Source of the DNA: Paraburkholderia sp. Tr-20389
Lineage (GTDB): Bacteria; Pseudomonadota; Gammaproteobacteria; Burkholderiales; Burkholderiaceae
Reading direction: 5' to 3'
Assembly (NCBI RefSeq): GCF_017104565.1
Contig: NZ_JAAGPD010000050.1
Span: forward strand, 1-64,000
DNA length: 64,000 bases
This document shows, in pieces, positions 1 through 64,000 of this stretch. The notes beneath the pieces are model-generated. The model ran no database searches, had not been told where the DNA came from, and saw nothing but the letters and a program-made list of their open reading frames with translations. The translations under genes and the position numbers were made by a program. The stretch's first letter is position 1. Every line of letters starts with the position of its first letter.

Positions 1-554
1 GCCGACGATGCGCGTCTCGCGGCCGCGCGTGCCTCCGCGGCCTCACGCTCCGCCGCAAGACGCGCGCGGCGCGCATCGTGTCGCTCGCGAGCCGCGTCGG
101 CCTGCGGCTGAGTCCACGCGTCCCAGCCCGTCTTGTCTCCCGTCACGGGGATCATCGCGATGCAGTCGACGGGGCAGGGCGGCACGCAAAGGTCGCAGCC
201 CGTGCAGAGTTCGGCGACCATCGTGTGCATCTGTTTCGGCGCACCGACGATGGCGTCGACGGGACAGGCCTGCATGCACAGCGTGCAGCCGATGCACAGG
301 TTCTCGTCGATGAACGCGACGGGTCGTGGGCGCTCGATGCCGTTGTCGGGATTGAGGGGTATCACGGGCTTGCCGAGCAGCTTCGCGAGCCGTGCGACAC
401 CTTCGGCTCCGCCCGGCGGGCACTGGTTGTAGCCGGCGTCGCCTTGGGCGATGGCTTCGGCGTAAGCGCGGCAGTCAGGGTAGCCGCACTTCGTGCATTG
501 CGTCTGGGGCAGCAGATCTTCGATGAGATCCGCGAATGTTTTGGACTCTGTCAC
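1..554 (-). CDS. rsxB: RsxB/RnfB-like electron transport ferredoxin, partial (C-terminus beyond left edge)
   Basis: This is an iron-sulfur protein of the RnfB/RsxB type, which in the family passes electrons within a membrane-associated Rnf/Rsx complex. The visible N-terminal part carries a Fe-S domain (Cys20, Cys23, Cys28, Cys45; motif CTKCGYPDC). Two 4Fe-4S ferredoxin motifs follow, [12 protein letters not shown] (residues 87-98) and [12 protein letters not shown] (117-128). A basic and Ala/Arg-rich tail then begins and runs off the window. No ATG is available in frame, so a GTG start is chosen just before the conserved region. It lacks the N-terminal membrane anchor of E. coli RnfB, and no other rnf gene is visible, so it may act as a stand-alone ferredoxin. 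Confidence 0.85.
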
Positions 555-931
555 GGTCGGGACGTGGGGGACATGCTGTTGCCGTCGATCTTGCGCGGCA
601 AATGTTGGCGGTTCAATGGATGCGGTTTCAACTGCGCCGCCGGCATTGTGAGAAGCGCTCGCAGGCGGTGTGCAAACCGCCTCGTGACGCCAGGCCGCTA
701 AAGCCGCTGTCGAGCCAGCACAGCGGGCGCGTTCGGCAATCGGTCAAATGCGTATTATCGCCGATTTCCCCAGTTGTTATTACCGAAGCATGTGCCATAA
801 TCGAAGCGCTTTTTTGTAAGACCGCAGGAAGGTGTTCCCACCAACCAGCCCGCGCAGCGCCGCCGTTGCAAGGCCATGCAATTGGACGGCGAGCGATCCG
901 GATTAACGCGGCTCACGAAGCACATGCCACC
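555..931. other. Intergenic region between divergent rsxB and tetR
   Basis: This gap between the divergent starts of the ferredoxin gene and the TetR gene contains no convincing gene. It holds the candidate promoter listed separately and probably the tetR operator, but no clear palindromic operator was identified by eye. Confidence 0.5.
774..801 (+). promoter_or_regulatory. Candidate sigma70-type promoter for the TetR gene
   Basis: TTGTTA and CATAAT hexamers are separated by 16 bp. They lie in a locally AT-richer stretch about 130 bp upstream of the TetR start codon. This is a match by eye only. Confidence 0.4.
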
Positions 932-1564
932 ATGAATCAGCCGAAAATCAAAAGAGATCCTGAAGGCACCCGTCGCCGCATTCTGCTTGCGGCAGCCGAG
1001 GAGTTTGCGAATGGTGGGTTGTTCGGCGCACGCGTCGACCAGATTGCCCGCCGCGCGGAGACCAATGAACGCATGCTCTACTACTACTTCGGTAGCAAGG
1101 AGCAACTCTTCACTGCAGTCCTCGAACACGCGTTCAGCGCGCTCACGGAAGCCGAGCGCACGCTCGATCTCGCGGGCGTCGCGCCCGTCGAGGCCGTCAC
1201 GCGGCTCGCGCACTTCGTGTGGGACTACTATCGCGATCACCCCGAACTGCTGAGGCTCGTGAACAACGAGAATCTGCACGAGGCGCGCTATATGCAGAAG
1301 TCCACGCGCATCCGCGAAATGATCTCGCCGATCGTTGCCACGCTCGGCTCGATACTCGAGCGAGGGCAGCGCGCGGGGCTGTTCCGCACCAACGTCGATC
1401 CGCTGCGTTTTTACGTGACGCTGTCTGGGATGGGCTACTACATCGTGTCGAATCGCTTTACGCTCGAAGCGACACTCGGCCGCGACTTCAGCGCGGCGGC
1501 GGAGCGCAGCGAAGTGATCCAGATGAACACCGAAATCCTGCTCGCTTACCTGATGCGCCGCTAG
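932..1564 (+). CDS. TetR/AcrR family transcriptional regulator
   Basis: This is a 210-residue DNA-binding repressor-type protein. The N-terminal TetR helix-turn-helix is clear: TRRRILLAAAEEFANGG opens helix 1, and the recognition helix region includes NERMLYYYFGSKEQLF (about residues 40-55). The C-terminal ligand-binding half has the HPELLRLVNNENLHEARY segment seen in RutR/NicS-like members. The ATG at 932 starts exactly where TetR homology begins; the frame is open further upstream but encodes unrelated Arg-rich sequence. The gene ends in a strong bidirectional terminator shared with the converging phaZ. Its target and ligand cannot be told from the sequence; the divergent ferredoxin gene is one candidate target. 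Confidence 0.88.
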   Translation: MNQPKIKRDPEGTRRRILLAAAEEFANGGLFGARVDQIARRAETNERMLYYYFGSKEQLFTAVLEHAFSALTEAERTLDLAGVAPVEAVTRLAHFVWDYYRDHPELLRLVNNENLHEARYMQKSTRIREMISPIVATLGSILERGQRAGLFRTNVDPLRFYVTLSGMGYYIVSNRFTLEATLGRDFSAAAERSEVIQMNTEILLAYLMRR

Positions 1565-1592
1565 GCGCAACCAGACGCGCAACGCTGCAAAG

Positions 1593-1620
1593 AAAAACGG
1601 CCTCGCAAGAGGCCGTTTTT
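1593..1620. terminator. Bidirectional rho-independent terminator between tetR and phaZ
   Basis: A perfect 12-bp stem (AAAAACGGCCTC with GAGGCCGTTTTT) encloses a GCAA tetraloop. It is A-flanked on one side and T-flanked on the other, so it can serve both converging genes. Confidence 0.9.
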
Positions 1621-1707
1621 GCATTCATCAGTCTTCAATTTAGGTGGATGCAGGCGCAACATGTCGCGGCGCCTGAGGCACGCGGCTTGCGCGCCGTGCC
1701 CGCCACG

Positions 1708-2988
1708 TTACGCTTCGACGCGTTCTTCCGCCTTACGCGTTGCCTTCGGCGTGTGCTCGAGAATGAAGTCGCGCAGTTGCGGATAGATGATCGTGCGCCA
1801 GCGGCGGCCAGAGAAAATGCCGTAGTGCCCGCATTTCTCAGCGGTGAAGTGACGACGGTCTTTCTCCGGAATGCCCGTGCACAGTTCGTGCGCGGCGCGC
1901 GTCTGGCCGCTGCCGGAGATATCGTCGAGTTCGCCTTCGATCGTGAAGAGCGCGGTCTTCTTGATGTCCTGCGGGCGCACGGGCTGGCCGTTCACTTCCC
2001 AGGTGCCTTCAGCGAGACTGAATTCCTGGAACACGACACGGATGGTCTGCAGATAGTACTCGGCTGCCATGTCGAGTACCGCGTTGTATTCGTCGTAGAA
2101 ACGGCGATGCGCTTCCGCATCTTCTTCGTCGCCGCGCAGCATGCTCTGGTAGTAGTCCCAGTGCGATGCAGCGTGACGCTCCGGATTCATCGCGACGAAG
2201 CCCGTGTGCTGCAGGAAGCCCGGGTACACCTTGCGGCCGAAGCCCGGATAGTTCGAAGGCACGTTGTAGATCACGTTGTTCTCGAACCATTCGATCGAAT
2301 GTTGCGTAGCCAGCGAGTTGACGGCCGTCGGGCTCTTACGCGCGTCGATCGGGCCGCCCATCATCGTCATCGTGCGCGGCGTGTCTTCGCCGCGGCTCGC
2401 CATCAGCGAAATGGCGGCGAGCACGGGCACCGTCGGCTGGCAGACCGAGATCACGTGCAGATTCTTCGCGCCGATATGGCGGATGAACTCCTGGATGTAA
2501 GCGATGTAATCGTCGAGGTCGAACGGGCCGTCTTCGATCGGCACCATGCGCGCGTCGATCCAGTCCGTGATGTACACCTTGTGATCCTGCAGCAGCGTGC
2601 GCACGGTGTCGCGCAGCAGCGTCGAATGGTGGCCCGACAGCGGCGCGCACACCAGCACGACGGGCTCTTCTTTCAGTTGGGTAACAGCGTCGCTGTCGTC
2701 CGAGTAGCGCTTGAAGCGCAGCAGGCGGCAGAACGGCTTCTCGACGATCGTCTGTTCGACGATCGGGATGTTGCGGCCGTCCTTGACGATCTGATGCAGG
2801 TTGAACTCGGGTTTCTCGTAGTCCTTGCCGAGACGGTACAGCAGCTCGTAGCCGGCGGAGAGGCGTGTCGCGCCGGGCACATAGGCGAACGGACTGGCCG
2901 GATTCGCAAACGATTTCGAGGCGGCCTGAGCCCAGGCGGTGAGCGGGCTCAAAAGTGCCCGCTGGAATTCGTGGAATTGATAGAGCAT
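1708..2988 (-). CDS. phaZ: Intracellular polyhydroxybutyrate depolymerase
   Basis: This 426-residue enzyme would degrade stored PHB granules in the cytoplasm. The sequence resembles PhaZ1 of Cupriavidus necator, including the start MLYQFHEFQ and the nucleophile motif SVCQP with Cys at residue 183, the same position as the known catalytic Cys183 of that enzyme. The conserved CAPLSGHHSTLLRDTV block precedes it at about residues 114-129. A late Asp (GELDD) and the late EKCGHYG segment supply the probable Asp and His of the triad. The start at 2988 is chosen because homology begins there; the frame is open upstream but encodes basic, unrelated sequence. It has no signal peptide, which fits a granule-associated enzyme. 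The gene converges on tetR and has its own promoter region. Confidence 0.95.
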   Translation of the reverse strand: MLYQFHEFQRALLSPLTAWAQAASKSFANPASPFAYVPGATRLSAGYELLYRLGKDYEKPEFNLHQIVKDGRNIPIVEQTIVEKPFCRLLRFKRYSDDSDAVTQLKEEPVVLVCAPLSGHHSTLLRDTVRTLLQDHKVYITDWIDARMVPIEDGPFDLDDYIAYIQEFIRHIGAKNLHVISVCQPTVPVLAAISLMASRGEDTPRTMTMMGGPIDARKSPTAVNSLATQHSIEWFENNVIYNVPSNYPGFGRKVYPGFLQHTGFVAMNPERHAASHWDYYQSMLRGDEEDAEAHRRFYDEYNAVLDMAAEYYLQTIRVVFQEFSLAEGTWEVNGQPVRPQDIKKTALFTIEGELDDISGSGQTRAAHELCTGIPEKDRRHFTAEKCGHYGIFSGRRWRTIIYPQLRDFILEHTPKATRKAEERVEA

Positions 2989-3207
2989 GGGTGCTCCAGC
3001 GTTAGCGGTTCGCGCAGGGCAGCGTGTTTGACGCGCAGCGACGAGGCGGGCCGTTTTCTGGTTACGTGTGGATGGTTGGTGACGGATTATCGGCCGACTG
3101 GTTCGGATGATGATATAGAAGCCATACGATTTGTGCAATGCAACAACAGTGCGCTGACGCACGCACCGGATGTCATAGTTACGTCATCGTCAATCCGCCC
3201 GTTTTCT

Positions 3208-5364
3208 TTAGACAACGGGCGACGATTGAGTACCAGCATCTGACATGCCAGCGGGCGGCGGGCCGCCTTGTCCGCCTTCGCCGTCGTGAGGAGGCTGACC
3301 GGCGGCGCGCGCCATCTCCTGTTCGTGTTTCATCAGATTGAGCCCCGTATGAACGAGGGCCACATGGGAAAACCCCTGTGGGAAATTTCCGACAAGTCGG
3401 CCGTCAGCGGGGTCGTATTCCTCGGCGAGCAGGCCGACATCGTTCGCCAGCGACAGCAGCCGTTCGTACATGTCGCGCGCCTCGGCGACGCGCCCCTGCA
3501 GCGCGAGGTTGTCGACCATCCAGAAACTGCACGCGAGAAACGTCCCTTCGCCGGGCGGCAAGCCGTCGTCGAATTCCGTCGTGTGATAGCGCAGCACGAA
3601 GCCGTTGCGCATCAGATGTTTTTCGATTGCATTGACGGTGCCGACGACGCGCGGATCCGATGGCGGCAAAAAGCCGAGTAGCGGCATCAGCAGCACGCTC
3701 GCATCGAGTTCGTCGCCGCCGTACGACTGCGTGAACGCGTTGAGCCGCGCATTCCAGCTTTTCTCGCAGACGTCCGCATGGATTTGCGCGCGGACCTCGC
3801 GCCAGTGTTCGAGCGGCCCCGGCAGATCGAATGCTTCCGCCGACTTGATCGCGCGATCGAACGCGACCCACGCCATCACCTTCGAGAAAGTGAAATGCTG
3901 ACGGCCGCCGCGTGTTTCCCAGATGCCTTCGTCGCGCTCCTGCCAGATCGTTTCGAGGTGCCGGAGCATCGCGCTCTGCACGTTCCATGCGGTTTCGTCG
4001 GCCTGCAAGCCGCCGACGCGCGCGAGATGCAGCGCGTTCATCACTTCGCCGTACACGTCGAGCTGCAACTGGCCGACCGCGTTGTTGCCGACGCGCACGG
4101 GCTTCGAATTTTCGTAGCCCGGCAGCCAGTCGAGTTCGAACTCGGGCAGCCGGCGCTCGCCCGCGAGCCCGTACATGATCTGCAACTGCTCGGGCGAGCC
4201 CGCCATCACGCGACCCAGCCACGCACGCCACGCACGCGCTTCATCGTAGTAGCCGCCGCGCATCATCGCGAGCAGCGTGATGGTGGCATCGCGCAGCCAC
4301 ACGTAGCGGTAATCCCAGTTGCGCGAGCCGCCGATTTTCTCGGGCAGCGACGTGGTCGGCGCGGCGACGATGCCGCCCGTCGGCTCGTACGCGAGCGCCT
4401 TCAGCGTCAGCAGCGAGCGGCGGATGGCGGGCGCGTATTTGCCTTCGACGGTGCCGCGCGCGGCCCATTCGAGCCAGTGATTCTCGGTGCGCGCCAGCGC
4501 AGTGTGCGGATCGCGCGCGGGAGGAATGCGCAGATGCGATTCCGAATAGGTGAGCGAGAACGGCACGCGCTCGCCCTCCGACACGGTGAACTCGGCGACC
4601 GTCTTCATGTTTTCGCCGTGCAGGTCGACGGGCGTGCGCAGCGCGACGGTGTCCGGTCCGGCAATCGCCTTGATGCCGCTCTCGTGCGCAAGGCGGCTCA
4701 CCCACGGAATCGAAAAGCCGTAGTCGAAGCGCAGCACCAGTTCCATGCGCATCTTCACGGTGCCGCGCTTGCCGACGACGATACGGATCATCTCCGACCA
4801 GCCGTTGCCTGGCGGCATGAAGTCGATCAGCGTGACGGCGCCGTCGGGCGTCTCGAAGTCGGTCTCGAGGATCAGCGTTTCGCCGCGATAGCGGCGGCGC
4901 GTCGCGCGTGCGAAGCCGGGTTTCAGCTTCGGTTCGCTGTCGTCGTGTGCATCGGTGTTCGCCTCGGCGGCCGCTGCGTCTTCGCGTCCGGCCGCTCGCG
5001 AGACGGGCGGCGCGTCGGCCTGGCGGGGAACGGGCTTGTCGGTGGAGGTGGGGTGTCCGCTTTCGCGCGTTCGCGTGTCTGCTCGTGTCTCCGCTTGTGT
5101 CTCCGCGTGTGTCTCGTCACGCAAACGCGTCCGGTCGTGGCCGAATTCGTCGGCGGGAGGCAGGTCGGCGGTGTCTTCGCATTCGACATCGTCGGCGGGC
5201 GCGATCAGCCAGCGGCCGTTGTCCTCCGTGCCGAGCAGCGCGGCGAAGCACGCGCCCGAGTCGAAACGCGGCCAGCACAGCCAGTCGACGGAGCCATCGC
5301 GCGAGACCAGCGCGGCCGTGTGGCCGTCGCCGATGAGTGCATAGTCTTCGATCAATGCGGGCAT
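3208..5364 (-). CDS. Glycoside hydrolase family 15 protein (glucoamylase/trehalase-like)
   Basis: This 718-residue cytoplasmic protein opens with the typical GH15 N-terminal domain (ALIEDYALIGDGHTAALVSR, SVDWLCWPRFDSG). It continues into the alpha/alpha-barrel catalytic domain with NWDYRYVWLRDATITLLAMM and HFTFSKVMAWVAFDRAI. Bacterial members hydrolyse trehalose or alpha-glucans; the substrate here cannot be fixed. It is about 100 residues longer than usual because of a hydrophilic, low-complexity insertion at about residues 60-145, between GTEDNGRWLIAP and the RRRYRGETLILETDFE strand. The start at 5364 is where family homology begins. The C-terminus ends in a Gly/Pro-rich tail. Confidence 0.88.
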   Translation of the reverse strand: MPALIEDYALIGDGHTAALVSRDGSVDWLCWPRFDSGACFAALLGTEDNGRWLIAPADDVECEDTADLPPADEFGHDRTRLRDETHAETQAETRADTRTRESGHPTSTDKPVPRQADAPPVSRAAGREDAAAAEANTDAHDDSEPKLKPGFARATRRRYRGETLILETDFETPDGAVTLIDFMPPGNGWSEMIRIVVGKRGTVKMRMELVLRFDYGFSIPWVSRLAHESGIKAIAGPDTVALRTPVDLHGENMKTVAEFTVSEGERVPFSLTYSESHLRIPPARDPHTALARTENHWLEWAARGTVEGKYAPAIRRSLLTLKALAYEPTGGIVAAPTTSLPEKIGGSRNWDYRYVWLRDATITLLAMMRGGYYDEARAWRAWLGRVMAGSPEQLQIMYGLAGERRLPEFELDWLPGYENSKPVRVGNNAVGQLQLDVYGEVMNALHLARVGGLQADETAWNVQSAMLRHLETIWQERDEGIWETRGGRQHFTFSKVMAWVAFDRAIKSAEAFDLPGPLEHWREVRAQIHADVCEKSWNARLNAFTQSYGGDELDASVLLMPLLGFLPPSDPRVVGTVNAIEKHLMRNGFVLRYHTTEFDDGLPPGEGTFLACSFWMVDNLALQGRVAEARDMYERLLSLANDVGLLAEEYDPADGRLVGNFPQGFSHVALVHTGLNLMKHEQEMARAAGQPPHDGEGGQGGPPPAGMSDAGTQSSPVV
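5073..5115. repeat. Degenerate short tandem repeat inside the GH15 gene
   Basis: Imperfect units of about 10-12 bp (GTGTCT followed by C/G-rich spacers) lie inside the GH15 insertion. On the coding strand they give the alternating HAETQAETRADTRTRE stretch, so the insertion seems to have grown partly by slippage. Confidence 0.7.
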
Positions 5365-5485
5365 GGTAGGGCGGTCGGTCAGCGTGTAATAAGTGCGCTT
5401 CCGCACGGCGCAAAACGGTGCGCGAGCGTCGTTGTTACCGCGCGCGTGCACTATGCGACAAAGTCGCACGCCAGCGAGCGTCAAG

Positions 5486-5519
5486 GGTATTGGCAATACC
5501 GTTTTTGGATGCTTACAAT
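5486..5519 (+). promoter_or_regulatory. Candidate promoter with palindrome over the -35 box
   Basis: A 15-bp palindrome (GGTATTG-G-CAATACC, 5486-5500) overlaps a TTGGCA -35 box (5490-5495). An 18-bp spacer leads to TACAAT (5514-5519). It would drive the small gene that starts about 90 bp downstream, and the palindrome could be an operator. Because GTTTTT follows the palindrome, a weak terminator is the alternative reading. Confidence 0.4.
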
Positions 5520-5607
5520 CGGTTCGAACGTGACTTCTGATGAATCGCAGCCCACCGGCGCCCGGTGTTGCAGCATGCAGCCACGGCGTCGCTTTCGAGG
5601 ATAAGCC

Positions 5608-5853
5608 ATGCTGAACCCGTCGAAATCCGACTGCATCACGATTCTCTCCGCCGCGAGTCAGTTGCCGGATGACTCGCTCCTTCCACTCGACTTCCGCACG
5701 CTCGGCCTCTCGCGCAACGGGATGGAAACGGCCGCAGCGTTTCTGATCGAACGTGCCTGCTTCAAGCGCTATAGCGAAGCCGACGGTCATTATGCCGTCG
5801 GCGGCCTGTCCTTGCAGGGACGCTGGCGCCTCGAGCAACTCTCGAACGGCTGA
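5608..5853 (+). CDS. Small conserved-type hypothetical protein, 81 aa
   Basis: This 81-residue soluble protein has no recognised domain. It starts MLNPSKSDCITILSAASQLP and ends LSLQGRWRLEQLSNG. A good Shine-Dalgarno sequence (GAGGA) precedes the ATG, and a promoter candidate lies upstream. Codon use looks like the neighbours and the protein has balanced composition, unlike shadow frames. I infer that it is a real Burkholderiaceae-type small protein, but its function is unknown. Confidence 0.7.
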   Translation: MLNPSKSDCITILSAASQLPDDSLLPLDFRTLGLSRNGMETAAAFLIERACFKRYSEADGHYAVGGLSLQGRWRLEQLSNG

Positions 5854-6051
5854 CGCACCCGCGCGTCAGTCCGCATTCGGAATCGCCGGCAGATCGCGGC
5901 GAATAAGTGCATGACTTGCGCGGACCGCGAGAAGCGGCCTGTGTGAATGCGCGCATCTGCGTGTGATGCAATCCGAGGCGTCGTCGATACGCCACTCGCG
6001 CCCCAGCGCTCCGCAGCAGGTAGCGGACGGTCTGCACGGGCGCGCTTTCGC

Positions 6052-6087
6052 ACGCGCGTCACGCGCGTCACGCGCGTCACGCGCGTC
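6052..6087. repeat. Four tandem copies of a 9-bp unit
   Basis: The unit ACGCGCGTC is repeated four times without change. Each unit contains the palindrome GCGC flanked by AC/GT. The end of the array overlaps the stop codon of the leftward DUF3096 gene. Confidence 0.95.
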
Positions 6088-6241
6088 ACAAGTGCCCCGT
6101 TCCGCCGACGCCGAACAGCCCGATCAGTCCGATGATGATCAGATACAGCGCGACGATGTAGTTGAGCAGGCGCGGCATGATCAGAATGAGAATGCCGGCG
6201 ATCAGCGCGACGAGCGGGCCGAGCGTGAGATGGATGTTCAT
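6086..6241 (-). CDS. DUF3096-type small membrane protein, 51 aa
   Basis: This 51-residue protein consists almost entirely of two hydrophobic segments, LGPLVALIAGILILIMP and IVALYLIIIGLIGLFG, joined by RLLNY. This is the DUF3096 pattern of small inner-membrane proteins with unknown role. An ATG at 6241 gives exactly the family length; the frame is open upstream but codes for unrelated sequence. The stop codon falls at the edge of a 9-bp tandem repeat. The gene is monocistronic as far as can be seen. Confidence 0.8.
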   Translation of the reverse strand: MNIHLTLGPLVALIAGILILIMPRLLNYIVALYLIIIGLIGLFGVGGTGHL

Positions 6242-6543
6242 GGCGACTCCTGTTGTTCGAATTGTTCGGGTGATTCGGATGCTTCGGACCAACGGCGACA
6301 CTGCGCAACCTGTCGGTTGGCCTGCGTTCGCTCGAACGACTGGGCGAATCGCGGACAACGCTCTTATACTTCCCCACACTACGAAACTGACGATCAGCGG
6401 CACCGGCCGGGCCAACGAGGGCGCACCAGCGCACCGGCCGCTGCCGTCATGAATCCGTCACGACCACGGCACGCTTCGATCGAGCCGCGCGGCAGACCAG
6501 CGACACGCAGAATCCAAATAACCCGTCTCGCCAGGAGGTCGTC
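6242..6543. other. Intergenic region between DUF3096 and lactonase genes
   Basis: These roughly 300 bases between divergent genes contain short TTCG-rich low-complexity sequence near 6255-6290 and the lactonase ribosome binding site at the right end. No other gene or structured element was seen. Confidence 0.4.
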
Positions 6544-7800
6544 ATGCAGCGTCGTACACGAGTCGTAGCGTGTGTCGTGCCACAGTCTTTCAATTCCCAT
6601 CCGGGCCATTCGCTACGCTGGATCATCAGAGGGTTGACACTCATGGTATCGATTGCCGCTACGCAGGCCTTTGCGCAAGGCACTGCCGCCGCGCCCGCCG
6701 ACGGTGTCTACGATCTGATCGTCGGCACCTACACGGGGCCGAAGAGCGAAGGCATCTACGTGTACCGCTTCGACACGAAATCGGGCGATGCCACGCAGGT
6801 GTCGTCGGCGAAGACGGACAATCCGTCGTACGTGATCGCATCGCGCGACGGCCGCTACGTGTACTCCGTCAACGAGCAGCCCGGCGACAACGGCCCCGCC
6901 GAACAGCGCGGCGGCATCAGCGCGTTCAGCTTCGATGCCAAGAACGGGCAATTAACGTTCCTGAACCGCGTGTCGTCGGACGGCAACGACCCGTGCTATC
7001 TGAGCATCTCGCCGGACGGCAAATATCTGACGACGGCCAACTACTCGGTGGCCGCGAACCCGGGCGGCAGCTTCGCGGTGTTTCCGTTGCAGGCGGACGG
7101 CCAGGTCGGTGCATCGGTGCTGACCGTGCATCACGACGGCGGCGGACCCGTGAAAGGGCGCCAGGACAACGCACATGTGCATTCCACCGTGTTTTCGCCG
7201 GACGGCAAGTATCTGTTCGCGCAGGATCTCGGCACGGACAAGCTGTACTCGTACCGCTACACGCCCGACGGCAGCCGCGGCCTGTTCGGCCCGACTGAGA
7301 AGCGCTACACCGACGTGAAAGCCGGTTCGGGTCCGCGCCATCTCGTGTTCGGCACGGACGGCAAGTACGCGTATCTGACGAGCGAACTGAGCGCGACCGT
7401 CACCGTATTCCGCTACGACGACGGCAAGCTCACGCAGTTGCAGGTCGTGCCGATGACGAAGCCAGGCTTCAAGGGGCAGGTGGGGGCGGCCGCGATCCAT
7501 CTGTCGCCGGATGGCCGGTTTCTTTACGCGAGCAATCGAGGCGACGCGAACGAGATCGTCGTCTATGCCGTCGACCCGGCCAATGGCCATATCCGCGAAG
7601 TCGGTCGTCAGTCGAGTCTTGGAAAAGCGCCGCGAGAATTTTCAATCGACCCGACGGGGCAATGGCTGATCGTCGGCAACCAGAACAGCGATACGGCGTA
7701 CGTGTTCCGTCGCGATCAGCAAAGCGGACTGCTGGAGGCGAACCCGAAGCGTATCGATCTCGGCTCGCCCGTCGACTTCAAATGGGTGTCGCCGTCGTGA
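6544..7800 (+). CDS. Exported lactonase-family (YbhE-like) seven-bladed beta-propeller protein
   Basis: This 418-residue protein has an N-terminal hydrophobic signal segment (LRWIIRGLTLMVSIAATQAFAQ) and then beta-propeller repeats of the 6-phosphogluconolactonase YbhE type. Diagnostic features are YDLIVGTYTGPKSEGIYVYR near the start, repeated SPDGKYL motifs, and VGAAAIHLSPDGRFLYASNR. Cytoplasmic YbhE hydrolyses 6-phosphogluconolactone, but the signal peptide suggests that this paralogue works in the periplasm on another lactone or has a different role. A strong AGGAGG sequence six bases before ATG 6544 supports the chosen start. Confidence 0.88.
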   Translation: MQRRTRVVACVVPQSFNSHPGHSLRWIIRGLTLMVSIAATQAFAQGTAAAPADGVYDLIVGTYTGPKSEGIYVYRFDTKSGDATQVSSAKTDNPSYVIASRDGRYVYSVNEQPGDNGPAEQRGGISAFSFDAKNGQLTFLNRVSSDGNDPCYLSISPDGKYLTTANYSVAANPGGSFAVFPLQADGQVGASVLTVHHDGGGPVKGRQDNAHVHSTVFSPDGKYLFAQDLGTDKLYSYRYTPDGSRGLFGPTEKRYTDVKAGSGPRHLVFGTDGKYAYLTSELSATVTVFRYDDGKLTQLQVVPMTKPGFKGQVGAAAIHLSPDGRFLYASNRGDANEIVVYAVDPANGHIREVGRQSSLGKAPREFSIDPTGQWLIVGNQNSDTAYVFRRDQQSGLLEANPKRIDLGSPVDFKWVSPS

Positions 7801-7906
7801 CGTGACGTGACGGGCGAGGTTGCCCGGTCTACATGCGTTTTTGATCGGGCCGCTGCATGTTCTGTCGTTCTCGCGGCGGCCCGTCACGGTCCAGCGTGAA
7901 CGCGCC

Positions 7907-10900
7907 TTACTCCGCCGGTCCGGGCGCGAGCACTTCGCGGCTGCCGTTGATGCCCATCGCGGACACGAGGCCTGCCGTCTCCATCTGCTCGACGAGCCGC
8001 GCCGCGCGGTTGTAGCCGATGCGCAACTGGCGCTGCACCGCCGAAATCGACGCGCGGCGCGTACGCACCACGAACGCGACGGCTTCGTCGTACAGCGGAT
8101 CGGCTTCCGCATCCGGCGTTTCGCCGAACAGGTCCTGCGTGGCGCCGCCGTCTGTCGCGGGACCGTCGAGGATGCCCTCCACGTATTCCGGCTCGCCGAA
8201 CTGCTTCAGATGTTCGACGATCCGATGCACTTCCTCGTCGGCGACGAACGCGCCGTGCACACGCTGCGGGTAGCCGGTGCCGGGCGGCAGGAACAGCATG
8301 TCGCCCTGGCCGAGCAGCGACTCGGCGCCCATCTGGTCGAGAATCGTGCGCGAGTCGATCTTCGACGACACCTGGAACGCGACGCGCGTCGGAATGTTCG
8401 CCTTGATGAGACCCGTGATCACGTCGACGGAAGGGCGCTGCGTCGCGAGAATCAGGTGGATGCCCGCCGCGCGCGCCTTTTGCGCGAGGCGCGCGATCAG
8501 CTCTTCGATCTTCTTGCCCGCGACCATCATCAGGTCGGCCAGTTCGTCGATCACGACGACGATCAGCGGCAGCGGCGAAAGCGGCTCGGGTGCGTCGGGC
8601 GTCAGTGAGAACGGATTGCCGATCTTCTTTTCTTTCGCGGCGGCGTCGCGGATCTTCTGGTTGAAGCCCTGCAGGTTGCGCACGCCGACGGCCGACATCA
8701 GCCGGTAACGCTTCTCCATCTCGCCGACGCACCAGTTGAGCGCGTTCGCCGCGAGCTTCATGTCCGTCACGACGGGCGCGAGCAGATGCGGAATGCCCTC
8801 GTACACGGAAAGCTCCAGCATCTTCGGATCGATCATGATGAGGCGCACGTCTTCGGGCGTTGCCTTGTAAAGCAGCGAGACGATCATCGCGTTGATCGCC
8901 ACCGACTTGCCCGAACCCGTCGTGCCCGCGACGAGCATGTGCGGCGCCTTCGCGAGATCGGTGACGACGGGGTGGCCGGTGATGTCCTTGCCCAACGCGA
9001 GCGTCAGATTCGACTTCGAGTGCTGATAGACGTCGGCCTGGAGAATCTCGGAAAGGCTGATGGTCTGACGCTTCGCATTCGGCAGTTCGAGTCCCATGCA
9101 GGTCTTGCCGGGAATCGTCTCAACCACGCGAATCGACGTCAGGCCGAGGCCGCGCGACAGATCCTTCATGAGCCCGACGATCTGGCTGCCGCGCACGCCG
9201 AGCGCGGGCTCGACTTCGAAGCGGGTGATCACCGGGCCCGCCGATGCGCCGACCACCGTCACGGGCACCTTGAATTCCTGCAGACGCTGCTCGATCAGCG
9301 CGCTCGTTTCGGCGAGCTTTTCTTCGCTGACGGGTTCGGCGTCGGACGATGCCGGCGCGAGCAGATCGAGCGCCGGCAATTCGATATGTGAGGCCGAAGG
9401 AGCATGGAACTCGAACGCGGGTCCGCTGTGGCCGCGTACTGCAGGACGGGGCGGCTGCGCGGCTGATGGCGTGTCCGGTTGTGAGTCCTGCTGCGCGTCC
9501 AGCGGATCGTCGGGTTCGTGCTGTTGCTGGACTGACGCTTGTGCGTCGTCCTGCGCATGAGGAGTGGGACTGACCGCGACGTTTTCCACGGACGCCGCCG
9601 CGCCGGACGCCGCAAACGGGAAACGCACGATGTTCGACGGCGCTTCGGGCGTGCTGGCCGTGGATGTCTCGTCGACAGCGGCTGGCTCGATGACGGACGG
9701 GAGCGGCACGACGCTGTACGCAGCCGCGTTCGACACGGGCGCATGATGCGGCTGTATCGAGGGAGCGCTGGCCGAGGCGGCACGCAGCTGCGTCACGGAT
9801 TGCGTGATCGACTCCCATGGCGCGAGCGGGGTAGGGGAGGACTCGACGTGTTCTGCGGACGCTTGTTGTTCCGCCGTCGGCGTCGTGGCTTCGCTGTCGG
9901 CTACCGATGACGGTGCAGCCGGCTCTCTTGCGGCTGCGTGTTCATCGGCGATGGCGTCCTGGTCCTGGGCGAGCGATTCCGTTTGCCGGGCTGTTTCTTC
10001 GTCACGCTGCATCGACGCCGATTGCGCGGGCATTGCGATGACGTCTTCTGGTTCGGATTCGAGCGACGGTGCCGGTGTTTCGGAGGCGGGCGCAGCAGCA
10101 TCGGATTGGGTATCGGTGACGCCCGGAGCCGCGAATTCGGCGGAAGCGGGTTCTGCGATGGCCGGCGCGGTCGTCATTTGCGCTGATACGGCCTGTACCG
10201 CAGCGGTGGGCGCTTGCGCTGCGATGGCCGCAGCTATCGTCGTGTCGGCAACAGGAGCCGGAATGACGGGGGCAGCCACCGGCTCTGCATGGTGAACGGG
10301 AGCCGCGGTTTGCGCTTGATGCGCGACATGCGGCTCAACGTGTTCGGCCTGCGCGTCCGCAGTGTTCGCGACGACAGGCGCTTCCGGTTCAACCGCGAGC
10401 GCAACGTCTGCCTCTGCCTCTTCATCGTTTCGTTCGGCGTTCGCCGCTGCAACTGCGAGCGCGGCTGCTTCCGCAACGGGTGTCATGTGCGAGGCGACAC
10501 CATGCTGTTGCAGGCTGTCGCCAACGTCAACCGAAGCAATAGGTGTTGCAGCCGGGGCTGCAACCGCCTCAACGATCGCGGCAGACACTTGAACAGGCGC
10601 ATCCGAAGGCGGCGTCGCCGCTTCTGCGCGCGCGCCACCGATAACCGCTTCGAGCGCCGACACGACATGATCGACGGCGGCGACAGCGGTCGAGCCCGCA
10701 ACCGCAGGCGTGCCCGGCACAGCGACGATGTCCGCCGGTGCCGCAATCACAACGGGCGTAGCGATGTCGGGCGCGTTGCGCGTCTCGACGACCTTCGCGG
10801 GATCGCTGGCCGTGCGGCGAGCCAGGCTCGCGCCAGCCAGCGTCGTCCAGCGCGCGGCGTTTTCCTCGATGCTGCGCAAGGTTTCCTGCACGCTCGCCGC

Positions 10901-12001
10901 CGGCGCGACAGGCTGTGCCGGCTGATTGGCTCGCGTGTAAGCGGGTACCTTGAGATTCGGCGTGTTCGGACGCATCGCCGGCGAACCGGACGGCGCGGCT
11001 GCGTGGCGCGACTGTGCCGTGTGCATTGCAGTGCCGAGCGACGTCGACTGGCGGCTCTGCGAGAGTCCGGCAGCGCGTAACGACGCCGAACGTGCCGACG
11101 TCACCGCCGGGTTCACCGACACGCCGCGCGCCGCCGCCTGAGCGGCCGCTGCCTTCGACGATTGCAGTGCAGCCGTGCTGCCGAACACCGTCGGCGGCGT
11201 GGACGCGACACGTGCGGCCTCCATCGTGACGGGCGCGCTCTCGCGCGTCTGCGCGCGGGCCGCGTCCGGACCGAGCCAGCCGGCAGGTGCGACGGGTTCG
11301 GAGGGTGTCCATGACGTGGGGCGGCCGGGGTTGCGGCCGGACGCATGACTGCCCGCCGCGCCAGACGGCGTGCCGCCCGTCGCATGGCGCGCGACGCCTG
11401 CGCCGCCAACAGTCGGGCCGCCCGACATCCCCATCGTTTCGCCTGTCACGCCGGCAGCCGCCGCGCCGCGCGTCTTCGTGGCGGGCGGTCGCCACACGGT
11501 GGGTCGTGCGTAGCGTCCATTGGCCTTCGGCGCCATCGTATTGATCGGCGCACTGCTATGCGACGGCGTCGAGTCGACGGCGGCGGCGCGCGCGTGGCTG
11601 CGCGGCTCATCGTCACGGGGACGGCGCGCGAGGCCGAGGCCGAATGCTTCGTTGGCCCAGCCGACGAACGACGACCACCGGAAGCCGATCAGCCACGGCA
11701 GTGCGATTACGAACAGGCCGAGCATCACGAGCGGCGTCGCGACGCGGCCCAGCAGATGCGTGAACCCCGTCGACAGCGCATGCCCCAGTCCGTCGACGCC
11801 CTGCACGTTGACGAGCGATGCCTCCAGCGTGCAACTCGCGATCAGCACGCAGAGAAAGCCGAGCCACAGCCGGATCGTGCCGGGGCCGCGCAGGCCCGCG
11901 CCGCCCGGCAGCGCGGACTTCACGAGACGCCACACCAAGGGAAGAAACCAGACGGCGGAAGCGCCGAACCAGCCGAAAACTACCGTTTGCATGCTAGACA
12001 T
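7907..12001 (-). CDS. ftsK: FtsK/SpoIIIE DNA translocase with very long linker
   Basis: This protein of about 1364 residues carries an N-terminal membrane domain with about three hydrophobic segments (near [47 protein letters not shown]). An Ala/Pro/Glu-rich disordered linker of roughly 760 residues follows. The motor domain comes next: Walker A GTTGSGKS at 1026-1033, Walker B region LIMIDPK, and [21 protein letters not shown]-terminal winged-helix gamma domain ([25 protein letters not shown]) would read KOPS. The family pumps DNA during chromosome dimer resolution at division. Start choice is uncertain: ATG 12001, ATG 11992 and TTG 12022 are in frame and none has a clear Shine-Dalgarno sequence. 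Burkholderiaceae often carry a second FtsK, so this may be the accessory copy. Confidence 0.92.
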
Positions 12002-12112
12002 CAACGAATGACGGATGCGCAAACGCGCGAGCCGTCGAGTTTAACTGGGCGAAACTTCTCGCTTCCCAGGCGTGCAGCGTGCGCAGGCTGTCGATGCTCG
12101 CCGGACGCGCGC

Positions 12113-12706
12113 TCATTGGCCGCGCCGCGCGAACACGAGCGTGTCGCCGTCGCCGAGCATCAGTTGAAGCTGCTGCGGCTTGCGCATGTCGACGGCCGAG
12201 TGTTCGATATGCGCGAGCGCATCGAGATACGCGGCTTCGATCTTGCCGCCCGCCGTCGCGCAGGCCATGCGCGTACCCGCGAGCGGGCCGAAGCTCAGCT
12301 TGCCGTCCTTGAGCGAATAGGTGCCCGTGTAGCGGTTGCAGCCCGAAAAGCCACTTGCGCGCCGCTGGCCCGTTTCCGTCGACAGCACCAGCGTGACGGG
12401 TTCGCCGCCTGCGTTACCCGGCACCTCGCGCGTGCCGCCTGCGGCGAGCTTCCAGCCGGTGAGCTGCCAGTCGGTGTTGTCGAGCAGTTGCGTGGCTGCG
12501 GGGTTGAACGGATCGGGCGGCGGGGCTTCCGAGTCGGGGTGTTTCGGCAGCGAGCAGGCGGCGAGCATGGCGATCGACACGACGGCGAGCGCTGCGCCTG
12601 CGCGGCGGCGGAACGATGCCCAGACTGCGCGGTCAGGTGCATGCGACGATGCATCGGGTGTGGCGTTCGAGCGTGCGTCGCGTTGCGTGGCAGACGTGGG
12701 CTGCAT
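12113..12706 (-). CDS. META-domain lipoprotein
   Basis: This 197-residue protein has a hydrophobic segment ending in lipobox LAAC (Cys51), which predicts a lipid-anchored envelope protein. The mature part has the META/HslJ fold signature: NTDWQLTGWKL, then FSGCNRYTGTYSLKDGKLSFGPLAGTRMAC. HslJ-like domains occur in heat-shock and motility-associated proteins, but the function here is unknown. AGAGAGGA ahead of ATG 12706 supports the start, although this leaves an unusually long 34-residue region before the signal helix. It ends close to the ftsK start, and both genes are leftward. Confidence 0.85.
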   Translation of the reverse strand: MQPTSATQRDARSNATPDASSHAPDRAVWASFRRRAGAALAVVSIAMLAACSLPKHPDSEAPPPDPFNPAATQLLDNTDWQLTGWKLAAGGTREVPGNAGGEPVTLVLSTETGQRRASGFSGCNRYTGTYSLKDGKLSFGPLAGTRMACATAGGKIEAAYLDALAHIEHSAVDMRKPQQLQLMLGDGDTLVFARRGQ

Positions 12707-13019
12707 ATCGTCGTTCCTCTCTAAACTGGCGAAGGCGTAAGGGTATCGCACTACGCTTGCCGCATGCGAGCGCAAACGCGGGTGACGAAACGCATAGGCA
12801 AAAATGCATCGGTGCCGCGACGGGGCCGGTCATCGCCGGCAGCAGTCCCATCGCGATACCTCGGCGGCCGGGCGGAACGGCACGTCGGATGGCTCGAAAC
12901 GCAGCCGGCAACACAGGTTATCGGCACGCGGCAGGCGTAGTCGCAGGGGCCGCGCATGTTAACATCGCCGCAGTCATTCATTCCACCCGCTTTTTGTCAA
13001 AAAATTCTCTGGAGCTTCC
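12707..13019. other. Divergent intergenic region upstream of purT
   Basis: This gap of about 310 bases lies between the META lipoprotein gene and purT and must hold both promoters. The AT-rich stretch at about 12955-13010 is the likeliest purT promoter region. No convincing paired hexamers, riboswitch or small gene were seen. Confidence 0.4.
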
Positions 13020-14234
13020 ATGCAGATCGGCCAACGCATCGGCACACCGCTTTCGACTTCGGCTACGCGCGTCATGCTGCTCGGCGCGGGCGAGCTGGGC
13101 AAGGAAGTGATCATCGCGCTCCAGCGGCTCGGCGTCGAAGTGATCGCGGTGGACCGTTATCCGAACGCGCCGGGGCATCAGGTCGCGCATCGCGCGCACG
13201 TGATCGACATGACAGACCCGAAAGCGCTGCGCGCGCTCGTCGAAGAAGAGCAGCCGCATCTGATCGTGCCGGAGATCGAGGCGATCGCCACCGACGCACT
13301 CGCCGCGATCGAAACGGAAGGCGTCGCCGAAGTGATCCCGACGGCGCGCGCCACCCAGTTGACGATGAACCGCGAAGGCATCCGCCGCCTCGCCGCCGAG
13401 GAACTCGGCCTGCCGACTTCGCCGTACGCGTTCGCCGATTCCGTCGAAGAGCTGAAGGCGGGCATCGCGAAGGTCGGTTATCCGTGCGTCGTGAAGCCGG
13501 TGATGTCGTCGTCCGGCAAGGGGCAGTCGGTGCTGCGCAGCGACTCCGACATCGAACCCGCGTGGCAGTACGCGATGGCGGGTGGACGCGTGAATCATGG
13601 CCGCGTGATCGTCGAAGGCTTCATCAACTTCGAATACGAGATCACGCAGCTGACCGTGCGCGCGATCGATCCGGCCACGCAGCAGACGGCGACCTATTTC
13701 TGCGACCCGATCGGCCACGTGCAGGTGGCGGGCGATTACGTCGAGTCGTGGCAGCCGCAGCCGATGAGCCCGCGCGCGCTCGAACAGTCGCGCGACATCG
13801 CCGACAAGGTGACGAAGGCGCTCGGCGGCCGGGGCCTGTTCGGCGTTGAACTTTTCGTGCGCGGCGATGACGTATGGTTCTCGGAAGTGAGCCCGCGTCC
13901 GCACGACACCGGGCTCGTCACGCTCGCGTCGCAGCGGCTTTCCGAGTTCGAACTGCATGCGCGTGCGATTCTCGGCCTGCCCGTCGATACGACCCTGCGT
14001 GCGCCGGGTGCGTCGGCCGTGATCTACGGCGGGCTCGACGAAACGGGCATTGCGTTCGAAGGCGTCGCGCAGGCGCTCGCCGTGCCGGGTGCGGATCTGC
14101 GGCTGTTCGGCAAGCCCGAGAGCTTCGTCAAGCGCCGCATGGGCGTGGCGCTCGCAACGGCGGGCGATATCGGCGAAGCGCTGCAGCGCGCGAAACAGGC
14201 TGCGGCGGCTGTCAAGCCGGTGTCGGCGAAATAA
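13020..14234 (+). CDS. purT: Formate-dependent phosphoribosylglycinamide formyltransferase (GAR transformylase 2)
   Basis: This 404-residue ATP-grasp enzyme makes formyl-GAR from GAR, formate and ATP in purine synthesis. The N-terminal Rossmann part has [20 protein letters not shown], and the family-typical [13 protein letters not shown] follows. The ATP-grasp core has [15 protein letters not shown], and the metal-binding end of the active site has [17 protein letters not shown]. Length matches E. coli PurT (392 aa) with a short N-terminal extension. It is folate-independent and so can back up PurN. The next gene follows by 23 bases with its own Shine-Dalgarno sequence. Confidence 0.97.
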
Positions 14235-14257
14235 GGCCGTTGCAAGGAGTGCAGTGC

Positions 14258-14461
14258 GTGAAGCTTGAACAGATGAGCAGCGCAGCCGCGCGGCGTGTTG
14301 CGTTGCTGGCGGCGTCCATTATGACGATGACGTCGCTGGGCGGCTGCGGGCTGGCCGCTGCGCCGTGCCGCATTGCCTCGGCGGGGCTGAAGATCGTTCC
14401 CGTCGTCGGTCACGTCGCCGCCGCGCCGACCGATGCCTGCGCCGACGTCATCGATCCCTGA
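14258..14461 (+). CDS. Small DUF6726-type lipoprotein
   Basis: This 67-residue protein starts at GTG behind a good AAGGAG sequence; ATG 14273 is an alternative. It has a signal segment ending in LGGC (Cys30), a lipoprotein box. The mature tail, with PCRIASAGLKIVPVVGHVAA and DACADVIDP, matches my recollection of the DUF6726 family common in Burkholderiaceae. The gene sits just behind purT and probably shares its transcript. Function is unknown. Confidence 0.75.
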   Translation: MKLEQMSSAAARRVALLAASIMTMTSLGGCGLAAAPCRIASAGLKIVPVVGHVAAAPTDACADVIDP

Positions 14462-14529
14462 TCACTCGACGCAACCTTCAGCACAATCTCCTGGTCATAA
14501 CGGCACAGCGTCAGGAAACGAGGCATTCG

Positions 14530-14910
14530 ATGAGCAGACGGTGGTGTGCGTGGTTGGGCCTGCTGGGGTTATTCGCCGCTTCGGGCGTGGTGGACGTGGC
14601 CAGTGCCGCTGATTTGCTGCCGTTGCCCGATATCCGGACCGCGCATCGCGTGACGCAGAAATACACCTGCGCGACGGGCCGCGTCCTCCAGGTCACCTAT
14701 CTGAACGCAACCAACGGTCAAAGCTTCGCGGTGCTGCCGGTAAAAGGCACGCAAATGCTGTTCGTCAACGTGCTGTCCGGCTCGGGCGCGAAGTATCAGG
14801 CGGGCAGCTACACGTGGTGGACCAAGGGGCCGCAGGCGACGCTCTACGACGCCATGCTCGGCGAGGACGCGCCGCCGCTGCTGTCCGATTGCGTGACCAT
14901 CGTCCGTTGA
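14530..14910 (+). CDS. MliC-family periplasmic lysozyme inhibitor
   Basis: This 126-residue protein has a signal peptide (LGLLGLFAASGVVDVASA) and then the MliC/PliC fold. A first Cys lies in KYTCATGRVLQVTYLN, the SGSGAKYQAGSYTWWTKG motif is shared with C-type lysozyme inhibitors, and a final Cys lies in LLSDCVTIVR. The family protects the cell wall against lysozyme of hosts or predators. There is no lipobox, so it is probably a soluble PliC-like form. The start at 14530 is the first that gives a signal peptide. Confidence 0.85.
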   Translation: MSRRWCAWLGLLGLFAASGVVDVASAADLLPLPDIRTAHRVTQKYTCATGRVLQVTYLNATNGQSFAVLPVKGTQMLFVNVLSGSGAKYQAGSYTWWTKGPQATLYDAMLGEDAPPLLSDCVTIVR

Positions 14911-15165
14911 TGCTCTTCTGACTGCCGCACGGTGGCTATGTCCGTGCCGCGCTGTAGCGGGCGCGTTCATTTTTCTCCGCGCCTCGCAGCCTGCCCGTGA
15001 AACGGCACGTTTCTGCCTGCGGTAGTAAGCTGTGTGCCACGCAATGGCCGCGCCCCGTATCGATGCATCGGCGCGGCTGTCATCGTTTTCGATCATCCTT
15101 GTCCGCGTGCCGTCGAGTGTCAGAGTCACGGCCCGGTCTGCGTTCGTTCGTCAAGCGAGACTTCC

Positions 15166-16818
15166 ATGAAAGCATCGGATCTGTTCGTCAAATCGCTGGA
15201 GGCTGAAGGCGTCGAGTACGTGTTCGGCATTCCCGGCGAAGAAAATCTCGATCTCCTCGAATCGCTGCGCCGCTCCCGCATCAAACTCGTGCTGACGCGC
15301 CATGAACAGGCGGCCGGCTTCATGGCCGCGACCTATGGCCGTCTGACGGGGCGCACGGGCGTGTGTCTGGCAACGCTTGGGCCGGGCGCCACTAACTTCG
15401 TGACGGCCGCCGCGTATGCGCAGCTCGGCGGCATGCCGATGCTGATGGTCACGGGCCAGAAGCCGATCAAGTCGAGCAAGCAGGGCCATTTCCAGATCGT
15501 CGACGTGGTGCGGATGATGGAGCCGCTCACCAAGTACACGCGGCAGATCGTGTCGATCGGCAATATTCCGGCGTCGGTGCGCGAGGCGTTCCGGCAGGCC
15601 GAGGAAGAGCGCCCGGGCGCCACGCATCTCGAACTGCCCGAAGACGTCGCGCACGAAGAGGGCGACGGCAAGCCGATTCCGAAGAGCTATAGCCGACGGC
15701 CCGTCGCCGAAGAAAAAGCCGTCCAGCACGCGGTGAAGGCAATCGTCGAGGCAAAGCATCCGTTGCTGATGATCGGCGCGGGCGGCAACCGCAAGACGAC
15801 GCGCAAGATGCTGCGCGAATTCGTCGACCAGATCGGCATCCCGTTCTTTACCACGCAGATGGGCAAGGGCGTGATCGACGAATCGCATCCGCTGTGGCTC
15901 GGCAACGCGACGCTCTCGGACGGCGACTTCGTGCACCGTGCGATCGATCACGCCGACTGCATCATCAACGTCGGCCACGACGTGATCGAAAAGCCGCCGT
16001 TCTTCATGCGCGGCGCGGATGCCAACGAGAAGACCGTGATCCACGTGAACTTTCTCGGTGCGGAAGTCGACCCCGTGTATTTCCCGCAGATCGAAGTGGT
16101 CGGCGACATCGCGAACGCTGTGTGGCAGATGAAGGAAGCGCTGCAAGGCAAAGGCGAGCATTGGGACTTCGCGCGCTTCAAGGAAATCAAGGCGCATTTC
16201 GAAGCGCATCTGGCGAAAGGCCAGCACGACGACCGCTTCCCGATGTACCCGGTGCGGGTCGTCCACGACGTGTACGAAACGACGCCCGTCGACGGCATCC
16301 TCTGTCTCGACAACGGCATGTACAAGATCTGGTTCGCGCGCTACTACCGCGCGCACGAGCCGAATTCGCTGCTGCTCGACAACGCGCTCGCGTCGATGGG
16401 CGCGGGGCTGCCGTCGGCGATCGCGACCAAGATCGTGCATCCCGAGCGCAAGGTGATGGCCGTGTGCGGCGACGGCGGCTTCATGATGAACTCGCAGGAG
16501 CTGGAGACGGCCGTGCGGCTGAAGCTCGATCTCGTCGTATTGATTCTGCGCGACGACGCGTTCGGCATGATCCGCTGGAAGCAGGAGAACATGAACTTCC
16601 CCGACTACGGGATGATGCTCAGCAACCCCGATTTCGTCGACTACGCGAAGAGCTATGGCGCGCAAGGGCATCGCGTCGGCTCGGCGGAAGAACTGGCGCC
16701 GCTCGTGCGCGAGTGCTTCGCAACCCCGGGCGTGCACGTGATCGACGTGCCCATCGATTACTCCGACAACGAGCGCGTGCTGAATCGCGAGATCAAGCGT
16801 CTGTCCGCGCAGCTTTGA
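15166..16818 (+). CDS. Acetolactate synthase-like thiamine diphosphate enzyme (catabolic AlsS type)
   Basis: This 550-residue ThDP enzyme has the pyrimidine-binding domain (YVFGIPGEENLDLLESL, LTRHEQAAGFMA with the catalytic Glu) and a central FAD/Rossmann-like domain. The ThDP-binding motif follows (VCGDGGFMMNSQELETAVRLKLDLVVLIL). Resemblance is closest to AlsS-like acetolactate synthases, which condense two pyruvates. No regulatory small subunit gene is next to it, as expected for catabolic forms. Related ThDP decarboxylases cannot be ruled out. It forms a pair with an aldehyde dehydrogenase 79 bases downstream. The start is chosen at the family N-terminus (MKASDLFVKSLEAEG). Confidence 0.85.
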   Translation: MKASDLFVKSLEAEGVEYVFGIPGEENLDLLESLRRSRIKLVLTRHEQAAGFMAATYGRLTGRTGVCLATLGPGATNFVTAAAYAQLGGMPMLMVTGQKPIKSSKQGHFQIVDVVRMMEPLTKYTRQIVSIGNIPASVREAFRQAEEERPGATHLELPEDVAHEEGDGKPIPKSYSRRPVAEEKAVQHAVKAIVEAKHPLLMIGAGGNRKTTRKMLREFVDQIGIPFFTTQMGKGVIDESHPLWLGNATLSDGDFVHRAIDHADCIINVGHDVIEKPPFFMRGADANEKTVIHVNFLGAEVDPVYFPQIEVVGDIANAVWQMKEALQGKGEHWDFARFKEIKAHFEAHLAKGQHDDRFPMYPVRVVHDVYETTPVDGILCLDNGMYKIWFARYYRAHEPNSLLLDNALASMGAGLPSAIATKIVHPERKVMAVCGDGGFMMNSQELETAVRLKLDLVVLILRDDAFGMIRWKQENMNFPDYGMMLSNPDFVDYAKSYGAQGHRVGSAEELAPLVRECFATPGVHVIDVPIDYSDNERVLNREIKRLSAQL

Positions 16819-16897
16819 GGTTTCAGTCCGGTGCGCGGCGGCGCCGTTACGGAACGGTCGTTGCCGCGCGTCGCTGATCGATCAAGGAGAACGAGTC

Positions 16898-18334
16898 ATG
16901 TTGCAGAAGAGTTACCCCTACTATCTCGCGAACGAGCCCGTCGCCGCGAACACCGATCTCGAAGTCACCGACAAGTTCAGCGGCGAAGTGGCGACGCGCG
17001 TCGCGATGGCCGATGCGAAGGCCATCGATCAGGCGATCGGCGCCGCCGTCGCCGCGCTGCCCGCACTGCGTGCGTTCCCGCCGTTCAAGCGTCAGGCCGT
17101 GCTCGAACATTGCGTGAAGCGCTTTCGCGAGCGCGCCGACGAAATGGCGATGGCGCTGTGCATCGAAGCCGGCAAGCCGATCAACGATTCGCGCGGCGAA
17201 GTCACGCGTCTGATCGATACGTTCAAGGTCGCGGCGGAAGAATCGGTGCGCATCGACGGCGAAATCATCAACCTCGAAATCTCGCCGCGCGCGAAGGGCT
17301 ATCACGCGTACGTGAAGCGGGTGCCCATCGGGCCGTGCTCGTTCATCTCGCCGTTCAACTTTCCGCTGAACCTGGCAGCACACAAGGTGGCGCCCGCGCT
17401 GGCGGCGGGCGTGCCGTTCGTGTTGAAACCGGCGAGCCGCACGCCCATCGGCGCGCTGATCATCGGCGAAGTGCTCGCGGAGACCGATCTGCCGAAAGGC
17501 GCGTTCTCGATCCTGCCCGCGCATCGCGACGGCGCCGACCTGTTCACCACGGACGAGCGCTTCAAGCTGCTGTCGTTCACGGGTTCGCCTGCCGTCGGCT
17601 GGGATCTGAAGGCGAAGGCGGGCAAGAAGAAGGTGATTCTGGAACTGGGCGGCAACGCGGCCGCGATCGTCGACGGCGATCAGCGCGACAAGCTCGACTA
17701 CGTCGTGGAGCGGCTCGCGTTCGGCGCGTTTTATCAGTCGGGGCAAAGCTGCATCGGCGTGCAGCGCATTCTCGTGCATGCGTCGCTCTACGACGCGTTG
17801 CGCGAGAAGCTGATCGCGAAGACGAAGTCGCTGAAGATGGGCGATCCGAAGGACGAAAAGACTTTCGTCGGGCCGATGATCTCCGAATCGGAATCGCGGC
17901 GTCTTTCAGGCTGGATGGACGGCGCGGTGAAGGCGGGTGCGAAAATCGTCGCGGGCGGCAAGGTGGACGGCGCGATGTTCGAGGCAACGCTGCTGGAGAA
18001 CGTCGGACGCGAGACCGACCTGTACCGCAAGGAGGCGTTCGGGCCGGTGGCGATCCTCGAAAAATTCGATGATTTCGCGAGCGCGCTCGCGACCGTCAAC
18101 GACAGCGATTTCGGTCTGCAGGCGGGCGTGTTCACGGATTCGCTGGCGCACGCACATCAGGCATGGGATGAACTGGACGTGGGCGGCGTGGTCATCAACG
18201 ATGTGCCGTCGTTCCGCGTCGACAACATGCCGTATGGCGGCGTGAAGGACTCGGGGCTCGGCCGCGAAGGCATTCGCTACGCAATCGAGGACATGACGGA
18301 GCCAAGGCTGATGGTGATGCGCGAAACGTGGTGA
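16898..18334 (+). CDS. NAD(P)-dependent aldehyde dehydrogenase
   Basis: This 478-residue ALDH-superfamily enzyme oxidises an aldehyde to an acid. It shows VPIGPCSFISPFNFPLNL, the glycine-rich FTGSPAVGWDLK, the general-base Glu in LELGGN, the catalytic Cys in GQSCIG, and the C-terminal EAFGPVAIL and MPYGGVKDSGLGREG blocks. It resembles the ALDH family 21-like or phosphonoacetaldehyde/lactaldehyde dehydrogenase group rather than betaine or methylmalonate types. An AAGGAGA sequence precedes the ATG. It is probably co-transcribed with the upstream ThDP enzyme, so the two may act in one small catabolic pathway. The substrate is unknown. Confidence 0.9.
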   Translation: MLQKSYPYYLANEPVAANTDLEVTDKFSGEVATRVAMADAKAIDQAIGAAVAALPALRAFPPFKRQAVLEHCVKRFRERADEMAMALCIEAGKPINDSRGEVTRLIDTFKVAAEESVRIDGEIINLEISPRAKGYHAYVKRVPIGPCSFISPFNFPLNLAAHKVAPALAAGVPFVLKPASRTPIGALIIGEVLAETDLPKGAFSILPAHRDGADLFTTDERFKLLSFTGSPAVGWDLKAKAGKKKVILELGGNAAAIVDGDQRDKLDYVVERLAFGAFYQSGQSCIGVQRILVHASLYDALREKLIAKTKSLKMGDPKDEKTFVGPMISESESRRLSGWMDGAVKAGAKIVAGGKVDGAMFEATLLENVGRETDLYRKEAFGPVAILEKFDDFASALATVNDSDFGLQAGVFTDSLAHAHQAWDELDVGGVVINDVPSFRVDNMPYGGVKDSGLGREGIRYAIEDMTEPRLMVMRETW

Positions 18335-18529
18335 GGAAATGGGGGCGGGAGGCGGGCGGCGCGGTGTCGGACGCATGTCAGCCCGTTGTCACCAGATTGC
18401 CTTGCGCAGCGTCTACGCTGCCCGCGTCGGCATGGTCCGTCCCCGCTTGAAATATGCCGTCATGTGGCGCTGCAGCGCCGGTAAGGCGGTAAGCCTGCAT
18501 GCACGGCAAGGGTAGGCGGCCCGAAGTGC

Positions 18530-18774
18530 TACAATACCGGCCTTTCCGGCGGGTGTTTCCGCCGGCGGGAGCCGGCCGCATGCTTGCTGATACCAACTGG
18601 TACGTAAGCGGGGCCTTATACGGGACGCCGTGGCTCCGCCTTCATCCTGATGCCCTCCGCGGCCCCGGCCGCTGCAGAAGAAGCTGCAGAAACTGTTTGA
18701 GCGGACGCCCACGCGCCCGCCTTTGGCAACGCGCAAGCGGTCCGAGCGCAGGCGCATTTTTAGCGAAAGCCACC
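18530..18774 (+). promoter_or_regulatory. Long structured-looking leader of rhlE with -10 box
   Basis: The 440-base gap before rhlE has no believable gene. A TACAAT box (18530-18535) would give a leader of about 230 nt. It contains a perfect 7-bp stem with 6-nt loop (CCGGCGG/CCGCCGG, 18546-18565), a TACCA/TGGTA hairpin near 18590, and two CTGCAG copies near 18673-18690. Long leaders that control helicase genes are known, for example in cold-shock regulation, but a function here is only inferred. The -35 box is weak. The part before 18530 shows nothing recognisable. Confidence 0.4.
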
Positions 18775-20226
18775 ATGTCCGATACAGCAACCACGCCTAC
18801 CAACGCGACCTTCGACCAGTTCGGCCTTCACGCCGACATTCTCAAAGCCATCGCGGAGCAGGGCTACACGACGCCGACGCCAATCCAGGCCCAGGCGATT
18901 CCCGTCGTGCTGGGCGGGCGGGACGTGATGGGCGCCGCGCAAACGGGCACGGGTAAGACGGCGGGTTTTTCGCTGCCGATCATCCAGCGTCTGTTGCCGC
19001 TCGCGAGCACGAGCGCGTCGCCGGCACGACACCCGGTGCGCGCACTGATCCTCACGCCTACGCGTGAACTCGCCGACCAGGTCGCCGCGAACGTACGGTC
19101 GTACGCGAAGCACACGGCGCTGCGCAGCGCCGTCGTGTTCGGCGGCGTCGATATGAACCCGCAATCGGCGGAACTGCGGCGCGGCGTCGAAATCCTGATC
19201 GCGACGCCGGGACGTCTGCTCGACCACGTGCAGCAGAAGACGGCCAATCTCGGCCAAGTGCAGATGCTCGTGCTCGACGAAGCCGACCGGATGCTCGACA
19301 TGGGCTTCCTGCCCGATCTGCAGCGCATCCTGAACCTGCTGCCGACCGAACGTCAGACGCTGCTGTTCTCGGCGACTTTCTCGCCCGAAATCAAGAAGCT
19401 CGCGTCGACGTACCTGCGCAATCCGCAGACGATCGAAGTGGCGCGCAGCAATTCGACGGCGACGAACGTCACGCAGATCGTCTACGAAGTGGCGGAGGGC
19501 GACAAGACGGGCGCCGTCGTGCAACTGATCCGCCAGCGCAGTCTCAAGCAGGTGATCGTGTTCTGCAACAGCAAGATCGGCGCGAGCCGGCTTGCGCGTC
19601 AGCTGGAGCGCGACGGGGTGGTTGCGACCGCGATTCACGGCGATCGCACGCAAAGCGAACGGATGCAGGCTCTGGACGCGTTCAAGCGCGGCGAGATCGA
19701 AGCGCTGGTCGCTACGGACGTCGCGGCGCGCGGTCTCGACATCGCCGAACTGCCTGCCGTGATCAACTTCGATCTGCCGTTCAACGCGGAAGACTACGTG
19801 CACCGGATCGGCCGGACGGGCCGCGCGGGCGCGTCGGGCGATGCGCTGTCGCTGTTCAGCCCGAACGAGCGCAAGCAGCTTGCCGATATCGAGAAGCTGA
19901 TCAAGCGGCCGCTGGATGTGCAGCGTCTGACGGTCGATACGCCCGTGCGTCATCATCACGACGAACGCGGCGCACGGCGCGACCGCGACGATCGTGGCAG
20001 CCGCCGCCGGACGACGGGTGCGCACGAGCGTCCGTCGCATGGCTCGCATCATCGTCAGCAGCCCGTCGACGATTTCTTCTTCAAGCCGTACGAGCCGTCG
20101 CCTGCGGCTGCGGCCAAGCGTGATGAAGCGCCTGCCGCGCCGCAGAAGCCTGCGTCGAAGCAGCCGCTGGCCGCGTTGCTGGGCGGGTTTGGGATGCCGC
20201 GCAAGACGACGACTTCGTCGAATTGA
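18775..20226 (+). CDS. rhlE: DEAD-box ATP-dependent RNA helicase RhlE
   Basis: This 483-residue helicase remodels RNA in ribosome assembly and RNA decay. The Q motif region (PTPIQAQAIPVVLGG), motif I AQTGTGKT, motif Ia PTRELADQ, motif II DEAD in VLDEADRMLDMGF, motif III SAT, and motif VI HRIGRTGRAG are all present. The C-terminal tail after residue 385 is basic and His/Arg-rich (HHHDERGARRDRDDRGSRRR), as in RhlE. The ATG at 18775 begins the homologous protein; the open frame upstream is the leader. A strong terminator ends the gene. Confidence 0.95.
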   Translation: MSDTATTPTNATFDQFGLHADILKAIAEQGYTTPTPIQAQAIPVVLGGRDVMGAAQTGTGKTAGFSLPIIQRLLPLASTSASPARHPVRALILTPTRELADQVAANVRSYAKHTALRSAVVFGGVDMNPQSAELRRGVEILIATPGRLLDHVQQKTANLGQVQMLVLDEADRMLDMGFLPDLQRILNLLPTERQTLLFSATFSPEIKKLASTYLRNPQTIEVARSNSTATNVTQIVYEVAEGDKTGAVVQLIRQRSLKQVIVFCNSKIGASRLARQLERDGVVATAIHGDRTQSERMQALDAFKRGEIEALVATDVAARGLDIAELPAVINFDLPFNAEDYVHRIGRTGRAGASGDALSLFSPNERKQLADIEKLIKRPLDVQRLTVDTPVRHHHDERGARRDRDDRGSRRRTTGAHERPSHGSHHRQQPVDDFFFKPYEPSPAAAAKRDEAPAAPQKPASKQPLAALLGGFGMPRKTTTSSN

Positions 20227-20258
20227 TGTCGCGGCAGTGGTAGATTCTGATTGCTTTG

Positions 20259-20284
20259 AAAATGGCGCCTTCGGGCGCCATTTT
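20259..20284. terminator. Bidirectional rho-independent terminator between rhlE and gluQ
   Basis: The perfect stem AAAATGGCGCC/GGCGCCATTTT encloses a TTCG tetraloop, with a T-run on the rhlE side and an A-run on the other. It can stop both converging genes. Confidence 0.92.
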
Positions 20285-20297
20285 TATTGCCGCTGCG

Positions 20298-21182
20298 TTA
20301 TTGCCGCGTGATGCGCGCCGACCACGCTGCTGTGGCTTCCGAGTAGAACGCATCAAGCGATGTCGCGGCCGCCGCACCCAGCTTCAATCCCAGATGTCGC
20401 GCAGCGTGATTCAGCGCGACGAGCGGTTCGGTTGCGTCGAGCGCCGCTGCACCCGTCTGCTTGCTGAGTTTTTCGCCGTCGGCGTTCGTGACGACGGGCA
20501 CATGCAGGTAGGAGGGCGTAGGCACACCGAGGCAGCGTTGCAGATAGATCTGTCGCGCGGTCGAGTCGAGCAGGTCGGCGCCGCGCACGATGTGGGTGAT
20601 GTCCTGATCCGCGTCGTCGACGACCACGGCCAGCTGATAAGCCCACTGGTCGTCCGCGCGACGCAACACGAAGTCGCCGACTTCAGTGGCGAGATTCTGG
20701 ACTTGCCCGCGTTGCCAGCGATCGTCGAATGTCACGATGGCGGCATCGCCGTCCGGCACACGCAGTCGCCACGCGCGCGCGGGCTTGCCGTTCAGGCCGT
20801 TGCGGCAGGTGCCGGGGTAGGCGAGCGTCGTGTGCCGGGCGTGCGCCTGAACGAGTGAATCGGCGATTTCCTTGCGGGTACAGCCGCACGGATAGATGAG
20901 ACCGGTAGTCTGCAGGCGCTCGAATGCCTGCTGGTATAGCGCGACACGCCGGCTTTGCCAGACGGGCGGTTCGTCGGCCGCCATGCCGAAGCGCGCGAGG
21001 GTATCCAGAATGTCTTGCGCGGCGCCCGGGACGGTGCGCGGACCGTCGATATCTTCGACGCGCACCAGCCACGTGCCGCGATTGGCGCGCGCATCCAGCC
21101 AGCTTGCGAGCGCGCTGACGAGCGAGCCGACATGCAGCGGGCCCGTCGGGGAGGGCGCGAAACGTCCGCGATAGCGTGTCAT
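20298..21182 (-). CDS. gluQ: Glutamyl-Q tRNA(Asp) synthetase
   Basis: This 294-residue protein is a truncated glutamyl-tRNA synthetase that lacks the anticodon-binding domain. The family attaches Glu to queuosine in tRNA-Asp. Class I signatures are present: [15 protein letters not shown] with the HxGx motif, and KLSKQTGA in place of KMSKS. Zinc-ligand cysteines sit in [10 protein letters not shown] and YPGTCRNGL. Its length matches GluQ-RS (about 300 aa), not GltX (about 470 aa). Confidence 0.95.
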
Positions 21183-21256
21183 GCGAGGGCGTCATGAGCC
21201 GCTGCGGCACGGCTCATGCGAAACGGGTTCATGCGGCGGGCAATGACGCGCTGCGT

Positions 21257-22150
21257 TCAGGCCACATCGGCCGCGTGCGAGGCGTGTGCCGCTTCGGCTT
21301 GCGGCTGCGCGTCCGGATGGCAGGACGCGCACGTCTTGCCCGGCACGTAGTACGGCGACTTCTGGCCTTCCGGCATCACGACGGCGCGGCAGCCGAAGCA
21401 TTGCACGGTTGCCGTCGGCTGCAGATTGGGATCGAGCGCGGTGCGGTAGTCGAACACGAAGCATTCGCCGTTGTAGTGCGCACCGCCCACTTCTTCGAAA
21501 TACTTCAGGATGCCGCCTTCGAGCTGGTAGACGTTCTCGATGCCGACGTCCTTCATATGGATGGCCGCCTTTTCGCAACGGATGCCGCCCGTGCAGAACG
21601 ACACCACGGTCTTGCCTTCCAGGTCCGCGCGATTCTGCTCGATCACCTCGGGGAATTCACTGAACTTGGTGATGCGATAGTCGAGCGCGTTGTCAAACGT
21701 GCCGACATCGACTTCGAACGCGTTGCGCGTGTCGAGCATCACGACCGGGCGGCCTGCATCGTCGTGACCGCGGTCGAGCCACGCCTTCAGCGTGCGGGCA
21801 TCGACGAACGGCGCACGGCCGAGTTCCGGCTTGATGGCCGGTTTCTTCATCGTGATGATTTCGCGCTTGAGCTTGACGAGCATGCGCCGGAACGGCTGCT
21901 TCTCCGACAGGCTTTCCTTGAACTGGAGTTCGGCGAATTTGCCTTCGAACAGCGGATCGTGCCGGACGTAGTGGATAAATTCGCGCACGCGCGCAATCTC
22001 ACCGGCGATAAACAGATTGATGCCTTCCGGCGCGAGCAGGATAGTGCCGCGCAGGCCGAGTTCGTTGCAACGCGCGGTGACGAGCGGCCGCCATTCGACG
22101 ATCTTGTCGAGCGTCGAGAACTGATAAGCCGAGAGATTCAGGATATTCAT
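21257..22150 (-). CDS. trhO: tRNA uridine(34) hydroxylase, rhodanese family
   Basis: This 297-residue protein belongs to the YceA/TrhO family, which hydroxylates U34 of certain tRNAs using oxygen. It has the N-terminal ferredoxin-like domain ([15 protein letters not shown]) and a rhodanese domain ([19 protein letters not shown]) with the active loop [12 protein letters not shown]-terminal Cys-rich region carries CFGCR and CASCHPD. The start [11 protein letters not shown] at 22150 matches the family; the frame remains open upstream without homology. It lies between gluQ and the divergent dnaE. Confidence 0.93.
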
Positions 22151-22433
22151 GCTGGTCCAGCGATAAAGCGCCGTGCCCCGCGCGCGCATGGAGGGCGAGC
22201 GCAGCACGCGTACGGCAGAAAATGGATTCGAACGCGTATTATCCCTCATCCTGAGAATCGGCCCGCAATCCGCCTGAAGCCGTATTGACTTGCGTTGAAA
22301 TGGCCGATTGGCCGGTCCCGATTCGCGCAAAGCACCGTTGGCAAACGCTCTTGCACAAGCGTGCCTGGCCGGATGGGCAATCGGGCAGATCGAGGGCGGT
22401 TTGCGCGAAATTTTTCAGGAGGGCGGGGTTACA

Positions 22434-25400
22434 ATGTCGCCCATGTCAGATCCCCGCTTCGTCCATCTCCGCGTTCACTCCGAATTCTCGATTGCCGATG
22501 GCATCGTGCGCATCGACGACGTCGTCAATGCCGCTGCCAAAGACGGTCAGGGTGCGCTCGCGCTCACCGATCTCGGCAACGCATTCGGTCTCGTCCGTTT
22601 TTACCAGGAAGCCCGCGGCAAAGGGGTCAAACCCATTGCCGGCTGCGATGTCTGGATCACGAATCCCGACGACCGCGACAAGCCTTCGCGACTTCTGCTG
22701 CTGGTCAAAAACAAGACCGGCTATCTGAATCTTTGCGAACTGCTGTCGAAGGCGTGGCTCACCAACCAGTATCGCGGGCGCGCGGAAGTGGAAACGGCGT
22801 GGCTCGAAAGTGGCCTCGCTGAAGGACTGCTGGCGTTGTCGGGCGCGCAGCAAGGCGACGTGGGCCTCGCGCTCGCGGCGGGCAACGAGGAAGCCGCGCG
22901 GCGCAACGCGCAGCGCTGGGCACAGATCTTCCCGAACGGTTTCTACATTGAGTTGCAGCGCGGCGGACAAGCCGGTGCGGAAGCGTATGTGCAGCAGGCC
23001 GTCGCGCTGGCCGCATCGCTGAAGCTGCCCGTCGTCGCGACGCACGCGCTGCAGTTCATGACGCCCGACGACTTCACCGCGCACGAAGCGCGCGTGTGTA
23101 TTTCCGAAGGCGATATTCTCGCGAATCCGCGTCGGCAGAAGCGCTTCACGACGGACCAGTATTTCCGCACGCAGGACGAGATGATCGCGATGTACGCGGA
23201 CATTCCGTCCGCGATCGCGAACACCGTCGAAATCGCGAAGCGCTGCAACCTCACGCTCGAACTCGGCAAGCCCAAGCTGCCGCTGTTCCCGACGCCGGAC
23301 GGTATGTCGCTCGACGACTATCTGGTCCAGCTGTCGAAGGAAGGGCTGGAAAAGCGCCTGGAGCAACTGTTCCCGGAACAGGCCGAGCGGGACGCGCAGC
23401 GCGAAACGTATTACGCGCGGCTCGACTTCGAATGCGGCACGATCATCAAGATGGGCTTTCCCGGCTACTTCCTGATCGTGGCGGACTTCATCAACTGGGC
23501 CAAGAACAATGGCGTGCCCGTTGGGCCGGGCCGGGGCTCCGGCGCGGGCTCGCTGGTCGCGTACGCGCTCGGCATTACCGACCTCGATCCGCTGCGTTAC
23601 AACCTGCTGTTCGAACGTTTTCTGAATCCGGAGCGGGTGTCGATGCCCGACTTCGACATCGACTTCTGCCAGCACGGCCGCGATCGCGTGATCCAGTACG
23701 TGAAGGAGAAGTACGGCGCGGACGCGGTCTCGCAGATCGCGACGTTCGGCACGATGGCCGCGAAGGCTGCGGTGCGGGATATCGGCCGCGTGCTCGATCT
23801 CGGCTATATGTTCACGGACGGCGTCGCGAAGCTGATTCCGTTCAAGCCGGGCAAGCACGTCACGATCGCAGACGCGATGAAGGAAGAGCCGCTTCTGCAG
23901 GAACGCTTCGACAACGAAGACGAAGTGCACCAGCTGCTCGAACTCGCGCAGCGCGTGGAAGGCATTACGCGTAACGTCGGCATGCACGCGGGCGGCGTGT
24001 TGATCGCGCCCGGCAAGCTGACGGACTTCTGTCCGCTCTACACGCAGGGTGACGAGAGCGGCGTCGTGAGCCAGTACGACAAGGACGACGTCGAAGCCGT
24101 CGGCCTGGTGAAGTTCGACTTTCTGGGTCTGACCACGCTGACCATTCTCGACTGGGCCGAGCGCTATATTCGCCGTCTCGATCCGTCGAAGGAAAACTGG
24201 TCGCTCGCGCAGGTGCCGCTCGACGACCCCGCGTCGTTCTCGATCCTCAAGAAAGCGAATACGGTCGCCGTGTTCCAGCTGGAAAGCCGCGGCATGCAAG
24301 GCATGCTGAAGGACGCACAGCCCGACCGCTTCGAGGACATCATCGCGCTCGTGGCGTTGTATCGTCCCGGCCCGATGGATCTGATCCCGAGTTTCTGCGC
24401 GCGTAAGCACGGCCGCGAGACGGTCGAATATCCGGATCCGCGCGTCGAACCCGTCCTGAAAGAGACCTACGGCATCATGGTCTATCAGGAGCAGGTGATG
24501 CAGATGGCGCAGATCATCGGCGGCTATTCGCTGGGCGGCGCCGACCTGCTGCGTCGCGCGATGGGCAAGAAGAAGCCCGAGGAAATGGCGAAGCATCGCG
24601 AGATCTTCGCCGAGGGCGCCGCGAAGAACGGCCTGACCCGCGAGAAGGCCGACGAAACATTCGACCTGATGGAGAAGTTCGCGGGCTACGGCTTCAACAA
24701 GTCGCACGCGGCCGCTTACGCGCTGCTCGCATACCACACCGCGTGGCTCAAGGCGCACCATCCCGCTGAATTCATGGCGGCCAACATGTCGCTCGCGATG
24801 GACGACACGGACAAGGTCAAGATCCTGTTCGAAGACTGCCTCGCGAACAAGATGGCCGTGCTGCCGCCCGACATCAATCTGTCCGCGTATCGTTTCGAGC
24901 CGGTCGCGGAAGTGGACGGCAAGCGTTCGCGCACGATCCGCTACGGCCTCGGCGCGATCAAGGGCAGCGGCCAGAACGCGATCGAAGAAATCCTGCGCGC
25001 GCGGGAAGAAGGTCCCTTCGTCGATATCTTCGACTTCTGCAACCGCATCGATCGACGCGTCGTCAATCGCCGCACGATCGAAGCGCTGATCCGTGCGGGC
25101 GCGTTCGATTCCTTGCACGAGAACCGCGCGCAGCTGATCGCATCCGTCTCGCTGGCGATGGAAGCCGCCGATCAGGCGAGCGCCAACGCGATGCAGGCGG
25201 GGCTGTTCGACATGGGCGACGCGCCGTCGCAGGGCCACGAACTCGTCGACGAACCCGCGTGGCCGGACAAGCGGCGTCTGCAGGAAGAGAAGACGGCGCT
25301 CGGCTTCTATCTGTCCGGGCATCTGTTCGACGCTTACAAGGACGAAGTGCGCCGCTTCGTGCGCCAGAAGATCGGCGAACTGAAGGAAGGGCGCGACAAG

Positions 25401-25997
25401 CTGGTGGCGGGCGTGATCGTGTCACTGCGCACGCAGATGACCCAGCGCGGCAAGATGCTGATCGCGCTGCTCGACGACGGCACGGGTCAGTGCGAAGTGA
25501 CCGTCTTCAACGAGCAATTCGAGGCGCACAAGCAGTTGTTCAAGGAAGACGAACTGCTCGTCGTGCAGGGGCAGGCGCGTAACGACGCATTCACGGGCGG
25601 CATCCGCTTCACCGTCGATACGCCGATGGATCTCGGCCGCGCTCGCACGCGCTACGCGCAGGCGGTGAAGGTGCAGATGAACGGCAACGCGAATGCGCAT
25701 GCATTGCGCGCCGTGCTCGAGGCGTATCGCGCGAAGCCGGAAGACGCTGAAGTCGCGGCGCCGGCTCCGCGTAGCGGTGGCCGTGGTGGCTTCAACAGCA
25801 ACGGCGATTCGGGCGGGCGCTCGCAACGGCCGTCGGCGCCGATGCCGAACGGGCTCGCCGTGCAAATCGTCTATCGCAGCGACAACGCGGAGGGCGAAGT
25901 GCGGCTTGGCGACGCGTGGCGCGTGAAGCCGACGGACGAACTGCTCGCCGCGTTGCGCAGCGAATTTTCCGGCAGCGCGATCGAAATCGTGTATTGA
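22434..25997 (+). CDS. dnaE: DNA polymerase III alpha subunit
   Basis: This 1187-residue replicative polymerase begins with a PHP domain (FVHLRVHSEFSIADGIVR). The palm has catalytic PDFDIDF (Asp406 and Asp408), the fingers carry helix-hairpin elements, and the OB domain is near KLVAGVIVSLRTQMTQRGKM. The C-terminus contains a Gly/Ser/Arg-rich linker (about residues 1110-1140) before the tau-binding end. An AGGAGGG sequence ten bases before ATG 22434 favours that start over ATG 22443. The gene stands alone; the leftward trhO is divergent. Confidence 0.98.
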   Translation: MSPMSDPRFVHLRVHSEFSIADGIVRIDDVVNAAAKDGQGALALTDLGNAFGLVRFYQEARGKGVKPIAGCDVWITNPDDRDKPSRLLLLVKNKTGYLNLCELLSKAWLTNQYRGRAEVETAWLESGLAEGLLALSGAQQGDVGLALAAGNEEAARRNAQRWAQIFPNGFYIELQRGGQAGAEAYVQQAVALAASLKLPVVATHALQFMTPDDFTAHEARVCISEGDILANPRRQKRFTTDQYFRTQDEMIAMYADIPSAIANTVEIAKRCNLTLELGKPKLPLFPTPDGMSLDDYLVQLSKEGLEKRLEQLFPEQAERDAQRETYYARLDFECGTIIKMGFPGYFLIVADFINWAKNNGVPVGPGRGSGAGSLVAYALGITDLDPLRYNLLFERFLNPERVSMPDFDIDFCQHGRDRVIQYVKEKYGADAVSQIATFGTMAAKAAVRDIGRVLDLGYMFTDGVAKLIPFKPGKHVTIADAMKEEPLLQERFDNEDEVHQLLELAQRVEGITRNVGMHAGGVLIAPGKLTDFCPLYTQGDESGVVSQYDKDDVEAVGLVKFDFLGLTTLTILDWAERYIRRLDPSKENWSLAQVPLDDPASFSILKKANTVAVFQLESRGMQGMLKDAQPDRFEDIIALVALYRPGPMDLIPSFCARKHGRETVEYPDPRVEPVLKETYGIMVYQEQVMQMAQIIGGYSLGGADLLRRAMGKKKPEEMAKHREIFAEGAAKNGLTREKADETFDLMEKFAGYGFNKSHAAAYALLAYHTAWLKAHHPAEFMAANMSLAMDDTDKVKILFEDCLANKMAVLPPDINLSAYRFEPVAEVDGKRSRTIRYGLGAIKGSGQNAIEEILRAREEGPFVDIFDFCNRIDRRVVNRRTIEALIRAGAFDSLHENRAQLIASVSLAMEAADQASANAMQAGLFDMGDAPSQGHELVDEPAWPDKRRLQEEKTALGFYLSGHLFDAYKDEVRRFVRQKIGELKEGRDKLVAGVIVSLRTQMTQRGKMLIALLDDGTGQCEVTVFNEQFEAHKQLFKEDELLVVQGQARNDAFTGGIRFTVDTPMDLGRARTRYAQAVKVQMNGNANAHALRAVLEAYRAKPEDAEVAAPAPRSGGRGGFNSNGDSGGRSQRPSAPMPNGLAVQIVYRSDNAEGEVRLGDAWRVKPTDELLAALRSEFSGSAIEIVY

Positions 25998-26048
25998 CCG
26001 CGTGTGACGCCGCGCGCGTAGTGAGCGTGCCGGCGGCATTCGGCGCGG

Positions 26049-26807
26049 TTAACCGTCCTCGCGGCCCAGTTGTGCGAGCTTCATGAACCGGTAGTACACG
26101 GTTTCCGCATTGAACATCGCGATCATGAAGCCCGCGCGGCCGTCGAGAAACCCGCGGCGCAGCAGGTACGTCCGCACGAACGCCCAGACGCCGCGCGCGA
26201 CGGCCTTGCCGAAGCTCCCGCGCTGGCCGGCCGCGTGGCGCTGCTGCGCACCTGCCGTCGAATACGCGTCGAGCTTGCGCAGCACCGTCTCGAAGTCTTC
26301 GTACGAGTGGTGCATCAATTTGCCTTCCAGACGCTTCGCGGGCGACTCGAACATGAGCCGTTCGTGCACGAGGTCGTCGGAGAAGCGCGCGGTGCCGCGT
26401 TTGAACAGGCGCGGAATCCAGTCCGGATACCAGCCGCTGTGGCGCACCCAGTGTCCGCAGAACGCCGACAGACGGTCGACGGCATAGACGTCGGCGGCCG
26501 GTGTGGCGAGCGCGCCGGCAATCGACACAGCCAGTTCCGGCGTGACGATCTCGTCCGCATCGATCGACAGCACCCAGGTCGTGCCGAGCGCATCCAGTGC
26601 GCGGTTCTTTTGCGGGCCGAAGCCCGGCCAGTCGGTATGCGAGAGCACGCGCGCGCCGTGCGAACGGGCGATCTCGACGGTGCCATCCGTGCTGCCGCTG
26701 TCGACGACGACGATCTCGTCGGCGAACGCGACGGCGCGCAGGCATTCATCGAGTCTGAGCGCCGCATTCTTCGTGATGATGGCGACGCCGAGTGTGGGTT
26801 GTGTCAT
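26049..26807 (-). CDS. Family 2 glycosyltransferase (WaaE/KdtX-like)
   Basis: This 252-residue cytoplasmic-side glycosyltransferase has the GT-A nucleotide-sugar fold. It opens with LGVAIITKNAALRLDECLRA, followed by VVVDSGSTDGT and the DxD-type WVLSIDADE motif. The C-terminal segment with ARGVWAFVRTYLLRRGFLDG resembles the WaaE/KdtX family, which adds a sugar to the lipopolysaccharide inner core. The adjacent msbA and later O-antigen genes support a role in LPS. ATG 26807 is chosen at the family N-terminus; the frame extends upstream without homology. Confidence 0.85.
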   Translation of the reverse strand: MTQPTLGVAIITKNAALRLDECLRAVAFADEIVVVDSGSTDGTVEIARSHGARVLSHTDWPGFGPQKNRALDALGTTWVLSIDADEIVTPELAVSIAGALATPAADVYAVDRLSAFCGHWVRHSGWYPDWIPRLFKRGTARFSDDLVHERLMFESPAKRLEGKLMHHSYEDFETVLRKLDAYSTAGAQQRHAAGQRGSFGKAVARGVWAFVRTYLLRRGFLDGRAGFMIAMFNAETVYYRFMKLAQLGREDG

Positions 26808-27146
26808 GCGAATCGATGCCGGGAGAGACGGGCAGGGCGGGCGTCCGGTCCACGCAGCCTGCTGCCGTGGCCGTCGCCCAACGAAAGTTGCGCAAGTATA
26901 TACATAGCGGGTGCATGCCCACGTAAAGCCGCGGAGGGCTGTCAAACGGCCCAGATTGGGCTCGAGCGGGGCATCCATGGACAGGCGCGCCTGCGCCGTG
27001 CCGAAGAAATCCGCAAACGCGTGGATTTCCAATCATTTAGCCGCGCCGGGATGACATGCCGGACGGTTTACAATGTCGCATTTGCAATCCGCCCGAGGGG
27101 CGGTCCACGGGTGTCGTGAAGCACGCCCGCATTCCCAGAGGAACTC
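26808..27146. other. Divergent intergenic region between the LPS glycosyltransferase and msbA
   Basis: These 339 bases carry no believable gene. A TACAAT box at 27069-27074 is the best -10 candidate for msbA, but no matching -35 was found at normal spacing. Nothing else recognisable was seen. Confidence 0.35.
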
Positions 27147-28940
27147 TTGAGCGCCAAGCCAACGTTAAGCAAGCCCATCGGCTCCGGTGAAGCAACGTCG
27201 ACCATCGTGGTCCTGCGGCGTCTGTGGCCGTATGTCAAACCGCTCATCTGGACCGTTTTAGCCGGCATTTTGACGATGGGCGTCGTTGCCGCCACCGAGG
27301 CGGGGATCCCCGCGCTGCTCAAGCCGCTGCTCGACCACGGCTTCGGCGCGCACGGCAGCGACAGTGCGAAGTGGTACGTGCCGCTCGCCGTGATCGGTCT
27401 CGCGTTCGTGCGCGGTGTCGCGCAGTATGCGTCGGGCTACCTGCTGTCCTATGTGTCGAACCGCATCCTGCTGGAACTGCGGCTCACCATGTTCAACCGG
27501 ATGATTCACAGCAGCGTCGGCTTCTTTCAGCGCGAAACGGCGAGCACGGTCATCAACGCGATCGTCTTCGAGGTGAACCAGATCCTGAACACGCTGACGG
27601 GCGTGATGGTCACGCTCGTGCGCGACTCGCTGACGGTCGTGTTCCTGCTCGGCTACCTGTTCTATCTGAACTGGCGCCTGACGCTGATCGTCGCGGTGCT
27701 GCTGCCGGGCATCGGCTGGCTGGTCGGCAAGATCAACCGCCGGCTGCGGCGCCTGAACCGCGAGCATCAGAACCTCACCAACGAACTCTCGTACATCGTC
27801 GAGGAGACGGTGGGCGGCTACAAGGTCGTCAAGGTGCATAACGGCGAGCAGTACGAGATCGACCGTTTCACGGAGATGAGCAAGCGGCTGCGCGGCTACT
27901 CGATGCGCATGACGGTGTCGGGCGGCCTCGCGCAACCGCTCACGCAGTTCCTCGCGTCGATCGCGCTGGCCGTCGTCATCACGATCGCGGTCGTGCAGTC
28001 GTCGCACGACCAGACGACGGTCGGCGGCTTCGTCGCGTTCGTCACGTCGATGCTGCTGATCATTTCGCCGCTCAAGCATCTGATGGACGTGAACCAGCCC
28101 TTGCAGCGCGGGATGACGGCGGCCGAGCTGATCTTCGGGCTGATCGACGAGCCGTCGGAACCGCCGGGCGGCGGCCGCAAGCTGGAACGGTCGACCGGCG
28201 AGGTCGAGTTCCGCGACGTGTCGTTCATGTACGGCGCAAGCGGTCCGATGCAGCGGCAGACGCTGGACACCGTGTCGTTCAAGGTCGCGCCGGGTGAGAT
28301 GGTCGCGCTGGCTGGGCCCTCGGGCAGCGGCAAGACGACGCTCGTGAACCTGCTGCCGCGATTCTTCGATCCGAGCGGCGGCAAGATTCTCGTCGACGGT
28401 GTTGCGCTGCCCGACTACGGCATCCACGAGCTGCGCAGCCAGATCGCGATGGTGAGCCAGGACGTCGTGCTGTTCAACGACACGATCGCGAACAATGTCG
28501 CTTACGGCAAGACGGCAGATCCGGAGCGCGTGAACGCGGCGCTGCGCGCGGCCAATCTGTGGGACACCGTGGCCGCGATGCCGAACGGCATCGAAACGCT
28601 GATCGGCGACAACGGCATGATGCTGTCGGGCGGACAGCGCCAGCGTCTCGCCATTGCGCGCGCGGTCTACAAGGACGCGCCCATTCTGATTCTCGACGAA
28701 GCCACTTCCGCGCTCGATTCCGAATCCGAGCGCCACGTGCAGGCCGCGCTCGAAACGCTGATGAAGGGCCGTACGACGCTGGTGATCGCGCATCGTCTGT
28801 CGACCATCGAGCGTGCGGACCGCATCCTCGTGCTCGACGCGGGGCGCATCGTCGAACGCGGCAGCCATCGCGAACTGCTGGCACAGAATGGCCTGTATGC
28901 GCATCTGCATCGCATCCAGTTCCAGCAGCACGCGGCATGA
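27147..28940 (+). CDS. msbA: Lipid A export ABC transporter MsbA
   Basis: This 597-residue half-transporter has an N-terminal six-helix exporter domain and a C-terminal ATPase. The ATPase shows Walker A GPSGSGKT (from residue 390), Q-loop [11 protein letters not shown], signature [14 protein letters not shown], Walker [13 protein letters not shown] and H-loop AHRLST. It would flip lipid A-core across the inner membrane as a homodimer. The start is a TTG with an AGAGG sequence five bases upstream; no better in-frame ATG gives a full first helix. The glycosyltransferase downstream is probably co-transcribed. Confidence 0.95.
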
Positions 28941-29025
28941 GAACCTCTGCGTGAGCATCCTATAGAGAGAACGCCCGCGCGGCCCAGCGCCGCATGCGGG
29001 TGCGCCCGCCGCTGCGAGTCGTCCG

Positions 29026-30030
29026 ATGCAGCCGGTGACTATTCAGACAGAAGGCATGATTCACATCTTCAACGGGTTTCACAATCCGAACGGCGGCAGC
29101 GAGCAGGAGGCGCTGCGCCTGTACGAGCTGCTGCGCGGCAAGAGCGACGTGCAGCTATGGAGCACGTCGTCGCGGACCTCCGAGGAACTGTCGGCGGCGT
29201 ATCCGATTCGCCGCGTCGCGCCGCACAAGGCGAGCGTGCCGCGCGGCGGCACTTATGTGTTCGTCGGCGCGCACTGGCGCAACCGTCTGTGGCCGTATTT
29301 CGCGGGCCGTCCCGAACGGCTCGTGTACGTGTTCAACACATTTCATCCGAAACTGCTCGCGCTCACGTCGACGCCGCAGCCGCTGTTGCGCTGGCCCGCG
29401 GCCGAGTACGTGCTGATCTCCGCGTTCCAGTCGCGGCTGCTTGGCGTGAAGGGCGAGATCCAGCCTTCGCCGATCGACATCAGCCGCTTTGCGCCGCGCG
29501 CGCATGAAGCGCATGCGCGACCCGTCGTCGGCCGCTTGAGCCGCGATACGTCCGACAAGCATCATCCCGACGACATCGCCGTCTACAAGACACTCGCCGC
29601 GCGCGGTTGCAAGCTGCTGTTGCAAGGCGCGACGACCCTGACGGGCGCGTTGCCGCAAGACGATTCGATCCGGCTTTTGCCCGAAGGTGCGATGTCCGCG
29701 CCGGACTTCCTGCACGAACTCGATATCTTTTACTACCGCACGGGCGAACACGTCGAAACGTTCGGCCGCGTGGTGCTCGAGGCAATGGCGTGCGGTTTGC
29801 CCGTCGTGTGTCACCGTCATGGCGGCTACATGGATGTCGTGCGGCACGGCGAGAACGGCTATCTGTTCGATACATCCGAAGAGGCGCTGGCGATACTCGA
29901 TCAGTTGATCGAGCAACCGGCGTTGCGCGCGCAGATCGGCGCGGCCGCGCGCAAAACGGTCGAGCAGCTATATTCGCGCGAGGCGCTCGACGCGCGCACG
30001 GCGTTCTATCTACGCGACGCGACGCGATGA
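29026..30030 (+). CDS. Family 4 (GT-B) glycosyltransferase
   Basis: This 334-residue transferase has the GT-B layout. A glycine-rich acceptor loop near the start (FNGFHNPNGGSEQEALRLYE) is followed by a donor-binding C-terminal half with the E-x7-E type motif in FGRVVLEAMACGLPVVCHRHGG. Such enzymes add sugars to LPS core or O-antigen. It lies between msbA and a WaaL-like gene, which supports an envelope role. The start is uncertain: ATG 29056 would give MIHIFNGFHNP and may be the true one. The donor and acceptor are unknown. Confidence 0.85.
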   Translation: MQPVTIQTEGMIHIFNGFHNPNGGSEQEALRLYELLRGKSDVQLWSTSSRTSEELSAAYPIRRVAPHKASVPRGGTYVFVGAHWRNRLWPYFAGRPERLVYVFNTFHPKLLALTSTPQPLLRWPAAEYVLISAFQSRLLGVKGEIQPSPIDISRFAPRAHEAHARPVVGRLSRDTSDKHHPDDIAVYKTLAARGCKLLLQGATTLTGALPQDDSIRLLPEGAMSAPDFLHELDIFYYRTGEHVETFGRVVLEAMACGLPVVCHRHGGYMDVVRHGENGYLFDTSEEALAILDQLIEQPALRAQIGAAARKTVEQLYSREALDARTAFYLRDATR

Positions 30031-30270
30031 ATTGCCGGGCCTTACCATTGCTTGCGAGTCTGGCCGGGGCGCAACCAAATCGTACGCACGCCGTGAGATG
30101 ATGGCGACGGCGCAACTCGTGCCGCCGGCGCGAATGGCAAGAGAGCGGGCAGGATCAAGCAGGCAAGATCGACAAAAGGCACCGGCTGAACGACGCGTGT
30201 GCCACTGACGCAGCGAGCTGACGGTCCACAGCTACGCGAGCGCACTTCGTCATTGAGAGTTGAAGCACAC

Positions 30271-31545
30271 ATGCAACACGCCAGAAAAGATTCGTATCCG
30301 TTGATCCTTGCGCGAACTTTCGCGCTCGTCGCGCTGTTTGCCGTTCCGTTGTCCACTGCAGGCGTCAACATCGCGGCGTCGCTGTTTGCAGCGTGCGCGT
30401 TGCTGTCGCCAGAGGTTTGGCGCAACTGGCGTGCGATTTTCACGGACCGTGTCAGCGTCGCCGCGTTGCTGCTCGCCGCTGCGTTGGCGCTGAGCCTCGC
30501 GTGGACGAGCGCGGATCGCGGGCATGCGCTCGACTTCCTGATGAAGTACCGCAAGCTGATTTATCTGCCGCTGCTGATGCTGACGTTCCGCGATTGCCGT
30601 ACGACGGCCTGGACGACCGTCGCGAAGTGGGCATTGTTCGGCGCGCTGACCTTTGCGTTGCTGCTGTCGTGTTCGAATTACGTTGGCTGGACTTCGATTG
30701 GCCCGTGGCATTCGGATACCGATCCCATCCGCCGCGCGTGGGTGTTCAAGGATCACATCGCCGCAGGGATCATGACGGCGCTGCTGTTCTACCTTGCGCT
30801 GAACTTCGCGAAGCATGCGCGTTCGCGTGCCGTGAAGGCCGTGCTCTATGTCGTCGCGCTGCTCGCGATCGTCAATGTGCTGTTGATGATGCAAGGGCGC
30901 ACGGGGCAGATCATCGCGATGCTCTTCATTGTGATCTACGTCGTGACGTACTTCGTGTCGCTGCGCGGTATGAAGCCGTGGGTGCGATGGGGCAGTGGCG
31001 TCGTGCTGGTGGCCGTCGCGGGTAGCCTCGTCTACGCGGCGCTGCATTCTCACGGCTCGCGGCTCGCTGAAACGAATGACGAAATCAGCGCGTACGAGAC
31101 GTCGAACAAGAACACATCGATGGGCGTGCGCATCGTGTTCTACCGGCGCAGCCTTGAACTGATAGGCGAGCGTCCTCTCATCGGTCATGGCGTGGGCACC
31201 GTGCAGGAAGAGTTCGATGCCTACGCGCGCAACGCCACGGGCGCGGCCGCCGCGACGGCGGGCAATCCGCACAACGAATTCCTGCTGATGGGGATTCAGC
31301 TGGGCGCACTCGGTATCGCGCTGTTTGTGTTCTTTCTCGTGCAGATCGGACGGTCCGCGCTCGAGTTGCGCGAGCCGGCGCGCACGATCGTCTTTGCTTA
31401 TCTGTTCGCCTTTGCGATCGGCTGTTTTGCGAATTCGCTGTTGCTCAACTTTACCGAAGGCAATCTGTTTATTTTCCTCGTCGGTATCTTCCTGAGTTGT
31501 CGCAAAGGCACGCCGTCGAAAGCGGAAGAGCGTGTGGCTCGCTAA
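30271..31545 (+). CDS. O-antigen ligase family (WaaL-like) membrane protein
   Basis: This 424-residue protein has about ten to twelve hydrophobic segments with a larger periplasmic loop. That loop contains the Wzy_C-type region: GVRIVFYRRSLELIGERPLIGHGVG and the HNEFLLMGIQLGALG motif, with the conserved His of ligases. WaaL joins O-antigen to lipid A-core in the periplasm. The ATG at 30271 starts at the first membrane helix; the upstream open frame is not homologous. A polymerase (Wzy) role is the alternative, but the position beside msbA and core transferases favours a ligase. Confidence 0.82.
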   Translation: MQHARKDSYPLILARTFALVALFAVPLSTAGVNIAASLFAACALLSPEVWRNWRAIFTDRVSVAALLLAAALALSLAWTSADRGHALDFLMKYRKLIYLPLLMLTFRDCRTTAWTTVAKWALFGALTFALLLSCSNYVGWTSIGPWHSDTDPIRRAWVFKDHIAAGIMTALLFYLALNFAKHARSRAVKAVLYVVALLAIVNVLLMMQGRTGQIIAMLFIVIYVVTYFVSLRGMKPWVRWGSGVVLVAVAGSLVYAALHSHGSRLAETNDEISAYETSNKNTSMGVRIVFYRRSLELIGERPLIGHGVGTVQEEFDAYARNATGAAAATAGNPHNEFLLMGIQLGALGIALFVFFLVQIGRSALELREPARTIVFAYLFAFAIGCFANSLLLNFTEGNLFIFLVGIFLSCRKGTPSKAEERVAR

Positions 31546-31572
31546 GCGTCGGCCCGGACGTTTCGAGCTTTG

Positions 31573-31869
31573 TCAAACCCCGCTCGTCACCAGCGACAGC
31601 ACCGACAGATCGGGATGTGTGCCCTCGATGATGCTCTTGCCGATGTGCACGGCTTCGTCGCTGGCATCGTCGAGTGTTTTGAAAGACTCCTCGCCGTCGG
31701 CGTGAAATGGGACCGTGTGACCCGGCAGTTTCGGGTTCGCGCCGGGATGACAGACGTAGCCGATATAGGTGTAGCGCGCCGTGCCGTCTTTCAGCGACGG
31801 CGCGACGTGAATCTCGAAGCCTTCATAGTCGACTTGTTGCCAGCTCAGGGTTACGGCTTCGTCGCTCAT
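31573..31869 (-). CDS. Conserved-type hypothetical protein, 98 aa
   Basis: This 98-residue soluble, acidic protein (MSDEAVTLSWQQVDYEGFEI) has no domain I recognise. It has mixed beta-strand character (IHVAPSLKDGTARYTYIGYVCHPG) and a good GGAGG sequence ahead of the ATG. Composition is normal for a real protein, and it converges on the waaL-like gene. It is one of three small leftward genes between waaL and rng. Confidence 0.75.
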   Translation of the reverse strand: MSDEAVTLSWQQVDYEGFEIHVAPSLKDGTARYTYIGYVCHPGANPKLPGHTVPFHADGEESFKTLDDASDEAVHIGKSIIEGTHPDLSVLSLVTSGV

Positions 31870-31995
31870 GATCGCCTCCGTACGGCGCGTCGTGCGGCCT
31901 GAGGGTGACGGGCGGGGCCGACGCTTGCCGGTGTCGTGCGCCGCGGCGAGCGGCGCGAGTGGATAGGGATTGGGGATGGATGGGTACGGGGCGGC

Positions 31996-32157
31996 TCAGT
32001 GACGGTGCCGCAGGCGTTCCCACCAGCGATGCCCGTCGAGGCGACCCGGCATCCCGTCGCGATAGTGATGCTCGCGCCGCAACTGATGCGACAGCAGCGT
32101 CACGATCACCGCCAGCACGACGATGCCGACCACGATACCAACCATTGACTCAGCCAT
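31996..32157 (-). CDS. Small single-pass membrane protein, 53 aa
   Basis: This 53-residue protein has one hydrophobic helix (MVGIVVGIVVLAVIVTLLS, residues 5-23) followed by a strongly basic His/Arg-rich tail (HQLRREHHYRDGMPGRLDG and on to HRWWERLRHRH). A GGAGG sequence seven bases before the ATG supports translation. The start MAESM and the size are consistent, but the family is not recognised. Confidence 0.65.
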   Translation of the reverse strand: MAESMVGIVVGIVVLAVIVTLLSHQLRREHHYRDGMPGRLDGHRWWERLRHRH

Positions 32158-32242
32158 GACAGCCTCCGTCTATTGCAACTGCATACGGAAAGTCTAGTTG
32201 ATTTGCCGGAAGAGGGCGCGGGATCGGCTGCCTCGCCTGTGA

Positions 32243-32270
32243 GGCGCCAGGCGCCAGGCGCCAGGCGCCG
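32243..32270. repeat. Four tandem copies of a 7-bp unit
   Basis: GGCGCCA is repeated three times and followed by GGCGCCG. Each unit contains the palindrome GGCGCC. It is intergenic, between two small leftward genes. Confidence 0.95.
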
Positions 32271-32383
32271 GTCAAACCCGTTTCGGTTTTCCCATTGACG
32301 CCGCTCGCGATCGATCGCTGTAACCTCTACACGGAAGCGATTGAAATTTCGTATCGCACATCGATGCGCGGCGCATCGGCAGG

Positions 32384-32572
32384 TCAGTTTTCGTCGTCGG
32401 AAAGCAGCGCTTCCAGGCCGAACAACCAGGCGATGCCGAAGGTCAGCATGCCCGCCGCCGTGCGTTTTCGCTGGGTGTTTTTCTCGTGAGCGGACGGACT
32501 GCAAAGCCCGTCGTAGCAAGGGCTCGGCAGGGGTGTCTGATCGTCGTTGTAGTCGTATTGTTCGGAGCGCAT
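32384..32572 (-). CDS. Small putative membrane protein, 62 aa
   Basis: This 62-residue protein has a polar N-terminus with two cysteines (SPCYDGLCSPSAHEKNTQRK) and one hydrophobic stretch (GMLTFGIAWLFGLEALL). It ends in acidic SDDEN. GGGAGG lies five bases before the ATG. It is probably real because of the ribosome binding site and balanced composition. Function is unknown; it lies just downstream of rng on the same strand. Confidence 0.65.
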   Translation of the reverse strand: MRSEQYDYNDDQTPLPSPCYDGLCSPSAHEKNTQRKRTAAGMLTFGIAWLFGLEALLSDDEN

Positions 32573-32649
32573 GTCGCCTCCCGCGTGCGGTGTCGATTGC
32601 GACCAAGCAAGCGATGTGCCCGACGGGTTGGCTTTGATGGACGGCGCGG

Positions 32650-34119
32650 TTACATCAGGACAATATCGTACTGCTCCTGACTAAGATTCGACTCGACCTG
32701 CAATGACACCGGCTTGCCGATGAAGTCGATCAGCATCGCCAGATGCTGGGATTCTTCCTCCAGGAACAGATCGATCACCTGCTGCGAAGCGACCACGCGA
32801 AACTCGCGCGGATTGAACTGACGCGACTCCCGCAGAATTTCACGCAGCACGTCATAGCAAACGGTGCGTGCCGTTTTCACCTGCCCTTTGCCCTGGCACA
32901 CGGGACAAGGCTCGCACAGCACATGCGCGAGCGATTCGCGCGTACGCTTTCTGGTCATCTCGACGAGACCCAACTGCGAGAACCCGTTGACCGTCACACG
33001 CGTGCGGTCGCGCGCGAGCGCCTTCTTCAGTTCTCCAAGCACCTGATCGCGATGCTCGGTGTTCTCCATGTCGATGAAGTCGATGATGATCACGCCGCCC
33101 AGATTGCGCAGCCGCAATTGCCGCGCGATCGTATGCGCCGCTTCGAGGTTGGTCTTGAAGATCGTATCGTCGAAATTGCGCGCGCCGACATAGCCGCCCG
33201 TATTGACGTCGATGGTCGTCATCGCTTCCGTCTGGTCGATCACCAGATAGCCGCCCGACTTCAGATCGACACGCCGCGATAGCGCACGCTGGATTTCGGT
33301 CTCGATGTTGTACAGATCGAAGAGGGGGCGCTCGCCCGTGTAGTGATGCAGCTTCGACGAAACAGCGGGTGTGAACTCGGCCGCGAACTCCGTGAGCATC
33401 TGAAACGTCTCGCGAGAATCCACCTGAATGCGCGTGGTTTCGTCGTTGACGAAGTCGCGCAGCACGCGCTGCGCGAGATTCAGATCCTGATAGAGCAGGC
33501 TGGTGGGCGGCATGCGCTGCCCCTGCGAGAGTATCGTCGCCCACGTCTTGCGGAGATACGCGACGTCGGCGGCCAGCTCCTCGCTCGTCGCGTCTTCGGC
33601 GATGGTGCGCACGATATAGCCGCCCTTCTCGTCGACGGGCAGCACCGACGTGAGCCGCGCTCGCACGGCTTCGCGCTCCGCTTCGCTTTCGATCTTCTGC
33701 GAGATGCCGATATGCGGTTCCTGCGGCAGATAGACGAGCGTGCGCCCGGCGATGCTCACCTGTGTGGAGAGCCGCGCGCCTTTGGTGCCGATCGGATCCT
33801 TGACGACCTGAACCATCAAGGTTTGCCCTTCGAAAACGATCTTCTCGATGGGCTGATGCGGCACCTGTTGCTGCGGTTCACCCGCGAGCCGCGGATGCCA
33901 GATATCGGCGACGTGCAGAAACGCGGCACGTTCCAGACCGATGTCGATGAACGCGGACTGCATGCCCGGCAGCACACGCACAACCTTGCCGAGATAGACA
34001 TTGCCGACCCGCCCGCGCGACAGCGTGCGTTCGACGTGAAGCTCCTGCACTGCGCCCTGCTGGACCAACGCTACGCGCGTCTCCTGTGGCGTAACGTTAA
34101 TCAGGATTTCTTCGTTCAT
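32650..34119 (-). CDS. rng: Ribonuclease G
   Basis: This 489-residue endoribonuclease of the RNase E/G family matures 16S rRNA 5' ends and degrades mRNA. The S1-like domain (GNVYLGKVVRVLPGMQSAFIDIG) comes first, and the DNase I-like catalytic region has the metal Asp residues in TTIDVNTGGYVG and IIIDFIDM. The zinc-link CEPCPVCQGKG matches RNase G. It lacks the long C-terminal scaffold of RNase E. It ends the leftward run hemF-nadD-rsfS-rlmH-maf-rng and starts 9 bases after the maf stop. Confidence 0.96.
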   Translation of the reverse strand: MNEEILINVTPQETRVALVQQGAVQELHVERTLSRGRVGNVYLGKVVRVLPGMQSAFIDIGLERAAFLHVADIWHPRLAGEPQQQVPHQPIEKIVFEGQTLMVQVVKDPIGTKGARLSTQVSIAGRTLVYLPQEPHIGISQKIESEAEREAVRARLTSVLPVDEKGGYIVRTIAEDATSEELAADVAYLRKTWATILSQGQRMPPTSLLYQDLNLAQRVLRDFVNDETTRIQVDSRETFQMLTEFAAEFTPAVSSKLHHYTGERPLFDLYNIETEIQRALSRRVDLKSGGYLVIDQTEAMTTIDVNTGGYVGARNFDDTIFKTNLEAAHTIARQLRLRNLGGVIIIDFIDMENTEHRDQVLGELKKALARDRTRVTVNGFSQLGLVEMTRKRTRESLAHVLCEPCPVCQGKGQVKTARTVCYDVLREILRESRQFNPREFRVVASQQVIDLFLEEESQHLAMLIDFIGKPVSLQVESNLSQEQYDIVLM

Positions 34120-34128
34120 GGTGTTGTT

Positions 34129-34755
34129 CTAGAAGTCGATGCGCGCCGCACGTAGAAGGGCAGCGGTTTCAAACAATGGCAAACCCATGATACCTGAATA
34201 GGACCCGTCGATATGCTCGATGAACTCCGCGGCGCGCCCCTGAATGCCATACGCGCCTGCCTTGCCGAGCGGCTCGCCGCTTGCTGCGTAGCGGCGTAGC
34301 GCGTCGCTTTGCACTGCAGCAAAACGGACCCGCGACACGGAGAGCGCGGGCGCCAGCAATTCGCCTTGCGCATCGACGACGGCCACGGCCGTCAGCACTT
34401 CATGATCGCGGCCGATGAGGCGCGAGAGCATCGCCACGGCATCGTCGGTATCGATCGGCTTGCCGAGTATCGCATCGTCGATCGTGACGGTTGTATCGGC
34501 AACCAGAATGGGCGCATTCGCATGACCTCCCGCAACGAGCCGCGCGCGCGCCGCATGCGCCTTCGCGACGCACACGCGCATCACGTAGTCGTGCGCTCGC
34601 TCGCCCGGCAACTCGGCTTCGAGCGCTTCTGCGTCTTCATCGGGACGCGGCAGCAGCAGTTCGAAGCGTACGCCCAGTTGCGTCAGCAGTTCCTGACGGC
34701 GCGGGCTCTGCGATGCGAGATGGACGAACGGAAAAGCGGCACTCTGAATGGACAT
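34129..34755 (-). CDS. maf: Maf-family nucleoside triphosphate pyrophosphatase
   Basis: This 208-residue Maf enzyme hydrolyses non-canonical or dTTP/UTP-type nucleotides to monophosphates. It shows [35 protein letters not shown], and the C-terminal [20 protein letters not shown]. The VADTTV form resembles YhdE (dTTP/UTP pyrophosphatase). The start at 34755 fits the family; the longer open frame upstream has no homology. It lies in the rlmH-maf-rng run. Confidence 0.92.
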
Positions 34756-34916
34756 GGATCGGTCACCAGCGAAGAAGAACGGCGCGGCCTCGCAGCGCGA
34801 CGCCGATAACAGGTGTTGAGCGTAACAGACAGGGAGGGCGGCGCGCACCCTGGCCGTCCGGCCAGGTTGTGCGCAGGGACGCGGAATCTGAAGATATCCG
34901 TATGTTCAGACGGAGG

Positions 34917-35387
34917 TCAGACCCGATGATACGGATGATTCTGCGTGATGGTCCACGCGCGATACAACTGTTCGGCAAGCAGTACGCGGACCATCGCGTG
35001 TGGCAGCGTGAGACTCGACACGCGCAGCAACATGTCGGCGCGCGCTTTCAGGTCGGGATCCAGCCCGTCGGCGCCACCGATCAGAAACGCGACGTCGCGT
35101 CCGTCCTGTTGCCAGGTCGGCAGAGCGTTCGCGAGCTGCATCGTCGTCCAGTCTTTGCCGCGTTCGTCGAGCGCAACGATGCGGGCATTCTTCGGCAGCG
35201 CCGCTTCGATCTTCTGCCGCTCGGACGCCATCACGCTTTCAGCGGAACGGCCCGACGAGCGCTGCTCCGGTTTGATTTCACGCAGTTCGATGCGCAGTTC
35301 GGGCGGCATGCGCTTCGCGTATTCATCGAAGCCCGTAGCGATCCAGTCCGGCATCTTGTGGCCGACCGCAAGGATATGCAGTTTCAT
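34917..35387 (-). CDS. rlmH: 23S rRNA pseudouridine(1915) N3-methyltransferase
   Basis: This 156-residue SPOUT methyltransferase opens with [16 protein letters not shown]. It has the SAM-binding knot ([13 protein letters not shown]) and ends with [19 protein letters not shown]. The family methylates pseudouridine 1915 in helix 69 of 23S rRNA on the assembled 70S ribosome. It follows rsfS, which is its usual neighbour in many bacteria. Confidence 0.97.
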
Positions 35388-35457
35388 TGGCGACCTCGCG
35401 CGGATTCAGTGCCGCGCACGACGGCGAGCACAAACCGTGGCTCGAACAGCGGCGTGC

Positions 35458-35916
35458 TCACGAACGGCGGCGAGCGGGTGCCTTGCGAGCCGGACGCGCA
35501 ACGGGGGCTTCGTCTTCCTCGTCTTCGTCGTCGAGCGGCTCGGACGGACGCGCGCCTCCGAAGGGGTTCGGTGTCGACAGTTTCACGCGCACCGGCTTGT
35601 CGCCCCAGATCTCTTCGAGGTTGTAGTACTGGCGCAGCGCGGGTTGCAGGATGTGCACGACGGCATCGCCGCAATCCACCAGCACCCATTCGCCGATGTC
35701 TTCGCCTTCCGTGCTGATGATGTCGCCGCCCGCTTCCTTGACCTTCTCGCGCACGCTGGACGCGAGCGCCTTGGTCTGGCGGTTCGACGTGCCGCTCGCG
35801 ACGATCACGCGGTCGAACAGTTCGGTGAGGTGGCTGGTGTTGAACACCCGGATGTCTTGCGCCTTGACGTCTTCGAGTCCGTCGACGATGGCACGTTGAA
35901 GCTTGCGTATATCCAT
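35458..35916 (-). CDS. rsfS: Ribosome silencing factor RsfS
   Basis: This 152-residue protein carries the RsfS/DUF143 domain (MDIRKLQRAIVDGLEDVKAQ, RVIVASGTSNRQTKALA, WVLVDCGDAVVHI). Such proteins bind L14 and stop subunit joining when nutrients are low. After residue 120 there is an added tail, acidic (DDEDEEDE) and then basic (ARPARKAPARRRS), which most RsfS lack. It starts two bases beyond the nadD stop, so the two are translationally close. Confidence 0.95.
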   Translation of the reverse strand: MDIRKLQRAIVDGLEDVKAQDIRVFNTSHLTELFDRVIVASGTSNRQTKALASSVREKVKEAGGDIISTEGEDIGEWVLVDCGDAVVHILQPALRQYYNLEEIWGDKPVRVKLSTPNPFGGARPSEPLDDEDEEDEAPVARPARKAPARRRS

Positions 35917-35918
35917 GA

Positions 35919-36596
35919 TTACCGATGGTACAGATGATGTTGAACAATATAGTCCCACACTGCCGTGGGGACATGATTCTGTGCAGATTGGCCGTCGCCG
36001 GCCGCTGCTGCGTTTTCGAGCGACGCGCGCAGGTGCGCGCGAATGTCGGTGGCCGATACGTCGAACGCCAGCGACGTATCGATCAGCAAATGCCCGGCCG
36101 GGGTCGCCTGCAGCGTGGCGGCGTCAGCCGCGCGTTGCGCGATTGCCGCTGCGACGGCGGGCGGCACGTCCGATACGTCGAAGCCCGGGCGCGTCGCCGC
36201 TGCGATATGCGCGTAGTCGAACAACTGCTGCCAGTCGCGCCAGGTGTCGAGCCGCACCAGCTGGTCCGCGCCGATCAGCAGCGAGATCGACGCGTCTTTT
36301 CCTTCGCGTTCGCGCCAGCGCCGCAACGTATCGACCGTGTAAGTCGGGCCGTCGTGCTCGATTTCATCCGTGGCGACACTGACCGTCACACCCGGCAGCG
36401 TCAGCGACGCGGCGGCCGCGCGGGTCATGGCGAGCCGGTGCCCGGCCGCCGACACATCCGCTTTCTGCCACGGCTGACCGGCCGGCATCAGCACGAGTTC
36501 GGTCAGATCGAGCGCACCGGCGAAACGCCGTGCGAGCGCGAGGTGGCCGTCGTGGATGGGATCGAACGTGCCGCCGAGTATGCCGATGCGGCGCAA
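35919..36596 (-). CDS. nadD: Nicotinate-nucleotide adenylyltransferase; start codon uncertain
   Basis: This enzyme makes deamido-NAD from nicotinate mononucleotide and ATP. It has [19 protein letters not shown], the (H/T)xGH motif of nucleotidyltransferases, and the C-terminal [10 protein letters not shown] motif. No ATG or GTG lies in frame between the hemF stop (36687-36689) and the conserved start. TTG 36596 gives MRRIGILGG, but it has no Shine-Dalgarno sequence. An in-frame CTG at 36635 has AAGGA seven bases upstream and would add 13 residues. The gene follows hemF in the same reading frame and precedes rsfS by two bases. Confidence 0.93.
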
Positions 36597-36686
36597 TGTG
36601 CGTTTCAGCGCGACGGTTTGAGCGGTCGGATTCAGTTGCGGTTCCTTTGCCTGTCGGTTGGAGAGGGGGCGGCGCGGCGGAGCGCG

Positions 36687-37619
36687 TCAGACCCACTCGC
36701 GCTGCACGAGAAAGTCGCTGTAGAGGCGCGCTTCCGGCGTGCCCGGCTGGGGCTGCCAGTTGTAGCGCCAGTTCACGACGGGCGGCATCGACATCAGAAT
36801 CGATTCCGTACGTCCCCCGCTTTGCAGCCCGAACAGTGTGCCACGGTCGAACACGAGGTTGAATTCGACGTAACGGCCGCGCCGGTACGCCTGGAAGTCG
36901 CGCTGGGCCTCGCCGTACGGCATGTTGCGGCGCTTCTCGATGACGGGCAGATACGCATTCAGGAACGCATCGCCAACGCTCTTGACCATCGCGAACGATT
37001 TGTCGAAGCCCGGCTCCGAGAAATCGTCGAAGAAAATCCCGCCGATGCCGCGCGGCTCGTTACGATGCTTCAGGAAGAAGTAGTCGTCGCACCAGCGCTT
37101 GAAGCGCGGGTAGAGGTCGTCGCCGTACGGTTGCAGCGCGTCGCGGCAGACCCGGTGGAAATGCTGCGCGTCTTCCTCGAACCCGTAGTAGGGCGTCAGA
37201 TCCATGCCGCCGCCGAACCAGAACACGGGCGCTTCGCCCGCTTTCGTCGCGACCAGGAGGCGCACATTCATGTGAACGGTCGGACAGTACGGGTTGCGCG
37301 GATGCAACACGAGCGACACGCCCATCGCTTCGAAGCCGCGCCCTGCCAGTTGCGGACGCAGTGCGCTCGCCGAGCCGGGCAGTGCATCGCCTTGGACATC
37401 CGAGAAGCCGATGCCCGCGCGTTCGAAAAACGCGCCGTCTTCCAGAATGCGCGTGCAGCCGCCGCCGCGCAGTTTCTCGCCGGGCGCGCGCTGCCAGCTG
37501 TCGGTGGCGAGCGGTGTGCCGTCGAACGCACCGAGCGCGTCGGCGATCCGCGTCTGCAAGCCTTGCATCCAGGAGCGGACGGTCTGGGTATCGTGAGCGT
37601 CGTGAATCGAGTCGATCAT
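36687..37619 (-). CDS. hemF: Oxygen-dependent coproporphyrinogen III oxidase
   Basis: This 310-residue enzyme decarboxylates coproporphyrinogen III in haem synthesis using oxygen. Family motifs are clear: [31 protein letters not shown], and [13 protein letters not shown], then [27 protein letters not shown] in the C-terminal part (quoted here as two known family blocks, [11 protein letters not shown] and GRTESILMS). Length matches HemF. It is the first gene of a leftward run with nadD and rsfS; a 264-base gap separates it from purD. Confidence 0.97.
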
Positions 37620-37883
37620 GATATGTGGGGCGCGGCAGCCGGAATACGCTGGCGCGGTCGGGATTCAATGGGACGGATTGGGCGCTATGCGCCGTTCGCG
37701 GCACATGGTCGGGCGGTTGCCGGCGCTGTTCAGCCGGGGCGCACCCCTCGCGGCAGAAATCGGCCGACAGACCCAAGTGTAGCGCCGGCGCGGCCATATG
37801 GCCCCGGAGGGCTGTTTCGCGGGTCCGGGCAGGGTGCCCCGGACGCCGCGCCGGAACGCGCTTCGGCGCGGAAAATGGCCGGT

Positions 37884-39161
37884 TTAGCCGTGCTTGCGGT
37901 TGGCCGCGCGATAACCGATGTCGCGGCGATACTGCATGCCGTCGAACGAAATATGGTTGATCGCCTCGTAAGCGACCGACTGCGCGCTGCGCACGGAATC
38001 CGCCAGCCCGACGACGCACAGCACGCGTCCGCCCGAGGTCGTCAGCTTGCCGTCCGTGAGCGTCGTGCCTGCATGGAACGTCACCGCGTCCGCCGTCTCC
38101 GCCGGAATGCCGCTGATGAAATCGCCCTTGCGCGGCGCTTCCGGATAATCGTGCGCGGCGAGCACCACGCCCAGCGCGGTGCGGCGGTCCCATTCCAGTT
38201 CCACCGTGTCCAGGGTGCCCGCGATCGCCTGCTCGACGACCTTCGAGAAGTCACCCTTCAGGCGCGCCATGATCGGCTGTGTTTCCGGGTCGCCCATCCG
38301 GCAGTTGAATTCGAGCGTCTTCGGGTTGCCTTGCGCGTCGATCATCAGGCCGGCGTACAGGAAGCCCGTGAAGCGGATGCCTTCTTTCTCCATGCCGCGC
38401 ACCGTCGGCAGGATGATTTCACGCATCACGCGTGCGTGGAGTTGCGGCGTGACGATGGGCGCGGGCGAGTAGGCGCCCATGCCGCCCGTGTTCGGGCCCT
38501 GATCGCCGTCCAGCAGACGCTTGTGGTCCTGGCTCGAGGCCAGCGCCAGCACGTTCTTGCCGTCCACCATCACGATGAAGCTCGCTTCTTCGCCCGCCAG
38601 GAACTCTTCGATCACGACGCGCGCGCCCGCGTCGCCGAGCTTGTTGTCCGACAGCATCATGTCGACGGCGTGGTGTGCCTCGTCGAGCGTCAGCGCGACG
38701 ACCACGCCCTTGCCGGCTGCAAGGCCATCGGCCTTGATGACGATGGGTGCGCCCTTCGCGTCGATGTACGCATGCGCGGCCGCCACGTCGGAGAAGGTCT
38801 CGTACTCGGCCGTCGGAATTGCGTGGCGCTTCATGAACGCCTTCGCGAAGTCCTTCGAGCTTTCGAGCTGCGCCGCTTCCCTGGACGGGCCGAAGATCTT
38901 CAGGCCGCGCGCGCGGAAGATGTTGACGATGCCCGCTGCGAGCGGCTGTTCCGGGCCCACCAGCGTGAACGCGATCTGTTCCTTCTCGACGAAGTCGGCG
39001 AGTGCGTTCGGATCGGTGATGTCGATGTTGCGCAGGCGGTCGTCCTGCGCGGTGCCGCCGTTGCCCGGCGCGACATAGACGAGCTGCACGCGCTGCGACT
39101 GCGCGAGCTTCCATGCGAGCGCATGTTCGCGACCGCCGGAACCGACGACGAGTAACTTCAT
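37884..39161 (-). CDS. purD: Phosphoribosylamine-glycine ligase (GAR synthetase)
   Basis: This 425-residue ATP-grasp enzyme joins glycine to phosphoribosylamine in purine synthesis. It begins MKLLVVGSGGREHALAWKL and has the ATP-binding IVIKADGLAAGKGVVVA. The family block GDPETQP lies in the C-terminal half, with LYAGLMIDAQGNPKTLEFN just before it. Length is as expected (E. coli PurD 429 aa). It sits between yebC and hemF, an arrangement common in Burkholderiaceae. Confidence 0.97.
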   Translation of the reverse strand: MKLLVVGSGGREHALAWKLAQSQRVQLVYVAPGNGGTAQDDRLRNIDITDPNALADFVEKEQIAFTLVGPEQPLAAGIVNIFRARGLKIFGPSREAAQLESSKDFAKAFMKRHAIPTAEYETFSDVAAAHAYIDAKGAPIVIKADGLAAGKGVVVALTLDEAHHAVDMMLSDNKLGDAGARVVIEEFLAGEEASFIVMVDGKNVLALASSQDHKRLLDGDQGPNTGGMGAYSPAPIVTPQLHARVMREIILPTVRGMEKEGIRFTGFLYAGLMIDAQGNPKTLEFNCRMGDPETQPIMARLKGDFSKVVEQAIAGTLDTVELEWDRRTALGVVLAAHDYPEAPRKGDFISGIPAETADAVTFHAGTTLTDGKLTTSGGRVLCVVGLADSVRSAQSVAYEAINHISFDGMQYRRDIGYRAANRKHG

Positions 39162-39438
39162 GTGATTCCCCGAATACTAAAAACCGTGAACGTCCCGCGC
39201 ACTGGCGCGGGACGTGGATATCCATCTCTACCATCGCACAACGCGAACGCGTTGCCTGTGAGACAGGCCGCAAAGCCGTACGTTGTGGCGGAAAAAGCCG
39301 CGAAATATGCGGCCAAGGTATGCAGCCGGCCGCACGCGGTCATTCATACGAAACGCCCGTGCTGCGAGCGGGAGGAGCGCTGCGACGGCTCACGTGCGGG
39401 ACAGGCCCGACGCGCGGCCGGCGCGCTCACTCCATGCG

Positions 39439-40167
39439 TCATTCGTCGGCGATTGCCGCGTTCGTATAAACCTCTTGCACGTCGTCCAGATTTTCCAGCG
39501 CGTCGAGCAGCTTTTGCATCTTGACGGCGTCATCGCCGGTGAATTCGACTTCCGTTTGCGGCTTCATCGTCACTTCCGCGAGTTCCGCCTTGAAGCCGGC
39601 GGCTTCGAGCGCGGTCTTGACCTTGGAGAAGTCGTTCGGCGGGCAGATCACTTCGATACTGCCGTCCTCGTTCGTGACGACGTCGTCGGCGCCCGCTTCG
39701 AGCGCGGCGTCCATCAGCTTGTCTTCGGGCGTGCCGGGCGCGAACAGGAATTGGCCGACGTGATCGAACATGAACGACACCGAGCCGTCCGTGCCCATGT
39801 TGCCGCCAAACTTCGAGAACGCGTGACGCACTTCCGCTACGGTGCGCGTGCGGTTGTCCGTCATCGTATCGACGATGATGGCTGCGCCGCCGATGCCGTA
39901 GCCTTCGTAGCGGATTTCCTCGTAGTTCGCGCCATCGACGCCGCCGACGCCGCGCTGGATCGCGCGGTTGATGTTGTCCTTCGGCATATTGGCGTCGTAC
40001 GCCTTGTCGACTGCGAGCCGCAGACGCGGGTTCGAGTCGATGTCGCCGCCGCCCATGCGGGCCGCGACCTGGATTTCCTTGATGAGCCGCGTCCAGACCT
40101 TGCCTTTCTTGGCATCGGCCGCTGCTTTCTTATGCTTGATGTTGGCCCATTTCGAATGACCCGCCAT
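39439..40167 (-). CDS. YebC/PmpR-type regulatory protein
   Basis: This 242-residue protein starts [20 protein letters not shown], the hallmark of the YebC/TACO1 family. It also has [20 protein letters not shown] and [20 protein letters not shown]. Members act as DNA-binding regulators or, as shown more recently for some, help ribosomes through proline stretches. The start at 40167 is fixed by the conserved N-terminus, although the frame is open further upstream. A repeat element fills the region upstream. Confidence 0.95.
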
Positions 40168-40534
40168 ACCTTTCTCCGTGGCGCGCGCCAGCGGGGCGCA
40201 CGCAGTGTGCAAATGTCGTCAGTCCCGTCGCACCCTGTGCCTTTCACGCTGCTTTGGCGGCCATGTCTCGACGTGCGCCAGGAACCCGGGCGCTGCGGGG
40301 TGATGCCGCGCGAGCGTTGCAGGATCGACGGAAGCGGGCGGAGCGTTAAGCGTCGCCGCTGGTCACGGCCGGCAAGTTGGTGAAGGGTGGACTGCCCGTG
40401 TTTCAGGGGCAGACAGCGATTTTATCATGGAGGGGAGAGGGTTTTTGCCTGCGGCGCGGCTTTGCCTTCCGGTTTGGTTTTTTTGCTGGTATCCGCGTTG
40501 TGTTTTGATTTTCGCTGGCATCCGCGATTTCCAG

Positions 40535-41185
40535 CGCTGGCATCCGCGGTTTGCTTCTGGTTTGCTAGTGTTGCCCCTGTGCGGGGCGGCACTTACTTTC
40601 TTTGCCGCCGCAAAGAAAGTAAGCAAAGAAAGCGGGCTCACACCGCTAGCCCTTGTTTTTGCCTGCGGGCCCCCGACAGTTCTTACGCTTCAGGCGGCAA
40701 CGCGCTGATTTGCGCCCGTTGCCAGCGTGCTAACTCAAGCATCACCCGCTTCACACTCTCGCGTCACGGGCCGCGTTACCAGGCGTCCACTGCCGCCCAG
40801 GTGGCAAACTGTGTGTAGGCCATCGCGCCGGAAGTGCACCACTCCGGACGGAACAGCGGGATCGGTGTCGTAGGAGCGCGAACGCACGCGCTGCGACAAC
40901 CTACACACAGTTTGCCACCTGGGCGGCACAAACCATTCGCTGCCGCTCGCTGCGCTACGGGTGATTGAAGAGGGTGATGCGCCTGTTCAAGGCGCTGGCA
41001 ACGGGCACAAAACAAAGTGTTGCCGTGTGAAGTGCGGGACCCGTTGGGGGCCCGCAGGCAAGAACATGGGCTGGCGGTGTTAGCCCGCTTTCTTTGCTTA
41101 CTTTCTTTGCGGCGGCAAAGAAAGTAAGTGCCGCCCCGCACAGGGGCAACACTAGCAAACCAGAAGCAAAACGCGGATGCCAGCG
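40535..41185. repeat. Nested inverted-repeat element, copy A (forward core)
   Basis: This 651-bp element fills most of the 1.1-kb gap between upp and yebC. Its ends are the inverted pair CGCTGGCATCCGCG and CGCGGATGCCAGCG. Each arm has a perfect 14-bp hairpin with a 4-nt loop (40592-40623 and 41097-41128). Further in are GCCTGCGGGCCCCC blocks and CGTTGCCAGCG blocks in opposite orientation. The centre is a perfect 28-bp inverted repeat (40792-40819 with 40900-40927) around an 80-bp core carrying GTGCACCACTCCGGAC and ATCGGTGTCGTAGGA. Open frames inside are inconsistent between copies. Flanks 40440-40534 and 41186-41265 are weakly related low-complexity tails. Confidence 0.92.
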
Positions 41186-41269
41186 CAACACAACGCGAAA
41201 GCCAGCGAAAACCAAAAACCAAAAACCAAGAACCAAACCGGCAAAGCCCGCGCCTCGAAGGCACAAACC

Positions 41270-41920
41270 TTAATTCTTGGTCCCAAACAACCGATCCCCG
41301 GCATCGCCGAGACCCGGAATAATGTACGCATGCTCGTTCAGATGCGAATCGAGCGAAGCCACAAACAGCTTCACATCGGGATGCGCATCCTGAAACACTT
41401 TCACGCCCTCGGGCGCGGCGACGAGCGCCAAAAACGAAATGTTCTCGCCCGCGACACCGCGGCGCTTCAGCACATCGATCGCATGCACGGCCGAATACCC
41501 CGTCGCAACCATCGGATCGCACAGGATGAAAATCCGGTCCTCGAGATCCGGCAGGCGCACCAGATACTCGACAGGGCGATGATCGTCGTCGCGATACACG
41601 CCGATATGACCGACCCGCGCCGACGGAATCAGCTCGAGCAGGCCGTCCGACATGCCGACGCCCGCCCGCAGCACGGGCACGATCGCGAGCTTCTTGCCGG
41701 CGATCACGGGCGCGTCGATGTCGACGAGCGGCGTGCTCACGCGACGCGTCGTCATCGGCAGGTTGCGGGTGATTTCATAGCCCATCAGCAGCGTGATCTC
41801 GCGCAGCAACTCGCGGAACGTCCGCGTGGACGTGTCGCGGTCGCGCATGTGCGACAGCTTGTGCTGGATCAGCGGGTGATCGAGGATGAAAAGATTGGGA
41901 AAACGGCTGTCCTGAGTCAT
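41270..41920 (-). CDS. upp: Uracil phosphoribosyltransferase
   Basis: This 216-residue salvage enzyme makes UMP from uracil and PRPP. It shows [20 protein letters not shown], the regulatory-loop region VVSTP-type [31 protein letters not shown], the PRPP loop [13 protein letters not shown], and the uracil-binding [12 protein letters not shown] near the end. Length fits the family (E. coli 208 aa). The start MTQDSRFPN at 41920 matches homologues. Copy A of the repeat element begins 85 bases after its stop. Confidence 0.97.
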
Positions 41921-42199
41921 GACGGGGCGCCTCGCGGCGAAGTTGGGCTGGCTGATGATCGTCTGGGGACGTTCTGGCAATTCTCTGGCGCGGCGCTCAC
42001 GCGGCCCACAAGGGCGGCGGTGCGCACTGCGCCGTGACTGGGAGTTTACCGGAAGGGACGGCGCCTGATGAAAGGTATTGCAGCCAGGCCCGGCAGCGCC
42101 GCGTCGATTCTTCTAGAATCGGGGGACAGTTGACCGACCACCCCGGCGCAATACGCGGCAGCTTGGCCGCGTCGCGCGCACGACAACAGGAATAAGCAC

Positions 42200-42979
42200 A
42201 TGGATCTGGGCATCGCAGGAAAAACCGCGCTGGTGTGCGCGGCGAGCAAGGGATTGGGGCGCGGCTGCGCCGAGGCGCTCGCGGCCGAAGGCGTGAACGT
42301 GACGATCGTCGCGCGCACCGCTGAAACGCTCGAAGCGACGGCGGCCGCCATCCGCGCGAACGCGGGCGTCGACGTGCAGGCCGTGGCCTGCGACATCACT
42401 ACGCCCGAAGGCCGCGCCGCGGCGCTCGCCGCCTGCCCGCAGCCGGACATCCTCGTCAACAACGCGGGCGGCCCGCCACCCGGCGACTTCCGCAACTTCA
42501 CGCACGACGACTGGATCCGCGCGCTCGAAGCGAACATGCTGACGCCGATCGAACTGATTCGCGCGACCATCGACGGAATGATGTCGCGCGGCTTCGGGCG
42601 CGTGGTGAACATCACGAGTTCGTCGGTGAAGGCGCCCATCGACGTGCTCGGTCTGTCGAACGGCGCGCGCTCGGGGCTGACGGGCTTCGTCGCGGGCGTC
42701 GCGCGCAAGGTCGCGCCGAACGGCGTGACGATCAACAACCTGCTGCCGGGCATTTTCGACACGGACCGCATCGCCGTGACGTTCGACGCCGCGGCAAAAA
42801 CGCAGAACATCTCCGTCGACGAAGCGCGCAAGCAGCGCATGGCGACGATTCCGGCGCGCCGCTTCGGCACACCGGACGAGTTCGGCCGCGCCTGCGCGTT
42901 CCTGTGCAGCGTGCACGCGGGCTATATCACGGGACAGAACTGGCTGATCGACGGCGGCGCTTACCCGGGCACGTACTGA
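42200..42979 (+). CDS. Short-chain dehydrogenase/reductase with atypical catalytic site
   Basis: This 259-residue SDR has the Rossmann motif in a divergent form (CAASKGLGRGC instead of TGxxxGIG) and the NNAGG motif. The catalytic Ser is retained in VNITSSSVK. The expected YxxxK is missing; LSNGARSG (residues 152-159) stands in its place. This matches the putative ketoacyl-ACP-reductase-like SDR group without a full catalytic tetrad (cd05344-like, from memory). It ends in the typical YITGQNWLIDGGAYPGTY. A ribosome binding site precedes the ATG. It opens a rightward run with mgsA and a quinone oxidoreductase. Confidence 0.88.
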   Translation: MDLGIAGKTALVCAASKGLGRGCAEALAAEGVNVTIVARTAETLEATAAAIRANAGVDVQAVACDITTPEGRAAALAACPQPDILVNNAGGPPPGDFRNFTHDDWIRALEANMLTPIELIRATIDGMMSRGFGRVVNITSSSVKAPIDVLGLSNGARSGLTGFVAGVARKVAPNGVTINNLLPGIFDTDRIAVTFDAAAKTQNISVDEARKQRMATIPARRFGTPDEFGRACAFLCSVHAGYITGQNWLIDGGAYPGTY

Positions 42980-43051
42980 CGTGCCGCGCCGCGGCACATC
43001 GCGAACACCCATAACGACAACACACGACGACAACACAAGAGGAGCAACGAC

Positions 43052-43441
43052 ATGACAACACGCGTCGCGCTGATCGCGCACGATCACAAGAAGGACGACA
43101 TCGTCAAACTGGCGGGGGAGTACGTCGACACGCTCGCACGCTGCGAGTTGCTCGCGACGGGCACGACGGGAGGCCGCATCGCCGATACGCACGGTCTGAA
43201 GGTCGAGCGGATGCTGTCCGGTCCGCATGGCGGCGACCTGCAGATCGGTGCACAACTGGCCGAAGGCCGTGTCGACATGGTGATCTTCCTGCGTGACCCG
43301 ATGACGCCGCAGCCGCATGAACCCGATATCAACGCTCTGGTCCGTGCGTGCGACGTCCACAACGTGCCCTGTGCCACGAATATCTCGACGGCACGGATGA
43401 TCCTCGACGTGTTGACGCTGCGTCTCGCGCAGCAGGTCTGA
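43052..43441 (+). CDS. mgsA: Methylglyoxal synthase
   Basis: This 129-residue enzyme converts dihydroxyacetone phosphate to methylglyoxal and phosphate, a bypass that relieves sugar-phosphate stress. It has the phosphate loop ATGTTGGRI, the catalytic Asp region [34 protein letters not shown], and CATNISTA. Length is slightly under E. coli MgsA (152 aa). AGAGGAG precedes the ATG. It lies 72 bases after the SDR and 64 before the quinone oxidoreductase, probably in one operon. Confidence 0.95.
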
Positions 43442-43505
43442 TGGCGTCGTCCGATTTCATTCACGCAATGCGCGCCACTCGGGCGCGAACGAATCTGGAG
43501 ACAAC

Positions 43506-44480
43506 ATGACCAAGGCAATTCGATTCGACAAGACGGGCGGCCCGGAAGTGATGAAGTGGGTCGACGTCGAGGTGGGCGAACCGGGCAATGGCGAGATCCG
43601 CATCAGGCAGCATGCTGTCGGCCTGAACTATATCGACGTGTATTTCCGCACCGGGCTGTATCCGCTGCCGCTGCCGGGCGGGCTCGGCATGGAAGCGGCG
43701 GGCGAGGTGGTCGCGGTCGGTCCGGACGTGACGGACGTGAAAGTGGGCGAGCGCGTCGCGTATGTCGCGCGGCCGCCGGGCGCGTACGCGCAGGAGCGCG
43801 TGCTGTCCGCGGCGCAGGTCGTGAAGCTGCCTGACGCGATCGGCTATGAAGAGGCGGCCTCCGTCATGTTGCAGGGCTTGACCGCCCAATATCTGCTGCG
43901 CCGCACGTACCCGGTCAAGCAGGGCGACACGATTCTGATCCAGGCGGCCGCGGGCGGCGTCGGCCTGCTCGTGTGCCAGTGGGCAAAGGCGCTGGGCGCG
44001 ACAGTGATCGGCACGGTCAGCTCCGACGAGAAGGCGGAGATCGCGCAGGCGCACGGCTGCGACTATCCCATCGTCTATACGCGCGAGAACTTCACGAAGC
44101 GCGTGCGCGAAATCACGAACGGCGCAGGCGTGCCCGTCGTGTACGACTCGATCGGCAAGGATACCTTTACGGCCTCGCTCGACTGTCTTGCGCCGCTCGG
44201 GATGTTCGTGAGCTTCGGCAATGCGTCGGGCCCGCTGCCGCCCATTGATTCGTCGGAGTTCGCCGGGCGCGGCTCGCTCTTCTTCACGCGGCCAACCCTC
44301 TTCACCTATATGGGCAAGCGTAGCGACTACGACGCGATGGCGGCCGAACTGTTCGACGTGATCGGCTCGGGCAAGGTGAAGACGAGCATCAATCAGCGCT
44401 ATGCGCTGTCAGATGTCGGCAAGGCGCACGCCGATCTGGAGGCACGGAAAACGACGGGGTCGACGGTTTTGCTGCCTTGA
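43506..44480 (+). CDS. NADPH:quinone oxidoreductase (MDR, QorA-like)
   Basis: This 324-residue zinc-independent medium-chain reductase resembles QorA. It has GLNYIDVYFRTGLYPLPLPG, the cofactor-binding IQAAAGGVGLLVCQWAKALG, and the C-terminal ARKTTGSTVLLP. It reduces quinones by one electron using NADPH. It lacks the zinc-ligand cysteines of alcohol dehydrogenases. CTGGAG lies before the ATG. With mgsA upstream, a shared role in carbonyl or electrophile stress is possible but not shown. Confidence 0.93.
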   Translation: MTKAIRFDKTGGPEVMKWVDVEVGEPGNGEIRIRQHAVGLNYIDVYFRTGLYPLPLPGGLGMEAAGEVVAVGPDVTDVKVGERVAYVARPPGAYAQERVLSAAQVVKLPDAIGYEEAASVMLQGLTAQYLLRRTYPVKQGDTILIQAAAGGVGLLVCQWAKALGATVIGTVSSDEKAEIAQAHGCDYPIVYTRENFTKRVREITNGAGVPVVYDSIGKDTFTASLDCLAPLGMFVSFGNASGPLPPIDSSEFAGRGSLFFTRPTLFTYMGKRSDYDAMAAELFDVIGSGKVKTSINQRYALSDVGKAHADLEARKTTGSTVLLP

Positions 44481-44751
44481 GGATTTTCGCCTCGCGACCA
44501 TGCATGTTGCATGGGGCGCGAGATTGACGCGCGTATGCGGCCAGTTGTATCCAGTCGGCGTACGCGCGTCAACCCACAGTTGGTGCGCCGGGCGACGCCC
44601 CGACAATCGATGTGGTGCCATACATCAAGCAATGCGCATCGTGTTTACCTCCAGCTGACTATATACTTCTGCGGCGACTCGAAGTTCGCATTAAATGATT
44701 GGTTGTACTTATCTATAAATTGATTCGGTATCCATACTTATAAAAACGCCA

Positions 44752-46743
44752 ATGAAACTGTTAGCCAGCCTCATCACCCTGTCTTTTTTTGCAGTCGCTC
44801 ACGCGCAACCTGTGCCGGCGTCGAGCGCTCCCAGCGCCGGCTCGGACATTGCGTCAAAGGACGCAACGGCAGCCACGCTGCGCGCGAACGACCAGATACG
44901 CTCCCAGCTGAACTTCTCCGACCGGCGCGACTTCGACGATGCACGGCGCGGCTTCATCGCCACCCTGCCGCAGCCGGTGCTCAAAGGCAGCGGCGGGCGC
45001 ACCGTCGTCGATCTGACGAAATACGACTTCCTGCGCAACACTGACGCCGCGCCGCCCACGGTCAATCCGAGCCTGTGGCGTCAGGAGCAGATTCTGGCCA
45101 TCCACGGCCTGTTCAAGGTGGTGGACGGCATCTATCAGGTTCGCAACATCGACCTGGCCAACATCACCTTCGTGCGCGGCAAGACGGGCTGGATCGTCGT
45201 CGATACGGGCAGCTCCGAGGAAAGCGCGAAGGCAGCGCTCGATCTCATCAACGACAAGGTGGAGCGCCTGCCTGTCTCGGCCGTCATCATTACGCACAGC
45301 CATGTGGATCACTTCAGCGGCTTGCGCGGCGTCGTCAGCGAGCAGGACGTCCGCTCCGGCAAAGTGAAGCTGATCGCACCCGATGGCTTCATGGAAGAGG
45401 CCGTCAGCGAGAACGTATTCGCGGGCAACGCGATGAGCCGTCGCGCGTCGTACATGTACGGCGATCTGCTGCCGAAGAGCCCGCGCGGCACGGTCGGCAG
45501 CGGGCTCGGGCTCGTCAACGCGACGGGCACGCTGACCCTGCTGCAGCCGAATACGCTGGTGCACAAGACGGGCGAAAAGCTCACGGTGGACGGCATCGAT
45601 GTCGTGTTCCAGATGGCGCCCGGCACGGAAGCGCCTGCGGAAATGCTGTTCTACTTCCCGCAATACAAGACGCTCGACGTCGCCGAGGACGCGACCCATT
45701 CGCTGCACAATCTGCTGACGCTGCGCGGCGCGAAGGTCCGCGATGCGGGGAAATGGGCAGAAGCGCTCGACCAGACCATCGACATGTTCGGCGGCGACGT
45801 CGCGGTGTCGATGGCCAGCCACCACTGGCCGCAATGGGGCAACGACCGCGTCGTCGAACATCTGAAGAAGCAGCGCGATCTGTACAAGTACATCAACGAC
45901 CAGACGCTGCGCATGGCGAACGAAGGCCTGACGATGCACGAAATCGCCGAACAGTTCGTGCTTCCCGATGCGCTCGCGAAGGAGTTCTACAACCGCGGCT
46001 ACTACGGCAATCTGAAGCACGACGTTCGCGCGACCTATCAGATGTATCTCGGCTGGTGGGACGCGAACCCGGCGAACCTCGATCCGCTGCCGCCGGCGGA
46101 GGAAGCGAAGCGCTACGTCGACCTGATCGGCGCGGACAACATCATGGCCAACGCGCGCAAGGCGTTCGAGCAAGGCGACTATCGCTGGGTCGCGACGATC
46201 ACGAGCAAACTCGTGTTCGCGCAACCGGAAAACCAGGCGGCGCGCCAGCTCGAGGCCGATGCGCTCGAGCAGCTCGGCTATCAGACCGAGTCGGGACCGG
46301 TGCGCAACGTGTACCTGACTGGCGCGGAAGAACTGCGCAACGGCATCCGCAAGATGGCTGCGCCTAACACCGCAGCGCCCGACATCATCGCGGCCATGAC
46401 GACGGACATGTTCCTCGACTTCCTCGCGATTCATCTGAACGGCCCGCGCGCCGCCGACGTCCATTACACGTTCAACCTCGTGCTGCCCGACGCGAACGAG
46501 CGCTACGCGGTCACGGTCGAAAACGGCGTGATGATCCACAGCAAGGGCAAGACGCTGCCGAATGCCGACGCAACCATCACTTTCGACCGTTCTACACTGG
46601 ATGACATCGCGCTCGGCAAGCTGCGCCTGACGGATCTCGCGGATAGCGGGAAAGTGAAGTTCGAGGGCGACAGGGCCGGGTTCAAGGCGCTGCTCGGACT
46701 GTTCGACAAGTTCGACTACTGGTTCGCGATCACGACGCCGTAA
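44752..46743 (+). CDS. Exported alkyl sulfatase, metallo-beta-lactamase fold (SdsA1/YjcS type)
   Basis: This 663-residue enzyme has a signal peptide (MKLLASLITLSFFAVAHA). The metallo-beta-lactamase domain carries the dinuclear zinc motif THSHVDHFSG, and the family-specific LAIHGLFKVVDGIYQVR and SMASHHWPQWGN are present. A helical dimerisation region and a C-terminal SCP2-like domain (from about residue 540, GIRKMAAPNT onward) complete the SdsA1 layout. The family removes sulfate from alkyl sulfates such as SDS, supplying sulfur or carbon. It has a separate, AT-richer upstream region (44640-44750) and ends in a hairpin terminator. Confidence 0.93.
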   Translation: MKLLASLITLSFFAVAHAQPVPASSAPSAGSDIASKDATAATLRANDQIRSQLNFSDRRDFDDARRGFIATLPQPVLKGSGGRTVVDLTKYDFLRNTDAAPPTVNPSLWRQEQILAIHGLFKVVDGIYQVRNIDLANITFVRGKTGWIVVDTGSSEESAKAALDLINDKVERLPVSAVIITHSHVDHFSGLRGVVSEQDVRSGKVKLIAPDGFMEEAVSENVFAGNAMSRRASYMYGDLLPKSPRGTVGSGLGLVNATGTLTLLQPNTLVHKTGEKLTVDGIDVVFQMAPGTEAPAEMLFYFPQYKTLDVAEDATHSLHNLLTLRGAKVRDAGKWAEALDQTIDMFGGDVAVSMASHHWPQWGNDRVVEHLKKQRDLYKYINDQTLRMANEGLTMHEIAEQFVLPDALAKEFYNRGYYGNLKHDVRATYQMYLGWWDANPANLDPLPPAEEAKRYVDLIGADNIMANARKAFEQGDYRWVATITSKLVFAQPENQAARQLEADALEQLGYQTESGPVRNVYLTGAEELRNGIRKMAAPNTAAPDIIAAMTTDMFLDFLAIHLNGPRAADVHYTFNLVLPDANERYAVTVENGVMIHSKGKTLPNADATITFDRSTLDDIALGKLRLTDLADSGKVKFEGDRAGFKALLGLFDKFDYWFAITTP

Positions 46744-46773
46744 CGGACTGCGCTTCGATTGCTGCGCGTAGGG

Positions 46774-46808
46774 GAGGGAGCCATCGGTGGTAGCCGGTGG
46801 CTCCCTCT
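46774..46808 (+). terminator. Hairpin terminator after the alkyl sulfatase gene
   Basis: A stem of about 13 bp (AGGGAGCCATCGG pairing with CCGGTGGCTCCCT, one G-T pair) has a six-base loop. The following T content is weak (CTGTCGTTT), so termination strength is uncertain. It insulates the kdp promoter region just downstream. Confidence 0.65.
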
Positions 46809-46812
46809 GTCG

Positions 46813-46835
46813 TTTACGCGTTTTTTACACGGCCC
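46813..46835 (+). promoter_or_regulatory. KdpE-like operator upstream of kdp
   Basis: TTTACGCG TTTTTTACAC GGCCC resembles the KdpE binding site known from E. coli kdp (from memory TTTATAC followed by a T-run, ACACC and a GC-rich end). Its place 100 bp upstream of the first kdp gene fits activation by KdpE during potassium limitation. Confidence 0.65.
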
Positions 46836-46844
46836 ATCCAATCT

Positions 46845-46875
46845 TTGACCAGCCCTTTACGCCGATCGGCATAAC
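46845..46875 (+). promoter_or_regulatory. Candidate kdp promoter
   Basis: TTGACC (46845-46850) and CATAAC (46870-46875) are spaced by 19 bp; a shifted GCATAA reading gives 18 bp. The long spacer fits an activator-dependent promoter, with the KdpE-like site directly upstream. Confidence 0.5.
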
Positions 46876-46914
46876 GTTGCGCACATCCATCGTCCAACAA
46901 ATGGAGAACATGAA

Positions 46915-47028
46915 ATGGATGTGCTGTACGTCGGGGGTATCGCGCTTTTTGCTGCGCTGACCTTTGGATTGATCGCCGGGTGCGAGAAGCTGACGCGCTA
47001 CGGCCGTGGTCAGGGAGCGCGCTCATGA
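46915..47028 (+). CDS. Small membrane protein encoded upstream of kdpF, 37 aa
   Basis: This 37-residue protein has one hydrophobic helix (VLYVGGIALFAALTFGLIAG) followed by CEKLTRYGRGQGARS, a basic cytoplasmic-type tail. GGAGA lies seven bases before the ATG, and its TGA overlaps the kdpF ATG (ATGA), so translation is probably coupled. I recall similar small genes before kdpF in other bacteria, usually unnamed. A role as an extra accessory subunit or regulator of the KdpFABC pump is inferred only from context. Confidence 0.7.
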   Translation: MDVLYVGGIALFAALTFGLIAGCEKLTRYGRGQGARS

Positions 47029-47117
47029 ACTGGATGCTCTGGCTCTCGGGCGCGGCGACCGCGCTGCTGTTCGCCTATCTCGTCTATGCGCTGCTGCGCG
47101 CGGAGGACATTGAATGA
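47025..47117 (+). CDS. kdpF: Potassium-transporting ATPase subunit KdpF
   Basis: This 30-residue peptide has a single membrane helix (WLSGAATALLFAYLVYALL) and ends RAEDIE, typical of KdpF. KdpF stabilises the KdpFABC complex, probably at the KdpA-KdpB interface. Both ends overlap neighbours by ATGA, so it is coupled to the small gene before it and to kdpA after it. It is easily missed because of its size. Confidence 0.92.
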   Translation: MNWMLWLSGAATALLFAYLVYALLRAEDIE

Positions 47118-48919
47118 ACCTCAACAATGTCCTGCAGCCAGCGCTCTTCATTGTCGTGCTGCTAGCGGCCGCCGTGCCCGTTTCGCGCTATCTGTCGCGC
47201 GTGATGGACGGCACCTCGCGCGTGGTCAAACTGGGCGGCCCCGTCGAGCGAGTGCTGTACCGTCTCGCGGGCGTCGATCCATCGCAGGAAATGGGTTGGA
47301 AGCACTACGCGATCGCCACGCTCGCGTTCAATCTGCTCGGCGTCGTGTTTCTGTATGTGCTGCTGCGCGTGCAGGGCTGGCTGCCCGGCAATCCGCAGCA
47401 GTTCGGCGCGATGACCGTCGACGGTGCGTTCAACACCGCGATCAGCTTCGTCACCAACACGAACTGGCAGGACTACACGCCGGAACAGACGGTCGGCTAT
47501 CTGACGCAGATGCTCGGTTTCACGGTGCAGAACTTCTTGTCGGCGGCGACGGGCATCGTCGTCGTGATCGCGCTGGTGCGCGGTTTCGCGCGCCACACCG
47601 CGCAGACCATCGGCAACTTCTGGGTCGACATCACGCGCGTGACGCTCTACGTGCTGCTGCCGATGGCGGCCGTCATCGCCGCGCTGCTGATGAGCCAGGG
47701 CGTGATCCAGAACTTCAAGTCCTATGAAGACGTGCCGACGCTGCAGACCACCACGTACGCCGCGCCGAAAATGGATGCGCAGGGCAATCCCGTGAAGGAC
47801 GCGAAGGGCAACCCCGTGACCGTCGATACACCTGTGAAGTCGCAGACCATCGCGATGGGCCCCGTCGCCTCGCAGGAAGCGATCAAGATGCTCGGCACGA
47901 ACGGCGGCGGCTTCTTCAACGGCAATTCCGCGCATCCGTACGAGAACCCGACACCGTTCGCGAACTTCGTGCAGATCTTCTCGATCCTGATCATTCCCGC
48001 TGCGTTGTGTCTGGTGTTCGGCCGCATGATCGGCGATCGCCGGCAAGGCATCGCGGTGCTCGCGGTGATGACGATCGCGTTCGCCGTCTGTGTCGCGAGC
48101 GAGATCGGCGCCGAACAGGGCGGCAATCCCCTCTTTACGTCGCTGCATGTCGACCAGTCCGCGAGCGCGTTGCAGGCGGGCGGCAACATGGAAGGCAAGG
48201 AGACGCGCTTCGGCATCGCGCAGTCGGGCATCTTCACGGTCGCGACGACGGCGGCTTCTTGCGGCGCTGTCGCCAATACGCACGATTCGCTCACGCCGCT
48301 CGGCGGCCTCGTGCCGATGCTGCTGATGCAACTCGGTGAAGTGATCTTCGGCGGCGTGGGTTCGGGTCTCTACGGGATGCTGGTGTTCGCGCTGCTCGCG
48401 GTGTTCGTCGCGGGGTTGATGATCGGGCGGACGCCGGAATACGTCGGCAAGAAGATCGAAGCGTATGAGATGAAGATGGTGTCGATCGTCGTGCTGCTCA
48501 CGCCGCTGCTCGTGCTCGTCGCGACGTCGATCGCGGTGCTCACGGACGCGGGCAAGGCGGGCATCCTGAATCCGGGCGCGCATGGCTTCTCGGAGATTCT
48601 CTACGCGTTCAGTTCGGCGGCGAACAACAACGGCAGTGCGTTCGCGGGCCTCACGGTGAGCACGCCGTTCTACAACTGGCTGACGGCGATCGCGATGTGG
48701 TTCGGCCGCTTCGGCACGATCGTCCCGGTGCTCGCGATTGCCGGCTCGCTCGCCGCCAAGAAACGCATTGCCGTGACGGGCGGCACGCTGCCGACGCACG
48801 GACCGCTCTTTGTCGTGCTGCTGCTCGGCACGGTGCTGCTGGTCGGCGCGCTCACCTACGTGCCCGCGCTCGCCCTCGGCCCCGGCGTCGAACATCTGAT
48901 GATGATCGCGGGTCATTGA
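47114..48919 (+). CDS. kdpA: Potassium-transporting ATPase potassium-binding subunit KdpA
   Basis: This 601-residue channel-like subunit selects and takes up potassium. It has about ten membrane helices and four pore loops, seen at SFVTNTNWQDY, LGTNGGGFFNGNSAHP, TTAASCGAVANTHDS and AFSSAANNNGSAFAG. It is longer than E. coli KdpA (557 aa) because of a periplasmic stretch near residues 215-240 with the internally repeated DAQGNPVKDAKGNPV. It starts inside the kdpF stop overlap and belongs to the kdpFABC operon. Confidence 0.97.
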   Translation: MNLNNVLQPALFIVVLLAAAVPVSRYLSRVMDGTSRVVKLGGPVERVLYRLAGVDPSQEMGWKHYAIATLAFNLLGVVFLYVLLRVQGWLPGNPQQFGAMTVDGAFNTAISFVTNTNWQDYTPEQTVGYLTQMLGFTVQNFLSAATGIVVVIALVRGFARHTAQTIGNFWVDITRVTLYVLLPMAAVIAALLMSQGVIQNFKSYEDVPTLQTTTYAAPKMDAQGNPVKDAKGNPVTVDTPVKSQTIAMGPVASQEAIKMLGTNGGGFFNGNSAHPYENPTPFANFVQIFSILIIPAALCLVFGRMIGDRRQGIAVLAVMTIAFAVCVASEIGAEQGGNPLFTSLHVDQSASALQAGGNMEGKETRFGIAQSGIFTVATTAASCGAVANTHDSLTPLGGLVPMLLMQLGEVIFGGVGSGLYGMLVFALLAVFVAGLMIGRTPEYVGKKIEAYEMKMVSIVVLLTPLLVLVATSIAVLTDAGKAGILNPGAHGFSEILYAFSSAANNNGSAFAGLTVSTPFYNWLTAIAMWFGRFGTIVPVLAIAGSLAAKKRIAVTGGTLPTHGPLFVVLLLGTVLLVGALTYVPALALGPGVEHLMMIAGH

Positions 48920-48976
48920 TACGCCACACGCGACATACGAAGGCGCAAAAAACAGGCGAAGCAATTAGAGGAAGAA

Positions 48977-51061
48977 ATGACTGACCATTCCGCCACCCGG
49001 TCCATGTTCGATCCGGCGCTCGTGCGCCCGGCGATCGTGGACTCGTTCAAGAAACTCAAGCCGCACACGCAGTTCCGCAACCCGGTGATGTTCTGCGTGT
49101 ACGTCGGCAGCATCCTGACGACGATCCTCTGGATCGCCGCGCTGATCGGCCAGGCCGAGGCGCCCGCGGGCTTCATTCTCGCGGTGTCGCTGTGGCTGTG
49201 GTTCACGGTGCTGTTCGCGAACTTTGCCGAGGCGCTCGCGGAAGGGCGCTCGAAAGCGCAGGCGGCATCGCTGCGCAGCGCGAAGAAAGACGTGATGGCG
49301 AAGAAGCTCAATGAGCCGCATCCGAAGTCGCCGATTCGCATCATGACGGCCTCGGACCTTCGCAAGGGCGATGTCGTGCTCGTCGAAACGGGCGACGTGA
49401 TTCCCGCCGACGGCGAAGTGATCGAGGGTGTCGCGTCCGTTGACGAATCGGCCATCACGGGTGAATCCGCGCCCGTGATCCGCGAATCGGGCGGCGACTT
49501 TTCGTCGGTGACGGGCGGCACGCGCGTGCTGTCGGACTGGATCGTCGTGAAGGTGACGGCCAATCCGGGCGAGGCGTTTCTCGACCGCATGATCGCGATG
49601 GTCGAAGGCGCGAAGCGTGCGAAGACGCCGAACGAAATCGCGCTGACCATTTTGCTCGTCGCGTTGACCATCGTGCTGCTGCTTGCGACGGCCACGCTGC
49701 TGCCGTTCTCGATGTTCTCCGTCGAAGCAGCGAAGGCTGGACACGTGGTGACGATCACTGCGCTCGTCGCGCTGCTCGTGTGCCTGATTCCGACGACGAT
49801 CGGCGGTCTGTTGTCCGCGATCGGCGTGGCGGGCATGAGCCGGATGATGCAGGCCAACGTGATCGCCACGTCGGGCCGCGCCGTCGAAGCCGCAGGCGAC
49901 GTCGATGTGCTGCTGCTGGACAAGACGGGCACGATCACGCTCGGCAACCGTCAGGCATCGGCGTTCATACCTGCTTCGGGCGTCGCGGAAGAAGCGCTCG
50001 CGGATGCGGCGCAGCTGTCGTCTCTGTCGGACGAAACGCCGGAAGGCCGCAGCATCGTCGTGCTTGCGAAGCAGCGCTTCAATATCCGCCAGCGCGACAT
50101 GGCCACGCTGCATCCCGTGTTTCTCGCATTTAGCGCACACACGCGCATGAGTGGCGTCGATCTGCCCGGCCGCGAAATCCGCAAGGGCGCGGCGGACGCC
50201 GTCAAGCACTACGTCGAAGCGCACGGCGCCCAGTTCCCCGCTTATGTCGCGAATGCGGTGTCGGACGTCGCGCGACGCGGCAGCACGCCGCTCGTGGTGG
50301 CGGAGAAGGCGGAAGGCGCTGCGCGCGTGCTTGGCGTGATCGAACTGAAGGACGTGGTGAAGGGCGGCATCAAGGAGCGCTTTGCCGAACTGCGCAAGAT
50401 GGGCATCAAGACCGTGATGGTGACGGGCGACAACCGTTTGACGGCGGCCGCGATTGCTGCGGAAGCGGGTGTCGACGATTTCCTCGCCGAAGCCACGCCG
50501 GAAACGAAGCTCGCGACGATCCGCGCGCATCAGGCGGAAGGGCGCCTTGTCGCGATGACGGGCGACGGCACCAATGACGCACCCGCGCTCGCGCAGGCCG
50601 ACGTCGCCGTTGCGATGAACACGGGCACGCAGGCCGCGAAGGAAGCGGGCAACATGGTCGACCTCGATTCGAATCCGACCAAGCTGATCGAGATCGTCGA
50701 GATCGGCAAGCAGATGCTGATGACGCGCGGTTCGCTGACGACGTTCTCGATCGCGAACGACGTCGCCAAGTATTTCGCGATCATTCCGGCGGCGTTCGCG
50801 ACCACGTATCCGGCATTGAACGCAGTGAACGTGATGCATCTGGCGACGCCGACGTCCGCGATCATGTCGGCCGTGATCTTCAACGCGCTGATCATCGTGC
50901 TGCTGATTCCTCTGGCGCTGAAGGGTGTGAAGTACCGGCCGCTCGGCGCGGCGATCCTGCTGAGGCGCAATCTGCTGATCTATGGACTTGGCGGCATCGT
51001 GGTGCCGTTCATCGGGATCAAGCTGATCGACATGGTGCTGGCCGCGTTCGGCTGGGTGTGA
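48977..51061 (+). CDS. kdpB: Potassium-transporting ATPase ATP-binding subunit KdpB
   Basis: This 694-residue P-type ATPase subunit powers KdpFABC. It has the actuator motif [10 protein letters not shown] (site of inhibitory Ser phosphorylation in E. coli). The phosphorylation motif DKTGT has Asp315, and the P-domain carries [21 protein letters not shown]. Seven hydrophobic segments are visible. AGAGGAAGAA lies directly before the ATG. It is the third membrane component in the operon. Confidence 0.98.
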
Positions 51062-51102
51062 GTGCTACGCGAGCTTTGAATAGAGAACAAGGAAGCTGAA
51101 TC

Positions 51103-51684
51103 ATGAAATCGCTTTTTCGCCCGATGGTTGTGATCTTCGCCGTGCTGGCGGCGCTCACGGGGCTGGCGTATCCCGCCGTGATGACGGCGTTCGGCCAGGC
51201 CGTTTTTCATAACGAAGCCAACGGCAGCATGATCGAGCAGAACGGCAAGGTGGTCGGCTCGCGGCTGATCGGCCAGCAGTTCGATGCGCCGCAGTACTTC
51301 TGGGGGCGGTTGTCGGCGACGTCGCCGATGCCGTACAACGCTCAGGGGTCGAGCGGCTCGAACTTGGGGCCGATCAATCCGGCTCTCGCCGATGAAGTGA
51401 AGGGGCGGCTCGATGCCTTGAAGGCGGCTGGGCATCAGCCTGCTGGTGTGGCTGTTCCTGTCGATCTCGTGACTTCTTCAGGCAGTGGCCTTGATCCTGA
51501 GATTTCGCCTGCGGCCGCGGCTTATCAGATTGAGCGGGTTGCTGCCGCACGGAAGATGAATGTGAACGATGTCGCGGCGTTGGTGGACCGCTATACGCGC
51601 GGTCGGCAGTTTGGGGTCTTCGGCGAGGCGCGGGTGAATGTGCTTGAGCTCAATCTCGCGTTGGATGACGCGCAGCGTGGTTAG
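51103..51684 (+). CDS. kdpC: Potassium-transporting ATPase subunit KdpC
   Basis: This 193-residue protein has one N-terminal membrane helix ([20 protein letters not shown]) and a periplasmic domain. The domain carries [24 protein letters not shown], given here as family blocks GSRLIGQ and YFWGRLS, and the final segment [17 protein letters not shown]. KdpC assists assembly and potassium affinity. AAGGAAG precedes the ATG. Downstream, a repeat element separates it from kdpD, unlike the compact kdpFABCDE order usual in relatives. Confidence 0.97.
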
Positions 51685-51765
51685 TGGTTTTTGATGTCTG
51701 CGACGCAAGCGCCATGTTTGCCTTCTCGGCGCGGGCTACGCCTTTTGGTTTTTGCTCTGCGCTTT

Positions 51766-52422
51766 CGCTGGCCTCCGCGGTTTGCTTCTGGTTTGCTGGC
51801 GTTGCCCCTGTGCGGGGCGGCACCTACTTTTCTTTGCAGCGGCAAAGAAAAGTAGGCAAAAGAAAGCCGCTCACCCCGCTAGCTCTTGTGCTTGCCTGCG
51901 GGCCCCCAACGGGTCCCGCACTTCGCGCGGCAACGCGCTAATTTATGCTCGTTGCCAGCGCTCTTATAACCGCATCACCCACTTCACACTCCCGCGTCAC
52001 CGACCGCATTACCAGGAAGTCCACGGCCGCCCAGGTGGCAAACTGTGTGTAGGTCGTCGCGATCAAAGTGCACCACTCCGGACTGAACTTCGAGATCGGT
52101 GTCGTAGGATCGCCAACGTGTACGGTGCGACCGCCTACACGCAGTTTGCCACCTGGGCGGCGCAGACGAGTCGCTGCCGCTGGATGTGCTACGGGGGATT
52201 GAAGCGGGTGATGCGTCTGTTCAGGGCGCTGGCAACGGGAGGAAAGAAGTATGTTGCCGCGTGGGGCGTAAGAACTGTCGGGGGCCCGCAGGCAATCACT
52301 GGCACTGGCGGGGTTAGCGGCTTTCTTTTGCCTACTTTTCTTTGCCGCTGCAAAGAAAAGTAGGTGCCGCCCCGCACAGGGGCAACGCCAGCAAACCAGA
52401 AGCAAAAACGCGGATGCCAGCG
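51766..52422. repeat. Nested inverted-repeat element, copy B (forward core), inside the kdp locus
   Basis: This 657-bp copy occupies the 878-base gap between kdpC and kdpD. It has the same plan as copy A. The arm hairpins have 15-bp stems (51823-51856 and 52331-52364) with a stem sequence that differs from copy A on both strands, so pairing is kept. The central 28-bp inverted repeat (52026-52053 with 52134-52161) has one mismatch. The core is in the same orientation as A. Related tails extend to about 51696 and 52515. The right arm and core, about 52048-52480, match copy C in reverse complement at about 97%. Confidence 0.93.
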
Positions 52423-52562
52423 AAAGCAAAAAGCCGAAGGCAAGACCGAAACCCAAAGGCGAAGCCCGCGCCGAGAAGGCCAGACTGGCGCCTGCGTCGC
52501 AGACAAGAAAAAACCCAAAAACCATGTCACCATACCCGCACGAAAGTGCATAACCACCCACT

Positions 52563-55421
52563 ATGCCCCGCCCCGACCCCGACGAGCTCCTCGACAAACT
52601 CCAGCGAGAAGAAGAAAAACGCCAGCGCGGCAAGCTCAAGATCTTCTTTGGCGCATCAGCCGGCGTCGGCAAGACCTATGCAATGCTGCAAGCAGCAAAA
52701 CGCCGCAAGGAAGAGGGCATCGACGTCGTCGTCGGCATCGCGGAGACGCACGGCCGCAGCGAAACAGCGGCGCTACTCGAAGGCCTCGAAGTCGTGCCGC
52801 TCGCGCGCATCGAATATCGCACCCGGCTGCTAGCGGAATTCAACCTCGACGCCGCGCTCGAACGCAAGCCGCAACTGATCCTCGTCGATGAACTCGCGCA
52901 CTCGAACGTGCAAGGCGCCCGCCATGCCAAACGCTGGCAGGACGTCTACGAACTGCTCGATGCAGGCATCGACGTCTACACGACCGTCAACGTCCAGCAC
53001 CTCGAAAGCCTCAACGACGTGGTCGGCCAGATCACGGGCATCCGCGTGTGGGAGACGGTGCCCGACCGGGTATTCGACCGCGCCGACGAAGTGACGCTCG
53101 TCGATCTGCCCGCCGAAGAACTGCTCGACCGCATGCGCGACGGCAAGGTCTATATGCCGCAGCAAGCCGAGCGCGCGGTGCGCAACTTCTTTCGCAAAGG
53201 CAACCTGATCGCGCTGCGCGAACTGGCGCTGCGGCGCACCGCCGATCGCGTCGATGCGCAGATGCGCGAGTACCGCGCCGATCGTTCGATCGAACGCATC
53301 TGGCAGGCACGCGAGCGGCTGCTCGTGTGTGTCGGTCCCGGTCCCGAGGCGCCGTTGCTGGTGCGCGCGGCGGCGCGTCTTGCAGCAAGCCTGAAGGCCG
53401 ACTGGATCGCCGTGTATGTCGAAACGCCGAAGCTGCAGCGCCTGTCCGACGCACGCCGCGAACGCACCCTCGATGCACTCAAGCTCGCCGCCGAACTCGG
53501 CGCCGAAACGGCGACGCTCGCAGGCGCCGATGCGGTCCCGACATTGATCGGCTACGCACGCGTGCGCAACGTGTCGAAGCTGGTGGCGGGCGGCTCGTCG
53601 GCCACGGGCGTCGCGCGCTGGCTGCGCCGTCCATTCGGCGAGCGGCTCGCGGAACGGGCCAGCGATCTCGATCTCACGCTGATTCGTGCGAGCAATGACG
53701 AAACGTGCGCAGCAGGCACGACGCGCGATCGCATCGTCGACGCGGAAGGACGTGCGTGGCGCGATGCGCTGATCGCCGCACGCGACCGCCGCTCGCCGCC
53801 GCGCAGCTATGCGTGGGCCGTCGCGATCTGCGCGGGCGTGACGTTGGTCGCGAGCCAGCTGATCGACCGGATCGATCTCACGAACCTTGTGATGCTGTAT
53901 CTGCTCGGCGTGATCTTCACAGCCGTGAAGTTGGGCCGCGGGCCGGGCGTGATGCTGTCGTTCCTGTCCGTTGCCGCATTCGATTTCTTCTTCGTGCCGC
54001 CTCGCATGTCGCTCTCGGTGAGCGACACGCAATATCTGCTGACGTTCTTCGGCATGCTGCTGACCTCGCTCGTGATCGGCCATCTGACGTCGAGTCTGCG
54101 GCGCGAGGCGAGCGTCGCGCGACGGCGCGAGCAGCGCACGGGCGCCATGTACGCGATGGCGCGTGAACTCGCGGCGGCGTTGACGACCGAGCAGATCGTC
54201 GGCATTGGCAGCCGTCATGTGAGCGAGGTGTTTCGCGCGCGCGTCGCGATGCTGCTGCCCGATAGCGCGGACCAGGTGAAGCAGAAGATCGACGATCCCG
54301 ACACGAGCATCATGCTCGATCACGCGTCGCTCGATGTCGATGTCGGCCAGTGGGTCTACGATCAGCAAAAGCCTGCCGGACACGGTACGGACACGCTGCC
54401 CGCCGCCAAGGCGCTCTATCTGCCGCTGCGCGCGCCGATGCGCACGCGCGGCGTGCTCGCCGTCACGATGCAGGACGAACGCGAACTCGATGTGCCCGAG
54501 CAGCAGCGCATGCTCGACGCGTTCGCCGCGCAGATCGCGCTCGCGCTGGAACGCGTGCATTACGTCGATATCGCGCGCGATGCGCTCGTCAGCATGGAAT
54601 CGGAGCGGCTGCGCAACTCGCTGCTGTCCGCGATTTCGCACGATCTGCGCACGCCGCTCACGGCGATTGTCGGTTTTTCGTCGATGCTGGCCGCGCAGCG
54701 CGACGCTCGCACCGATGCTCAGGGCGAACTGGTCGATGCGATCCACGAAGAGGCGTTGCGCATGACGGGCATCGTCACGAATCTGCTCGACATGGCGCGT
54801 CTGCAGGCGGGCAGTCTCAAGCTGAACCGCCAGTGGTCGCTGCTCGAAGAGACGGTCGGCTCGGCGCTGCGCGACTGCCGGCGCACGCTCGCGCGGCATC
54901 CTGCGAAGGTGTCGCTGCCCGCCGATCTTCCGCTGTTGCAGCTCGATGCCGTGCTGATGGAACGGCTCTTCGCGAACCTGTTCGAGAACGCCGCGAAGTA
55001 CGTGCCACCCGACACGCCGTTGATGATCGGCGCGCAATGCATCGAAGAGAACGGCAAGCCGTTCGTGCGTGTCACCGTCGACGATACGGGACCGGGCTTG
55101 CCTTCGGGGATGGAAGCCCGCATCTTCGAGAAGTTCACTCGCGGCGAAAAGGAATCGGCGACGCCCGGCATCGGCCTTGGGCTTGCGATCTGCCGCGCGA
55201 TTGCGGAAGCGCATGGCGGTAAAATCGGCGCGGCCAACCGCATCGCTGCCGATGGCCGCGTCGAAGGCGCGCGCTTCTGGTTCACGCTGCCCATCGAGAC
55301 GCCGCCGCCCGTGCCCGATGTGTCGGATCTGCCCGATGAAGCAGCCGGCGAGCCCGATCCCGAACCGCACGCTCGACAACGAGCCGATACGCATCCGCAT
55401 ACTCACGATAACCACTCATGA
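52563..55421 (+). CDS. kdpD: Sensor histidine kinase KdpD
   Basis: This 952-residue kinase senses potassium limitation. The N-terminal KdpD domain has Walker A GASAGVGKT and VDELAHSNVQGARHAKRWQD-type Walker B sequence, followed by a universal-stress-like domain. Four membrane helices (about residues 410-505) and a GAF-like domain come next. The HisKA region has phospho-acceptor His693 in SAISHDLRTPL, and the ATPase domain has VTVDDTGPGLP and GIGLGLAICRAIAEAHGG. No clear Shine-Dalgarno sequence precedes the ATG, which lies 140 bases after the repeat element core. It may depend on a promoter within or beyond that element. Confidence 0.97.
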   Translation: MPRPDPDELLDKLQREEEKRQRGKLKIFFGASAGVGKTYAMLQAAKRRKEEGIDVVVGIAETHGRSETAALLEGLEVVPLARIEYRTRLLAEFNLDAALERKPQLILVDELAHSNVQGARHAKRWQDVYELLDAGIDVYTTVNVQHLESLNDVVGQITGIRVWETVPDRVFDRADEVTLVDLPAEELLDRMRDGKVYMPQQAERAVRNFFRKGNLIALRELALRRTADRVDAQMREYRADRSIERIWQARERLLVCVGPGPEAPLLVRAAARLAASLKADWIAVYVETPKLQRLSDARRERTLDALKLAAELGAETATLAGADAVPTLIGYARVRNVSKLVAGGSSATGVARWLRRPFGERLAERASDLDLTLIRASNDETCAAGTTRDRIVDAEGRAWRDALIAARDRRSPPRSYAWAVAICAGVTLVASQLIDRIDLTNLVMLYLLGVIFTAVKLGRGPGVMLSFLSVAAFDFFFVPPRMSLSVSDTQYLLTFFGMLLTSLVIGHLTSSLRREASVARRREQRTGAMYAMARELAAALTTEQIVGIGSRHVSEVFRARVAMLLPDSADQVKQKIDDPDTSIMLDHASLDVDVGQWVYDQQKPAGHGTDTLPAAKALYLPLRAPMRTRGVLAVTMQDERELDVPEQQRMLDAFAAQIALALERVHYVDIARDALVSMESERLRNSLLSAISHDLRTPLTAIVGFSSMLAAQRDARTDAQGELVDAIHEEALRMTGIVTNLLDMARLQAGSLKLNRQWSLLEETVGSALRDCRRTLARHPAKVSLPADLPLLQLDAVLMERLFANLFENAAKYVPPDTPLMIGAQCIEENGKPFVRVTVDDTGPGLPSGMEARIFEKFTRGEKESATPGIGLGLAICRAIAEAHGGKIGAANRIAADGRVEGARFWFTLPIETPPPVPDVSDLPDEAAGEPDPEPHARQRADTHPHTHDNHS

Positions 55422-56116
55422 GCGACCTGAGCATTACCGTCGTACTGATCGAAGACGAGCAACAGATTCGCCGCTTCGTGCGGGCGTCGCTGGAAGGCGA
55501 GGGCATGACCGTGTACGACGCGCCGACGGGCAAGCAGGGGCTGATCGAAGCGGCGACGCGCAAGCCCGATCTCGTGATCGTCGATCTGGGCTTGCCCGAC
55601 ACCGACGGTCTCGACGTGATCCGCGAACTGCGCGGCTGGAGCGAGTTGCCTGTGATCGTGCTGTCGGCGCGCACGCAGGAGAGCGAGAAGGTTGCCGCGC
55701 TCGATGCAGGCGCCGACGACTATCTGACCAAGCCGTTTGGCGTATCCGAACTGCTGGCGCGGATCCGCGCACATTTGCGCCGGCGCAACCAGGGCGGCCC
55801 GGCCGAGACGCCGCAGGTACATTTCGGCGGCGTGACCGTCGATCTGGCCTTGCGGCAGGTATCACGCGACGGCGAGCCCGTGCATCTGACGCCGCTCGAA
55901 TACCGGCTGCTCGCGACGCTCGTGCGTCATGCGGGGCGTGTGCTCACGCATCGCCAGTTGTTGCGCGACGTGTGGGGGCCGTCGCATGTCGAAAGCCATC
56001 ACTATCTGCGCATCTACATGGCGCATTTGCGGCAGAAGCTGGAGCGCGATCCGGCGCAGCCCGAGCATATCGTCACGGAGACGGGGGTGGGGTATCGGTT
56101 GGTCGGTGTTGCCTGA
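55418..56116 (+). CDS. kdpE: Response regulator KdpE
   Basis: This 232-residue OmpR-type regulator activates kdpFABC. The receiver domain has IEDEQQIRRF, phospho-acceptor Asp56 in VIVDLGLPDTDGL, and LTKPFGVSELLAR. The winged-helix domain has LTPLEYRLLATLVRHAGRV and RIYMAHLRQKLERDP. The start codon overlaps the kdpD stop (ATGA), so the two are translationally coupled. It most likely binds the operator-like site before the kdp operon. Confidence 0.97.
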   Translation: MSDLSITVVLIEDEQQIRRFVRASLEGEGMTVYDAPTGKQGLIEAATRKPDLVIVDLGLPDTDGLDVIRELRGWSELPVIVLSARTQESEKVAALDAGADDYLTKPFGVSELLARIRAHLRRRNQGGPAETPQVHFGGVTVDLALRQVSRDGEPVHLTPLEYRLLATLVRHAGRVLTHRQLLRDVWGPSHVESHHYLRIYMAHLRQKLERDPAQPEHIVTETGVGYRLVGVA

Positions 56117-56184
56117 GGCGGACAGTGTTGCGGCGATTCATATCGGATCGCGTATGGCTGGCGGTGAAAGGCGCACCATCTTGA

Positions 56185-56242
56185 TATAATTGTGGGTGGC
56201 AAGGACGGCCTTGCTGCATCCGCTTTCAACGGGGACGGCCCC
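56185..56242 (+). promoter_or_regulatory. Promoter -10 box and guanidine-II (mini-ykkC) riboswitch controlling gdx
   Basis: A perfect TATAAT (56185-56190) is followed at once by two hairpins with ACGG loops: GCAAGG-ACGG-CCTTGC (56199-56214) and GGGG-ACGG-CCCC (56231-56242). Paired stem-loops with ACGR loops define the mini-ykkC motif, known as the guanidine-II riboswitch. The second hairpin lies ten bases before the GGGAG ribosome binding site of the exporter gene, which fits control of translation by guanidinium. The -35 box is poor. Confidence 0.9.
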
Positions 56243-56265
56243 ATCGATCAATGGGAGTTCGTCTC

Positions 56266-56586
56266 ATGTCCTGGATTCTTCTCTTTATCGCCGGTCTGCT
56301 GGAAGTTGCGTGGGCGGCCGGTCTCAAGACCTCCGAAGGTTTCACTCGTTTCTGGCCGTCGGTGTTCACCGTCGTGACGGCGCTCGGCAGTTTCGTGCTG
56401 CTCGCAATGGCTATGCGGCAGTTGCCGCTGGGAACCGCTTACGCGGTGTGGACGGGGATTGGCGCCGTCGGCGCGTTTATCTTCGGCATCGTCATGATGG
56501 GTGAAGCGGTGACCGTTGCACGCGTTGGCAGCGCGGTGCTCATTGTTGTGGGGTTGATCGGGCTTAAGTTGTCGTCGGGGCATTAA
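56266..56586 (+). CDS. gdx: Guanidinium exporter Gdx (SMR family, formerly SugE)
   Basis: This 106-residue small multidrug resistance protein has four membrane helices. It has the Gdx-type first helix with the essential Glu ([21 protein letters not shown]) and the conserved GFTRFWPS loop. The second half contains [19 protein letters not shown]. Gdx proteins exchange guanidinium for protons as antiparallel dimers. GGGAG before ATG 56266 fixes the start; an ATG 15 bases upstream would overlap the ribosome binding site. The guanidine-II riboswitch immediately upstream strongly supports guanidinium as substrate. Confidence 0.95.
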
Positions 56587-56681
56587 GGTTTTTTTGTTGT
56601 CTGCGACGCAGTCGCCATTGTTGCCTTCTCGGCGCGGGCTTCGCCTCTTGGGTTTCGGTCTTGCCTTCGGCTTTTTGCTTT

Positions 56682-57336
56682 CGCTGGCATCCGCGTTTTT
56701 GCTTCTGGTTTGCTGGCGTTGCCCCTGTGCGGGGCGGCACCTACTTTTCTTTGCAGCGGCAAAGAAAAGTAGGCAAAAGAAAGCCGCTAACCCCGCCAGT
56801 GCCAGTGCTTGCCTGCGGGCCCCCGACAGTTCTTACGCTCCACACGGCAACGTACTTCTTTTCTCCCGTTGCCAGCGCCCTGAACAGACGCATCACCCGC
56901 TTCAATCCCCCGTAGCACATCCAGCGGCAGCGACTCGTCTGCGCCGCCCAGGTGGCAAACTGTGTGTAGGCGGTCGCGCCGTACACGTTGGCGCTCCTAC
57001 GACACCGATCCAGAAGTTCAGTCCGGAGTGGTGCATTTGCGTCGAGACAGCCTACACATAGTTTGCCACCTGGGCGGCAGTGGGACGTCTGGTAACGCAG
57101 TCCGCGTCGCGGGAGTGTGGAGTGGGTGATGCGTGCATTAGCACGTTGGCAACGCGCGAAAGCAAGTGCGTTGCCGCGTGAAGCGTAAGAACTGATGGGG
57201 GCCCGCAGGCAACAAGTAGCACTGGCGGTGTGAGCCCGCTTTCTTTGCTTACTTTCTTTGCGGCGGCAAAGAAAGTAAGTGCCGCCCCGCACAGGGGCAA
57301 CGCATGAACTACCAACACCAAAACGCGGATGCCAGC
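56682..57336. repeat. Nested inverted-repeat element, copy C (reverse core)
   Basis: This 655-bp copy lies between gdx and the DUF4126 gene. Its left arm and core are nearly the reverse complement of copy B's right arm and core. Its left hairpin (56740-56773) is of the B type, while its right hairpin (57248-57279) is of the A type. The central 28-bp inverted repeat (56943-56970 with 57051-57078) has one mismatch. Related tails reach about 56590 and 57425; the right tail has CAACAG trinucleotide repeats and a 17-bp direct repeat (57379-57395, 57406-57422). Short open frames inside are not conserved in frame. Confidence 0.93.
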
Positions 57337-57454
57337 AACAGCAACAGCAACAGCAAAAAACCAAACCGACAGGCGAAGCCGCGCCGCAGGCAAAAACCGG
57401 CAAAACCGCGCCGCAGGCAAAACCCGAAAACGAGCCCACCCCCCGTGGGCTAGC

Positions 57455-57460
57455 TATAAT
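57455..57460 (+). promoter_or_regulatory. Candidate -10 box for the DUF4126 operon
   Basis: A perfect TATAAT lies just past the tail of repeat copy C. The -35 region is poor by eye. It would give a leader of about 140 bases before the DUF4126 gene, within which nothing else is recognised. Confidence 0.45.
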
Positions 57461-57605
57461 GAGACGGAAATCATCCTGAAATTGCTCCGCGCGGCCTTGA
57501 TGCGCGGATCCGGCGGCTTCGGCACGGCGGAGCCTCTGGCACTTCCGCGTCCCCGGCACGAGCCGCCGGAACTGACGGCACGCGACGCGCGCCTCGGAGG
57601 CGGCC

Positions 57606-58217
57606 ATGCTTGAACCTCTTTCGCTTGCGGCGGGCCTGTCGTGGGGCAGCGGCTTGCGTCTTTATCTGACGGTGCTGATCGCGGGCGTCTTCGGTCGCGC
57701 CGGCTTCATCCATCTCCCTGATACGCTGTCCGTCCTGCAGTCGCCGTGGGTCATCGGCACCGCCGCACTACTCACCCTCGCCGAATTTCTCGCCGACAAG
57801 ATTCCCGCGTTCGATTCGCTGTGGGACGCCGTCCACACCTTCATTCGCATTCCTGCAGGCGCCGTGCTGGCCGTCGGCGCGCTCGGTCATGCCGATCCCG
57901 CCATGATGACGATCGCCGCGCTCGCGGGCGGCACGCTCGCCGGCGCCGCGCATCTGACGAAGGCAGGCACCCGCGCGCTGATCAACCTGTCGCCGGAACC
58001 CGTGTCGAATGTCGTCACGTCGACGGCTGAGGACGGGCTCGTGTTCGGCGGCCTGTTGCTGGCACTGTTCGTTCCCGTGCTGTTCCTCGTGCTGCTGGTC
58101 GGCTTCCTCGTGCTCGCGAGCTGGGTGCTGCCGCGTCTGTGGCGCAGCGTGCAGGGCGGCTTCCGCGGCATGGCGACGCACATGGTGTCGCGACTCGCGC
58201 GGAGCCGTCACGATTGA
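57606..58217 (+). CDS. DUF4126-type membrane protein
   Basis: This 203-residue protein has four to five hydrophobic segments. It starts LSLAAGLSWGSGLRLYLTVLIAG and continues with LTLAEFLADKIPAFDSLWDAVHTFIRIPAGA, blocks I associate with DUF4126 (cited as ADKIPAFDSLWD and FIRIPAGA). Function is unknown. GGAGG lies before the ATG. Its stop overlaps the TTG start of the following permease (TTGA), so the two are probably made together. Confidence 0.85.
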   Translation: MLEPLSLAAGLSWGSGLRLYLTVLIAGVFGRAGFIHLPDTLSVLQSPWVIGTAALLTLAEFLADKIPAFDSLWDAVHTFIRIPAGAVLAVGALGHADPAMMTIAALAGGTLAGAAHLTKAGTRALINLSPEPVSNVVTSTAEDGLVFGGLLLALFVPVLFLVLLVGFLVLASWVLPRLWRSVQGGFRGMATHMVSRLARSRHD

Positions 58218-60823
58218 GCGAAGCCGAACGCGTCACCACCGAGGCTCCCCCCGAGCTTCCACGTCACCATCCCAGGCAGCGCGCGTCCGCGCACCGGCTG
58301 TCGCTGGGCCATCTGCTGCATCAGTCGCTGCGCATGACGGCGCGCGACTGGCGCGCAGGCGAACTGACCATGCTGCTGCTCGCGCTCGTGCTGGCCGTCG
58401 CGGCACTGTCGAGCGTCGGCTTTCTCGCCGACCGTCTGCATCAGGGGCTCGAGCGCGATGCGCGGCGCATGATCGCCGCCGATTTCATCGTCCGCTCCGA
58501 CCATCCCGTCGACCCGCAATTCTTCGACAAGGCCAAAGCGCTCGGTCTCGACACGGCGACGACGGCGATTTTCCCCAGCATGGTCAACTCGACGGCGGCC
58601 AAGCCTGTGTCGCGCCTCGCTGCCGTCAAGGCGGTGTCGGCGGGCTATCCGCTGCGCGGCGAGCTGAAGATCGCGCTCGCGTCCGGCGCGCCCGATCGAG
58701 AAGTGCGCGGCATTCCGCCGTCCGGCGAAGTGTGGGTCGACCAGCAGATGCTCGATGCGCTGAAGGCGCACATCGGCGACAAGGTGAAAGTGGGCGGGCG
58801 CGATTTCACGATCGGCGCACTGATTACGCGCGAGCTGGACCGTGGCTTCGCGTTCGTCAATTTTTCGCCGCGTCTGATGATGCGCGCGGACGATCTGGCG
58901 TCGACGGGCCTGACGGGCTACGGCAGCCGCGTCACGTACCGGCTGCTGGTGGCGGGCGGCGACGAGAGTGTCGCGACGTTTTCGAAGTGGGCGCATGAGC
59001 GCGTCGACAACGGCAAGATGCGCGGCTACGCGCTGGAATCGCTGCAGGACGGCCAGCCGCAGGTGCGTCAGACGCTCGATCGCGCGAGCCACTTCCTGAC
59101 GCTCGTCTCGCTGCTGACGGCGCTGCTGGCCGCCGTGGCGATCGCGATGGCCGCGCATCGCTACATGCGCCGGCATCTCGACAGTTGCGCCGCAATGCGC
59201 TGCCTCGGCGCCAGCCAGCGGACCTTGCGCGCGCTGTTTCTGTTCGAGTTCGCGGGACTCGGTCTGCTCGGCGGCGTCGCGGGCGTCGTGCTCGGCTTCG
59301 GCGGGCATCTTGCGCTCTTCTGGTGGCTCGGCAGCCTGATCGACGTGTCGCTGCCTTATCCAAGCGTGTGGCCGGCTCTCGAAGGCATCGCCGCGGGTCT
59401 CGTGCTGCTGATCGGTTTCGCGCTGCCGCCGCTGTTGCCGTTGACGCACGTGCCGCCCGTGCGGGTGCTGCGCCGCGAGTGGGGCGACGAAGGGCGCACG
59501 GCGTGGGCCGCATACGCGCTCGGCATCGTGCTGTTCGCCGGGCTGCTGATTCTCGCGGCAGGCGAGCTGAAGATCGGCGGTATCGTCGCGGGCGGTTTCG
59601 CAGGCGGGCTGCTGCTGTTCTCGCTGATCGCGCGCGCCGCGCTGTGGGGCGCGGCGCGCATCGTGCGCAGCGAGCGCTTTTCTATCGGCATCGGCTGGCG
59701 CTACGCGCTGGCGTCGCTGGAACGCCGCGCGAATTCCAGCGCGCTGCAGATCACCGCGCTCGCGATCGGCCTGATGTGCCTGCTATTGATCGGCATGACG
59801 CGCAACGACCTGATCGAAGGCTGGCATCGCTCGACGCCGCCCGACGCGCCGAACGAATTCATCATCGATATCCAGCCCGATCAGCGCGATGTCGTGACGC
59901 ACTATCTGTCGGCGCACGGTTTTCCGGGCGTCGATCTCGAGCCGATGGTGCGCGGCCGGCTGATCGCGATCAACGACAAGCCCGTCAATCCCGACGACTA
60001 CAAGAACGAAGACGCGCGGCGACTCGTCGATCGCGAGTTCAACCTGTCGTACACGACTCAGTTGCCGGACGACAACCGGATCGTGTCGGGTGACTGGTAC
60101 GGCGACACGACGGCGCCGCAGATTTCGATCGAACAGGGCCTCGCGAAGATCCTGAACGTGAAGGTCGGCGACACGATGCGCTTCGACGTGACGGGCCTGC
60201 AGGTCGATGCGCCCGTGACGAGCGTGCGCAAGCTCGACTGGGGTTCGTTCAAGGTCAACTTCTTCGTCGTGATGCCGCCGGCCGCGCTGAAGGACTATCC
60301 GGCGACCTTCATCACGAGCTTCCATGTGCCGCCCGAGCAGCGCACGGTGATCGACGGTCTGATCGGCCAGTACCCGAACCTCACCGCCATCGATACCGCG
60401 CCGATTCTCGCTCAGGTGCAGCGCGTGATCGGCCAGGTGATCGGCGCGGTGCAGTTCCTGTTCGCCTTCACGCTGATCGCGGGCGTGCTGGTGCTCTACG
60501 CCGCACTGGCGGGCACGCGCGACGAGCGTATGCGAGAATCCGCGCTGCTGCGCGCGCTCGGCGCGTCGCACGCGCAGGTGCGCGCGGTGCAGGTCGCGGA
60601 GTTCGTCGTGGTCGGCGCGCTGTCGGGCCTGATGGCGGCAGTCGGCTCGCAGCTGATCGGCTTCGTGCTCGCCGCGCGCGTGTTCGATTTTTCGATCGAC
60701 TTCAACCCGTGGCTCGTGCCGGCGGGCATTGCGGCGGGCGTCGTGTGCTCGGCCGTCGGTGGGTGGCTGAGCCTGCGTCACGTGCTGATGCGGCCCGCGC
60801 TGCAATCGTTGCGCGATGCGTGA
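58214..60823 (+). CDS. FtsX-type ABC transporter permease (YbbP-like)
   Basis: This 869-residue protein has the duplicated FtsX layout. One helix near residue 55 (MLLLALVLAVAALSSVGFL) is followed by a large periplasmic MacB-PCD-like domain and three helices, a further helix pair, a second periplasmic domain (about residues 550-720) and three final helices ending in LRHVLMRPALQSLRDA. YbbP-like permeases normally work with a YbbA-type ATPase on lipoproteins or toxic lipophilic molecules, but no ATPase gene is adjacent. The TTG at 58214 overlaps the DUF4126 stop and has GGAG upstream; no ATG lies near the start. Confidence 0.88.
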   Translation: MSEAERVTTEAPPELPRHHPRQRASAHRLSLGHLLHQSLRMTARDWRAGELTMLLLALVLAVAALSSVGFLADRLHQGLERDARRMIAADFIVRSDHPVDPQFFDKAKALGLDTATTAIFPSMVNSTAAKPVSRLAAVKAVSAGYPLRGELKIALASGAPDREVRGIPPSGEVWVDQQMLDALKAHIGDKVKVGGRDFTIGALITRELDRGFAFVNFSPRLMMRADDLASTGLTGYGSRVTYRLLVAGGDESVATFSKWAHERVDNGKMRGYALESLQDGQPQVRQTLDRASHFLTLVSLLTALLAAVAIAMAAHRYMRRHLDSCAAMRCLGASQRTLRALFLFEFAGLGLLGGVAGVVLGFGGHLALFWWLGSLIDVSLPYPSVWPALEGIAAGLVLLIGFALPPLLPLTHVPPVRVLRREWGDEGRTAWAAYALGIVLFAGLLILAAGELKIGGIVAGGFAGGLLLFSLIARAALWGAARIVRSERFSIGIGWRYALASLERRANSSALQITALAIGLMCLLLIGMTRNDLIEGWHRSTPPDAPNEFIIDIQPDQRDVVTHYLSAHGFPGVDLEPMVRGRLIAINDKPVNPDDYKNEDARRLVDREFNLSYTTQLPDDNRIVSGDWYGDTTAPQISIEQGLAKILNVKVGDTMRFDVTGLQVDAPVTSVRKLDWGSFKVNFFVVMPPAALKDYPATFITSFHVPPEQRTVIDGLIGQYPNLTAIDTAPILAQVQRVIGQVIGAVQFLFAFTLIAGVLVLYAALAGTRDERMRESALLRALGASHAQVRAVQVAEFVVVGALSGLMAAVGSQLIGFVLAARVFDFSIDFNPWLVPAGIAAGVVCSAVGGWLSLRHVLMRPALQSLRDA

Positions 60824-60870
60824 CATCGTGTTCCGCTTTTTTGACTTCCCTTTGACTGTGTTTTGCCCGT

Positions 60871-61281
60871 ATGACTGATCCGATTGACGAAGCGCCGTCG
60901 CAGCCGACCGCCTTCGAACTCGTTGGCGGCGAGGCGCGCGTGCGCGAACTCGTCGACCGCTTTTACGACCTGATGGACCTCGAAACCGACTTCGCCGGCA
61001 TCCGCAAGCTGCATCCGCCGACGCTCGAAGGCTCGCGCGACAAGCTGTTCTGGTTTCTGTGCGGCTGGCTCGGCGGCCCCGATCACTACATCAGCCGCTT
61101 CGGCCATCCGCGTCTGCGCGCGCGGCATCTGCCGTTCCAGATCGCGTCGGTGGAGCGCGACCAATGGCTGCGCTGCATGGCGTGGGCGATGGAAGACGTC
61201 GGCTTGCCCGAGCCGCTGCGCGAGCGCCTGCTGCATTCGTTCTTCGATACCGCGGACTGGATGCGCAATCATCCGGGCTGA
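60871..61281 (+). CDS. Group II truncated haemoglobin
   Basis: This 136-residue haem protein has the group II signature: LVDRFYDLMD, the segment FWFLCGWLGGPDHYI with the CD1/E region, and the proximal His in GHPRLRARHLPFQI. QWLRCMAWAM supplies the conserved Trp of helix G. Members bind oxygen or NO and protect against nitrosative stress. It has no good Shine-Dalgarno sequence and follows the permease by 47 bases. Confidence 0.92.
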   Translation: MTDPIDEAPSQPTAFELVGGEARVRELVDRFYDLMDLETDFAGIRKLHPPTLEGSRDKLFWFLCGWLGGPDHYISRFGHPRLRARHLPFQIASVERDQWLRCMAWAMEDVGLPEPLRERLLHSFFDTADWMRNHPG

Positions 61282-61447
61282 CGCGTGAGGCGTCGTCCGG
61301 CTGACGCCGATGTGTTGCGCGCGGTAAAACCGTCGTGTCAAAGCGCCCGGTACAGTTCGGTCGGGAGCGCCTGGATGTGAACGAGGCGGGCGTTGCGCGC
61401 ATCGGCATAATGTCCGCTAGTACAAGCCAGGCACAAGGAGACTCCCC

Positions 61448-62179
61448 ATGACGACGCGCGCGCTCTTTCGCGACGACGCCTATCTGACCCGCTGCGACGC
61501 GACCATCACCGCGATCGACGAGCAGGGCATCCATCTCGACCAGACCGTGTTCTATCCGCTCGGCGGCGGCCAGGCGGGCGACGCCGGCGTGCTGACGCTC
61601 GCGGACGGCACGCGCATCGAAATCGCCGACACTCGCAAGGCGAAGTTCGAAGGCGCGACGCCCGACGATGCCGTCCACGTTCCCGCGCCCGGCCAGCAAG
61701 CGCTGCTGGCGCAACTCGCCGCCGGCCAGCCGCTGACGGCGGAGATCGACTGGGGCCGCCGCTACCGGCATATGCGCCTGCACACGGCGAGTCATCTGAT
61801 GTGCGCGGTGCTGCCGTATCCCGTCGACGGCTGCAGCATCACGGCGGACTATGCGCGCCTCGACTTCGCGACGGTCGAGCCGATCGGCCGCGAGGAGGTC
61901 GAGGCGCGGCTCGCGGAACTGGTGGGCGGCGCGCACGGCGTTGCGACGCAGTGGATCACCGATGACGAAATGGCGGCGCGTCCCGAACTCGTGCGCACAA
62001 TGAGTGTGAAGCCGCCGATGGGCCTTGGCCGCGTGCGTCTGTTGCGCATCGAAGGCGTCGACCTGCAGCCGTGCGGCGGCACGCATGTGCGCAACACGCA
62101 GGAGATCGGCGCGCTGCGCGTCGCGAAGCTCGAAAAGAAAAGCGCGCGTACGCGGCGTCTCGTGCTGGAGCTTGCGTGA
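61448..62179 (+). CDS. Alanyl-tRNA editing protein AlaX
   Basis: This 243-residue free-standing editing domain hydrolyses Ser- or Gly-tRNA-Ala. The zinc-binding residues are in HTASH (His112 and His116) and CGGTH (Cys209 and His213). The N-terminal beta-barrel part (TVFYPLGGGQAGDAGVL) marks the AlaX-M type. AGGAGA precedes the ATG. Its TGA overlaps the GTG of the next gene (GTGA). Confidence 0.93.
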   Translation: MTTRALFRDDAYLTRCDATITAIDEQGIHLDQTVFYPLGGGQAGDAGVLTLADGTRIEIADTRKAKFEGATPDDAVHVPAPGQQALLAQLAAGQPLTAEIDWGRRYRHMRLHTASHLMCAVLPYPVDGCSITADYARLDFATVEPIGREEVEARLAELVGGAHGVATQWITDDEMAARPELVRTMSVKPPMGLGRVRLLRIEGVDLQPCGGTHVRNTQEIGALRVAKLEKKSARTRRLVLELA

Positions 62180-62811
62180 GCGTGCGCATCGACGCGGCCG
62201 CGTATTCATCCGAAGCGGACTACGCCGCGCTCGATCCTCGCGCGCGCGATGTGCTCGACTGCTGGTTCGGCTTGCCCGGATCGGACGAATACGGCACGGA
62301 TCAGAAGCGCTGGTTCAAACGCAGCGACGCGTTCGACGCGATGCTGCGCGAGCGCTTCGGCGCGCTGATCGAAGCGGCGCTCGCGCATGAACTCGATGCG
62401 TGGCTGGCGACGCCGCTCGGAGCACTCGCGCTCGTGATCGTGCTCGACCAGTTCACGCGCAACTGTCACCGCAAAACAGCGCGCATGTACGACGGCGACG
62501 CGCAGGCGCTGGGCATCGCGCGTCGCATGATCGAAGCGGGCGGCGATGTGCTGCTGCCGACCGTCTATCACCGGGCGTTCGCCTATATCCCGTTCGAGCA
62601 CGACGAAACACGCGAAGGCCAGCGTGAAGGCGTGCGCCTGTACACGCTGCTCGAAACGCTCGGGCTCGATCCGTCCTATGCGCGCTCGGCAGTACGCCAC
62701 GCGCAGGTGGTCGAGCGCTTCGGACGCTTTCCGCATCGCAATGCGCTGCTCGGCCGTCCTTCGACTGAGGAAGAGACGGCGTTCCTGCGCGAGCCGGGTT
62801 CGTCGTTCTGA
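62176..62811 (+). CDS. DUF924 family protein
   Basis: This 211-residue helical protein has the DUF924 pattern: VLDCWFGLPG near the start, KRWFKRSDAFDAMLRERFG, and LVIVLDQFTRNCHRKTARMYDGD. Later blocks are RAFAYIPFEHDE and RFGRFPHRNALLGRPSTEEE. The family resembles TPR-like proteins and has no settled function. The GTG start overlaps the alaX stop, which indicates translational coupling. Confidence 0.88.
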   Translation: MSVRIDAAAYSSEADYAALDPRARDVLDCWFGLPGSDEYGTDQKRWFKRSDAFDAMLRERFGALIEAALAHELDAWLATPLGALALVIVLDQFTRNCHRKTARMYDGDAQALGIARRMIEAGGDVLLPTVYHRAFAYIPFEHDETREGQREGVRLYTLLETLGLDPSYARSAVRHAQVVERFGRFPHRNALLGRPSTEEETAFLREPGSSF

Positions 62812-62833
62812 CGCGTTCCGGCCCGACGCGGAT

Positions 62834-64000
62834 TCAGTCGCCGGCGCCCGTGGCCGACGGCGTGCGCACGAACACGCGCAGCAGCTCGTCGTTGTCGCCG
62901 GGCCGTGCGCCCGACCAGAACAACTGCCAGCCGTCGCGTGGCTGCGCGGGATCCTGACGGCGCGTTTGCACGATCAGCCAGGTACAGGCTTGCGCATCGC
63001 CGGCAGGGTCCGCCGCATTCGGCGCATTCAAGGGCATATGCTCGATGCCGGCAAAGTAATACAGCATCGGCGCTTCCGATTCGCCGAGCGCGAGACTCGC
63101 CATGCAATCGTCGTCGTTCCACTGCGCGGCGAGGTGCGTGTGGAGATCTTCGAACACCGAGCGGTAGCTCTTCGCCAGATCGAGCCACGGCAGCAGCAGC
63201 GTGCTGACGAGTCCCCACGCGACGATCGCACCCGCACACCAGCTCAGCGCGCCGCGCCATTTGCCTGCGTGCCGGATGAGCGGCAGCAGCCACATCCAGC
63301 CGACCGTCAGCGCGAGCGCCGCGGCCACTTCAACGGGATGGATCGGCAGCGTCCAGTCGAGCGGCAGCCAGCGGCCCAGCAGATGAACCGATGCACGGTT
63401 GCCGGCGGGATTCGTCATCGTCGACCAGATCATCCACGCGAGTGCGGTGAGCACGCCGAACAGCACGCGGCTCGTCATGTCCCATCCGGTGTGCACGCGC
63501 TGCGGCAACCGTTCGATCGCGCGCGCGGCGAGCGGCGCGAGCGGCGCGATGAACGGCAGGATGTACAGTTCGCGGATCGTCGCCGAGGTTTGCAGTACCG
63601 CGAAGCCCGTGCCCGCAAAGATCAGCGGTAGTGCGACGCGTGGGTCGCGCAGTTCACGCCATCCGCTGCGAGCCAATCCGGCGAGCGCGACGAGCGCCAG
63701 CGGCACGACAGGAAAACCGACCGTGAGAATCGTCTTCAGCACGAACAGCTTGTTGTCGTTTTCCGAACCCAGTTCGGGCACGGAGAAGCCGAAGAAGCGT
63801 CCGACATTGTTGTCCCACAGCCAGACCTTGAAGAGCGCCCCGGAGCGCAGATAGAAGCAGATGGGCCAGATCAGCGCGAACGGCGCGAACATGCACGCCG
63901 CCAGCGCGAGCGCGCGTGCGAAGCGCAGGCTGCGGCACGCCGGATAAAGCGCGAGCACGGCGCAGAGGGTCGCGCCGAACACGAGCGGCACGAACAGTCC
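62834..64000 (-). CDS. Membrane glycosyltransferase of the ArnT/PMT type, partial (N-terminus beyond right edge)
   Basis: Only the C-terminal part of this leftward gene is present, about 389 residues. It has at least six hydrophobic segments and a C-terminal soluble region. FGATLCAVLALYPACRSLRF, WLWDNNVGRFFGF and IRELYILPFIAPLAPLAARA resemble ArnT/PMT-family lipid-linked sugar transferases, which modify lipid A or glycans on the periplasmic face. The N-terminal catalytic Asp motifs are outside the window, so substrate and exact family remain open. It converges on the DUF924 gene with a 22-base gap. Confidence 0.8.
   Translation of the reverse strand, partial: GLFVPLVFGATLCAVLALYPACRSLRFARALALAACMFAPFALIWPICFYLRSGALFKVWLWDNNVGRFFGFSVPELGSENDNKLFVLKTILTVGFPVVPLALVALAGLARSGWRELRDPRVALPLIFAGTGFAVLQTSATIRELYILPFIAPLAPLAARAIERLPQRVHTGWDMTSRVLFGVLTALAWMIWSTMTNPAGNRASVHLLGRWLPLDWTLPIHPVEVAAALALTVGWMWLLPLIRHAGKWRGALSWCAGAIVAWGLVSTLLLPWLDLAKSYRSVFEDLHTHLAAQWNDDDCMASLALGESEAPMLYYFAGIEHMPLNAPNAADPAGDAQACTWLIVQTRRQDPAQPRDGWQLFWSGARPGDNDELLRVFVRTPSATGAGD

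Follow-up and report, generated by a model that had tools for sequence, protein, structure and literature searches.

BIME/REP and REPIN sequences of E. coli and Pseudomonas, defined as intergenic palindromes of 20–40 nt with a GTAG-type foot, form non-coding, gene-end-biased palindromic mosaics of many copies. RIME, ERIC, Correia and BOX are likewise palindromic intergenic repeats found near genes. The element described here, which occurs three times in the window (the whole stretch of 64,000 nucleotides of Paraburkholderia sp. Tr-20389 that was analysed), resembles the former in being an intergenic, gene-end-biased, multi-copy and non-coding palindromic mosaic, and the latter in its palindromic, intergenic and gene-adjacent character. 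It differs from BIME, REP and REPIN as a far larger unit (650–800 bp) whose length hardly varies and whose middle is directional, in that no intact RAYT was found in the genome, and in that shared sites vary in middle and orientation. RIME, ERIC, Correia and BOX are shorter, and we know of no exchange of different middles between the same ends among them. No description of the repeat family was found in the literature searched.

The closest named relative is the sRNA family RF02421 (Bp1_684) of Rfam, matching the outer end of the element with scores below the cut-off (22.6–27.3 bits for six ends, gathering score 44). The suggestion in the earlier note that no named family fits stands for the element as a whole, but a partial relative exists for the ends: RF02421 is a single end, whereas the element is two-ended. 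In B. cepacia, a solo end is located between lpdA and aceF; a figure legend names pdhB and lpdA among the neighbours of the candidate Bp1_Cand684, which the same paper (PMC3521395) lists for B. pseudomallei as validated by RT-PCR. In copy 3, Rfam also returned MIR918 at 34.3 bits (gathering score 268), which was taken as chance.

Copies in the window and in the genome

Re-reading of the window sequence recovered the three copies proposed earlier, with the same coordinates and lengths (Table 1) and a common plan: terminal GCTGGC(A/C)TCCGCG pairs, a perfect 32–34-nt hairpin in each arm, a 28-bp central inverted repeat and a directional GTGCACCACTCCGGAC core, which differs by one base in copy 3. 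The arms are 230 nt long and 87% complementary in copy 1, and 184 nt and 85% in copy 2. Copy 3 aligns with copy 2 in inverted orientation over 608 nt at 89% (E = 6.8e-237) and further copies match with E < 1e-180, so chance does not account for the likeness. Folding z-scores were −39 for copy 1 as DNA and −32 for copy 2 as RNA (20 shuffles each). The boundary of the element is soft, as outer modules (TTTTTTGTCTGCGACGC...) stretch the conserved unit to ~0.8 kb.

Table 1 Position of the three copies and of their parts in the window
Feature	Position	Strand	Remark
Copy 1, core element, 651 bp	40535..41185	+	between yebC (39439-40212 -) and upp (41270-41980 -)
Copy 1, left end, hairpin 1	40570..40590	+	same pairing found in other ends
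Copy 1, left end, hairpin 2 (type A)	40592..40623	+	
Copy 1, left end, mirror (third) strand and loop-pairing tail	40624..40635	+	mirror rule
Copy 1, central 28-bp inverted repeat	40792..40927 (40792-40819 / 40900-40927)	.	flanks directional core 40834-40849
Copy 1, right end, mirror strand and tail	41083..41096	-	
Copy 1, right end, hairpin 2 (type A)	41097..41128	-	
Copy 1, right end, hairpin 1	41130..41150	-	
Copy 2, outer module	51688..51713	+	few bases 3' of kdpC stop codon
Copy 2, core element, 657 bp	51766..52422	+	between kdpC (51103-51684 +) and kdpD (52563-55421 +)
Copy 2, left end, hairpin 1	51801..51821	+	
Copy 2, left end, hairpin 2 (type B)	51823..51856	+	
Copy 2, left end, mirror strand and tail	51857..51870	+	mirror rule
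Copy 2, central inverted repeat	52026..52161	.	flanks core 52068-52083
Copy 2, right end, mirror strand and tail	52317..52330	-	
Copy 2, right end, hairpin 2 (type B)	52331..52364	-	
Copy 2, right end, hairpin 1	52366..52386	-	
Copy 2, outer module, right side	52487..52504	-	
Copy 3, outer module	56599..56616	+	directly 3' of SMR gene stop codon
Copy 3, core element, 655 bp	56682..57336	-	between SMR-family gene (56251-56586 +) and DUF4126 gene (57606-58217 +); directional core reversed
Copy 3, low-coordinate end, hairpin 1	56718..56738	+	
Copy 3, hairpin 2 (type B)	56740..56773	+	
Copy 3, mirror strand and tail	56774..56787	+	
Copy 3, central inverted repeat	56943..57078	.	flanks reversed core 57021-57036
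Copy 3, high-coordinate end, mirror strand and tail	57234..57247	-	
Copy 3, hairpin 2 (type A)	57248..57279	-	copy 3 is an A/B hybrid
Copy 3, hairpin 1	57281..57301	-	

The family numbers ~118 copies in the 9.0-Mb Paraburkholderia genome (G000), or ~0.85% of its length (118 × 0.65 kb). The 17-mer of the central repeat, present twice per copy, gave 118 + 118 matches, against 1 + 1 for the control. Full-length copies of 646–657 bp occupy 103 of the 116 places found (52 on the plus and 51 on the minus strand); the remaining 13 are partial, four of them belonging to two IS-split copies. The earlier note was right on the constant size and nested symmetry of the family. The outer module GTCTGCGACGCAGTCGCC (92 matches versus 6 in the control) was rejected as a separate family: 38 of its 42 exact matches lie ≤300 bp from a known copy.

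The two arms of one copy are no better matched to each other than arms of different copies (identity 0.750 versus 0.746), with the exception of the outer 60 bp (0.861 versus 0.832), and we rejected long-range arm–arm pairing as the conserved feature. The hairpin 2 types of the two arms (34 A/B, 32 A/A, 18 B/A, 11 B/B and 8 unclear) combine in numbers close to those that a hand calculation yields for independence.

Our own simple gene caller assigned 107 copies to gaps, 56 of them to convergent, 48 to tandem and 3 to divergent ones, whereas the element-free gaps of ≥60 bp on the same retrieved stretches numbered 11, 125 and 57, respectively. The median distance from core edge to gene 3' end is 85 bp for these copies, and the unit usually lies just 3' of a stop codon. 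No ORF with coding signal overlaps any of the 107 copies by >100 bp in the same gene calls, so a decayed IS still showing coding signal, which the earlier note had considered as a refutation, was rejected and the intergenic placement was upheld; the absence of a consistent frame needs qualifying, as long open frames cross copies, e.g., one of 203 aa through copy 2. The rarity of divergent gaps and the short distance to gene ends would suit an RNA or DNA device under selection, be it a bidirectional terminator, a 3'-end stabiliser, an sRNA or a nucleoid site; similarity of its copies within the genome would reflect co-adaptation and not recombination. This is a possible but rather doubtful explanation; the bias to gene ends is also predicted by avoidance of promoters.

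Putative fold of the ends

Triple-helix H-type pseudoknots are found in telomerase RNA and in the SAM-II riboswitch. A further example is the SAM-V riboswitch (PMC6061858). The ends of the element resemble them in that their strands follow the order S1-L1-S2, L1 running parallel to the purine strand of S2, and in three strands that change together in register; they differ in having ≤8 levels, in occurring twice, once on each side of a DNA repeat, and in being predicted from sequence. Each end comprises a double hairpin, a third strand that mirrors the stem purines and a loop–tail pairing. The mirror rule was observed in 392 of 396 ends, and in 220 of the 224 for which it is informative, with a regular expression that takes in purine-third-strand ends only, and it is informative in few independent changes, namely the length change between types A and B and the substitution types C and D. 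Across six strand types, the mirror register agreed at 47 of 48 levels, compared with 31 of 48 for the direct and 22–27 of 36–42 for slid registers; origin of the third strand from a direct repeat was therefore rejected. Departures exist: in two ends (L256 and L203) the pyrimidine strand alone has changed, and a further end (L282) deviates in its third strand.

Covariation was analysed in a single length class of 39 ends, made up of 26 ends without Burkholderia-type loops and 13 same-length ends with such loops, type A ends being outside both sets. Altogether, 97.2% of the cells were paired and 11 pairs had changed on both sides, and neither value was reached in any of 500 shuffles. Hairpin 2 and the loop–tail helix were paired in 99.2% and 92.7% of cells (five and four double-sided changes, respectively), and in 99.1% and 99.2% in the set of 26; in Burkholderia-type ends the loop–tail pairing falls to 2–3 contiguous bp. 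Twenty of the 28 distinct loop–tail combinations pair over ≥4 bp, where shuffling gave 8.8 on average and 18 at most; a count that omitted the G before the tail gave 163 of 301 at ≥4 bp, against a shuffled mean of 74.

Two crossing helices with compensatory changes, and a third strand whose register follows that of the stem purines, suggest that the ends fold as a triple-helix H-type pseudoknot. They are thus a bacterial candidate for a natural triple helix of some length. Each end, whether RNA or single-stranded DNA, would form hairpin 1 and a pseudoknot with the third strand running along hairpin 2, this strand being pyrimidine on one DNA strand and purine on the other. An objection is that the better pairing of hairpin 1 is on the inward strand (U-G pairs), while a canonical triple-helix pseudoknot requires the outward one. 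The compensatory changes in hairpin, loop–tail and mirror strand are also what a selected device would produce, and the listed RT-PCR validation of Bp1_Cand684 points the same way.

Shared sites and proposed exchange of middles

The end motif was found in 126 of 143 genomes of the genus, the other 17 lacking it at up to one mismatch, and the middle in far fewer (16 of 145). With the strict end motif present in just 3 genomes among 300 from the order, the family is narrow. Some genomes of the genus show strong expansions, and the spacing between ends varies in G302, G304 and G305.

Of 23 site-by-genome tests chosen by synteny alone, 15 could be resolved and eight could not. The resolved sites held an element in ten cases (four of these, all in G351, fit the model solely at an end), a remnant in one and no element in four. 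All resolved sites were occupied in G307 (5/5) and G351 (4/4), whereas G344 was without an element at four of six. The four empty G344 sites keep pieces resembling outer modules, which we read as deletion leftovers. At the site of copy 3, no element was seen in any of six loci (L095-L100). The species might have acquired their copies separately, by insertion into common hot-spot gaps and not by inheritance. The small number of convergent gaps, which makes coincidence possible, and the empty G344 sites would suit such independent insertion. The occupancy in G307 and G351 was nevertheless judged far above coincidence for ~118 copies in 9 Mb, and the presumed leftovers also argue against it; we consider this explanation improbable.

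Copies at the same site in different species do not track each other. In 21 orthologous-site pairs, assembled by hand and partly dependent (five use one G000 copy and one relative's copy is paired twice; four have a one-sided flank and one an uncertain flank orientation), the identity rank ranged from 1 to 100 of 103 with a median of 68, no closer than random copies, although one pair does rank first; core orientation was conserved in 8 of the 21. At the three of these four G351 sites where middles were compared, the same ends (0.79–0.98 identical) enclose an unrelated middle, which is 0.65–0.71 identical to that of the window copies (shuffled 0.64–0.69) and 0.86–0.88 among the three sites. 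In a tree of sampled copies, those of G307 (support 0.648), G344, G362 and G373 group by genome into separate clades, that of G373 including the Ac-20365 kdp copy, and copies of five related genomes share a joint clade; as exceptions, the four G351 copies are scattered within the G000 clade and the G000 copies are not exclusive.

The lack of tracking and the unstable orientation point to concerted evolution, which we infer to proceed through recombination among copies; loss and re-insertion could be an alternative route. Homogenisation within genomes and close species, together with differing middles at fixed sites, implies transfer of information from copy to copy, so that the self-propagation proposed in the earlier note is supported in part. 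Differing middles at one site and unstable orientation are left unexplained by selection alone, and the empty G344 sites and the 17 genomes without end motif also weigh against a selected device.

We favour, with moderate confidence, the reading of the three copies as members of a genome-wide, non-autonomous, non-coding intergenic mosaic repeat with copy-overwriting recombination and pseudoknot ends. Two conserved structured ends, facing inward, enclose a lineage-specific, internally palindromic middle. Copies would overwrite each other by gene conversion, with the shared inverted ends serving as homology, and a copied middle could therefore land in either orientation and one middle come to dominate the genome. 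Breaks provoked by the palindromes and repaired using another copy could be a sufficient driver. Least certain, the element may act as a symmetrical 3'-end module for the flanking genes, in transcript stability or termination. The stronger version, in which the family drives its own homogenisation through such breaks, repair from copies and swapping of middles either way, with ends that are both triple-helix pseudoknots and 3'-end RNA modules, we regard as unlikely. The family would offer a clear example, in bacteria, of dispersed intergenic repeats that evolve in concert and have a cassette-like middle.

Mobility and helper transposases

An element of the MITE or REPIN kind that a helper transposase (RAYT, IS200/IS605 or a different IS) mobilises, with master-copy bursts giving the appearance of concerted evolution, would account for the hairpin ends, the intergenic preference, the strong expansions in some genomes and the empty copy 3 site. 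The sites tell otherwise: the majority of the resolved ones are common to several species, and neither the copy 3 site in six relatives nor the four element-free G344 sites showed a clean target duplication, which a MITE would be expected to have beside terminal inverted repeats of a known IS. Among ten scored candidates in G000, one matched PF01797, with GAVQLL at what we take to be the position of the HUH motif. With this degraded motif in the sole match, a RAYT helper in G000 was rejected. Eight of ten relatives had weak PF01797 matches only (22.6–26.9 bits); strong ones also occur in G331, where they contain an internal stop, and in G372. Mobility in the transposon sense, with the target duplications and RAYT it might entail, thus found no backing in these genomes, and we think a helper transposase quite unlikely; the repeat overwritten by recombination among copies remains our preferred reading.

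Ten elements have 1.3–3.3 kb between their ends. Eight of them hold a transposase-like ORF (IS3-, IS481- or IS256-like, by reading), and these ORFs, of several kinds, look like later insertions; an autonomous version among the long elements was accordingly rejected. L250 and L253, which belong to the same ten, hold an ORF of 150–187 aa that is present in L251 too.

Intergenic mosaic repeats in the genome of origin

The positions and described parts of the three nested inverted-repeat copies, as an earlier note had placed them, were confirmed in the sequence. The arms of copies 1 and 2 are 184-230 nt long and 85-87% complementary, the central inverted repeat is 28 bp, copy 3 is reversed, and the copies fold far beyond shuffled sequence (20 shuffles each). 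Adjoining genes are yebC, upp, kdpC, kdpD, an SMR-family gene and a DUF4126 gene. Upstream of copy 3, a Guanidine-II riboswitch (43.4 bits; gathering 32) directly precedes the SMR-family gene.

Coordinates of the elements and associated features
Feature	Location	Strand
Copy 1	window 40535-41185	+
Copy 2	window 51766-52422	+
Copy 3	window 56682-57336	-
Guanidine-II riboswitch	window 56197-56243	+
SMR-family gene	window 56251-56586	
Copy with insert, L047	C18:5743-7577	
Copy with insert, L086	C90:175319-177150	

The family is real and of an intergenic mosaic kind. At least 40 near-full-length copies and four fragments were found in the genome of origin (40 of 144 candidates scored), where the central 17-mer, present twice per copy, has 118 + 118 matches versus 1 + 1 in the control. 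A profile, with most copies fetched, located 116 element places, 103 of them full-length (646-657 bp; 52 plus, 51 minus), the mean pairwise identity of the copies being 0.841. The counts of 128 + 125 for the end motif mean that some solo ends exist. The space separating the core from the adjoining stop codon contains T-rich mini-modules with a single reading direction as seen from the gene, one of which is matched 92 times, versus 6 in the control.

Genes were called with our own codon-usage caller for 107 copies (103 full and 4 long partial), of which 56 lie in convergent, 48 in tandem and 3 in divergent gaps, versus 11, 125 and 57, respectively, for gaps of 60 bp or more without an element in the sequence stretches analysed, a background that is local because these stretches were picked for holding copies. 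The median distance from the core edge is 85 bp to a gene 3′ end (n = 160) and 200 bp to a gene start (n = 54).

Two copies (L047, L086) carry a 1.17-kb insert, presumably IS5-like, at the same place adjoining hairpin 2 and with TAAG on its flanks; breaks near this place were seen in some copies of other species.

Architecture of the ends

Each end comprises hairpin 1, hairpin 2, a purine third strand that mirrors the purine strand of hairpin 2, and a tail that pairs with the loop of hairpin 2. Four end types were distinguished; types C and D show a joint change at one level in all three strands (pyrimidine, purine and third).

Types of element end
Type	Sequences	Remark
A	AAAGAAA/AAAGAAA	
B	AAAGAAAA/AAAAGAAA	
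C	AAAGAGAA/AAGAGAAA	
D	AAAGAAGA/AGAAGAAA	one end

In the 8-level class (39 ends), 97.2% of cells are paired and 11 of 26 pairs are altered on both sides, values reached by 0/500 shuffles in each case. Read on the outward strand, the parts of each end follow one another as in an H-type pseudoknot, and L1 runs parallel to the purine strand of S2, as is the rule in pyrimidine-motif triplexes. From these sequence patterns we infer that the ends may form a triple helix; the U-G pairs of hairpin 1 favour the inward strand.

Orthologous sites and probable exchange among copies

Among the best 80 of 253 kdpD loci, the kdpC/kdpD gap holds a full copy in five, one contig begins within a copy, and no element was detected in 74. 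The element is absent from the copy 3 site in all six loci compared (L095-L100), where the gap measures ~100-150 bp versus ~870 in the window. The window shares little recognisable sequence with this gap of the relatives, which precludes reading a simple duplication. Synteny-aimed sites in three genus genomes (G307, G351, G344) were resolved in 15 of 23 cases, giving 10 with an element, one with a remnant and four without. The latter, all in G344, retain pieces resembling outer modules and are read as deletions.

In the tree, the sampled copies of G307, G344, G362 and G373 each fall in their own clade (that of G373 including the kdp copy of Ac-20365), those of five related genomes form one joint clade, and four G351 copies are scattered inside the clade of the genome of origin. 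For 21 orthologous-site pairs, assigned by hand, the partner ranked 1 to 100 (median 68) among the 103 copies of the genome of origin, with core orientation kept in 8. At all four resolved synteny-chosen G351 sites the match of the elements to the model is confined to an end; the three middles compared are alike among one another, with identity to the window middles at or slightly above that of shuffled sequence. Left and right arms act as independent. Taken together, the clades, site-pair ranks, G351 middles and independent arms point to copies recombining through homology provided by their ends as the best-supported reading of what would drive the family, no tract having been observed.

Relatives and distribution

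Rfam family RF02421 matched at the six ends of the three copies (22.6-27.3 bits, below the gathering score of 44). The paper from which this family derives (PMC3521395) lists Bp1_Cand684 as validated by RT-PCR in B. pseudomallei; in one of its legends, pdhB and lpdA are given among the genes adjoining this candidate. The B. cepacia solo end L236 sits between lpdA and aceF. No description of the element was found in the open-licence literature searched, and to our knowledge the family is undescribed; it is unusual in its size, its same-site exchange of middles and its end structure.

A RAYT-like Y1_Tnp protein at locus L094 of the genome of origin (25.4 bits) carries GAVQLL at the position of the HUH motif. 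By score alone, weak Y1_Tnp matches (26.6-26.9 bits, 237-aa frame) occur in 10/10 relatives checked. Genomes G372 and G331 each have two strong matches to PF01797 (113.9-142.9 bits), those of G331 containing an internal stop.

Counting the genome of origin, the middle matched in 16/145 genus genomes and the end motif is present in 126/143, the maximum being 511 ends per genome. Copy 2 has matches in 125/299 family-level genomes (two candidates scored per genome); those listed outside the genome of origin cover an end only, except one of ~200 bases. The strict end motif occurs in 3/300 genomes at order level. At least 80% of the element is present in 8 of 21 matching plasmid records, all eight from Paraburkholderia.

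End spacing is about 558 in the genome of origin and, among the pairs listed, 464-468 in G120 (7 pairs), 467-468 in G306 (3 pairs) and 561-565 in four of five G303 pairs; among those listed for G299, G302, G304 and G305 it is scattered, with insertions accounting for the widest of the spacings inspected. At L250 and L253, ~1.7 kb between the ends holds a 150-187-aa ORF, also found at L251, which is possibly a cargo or helper.
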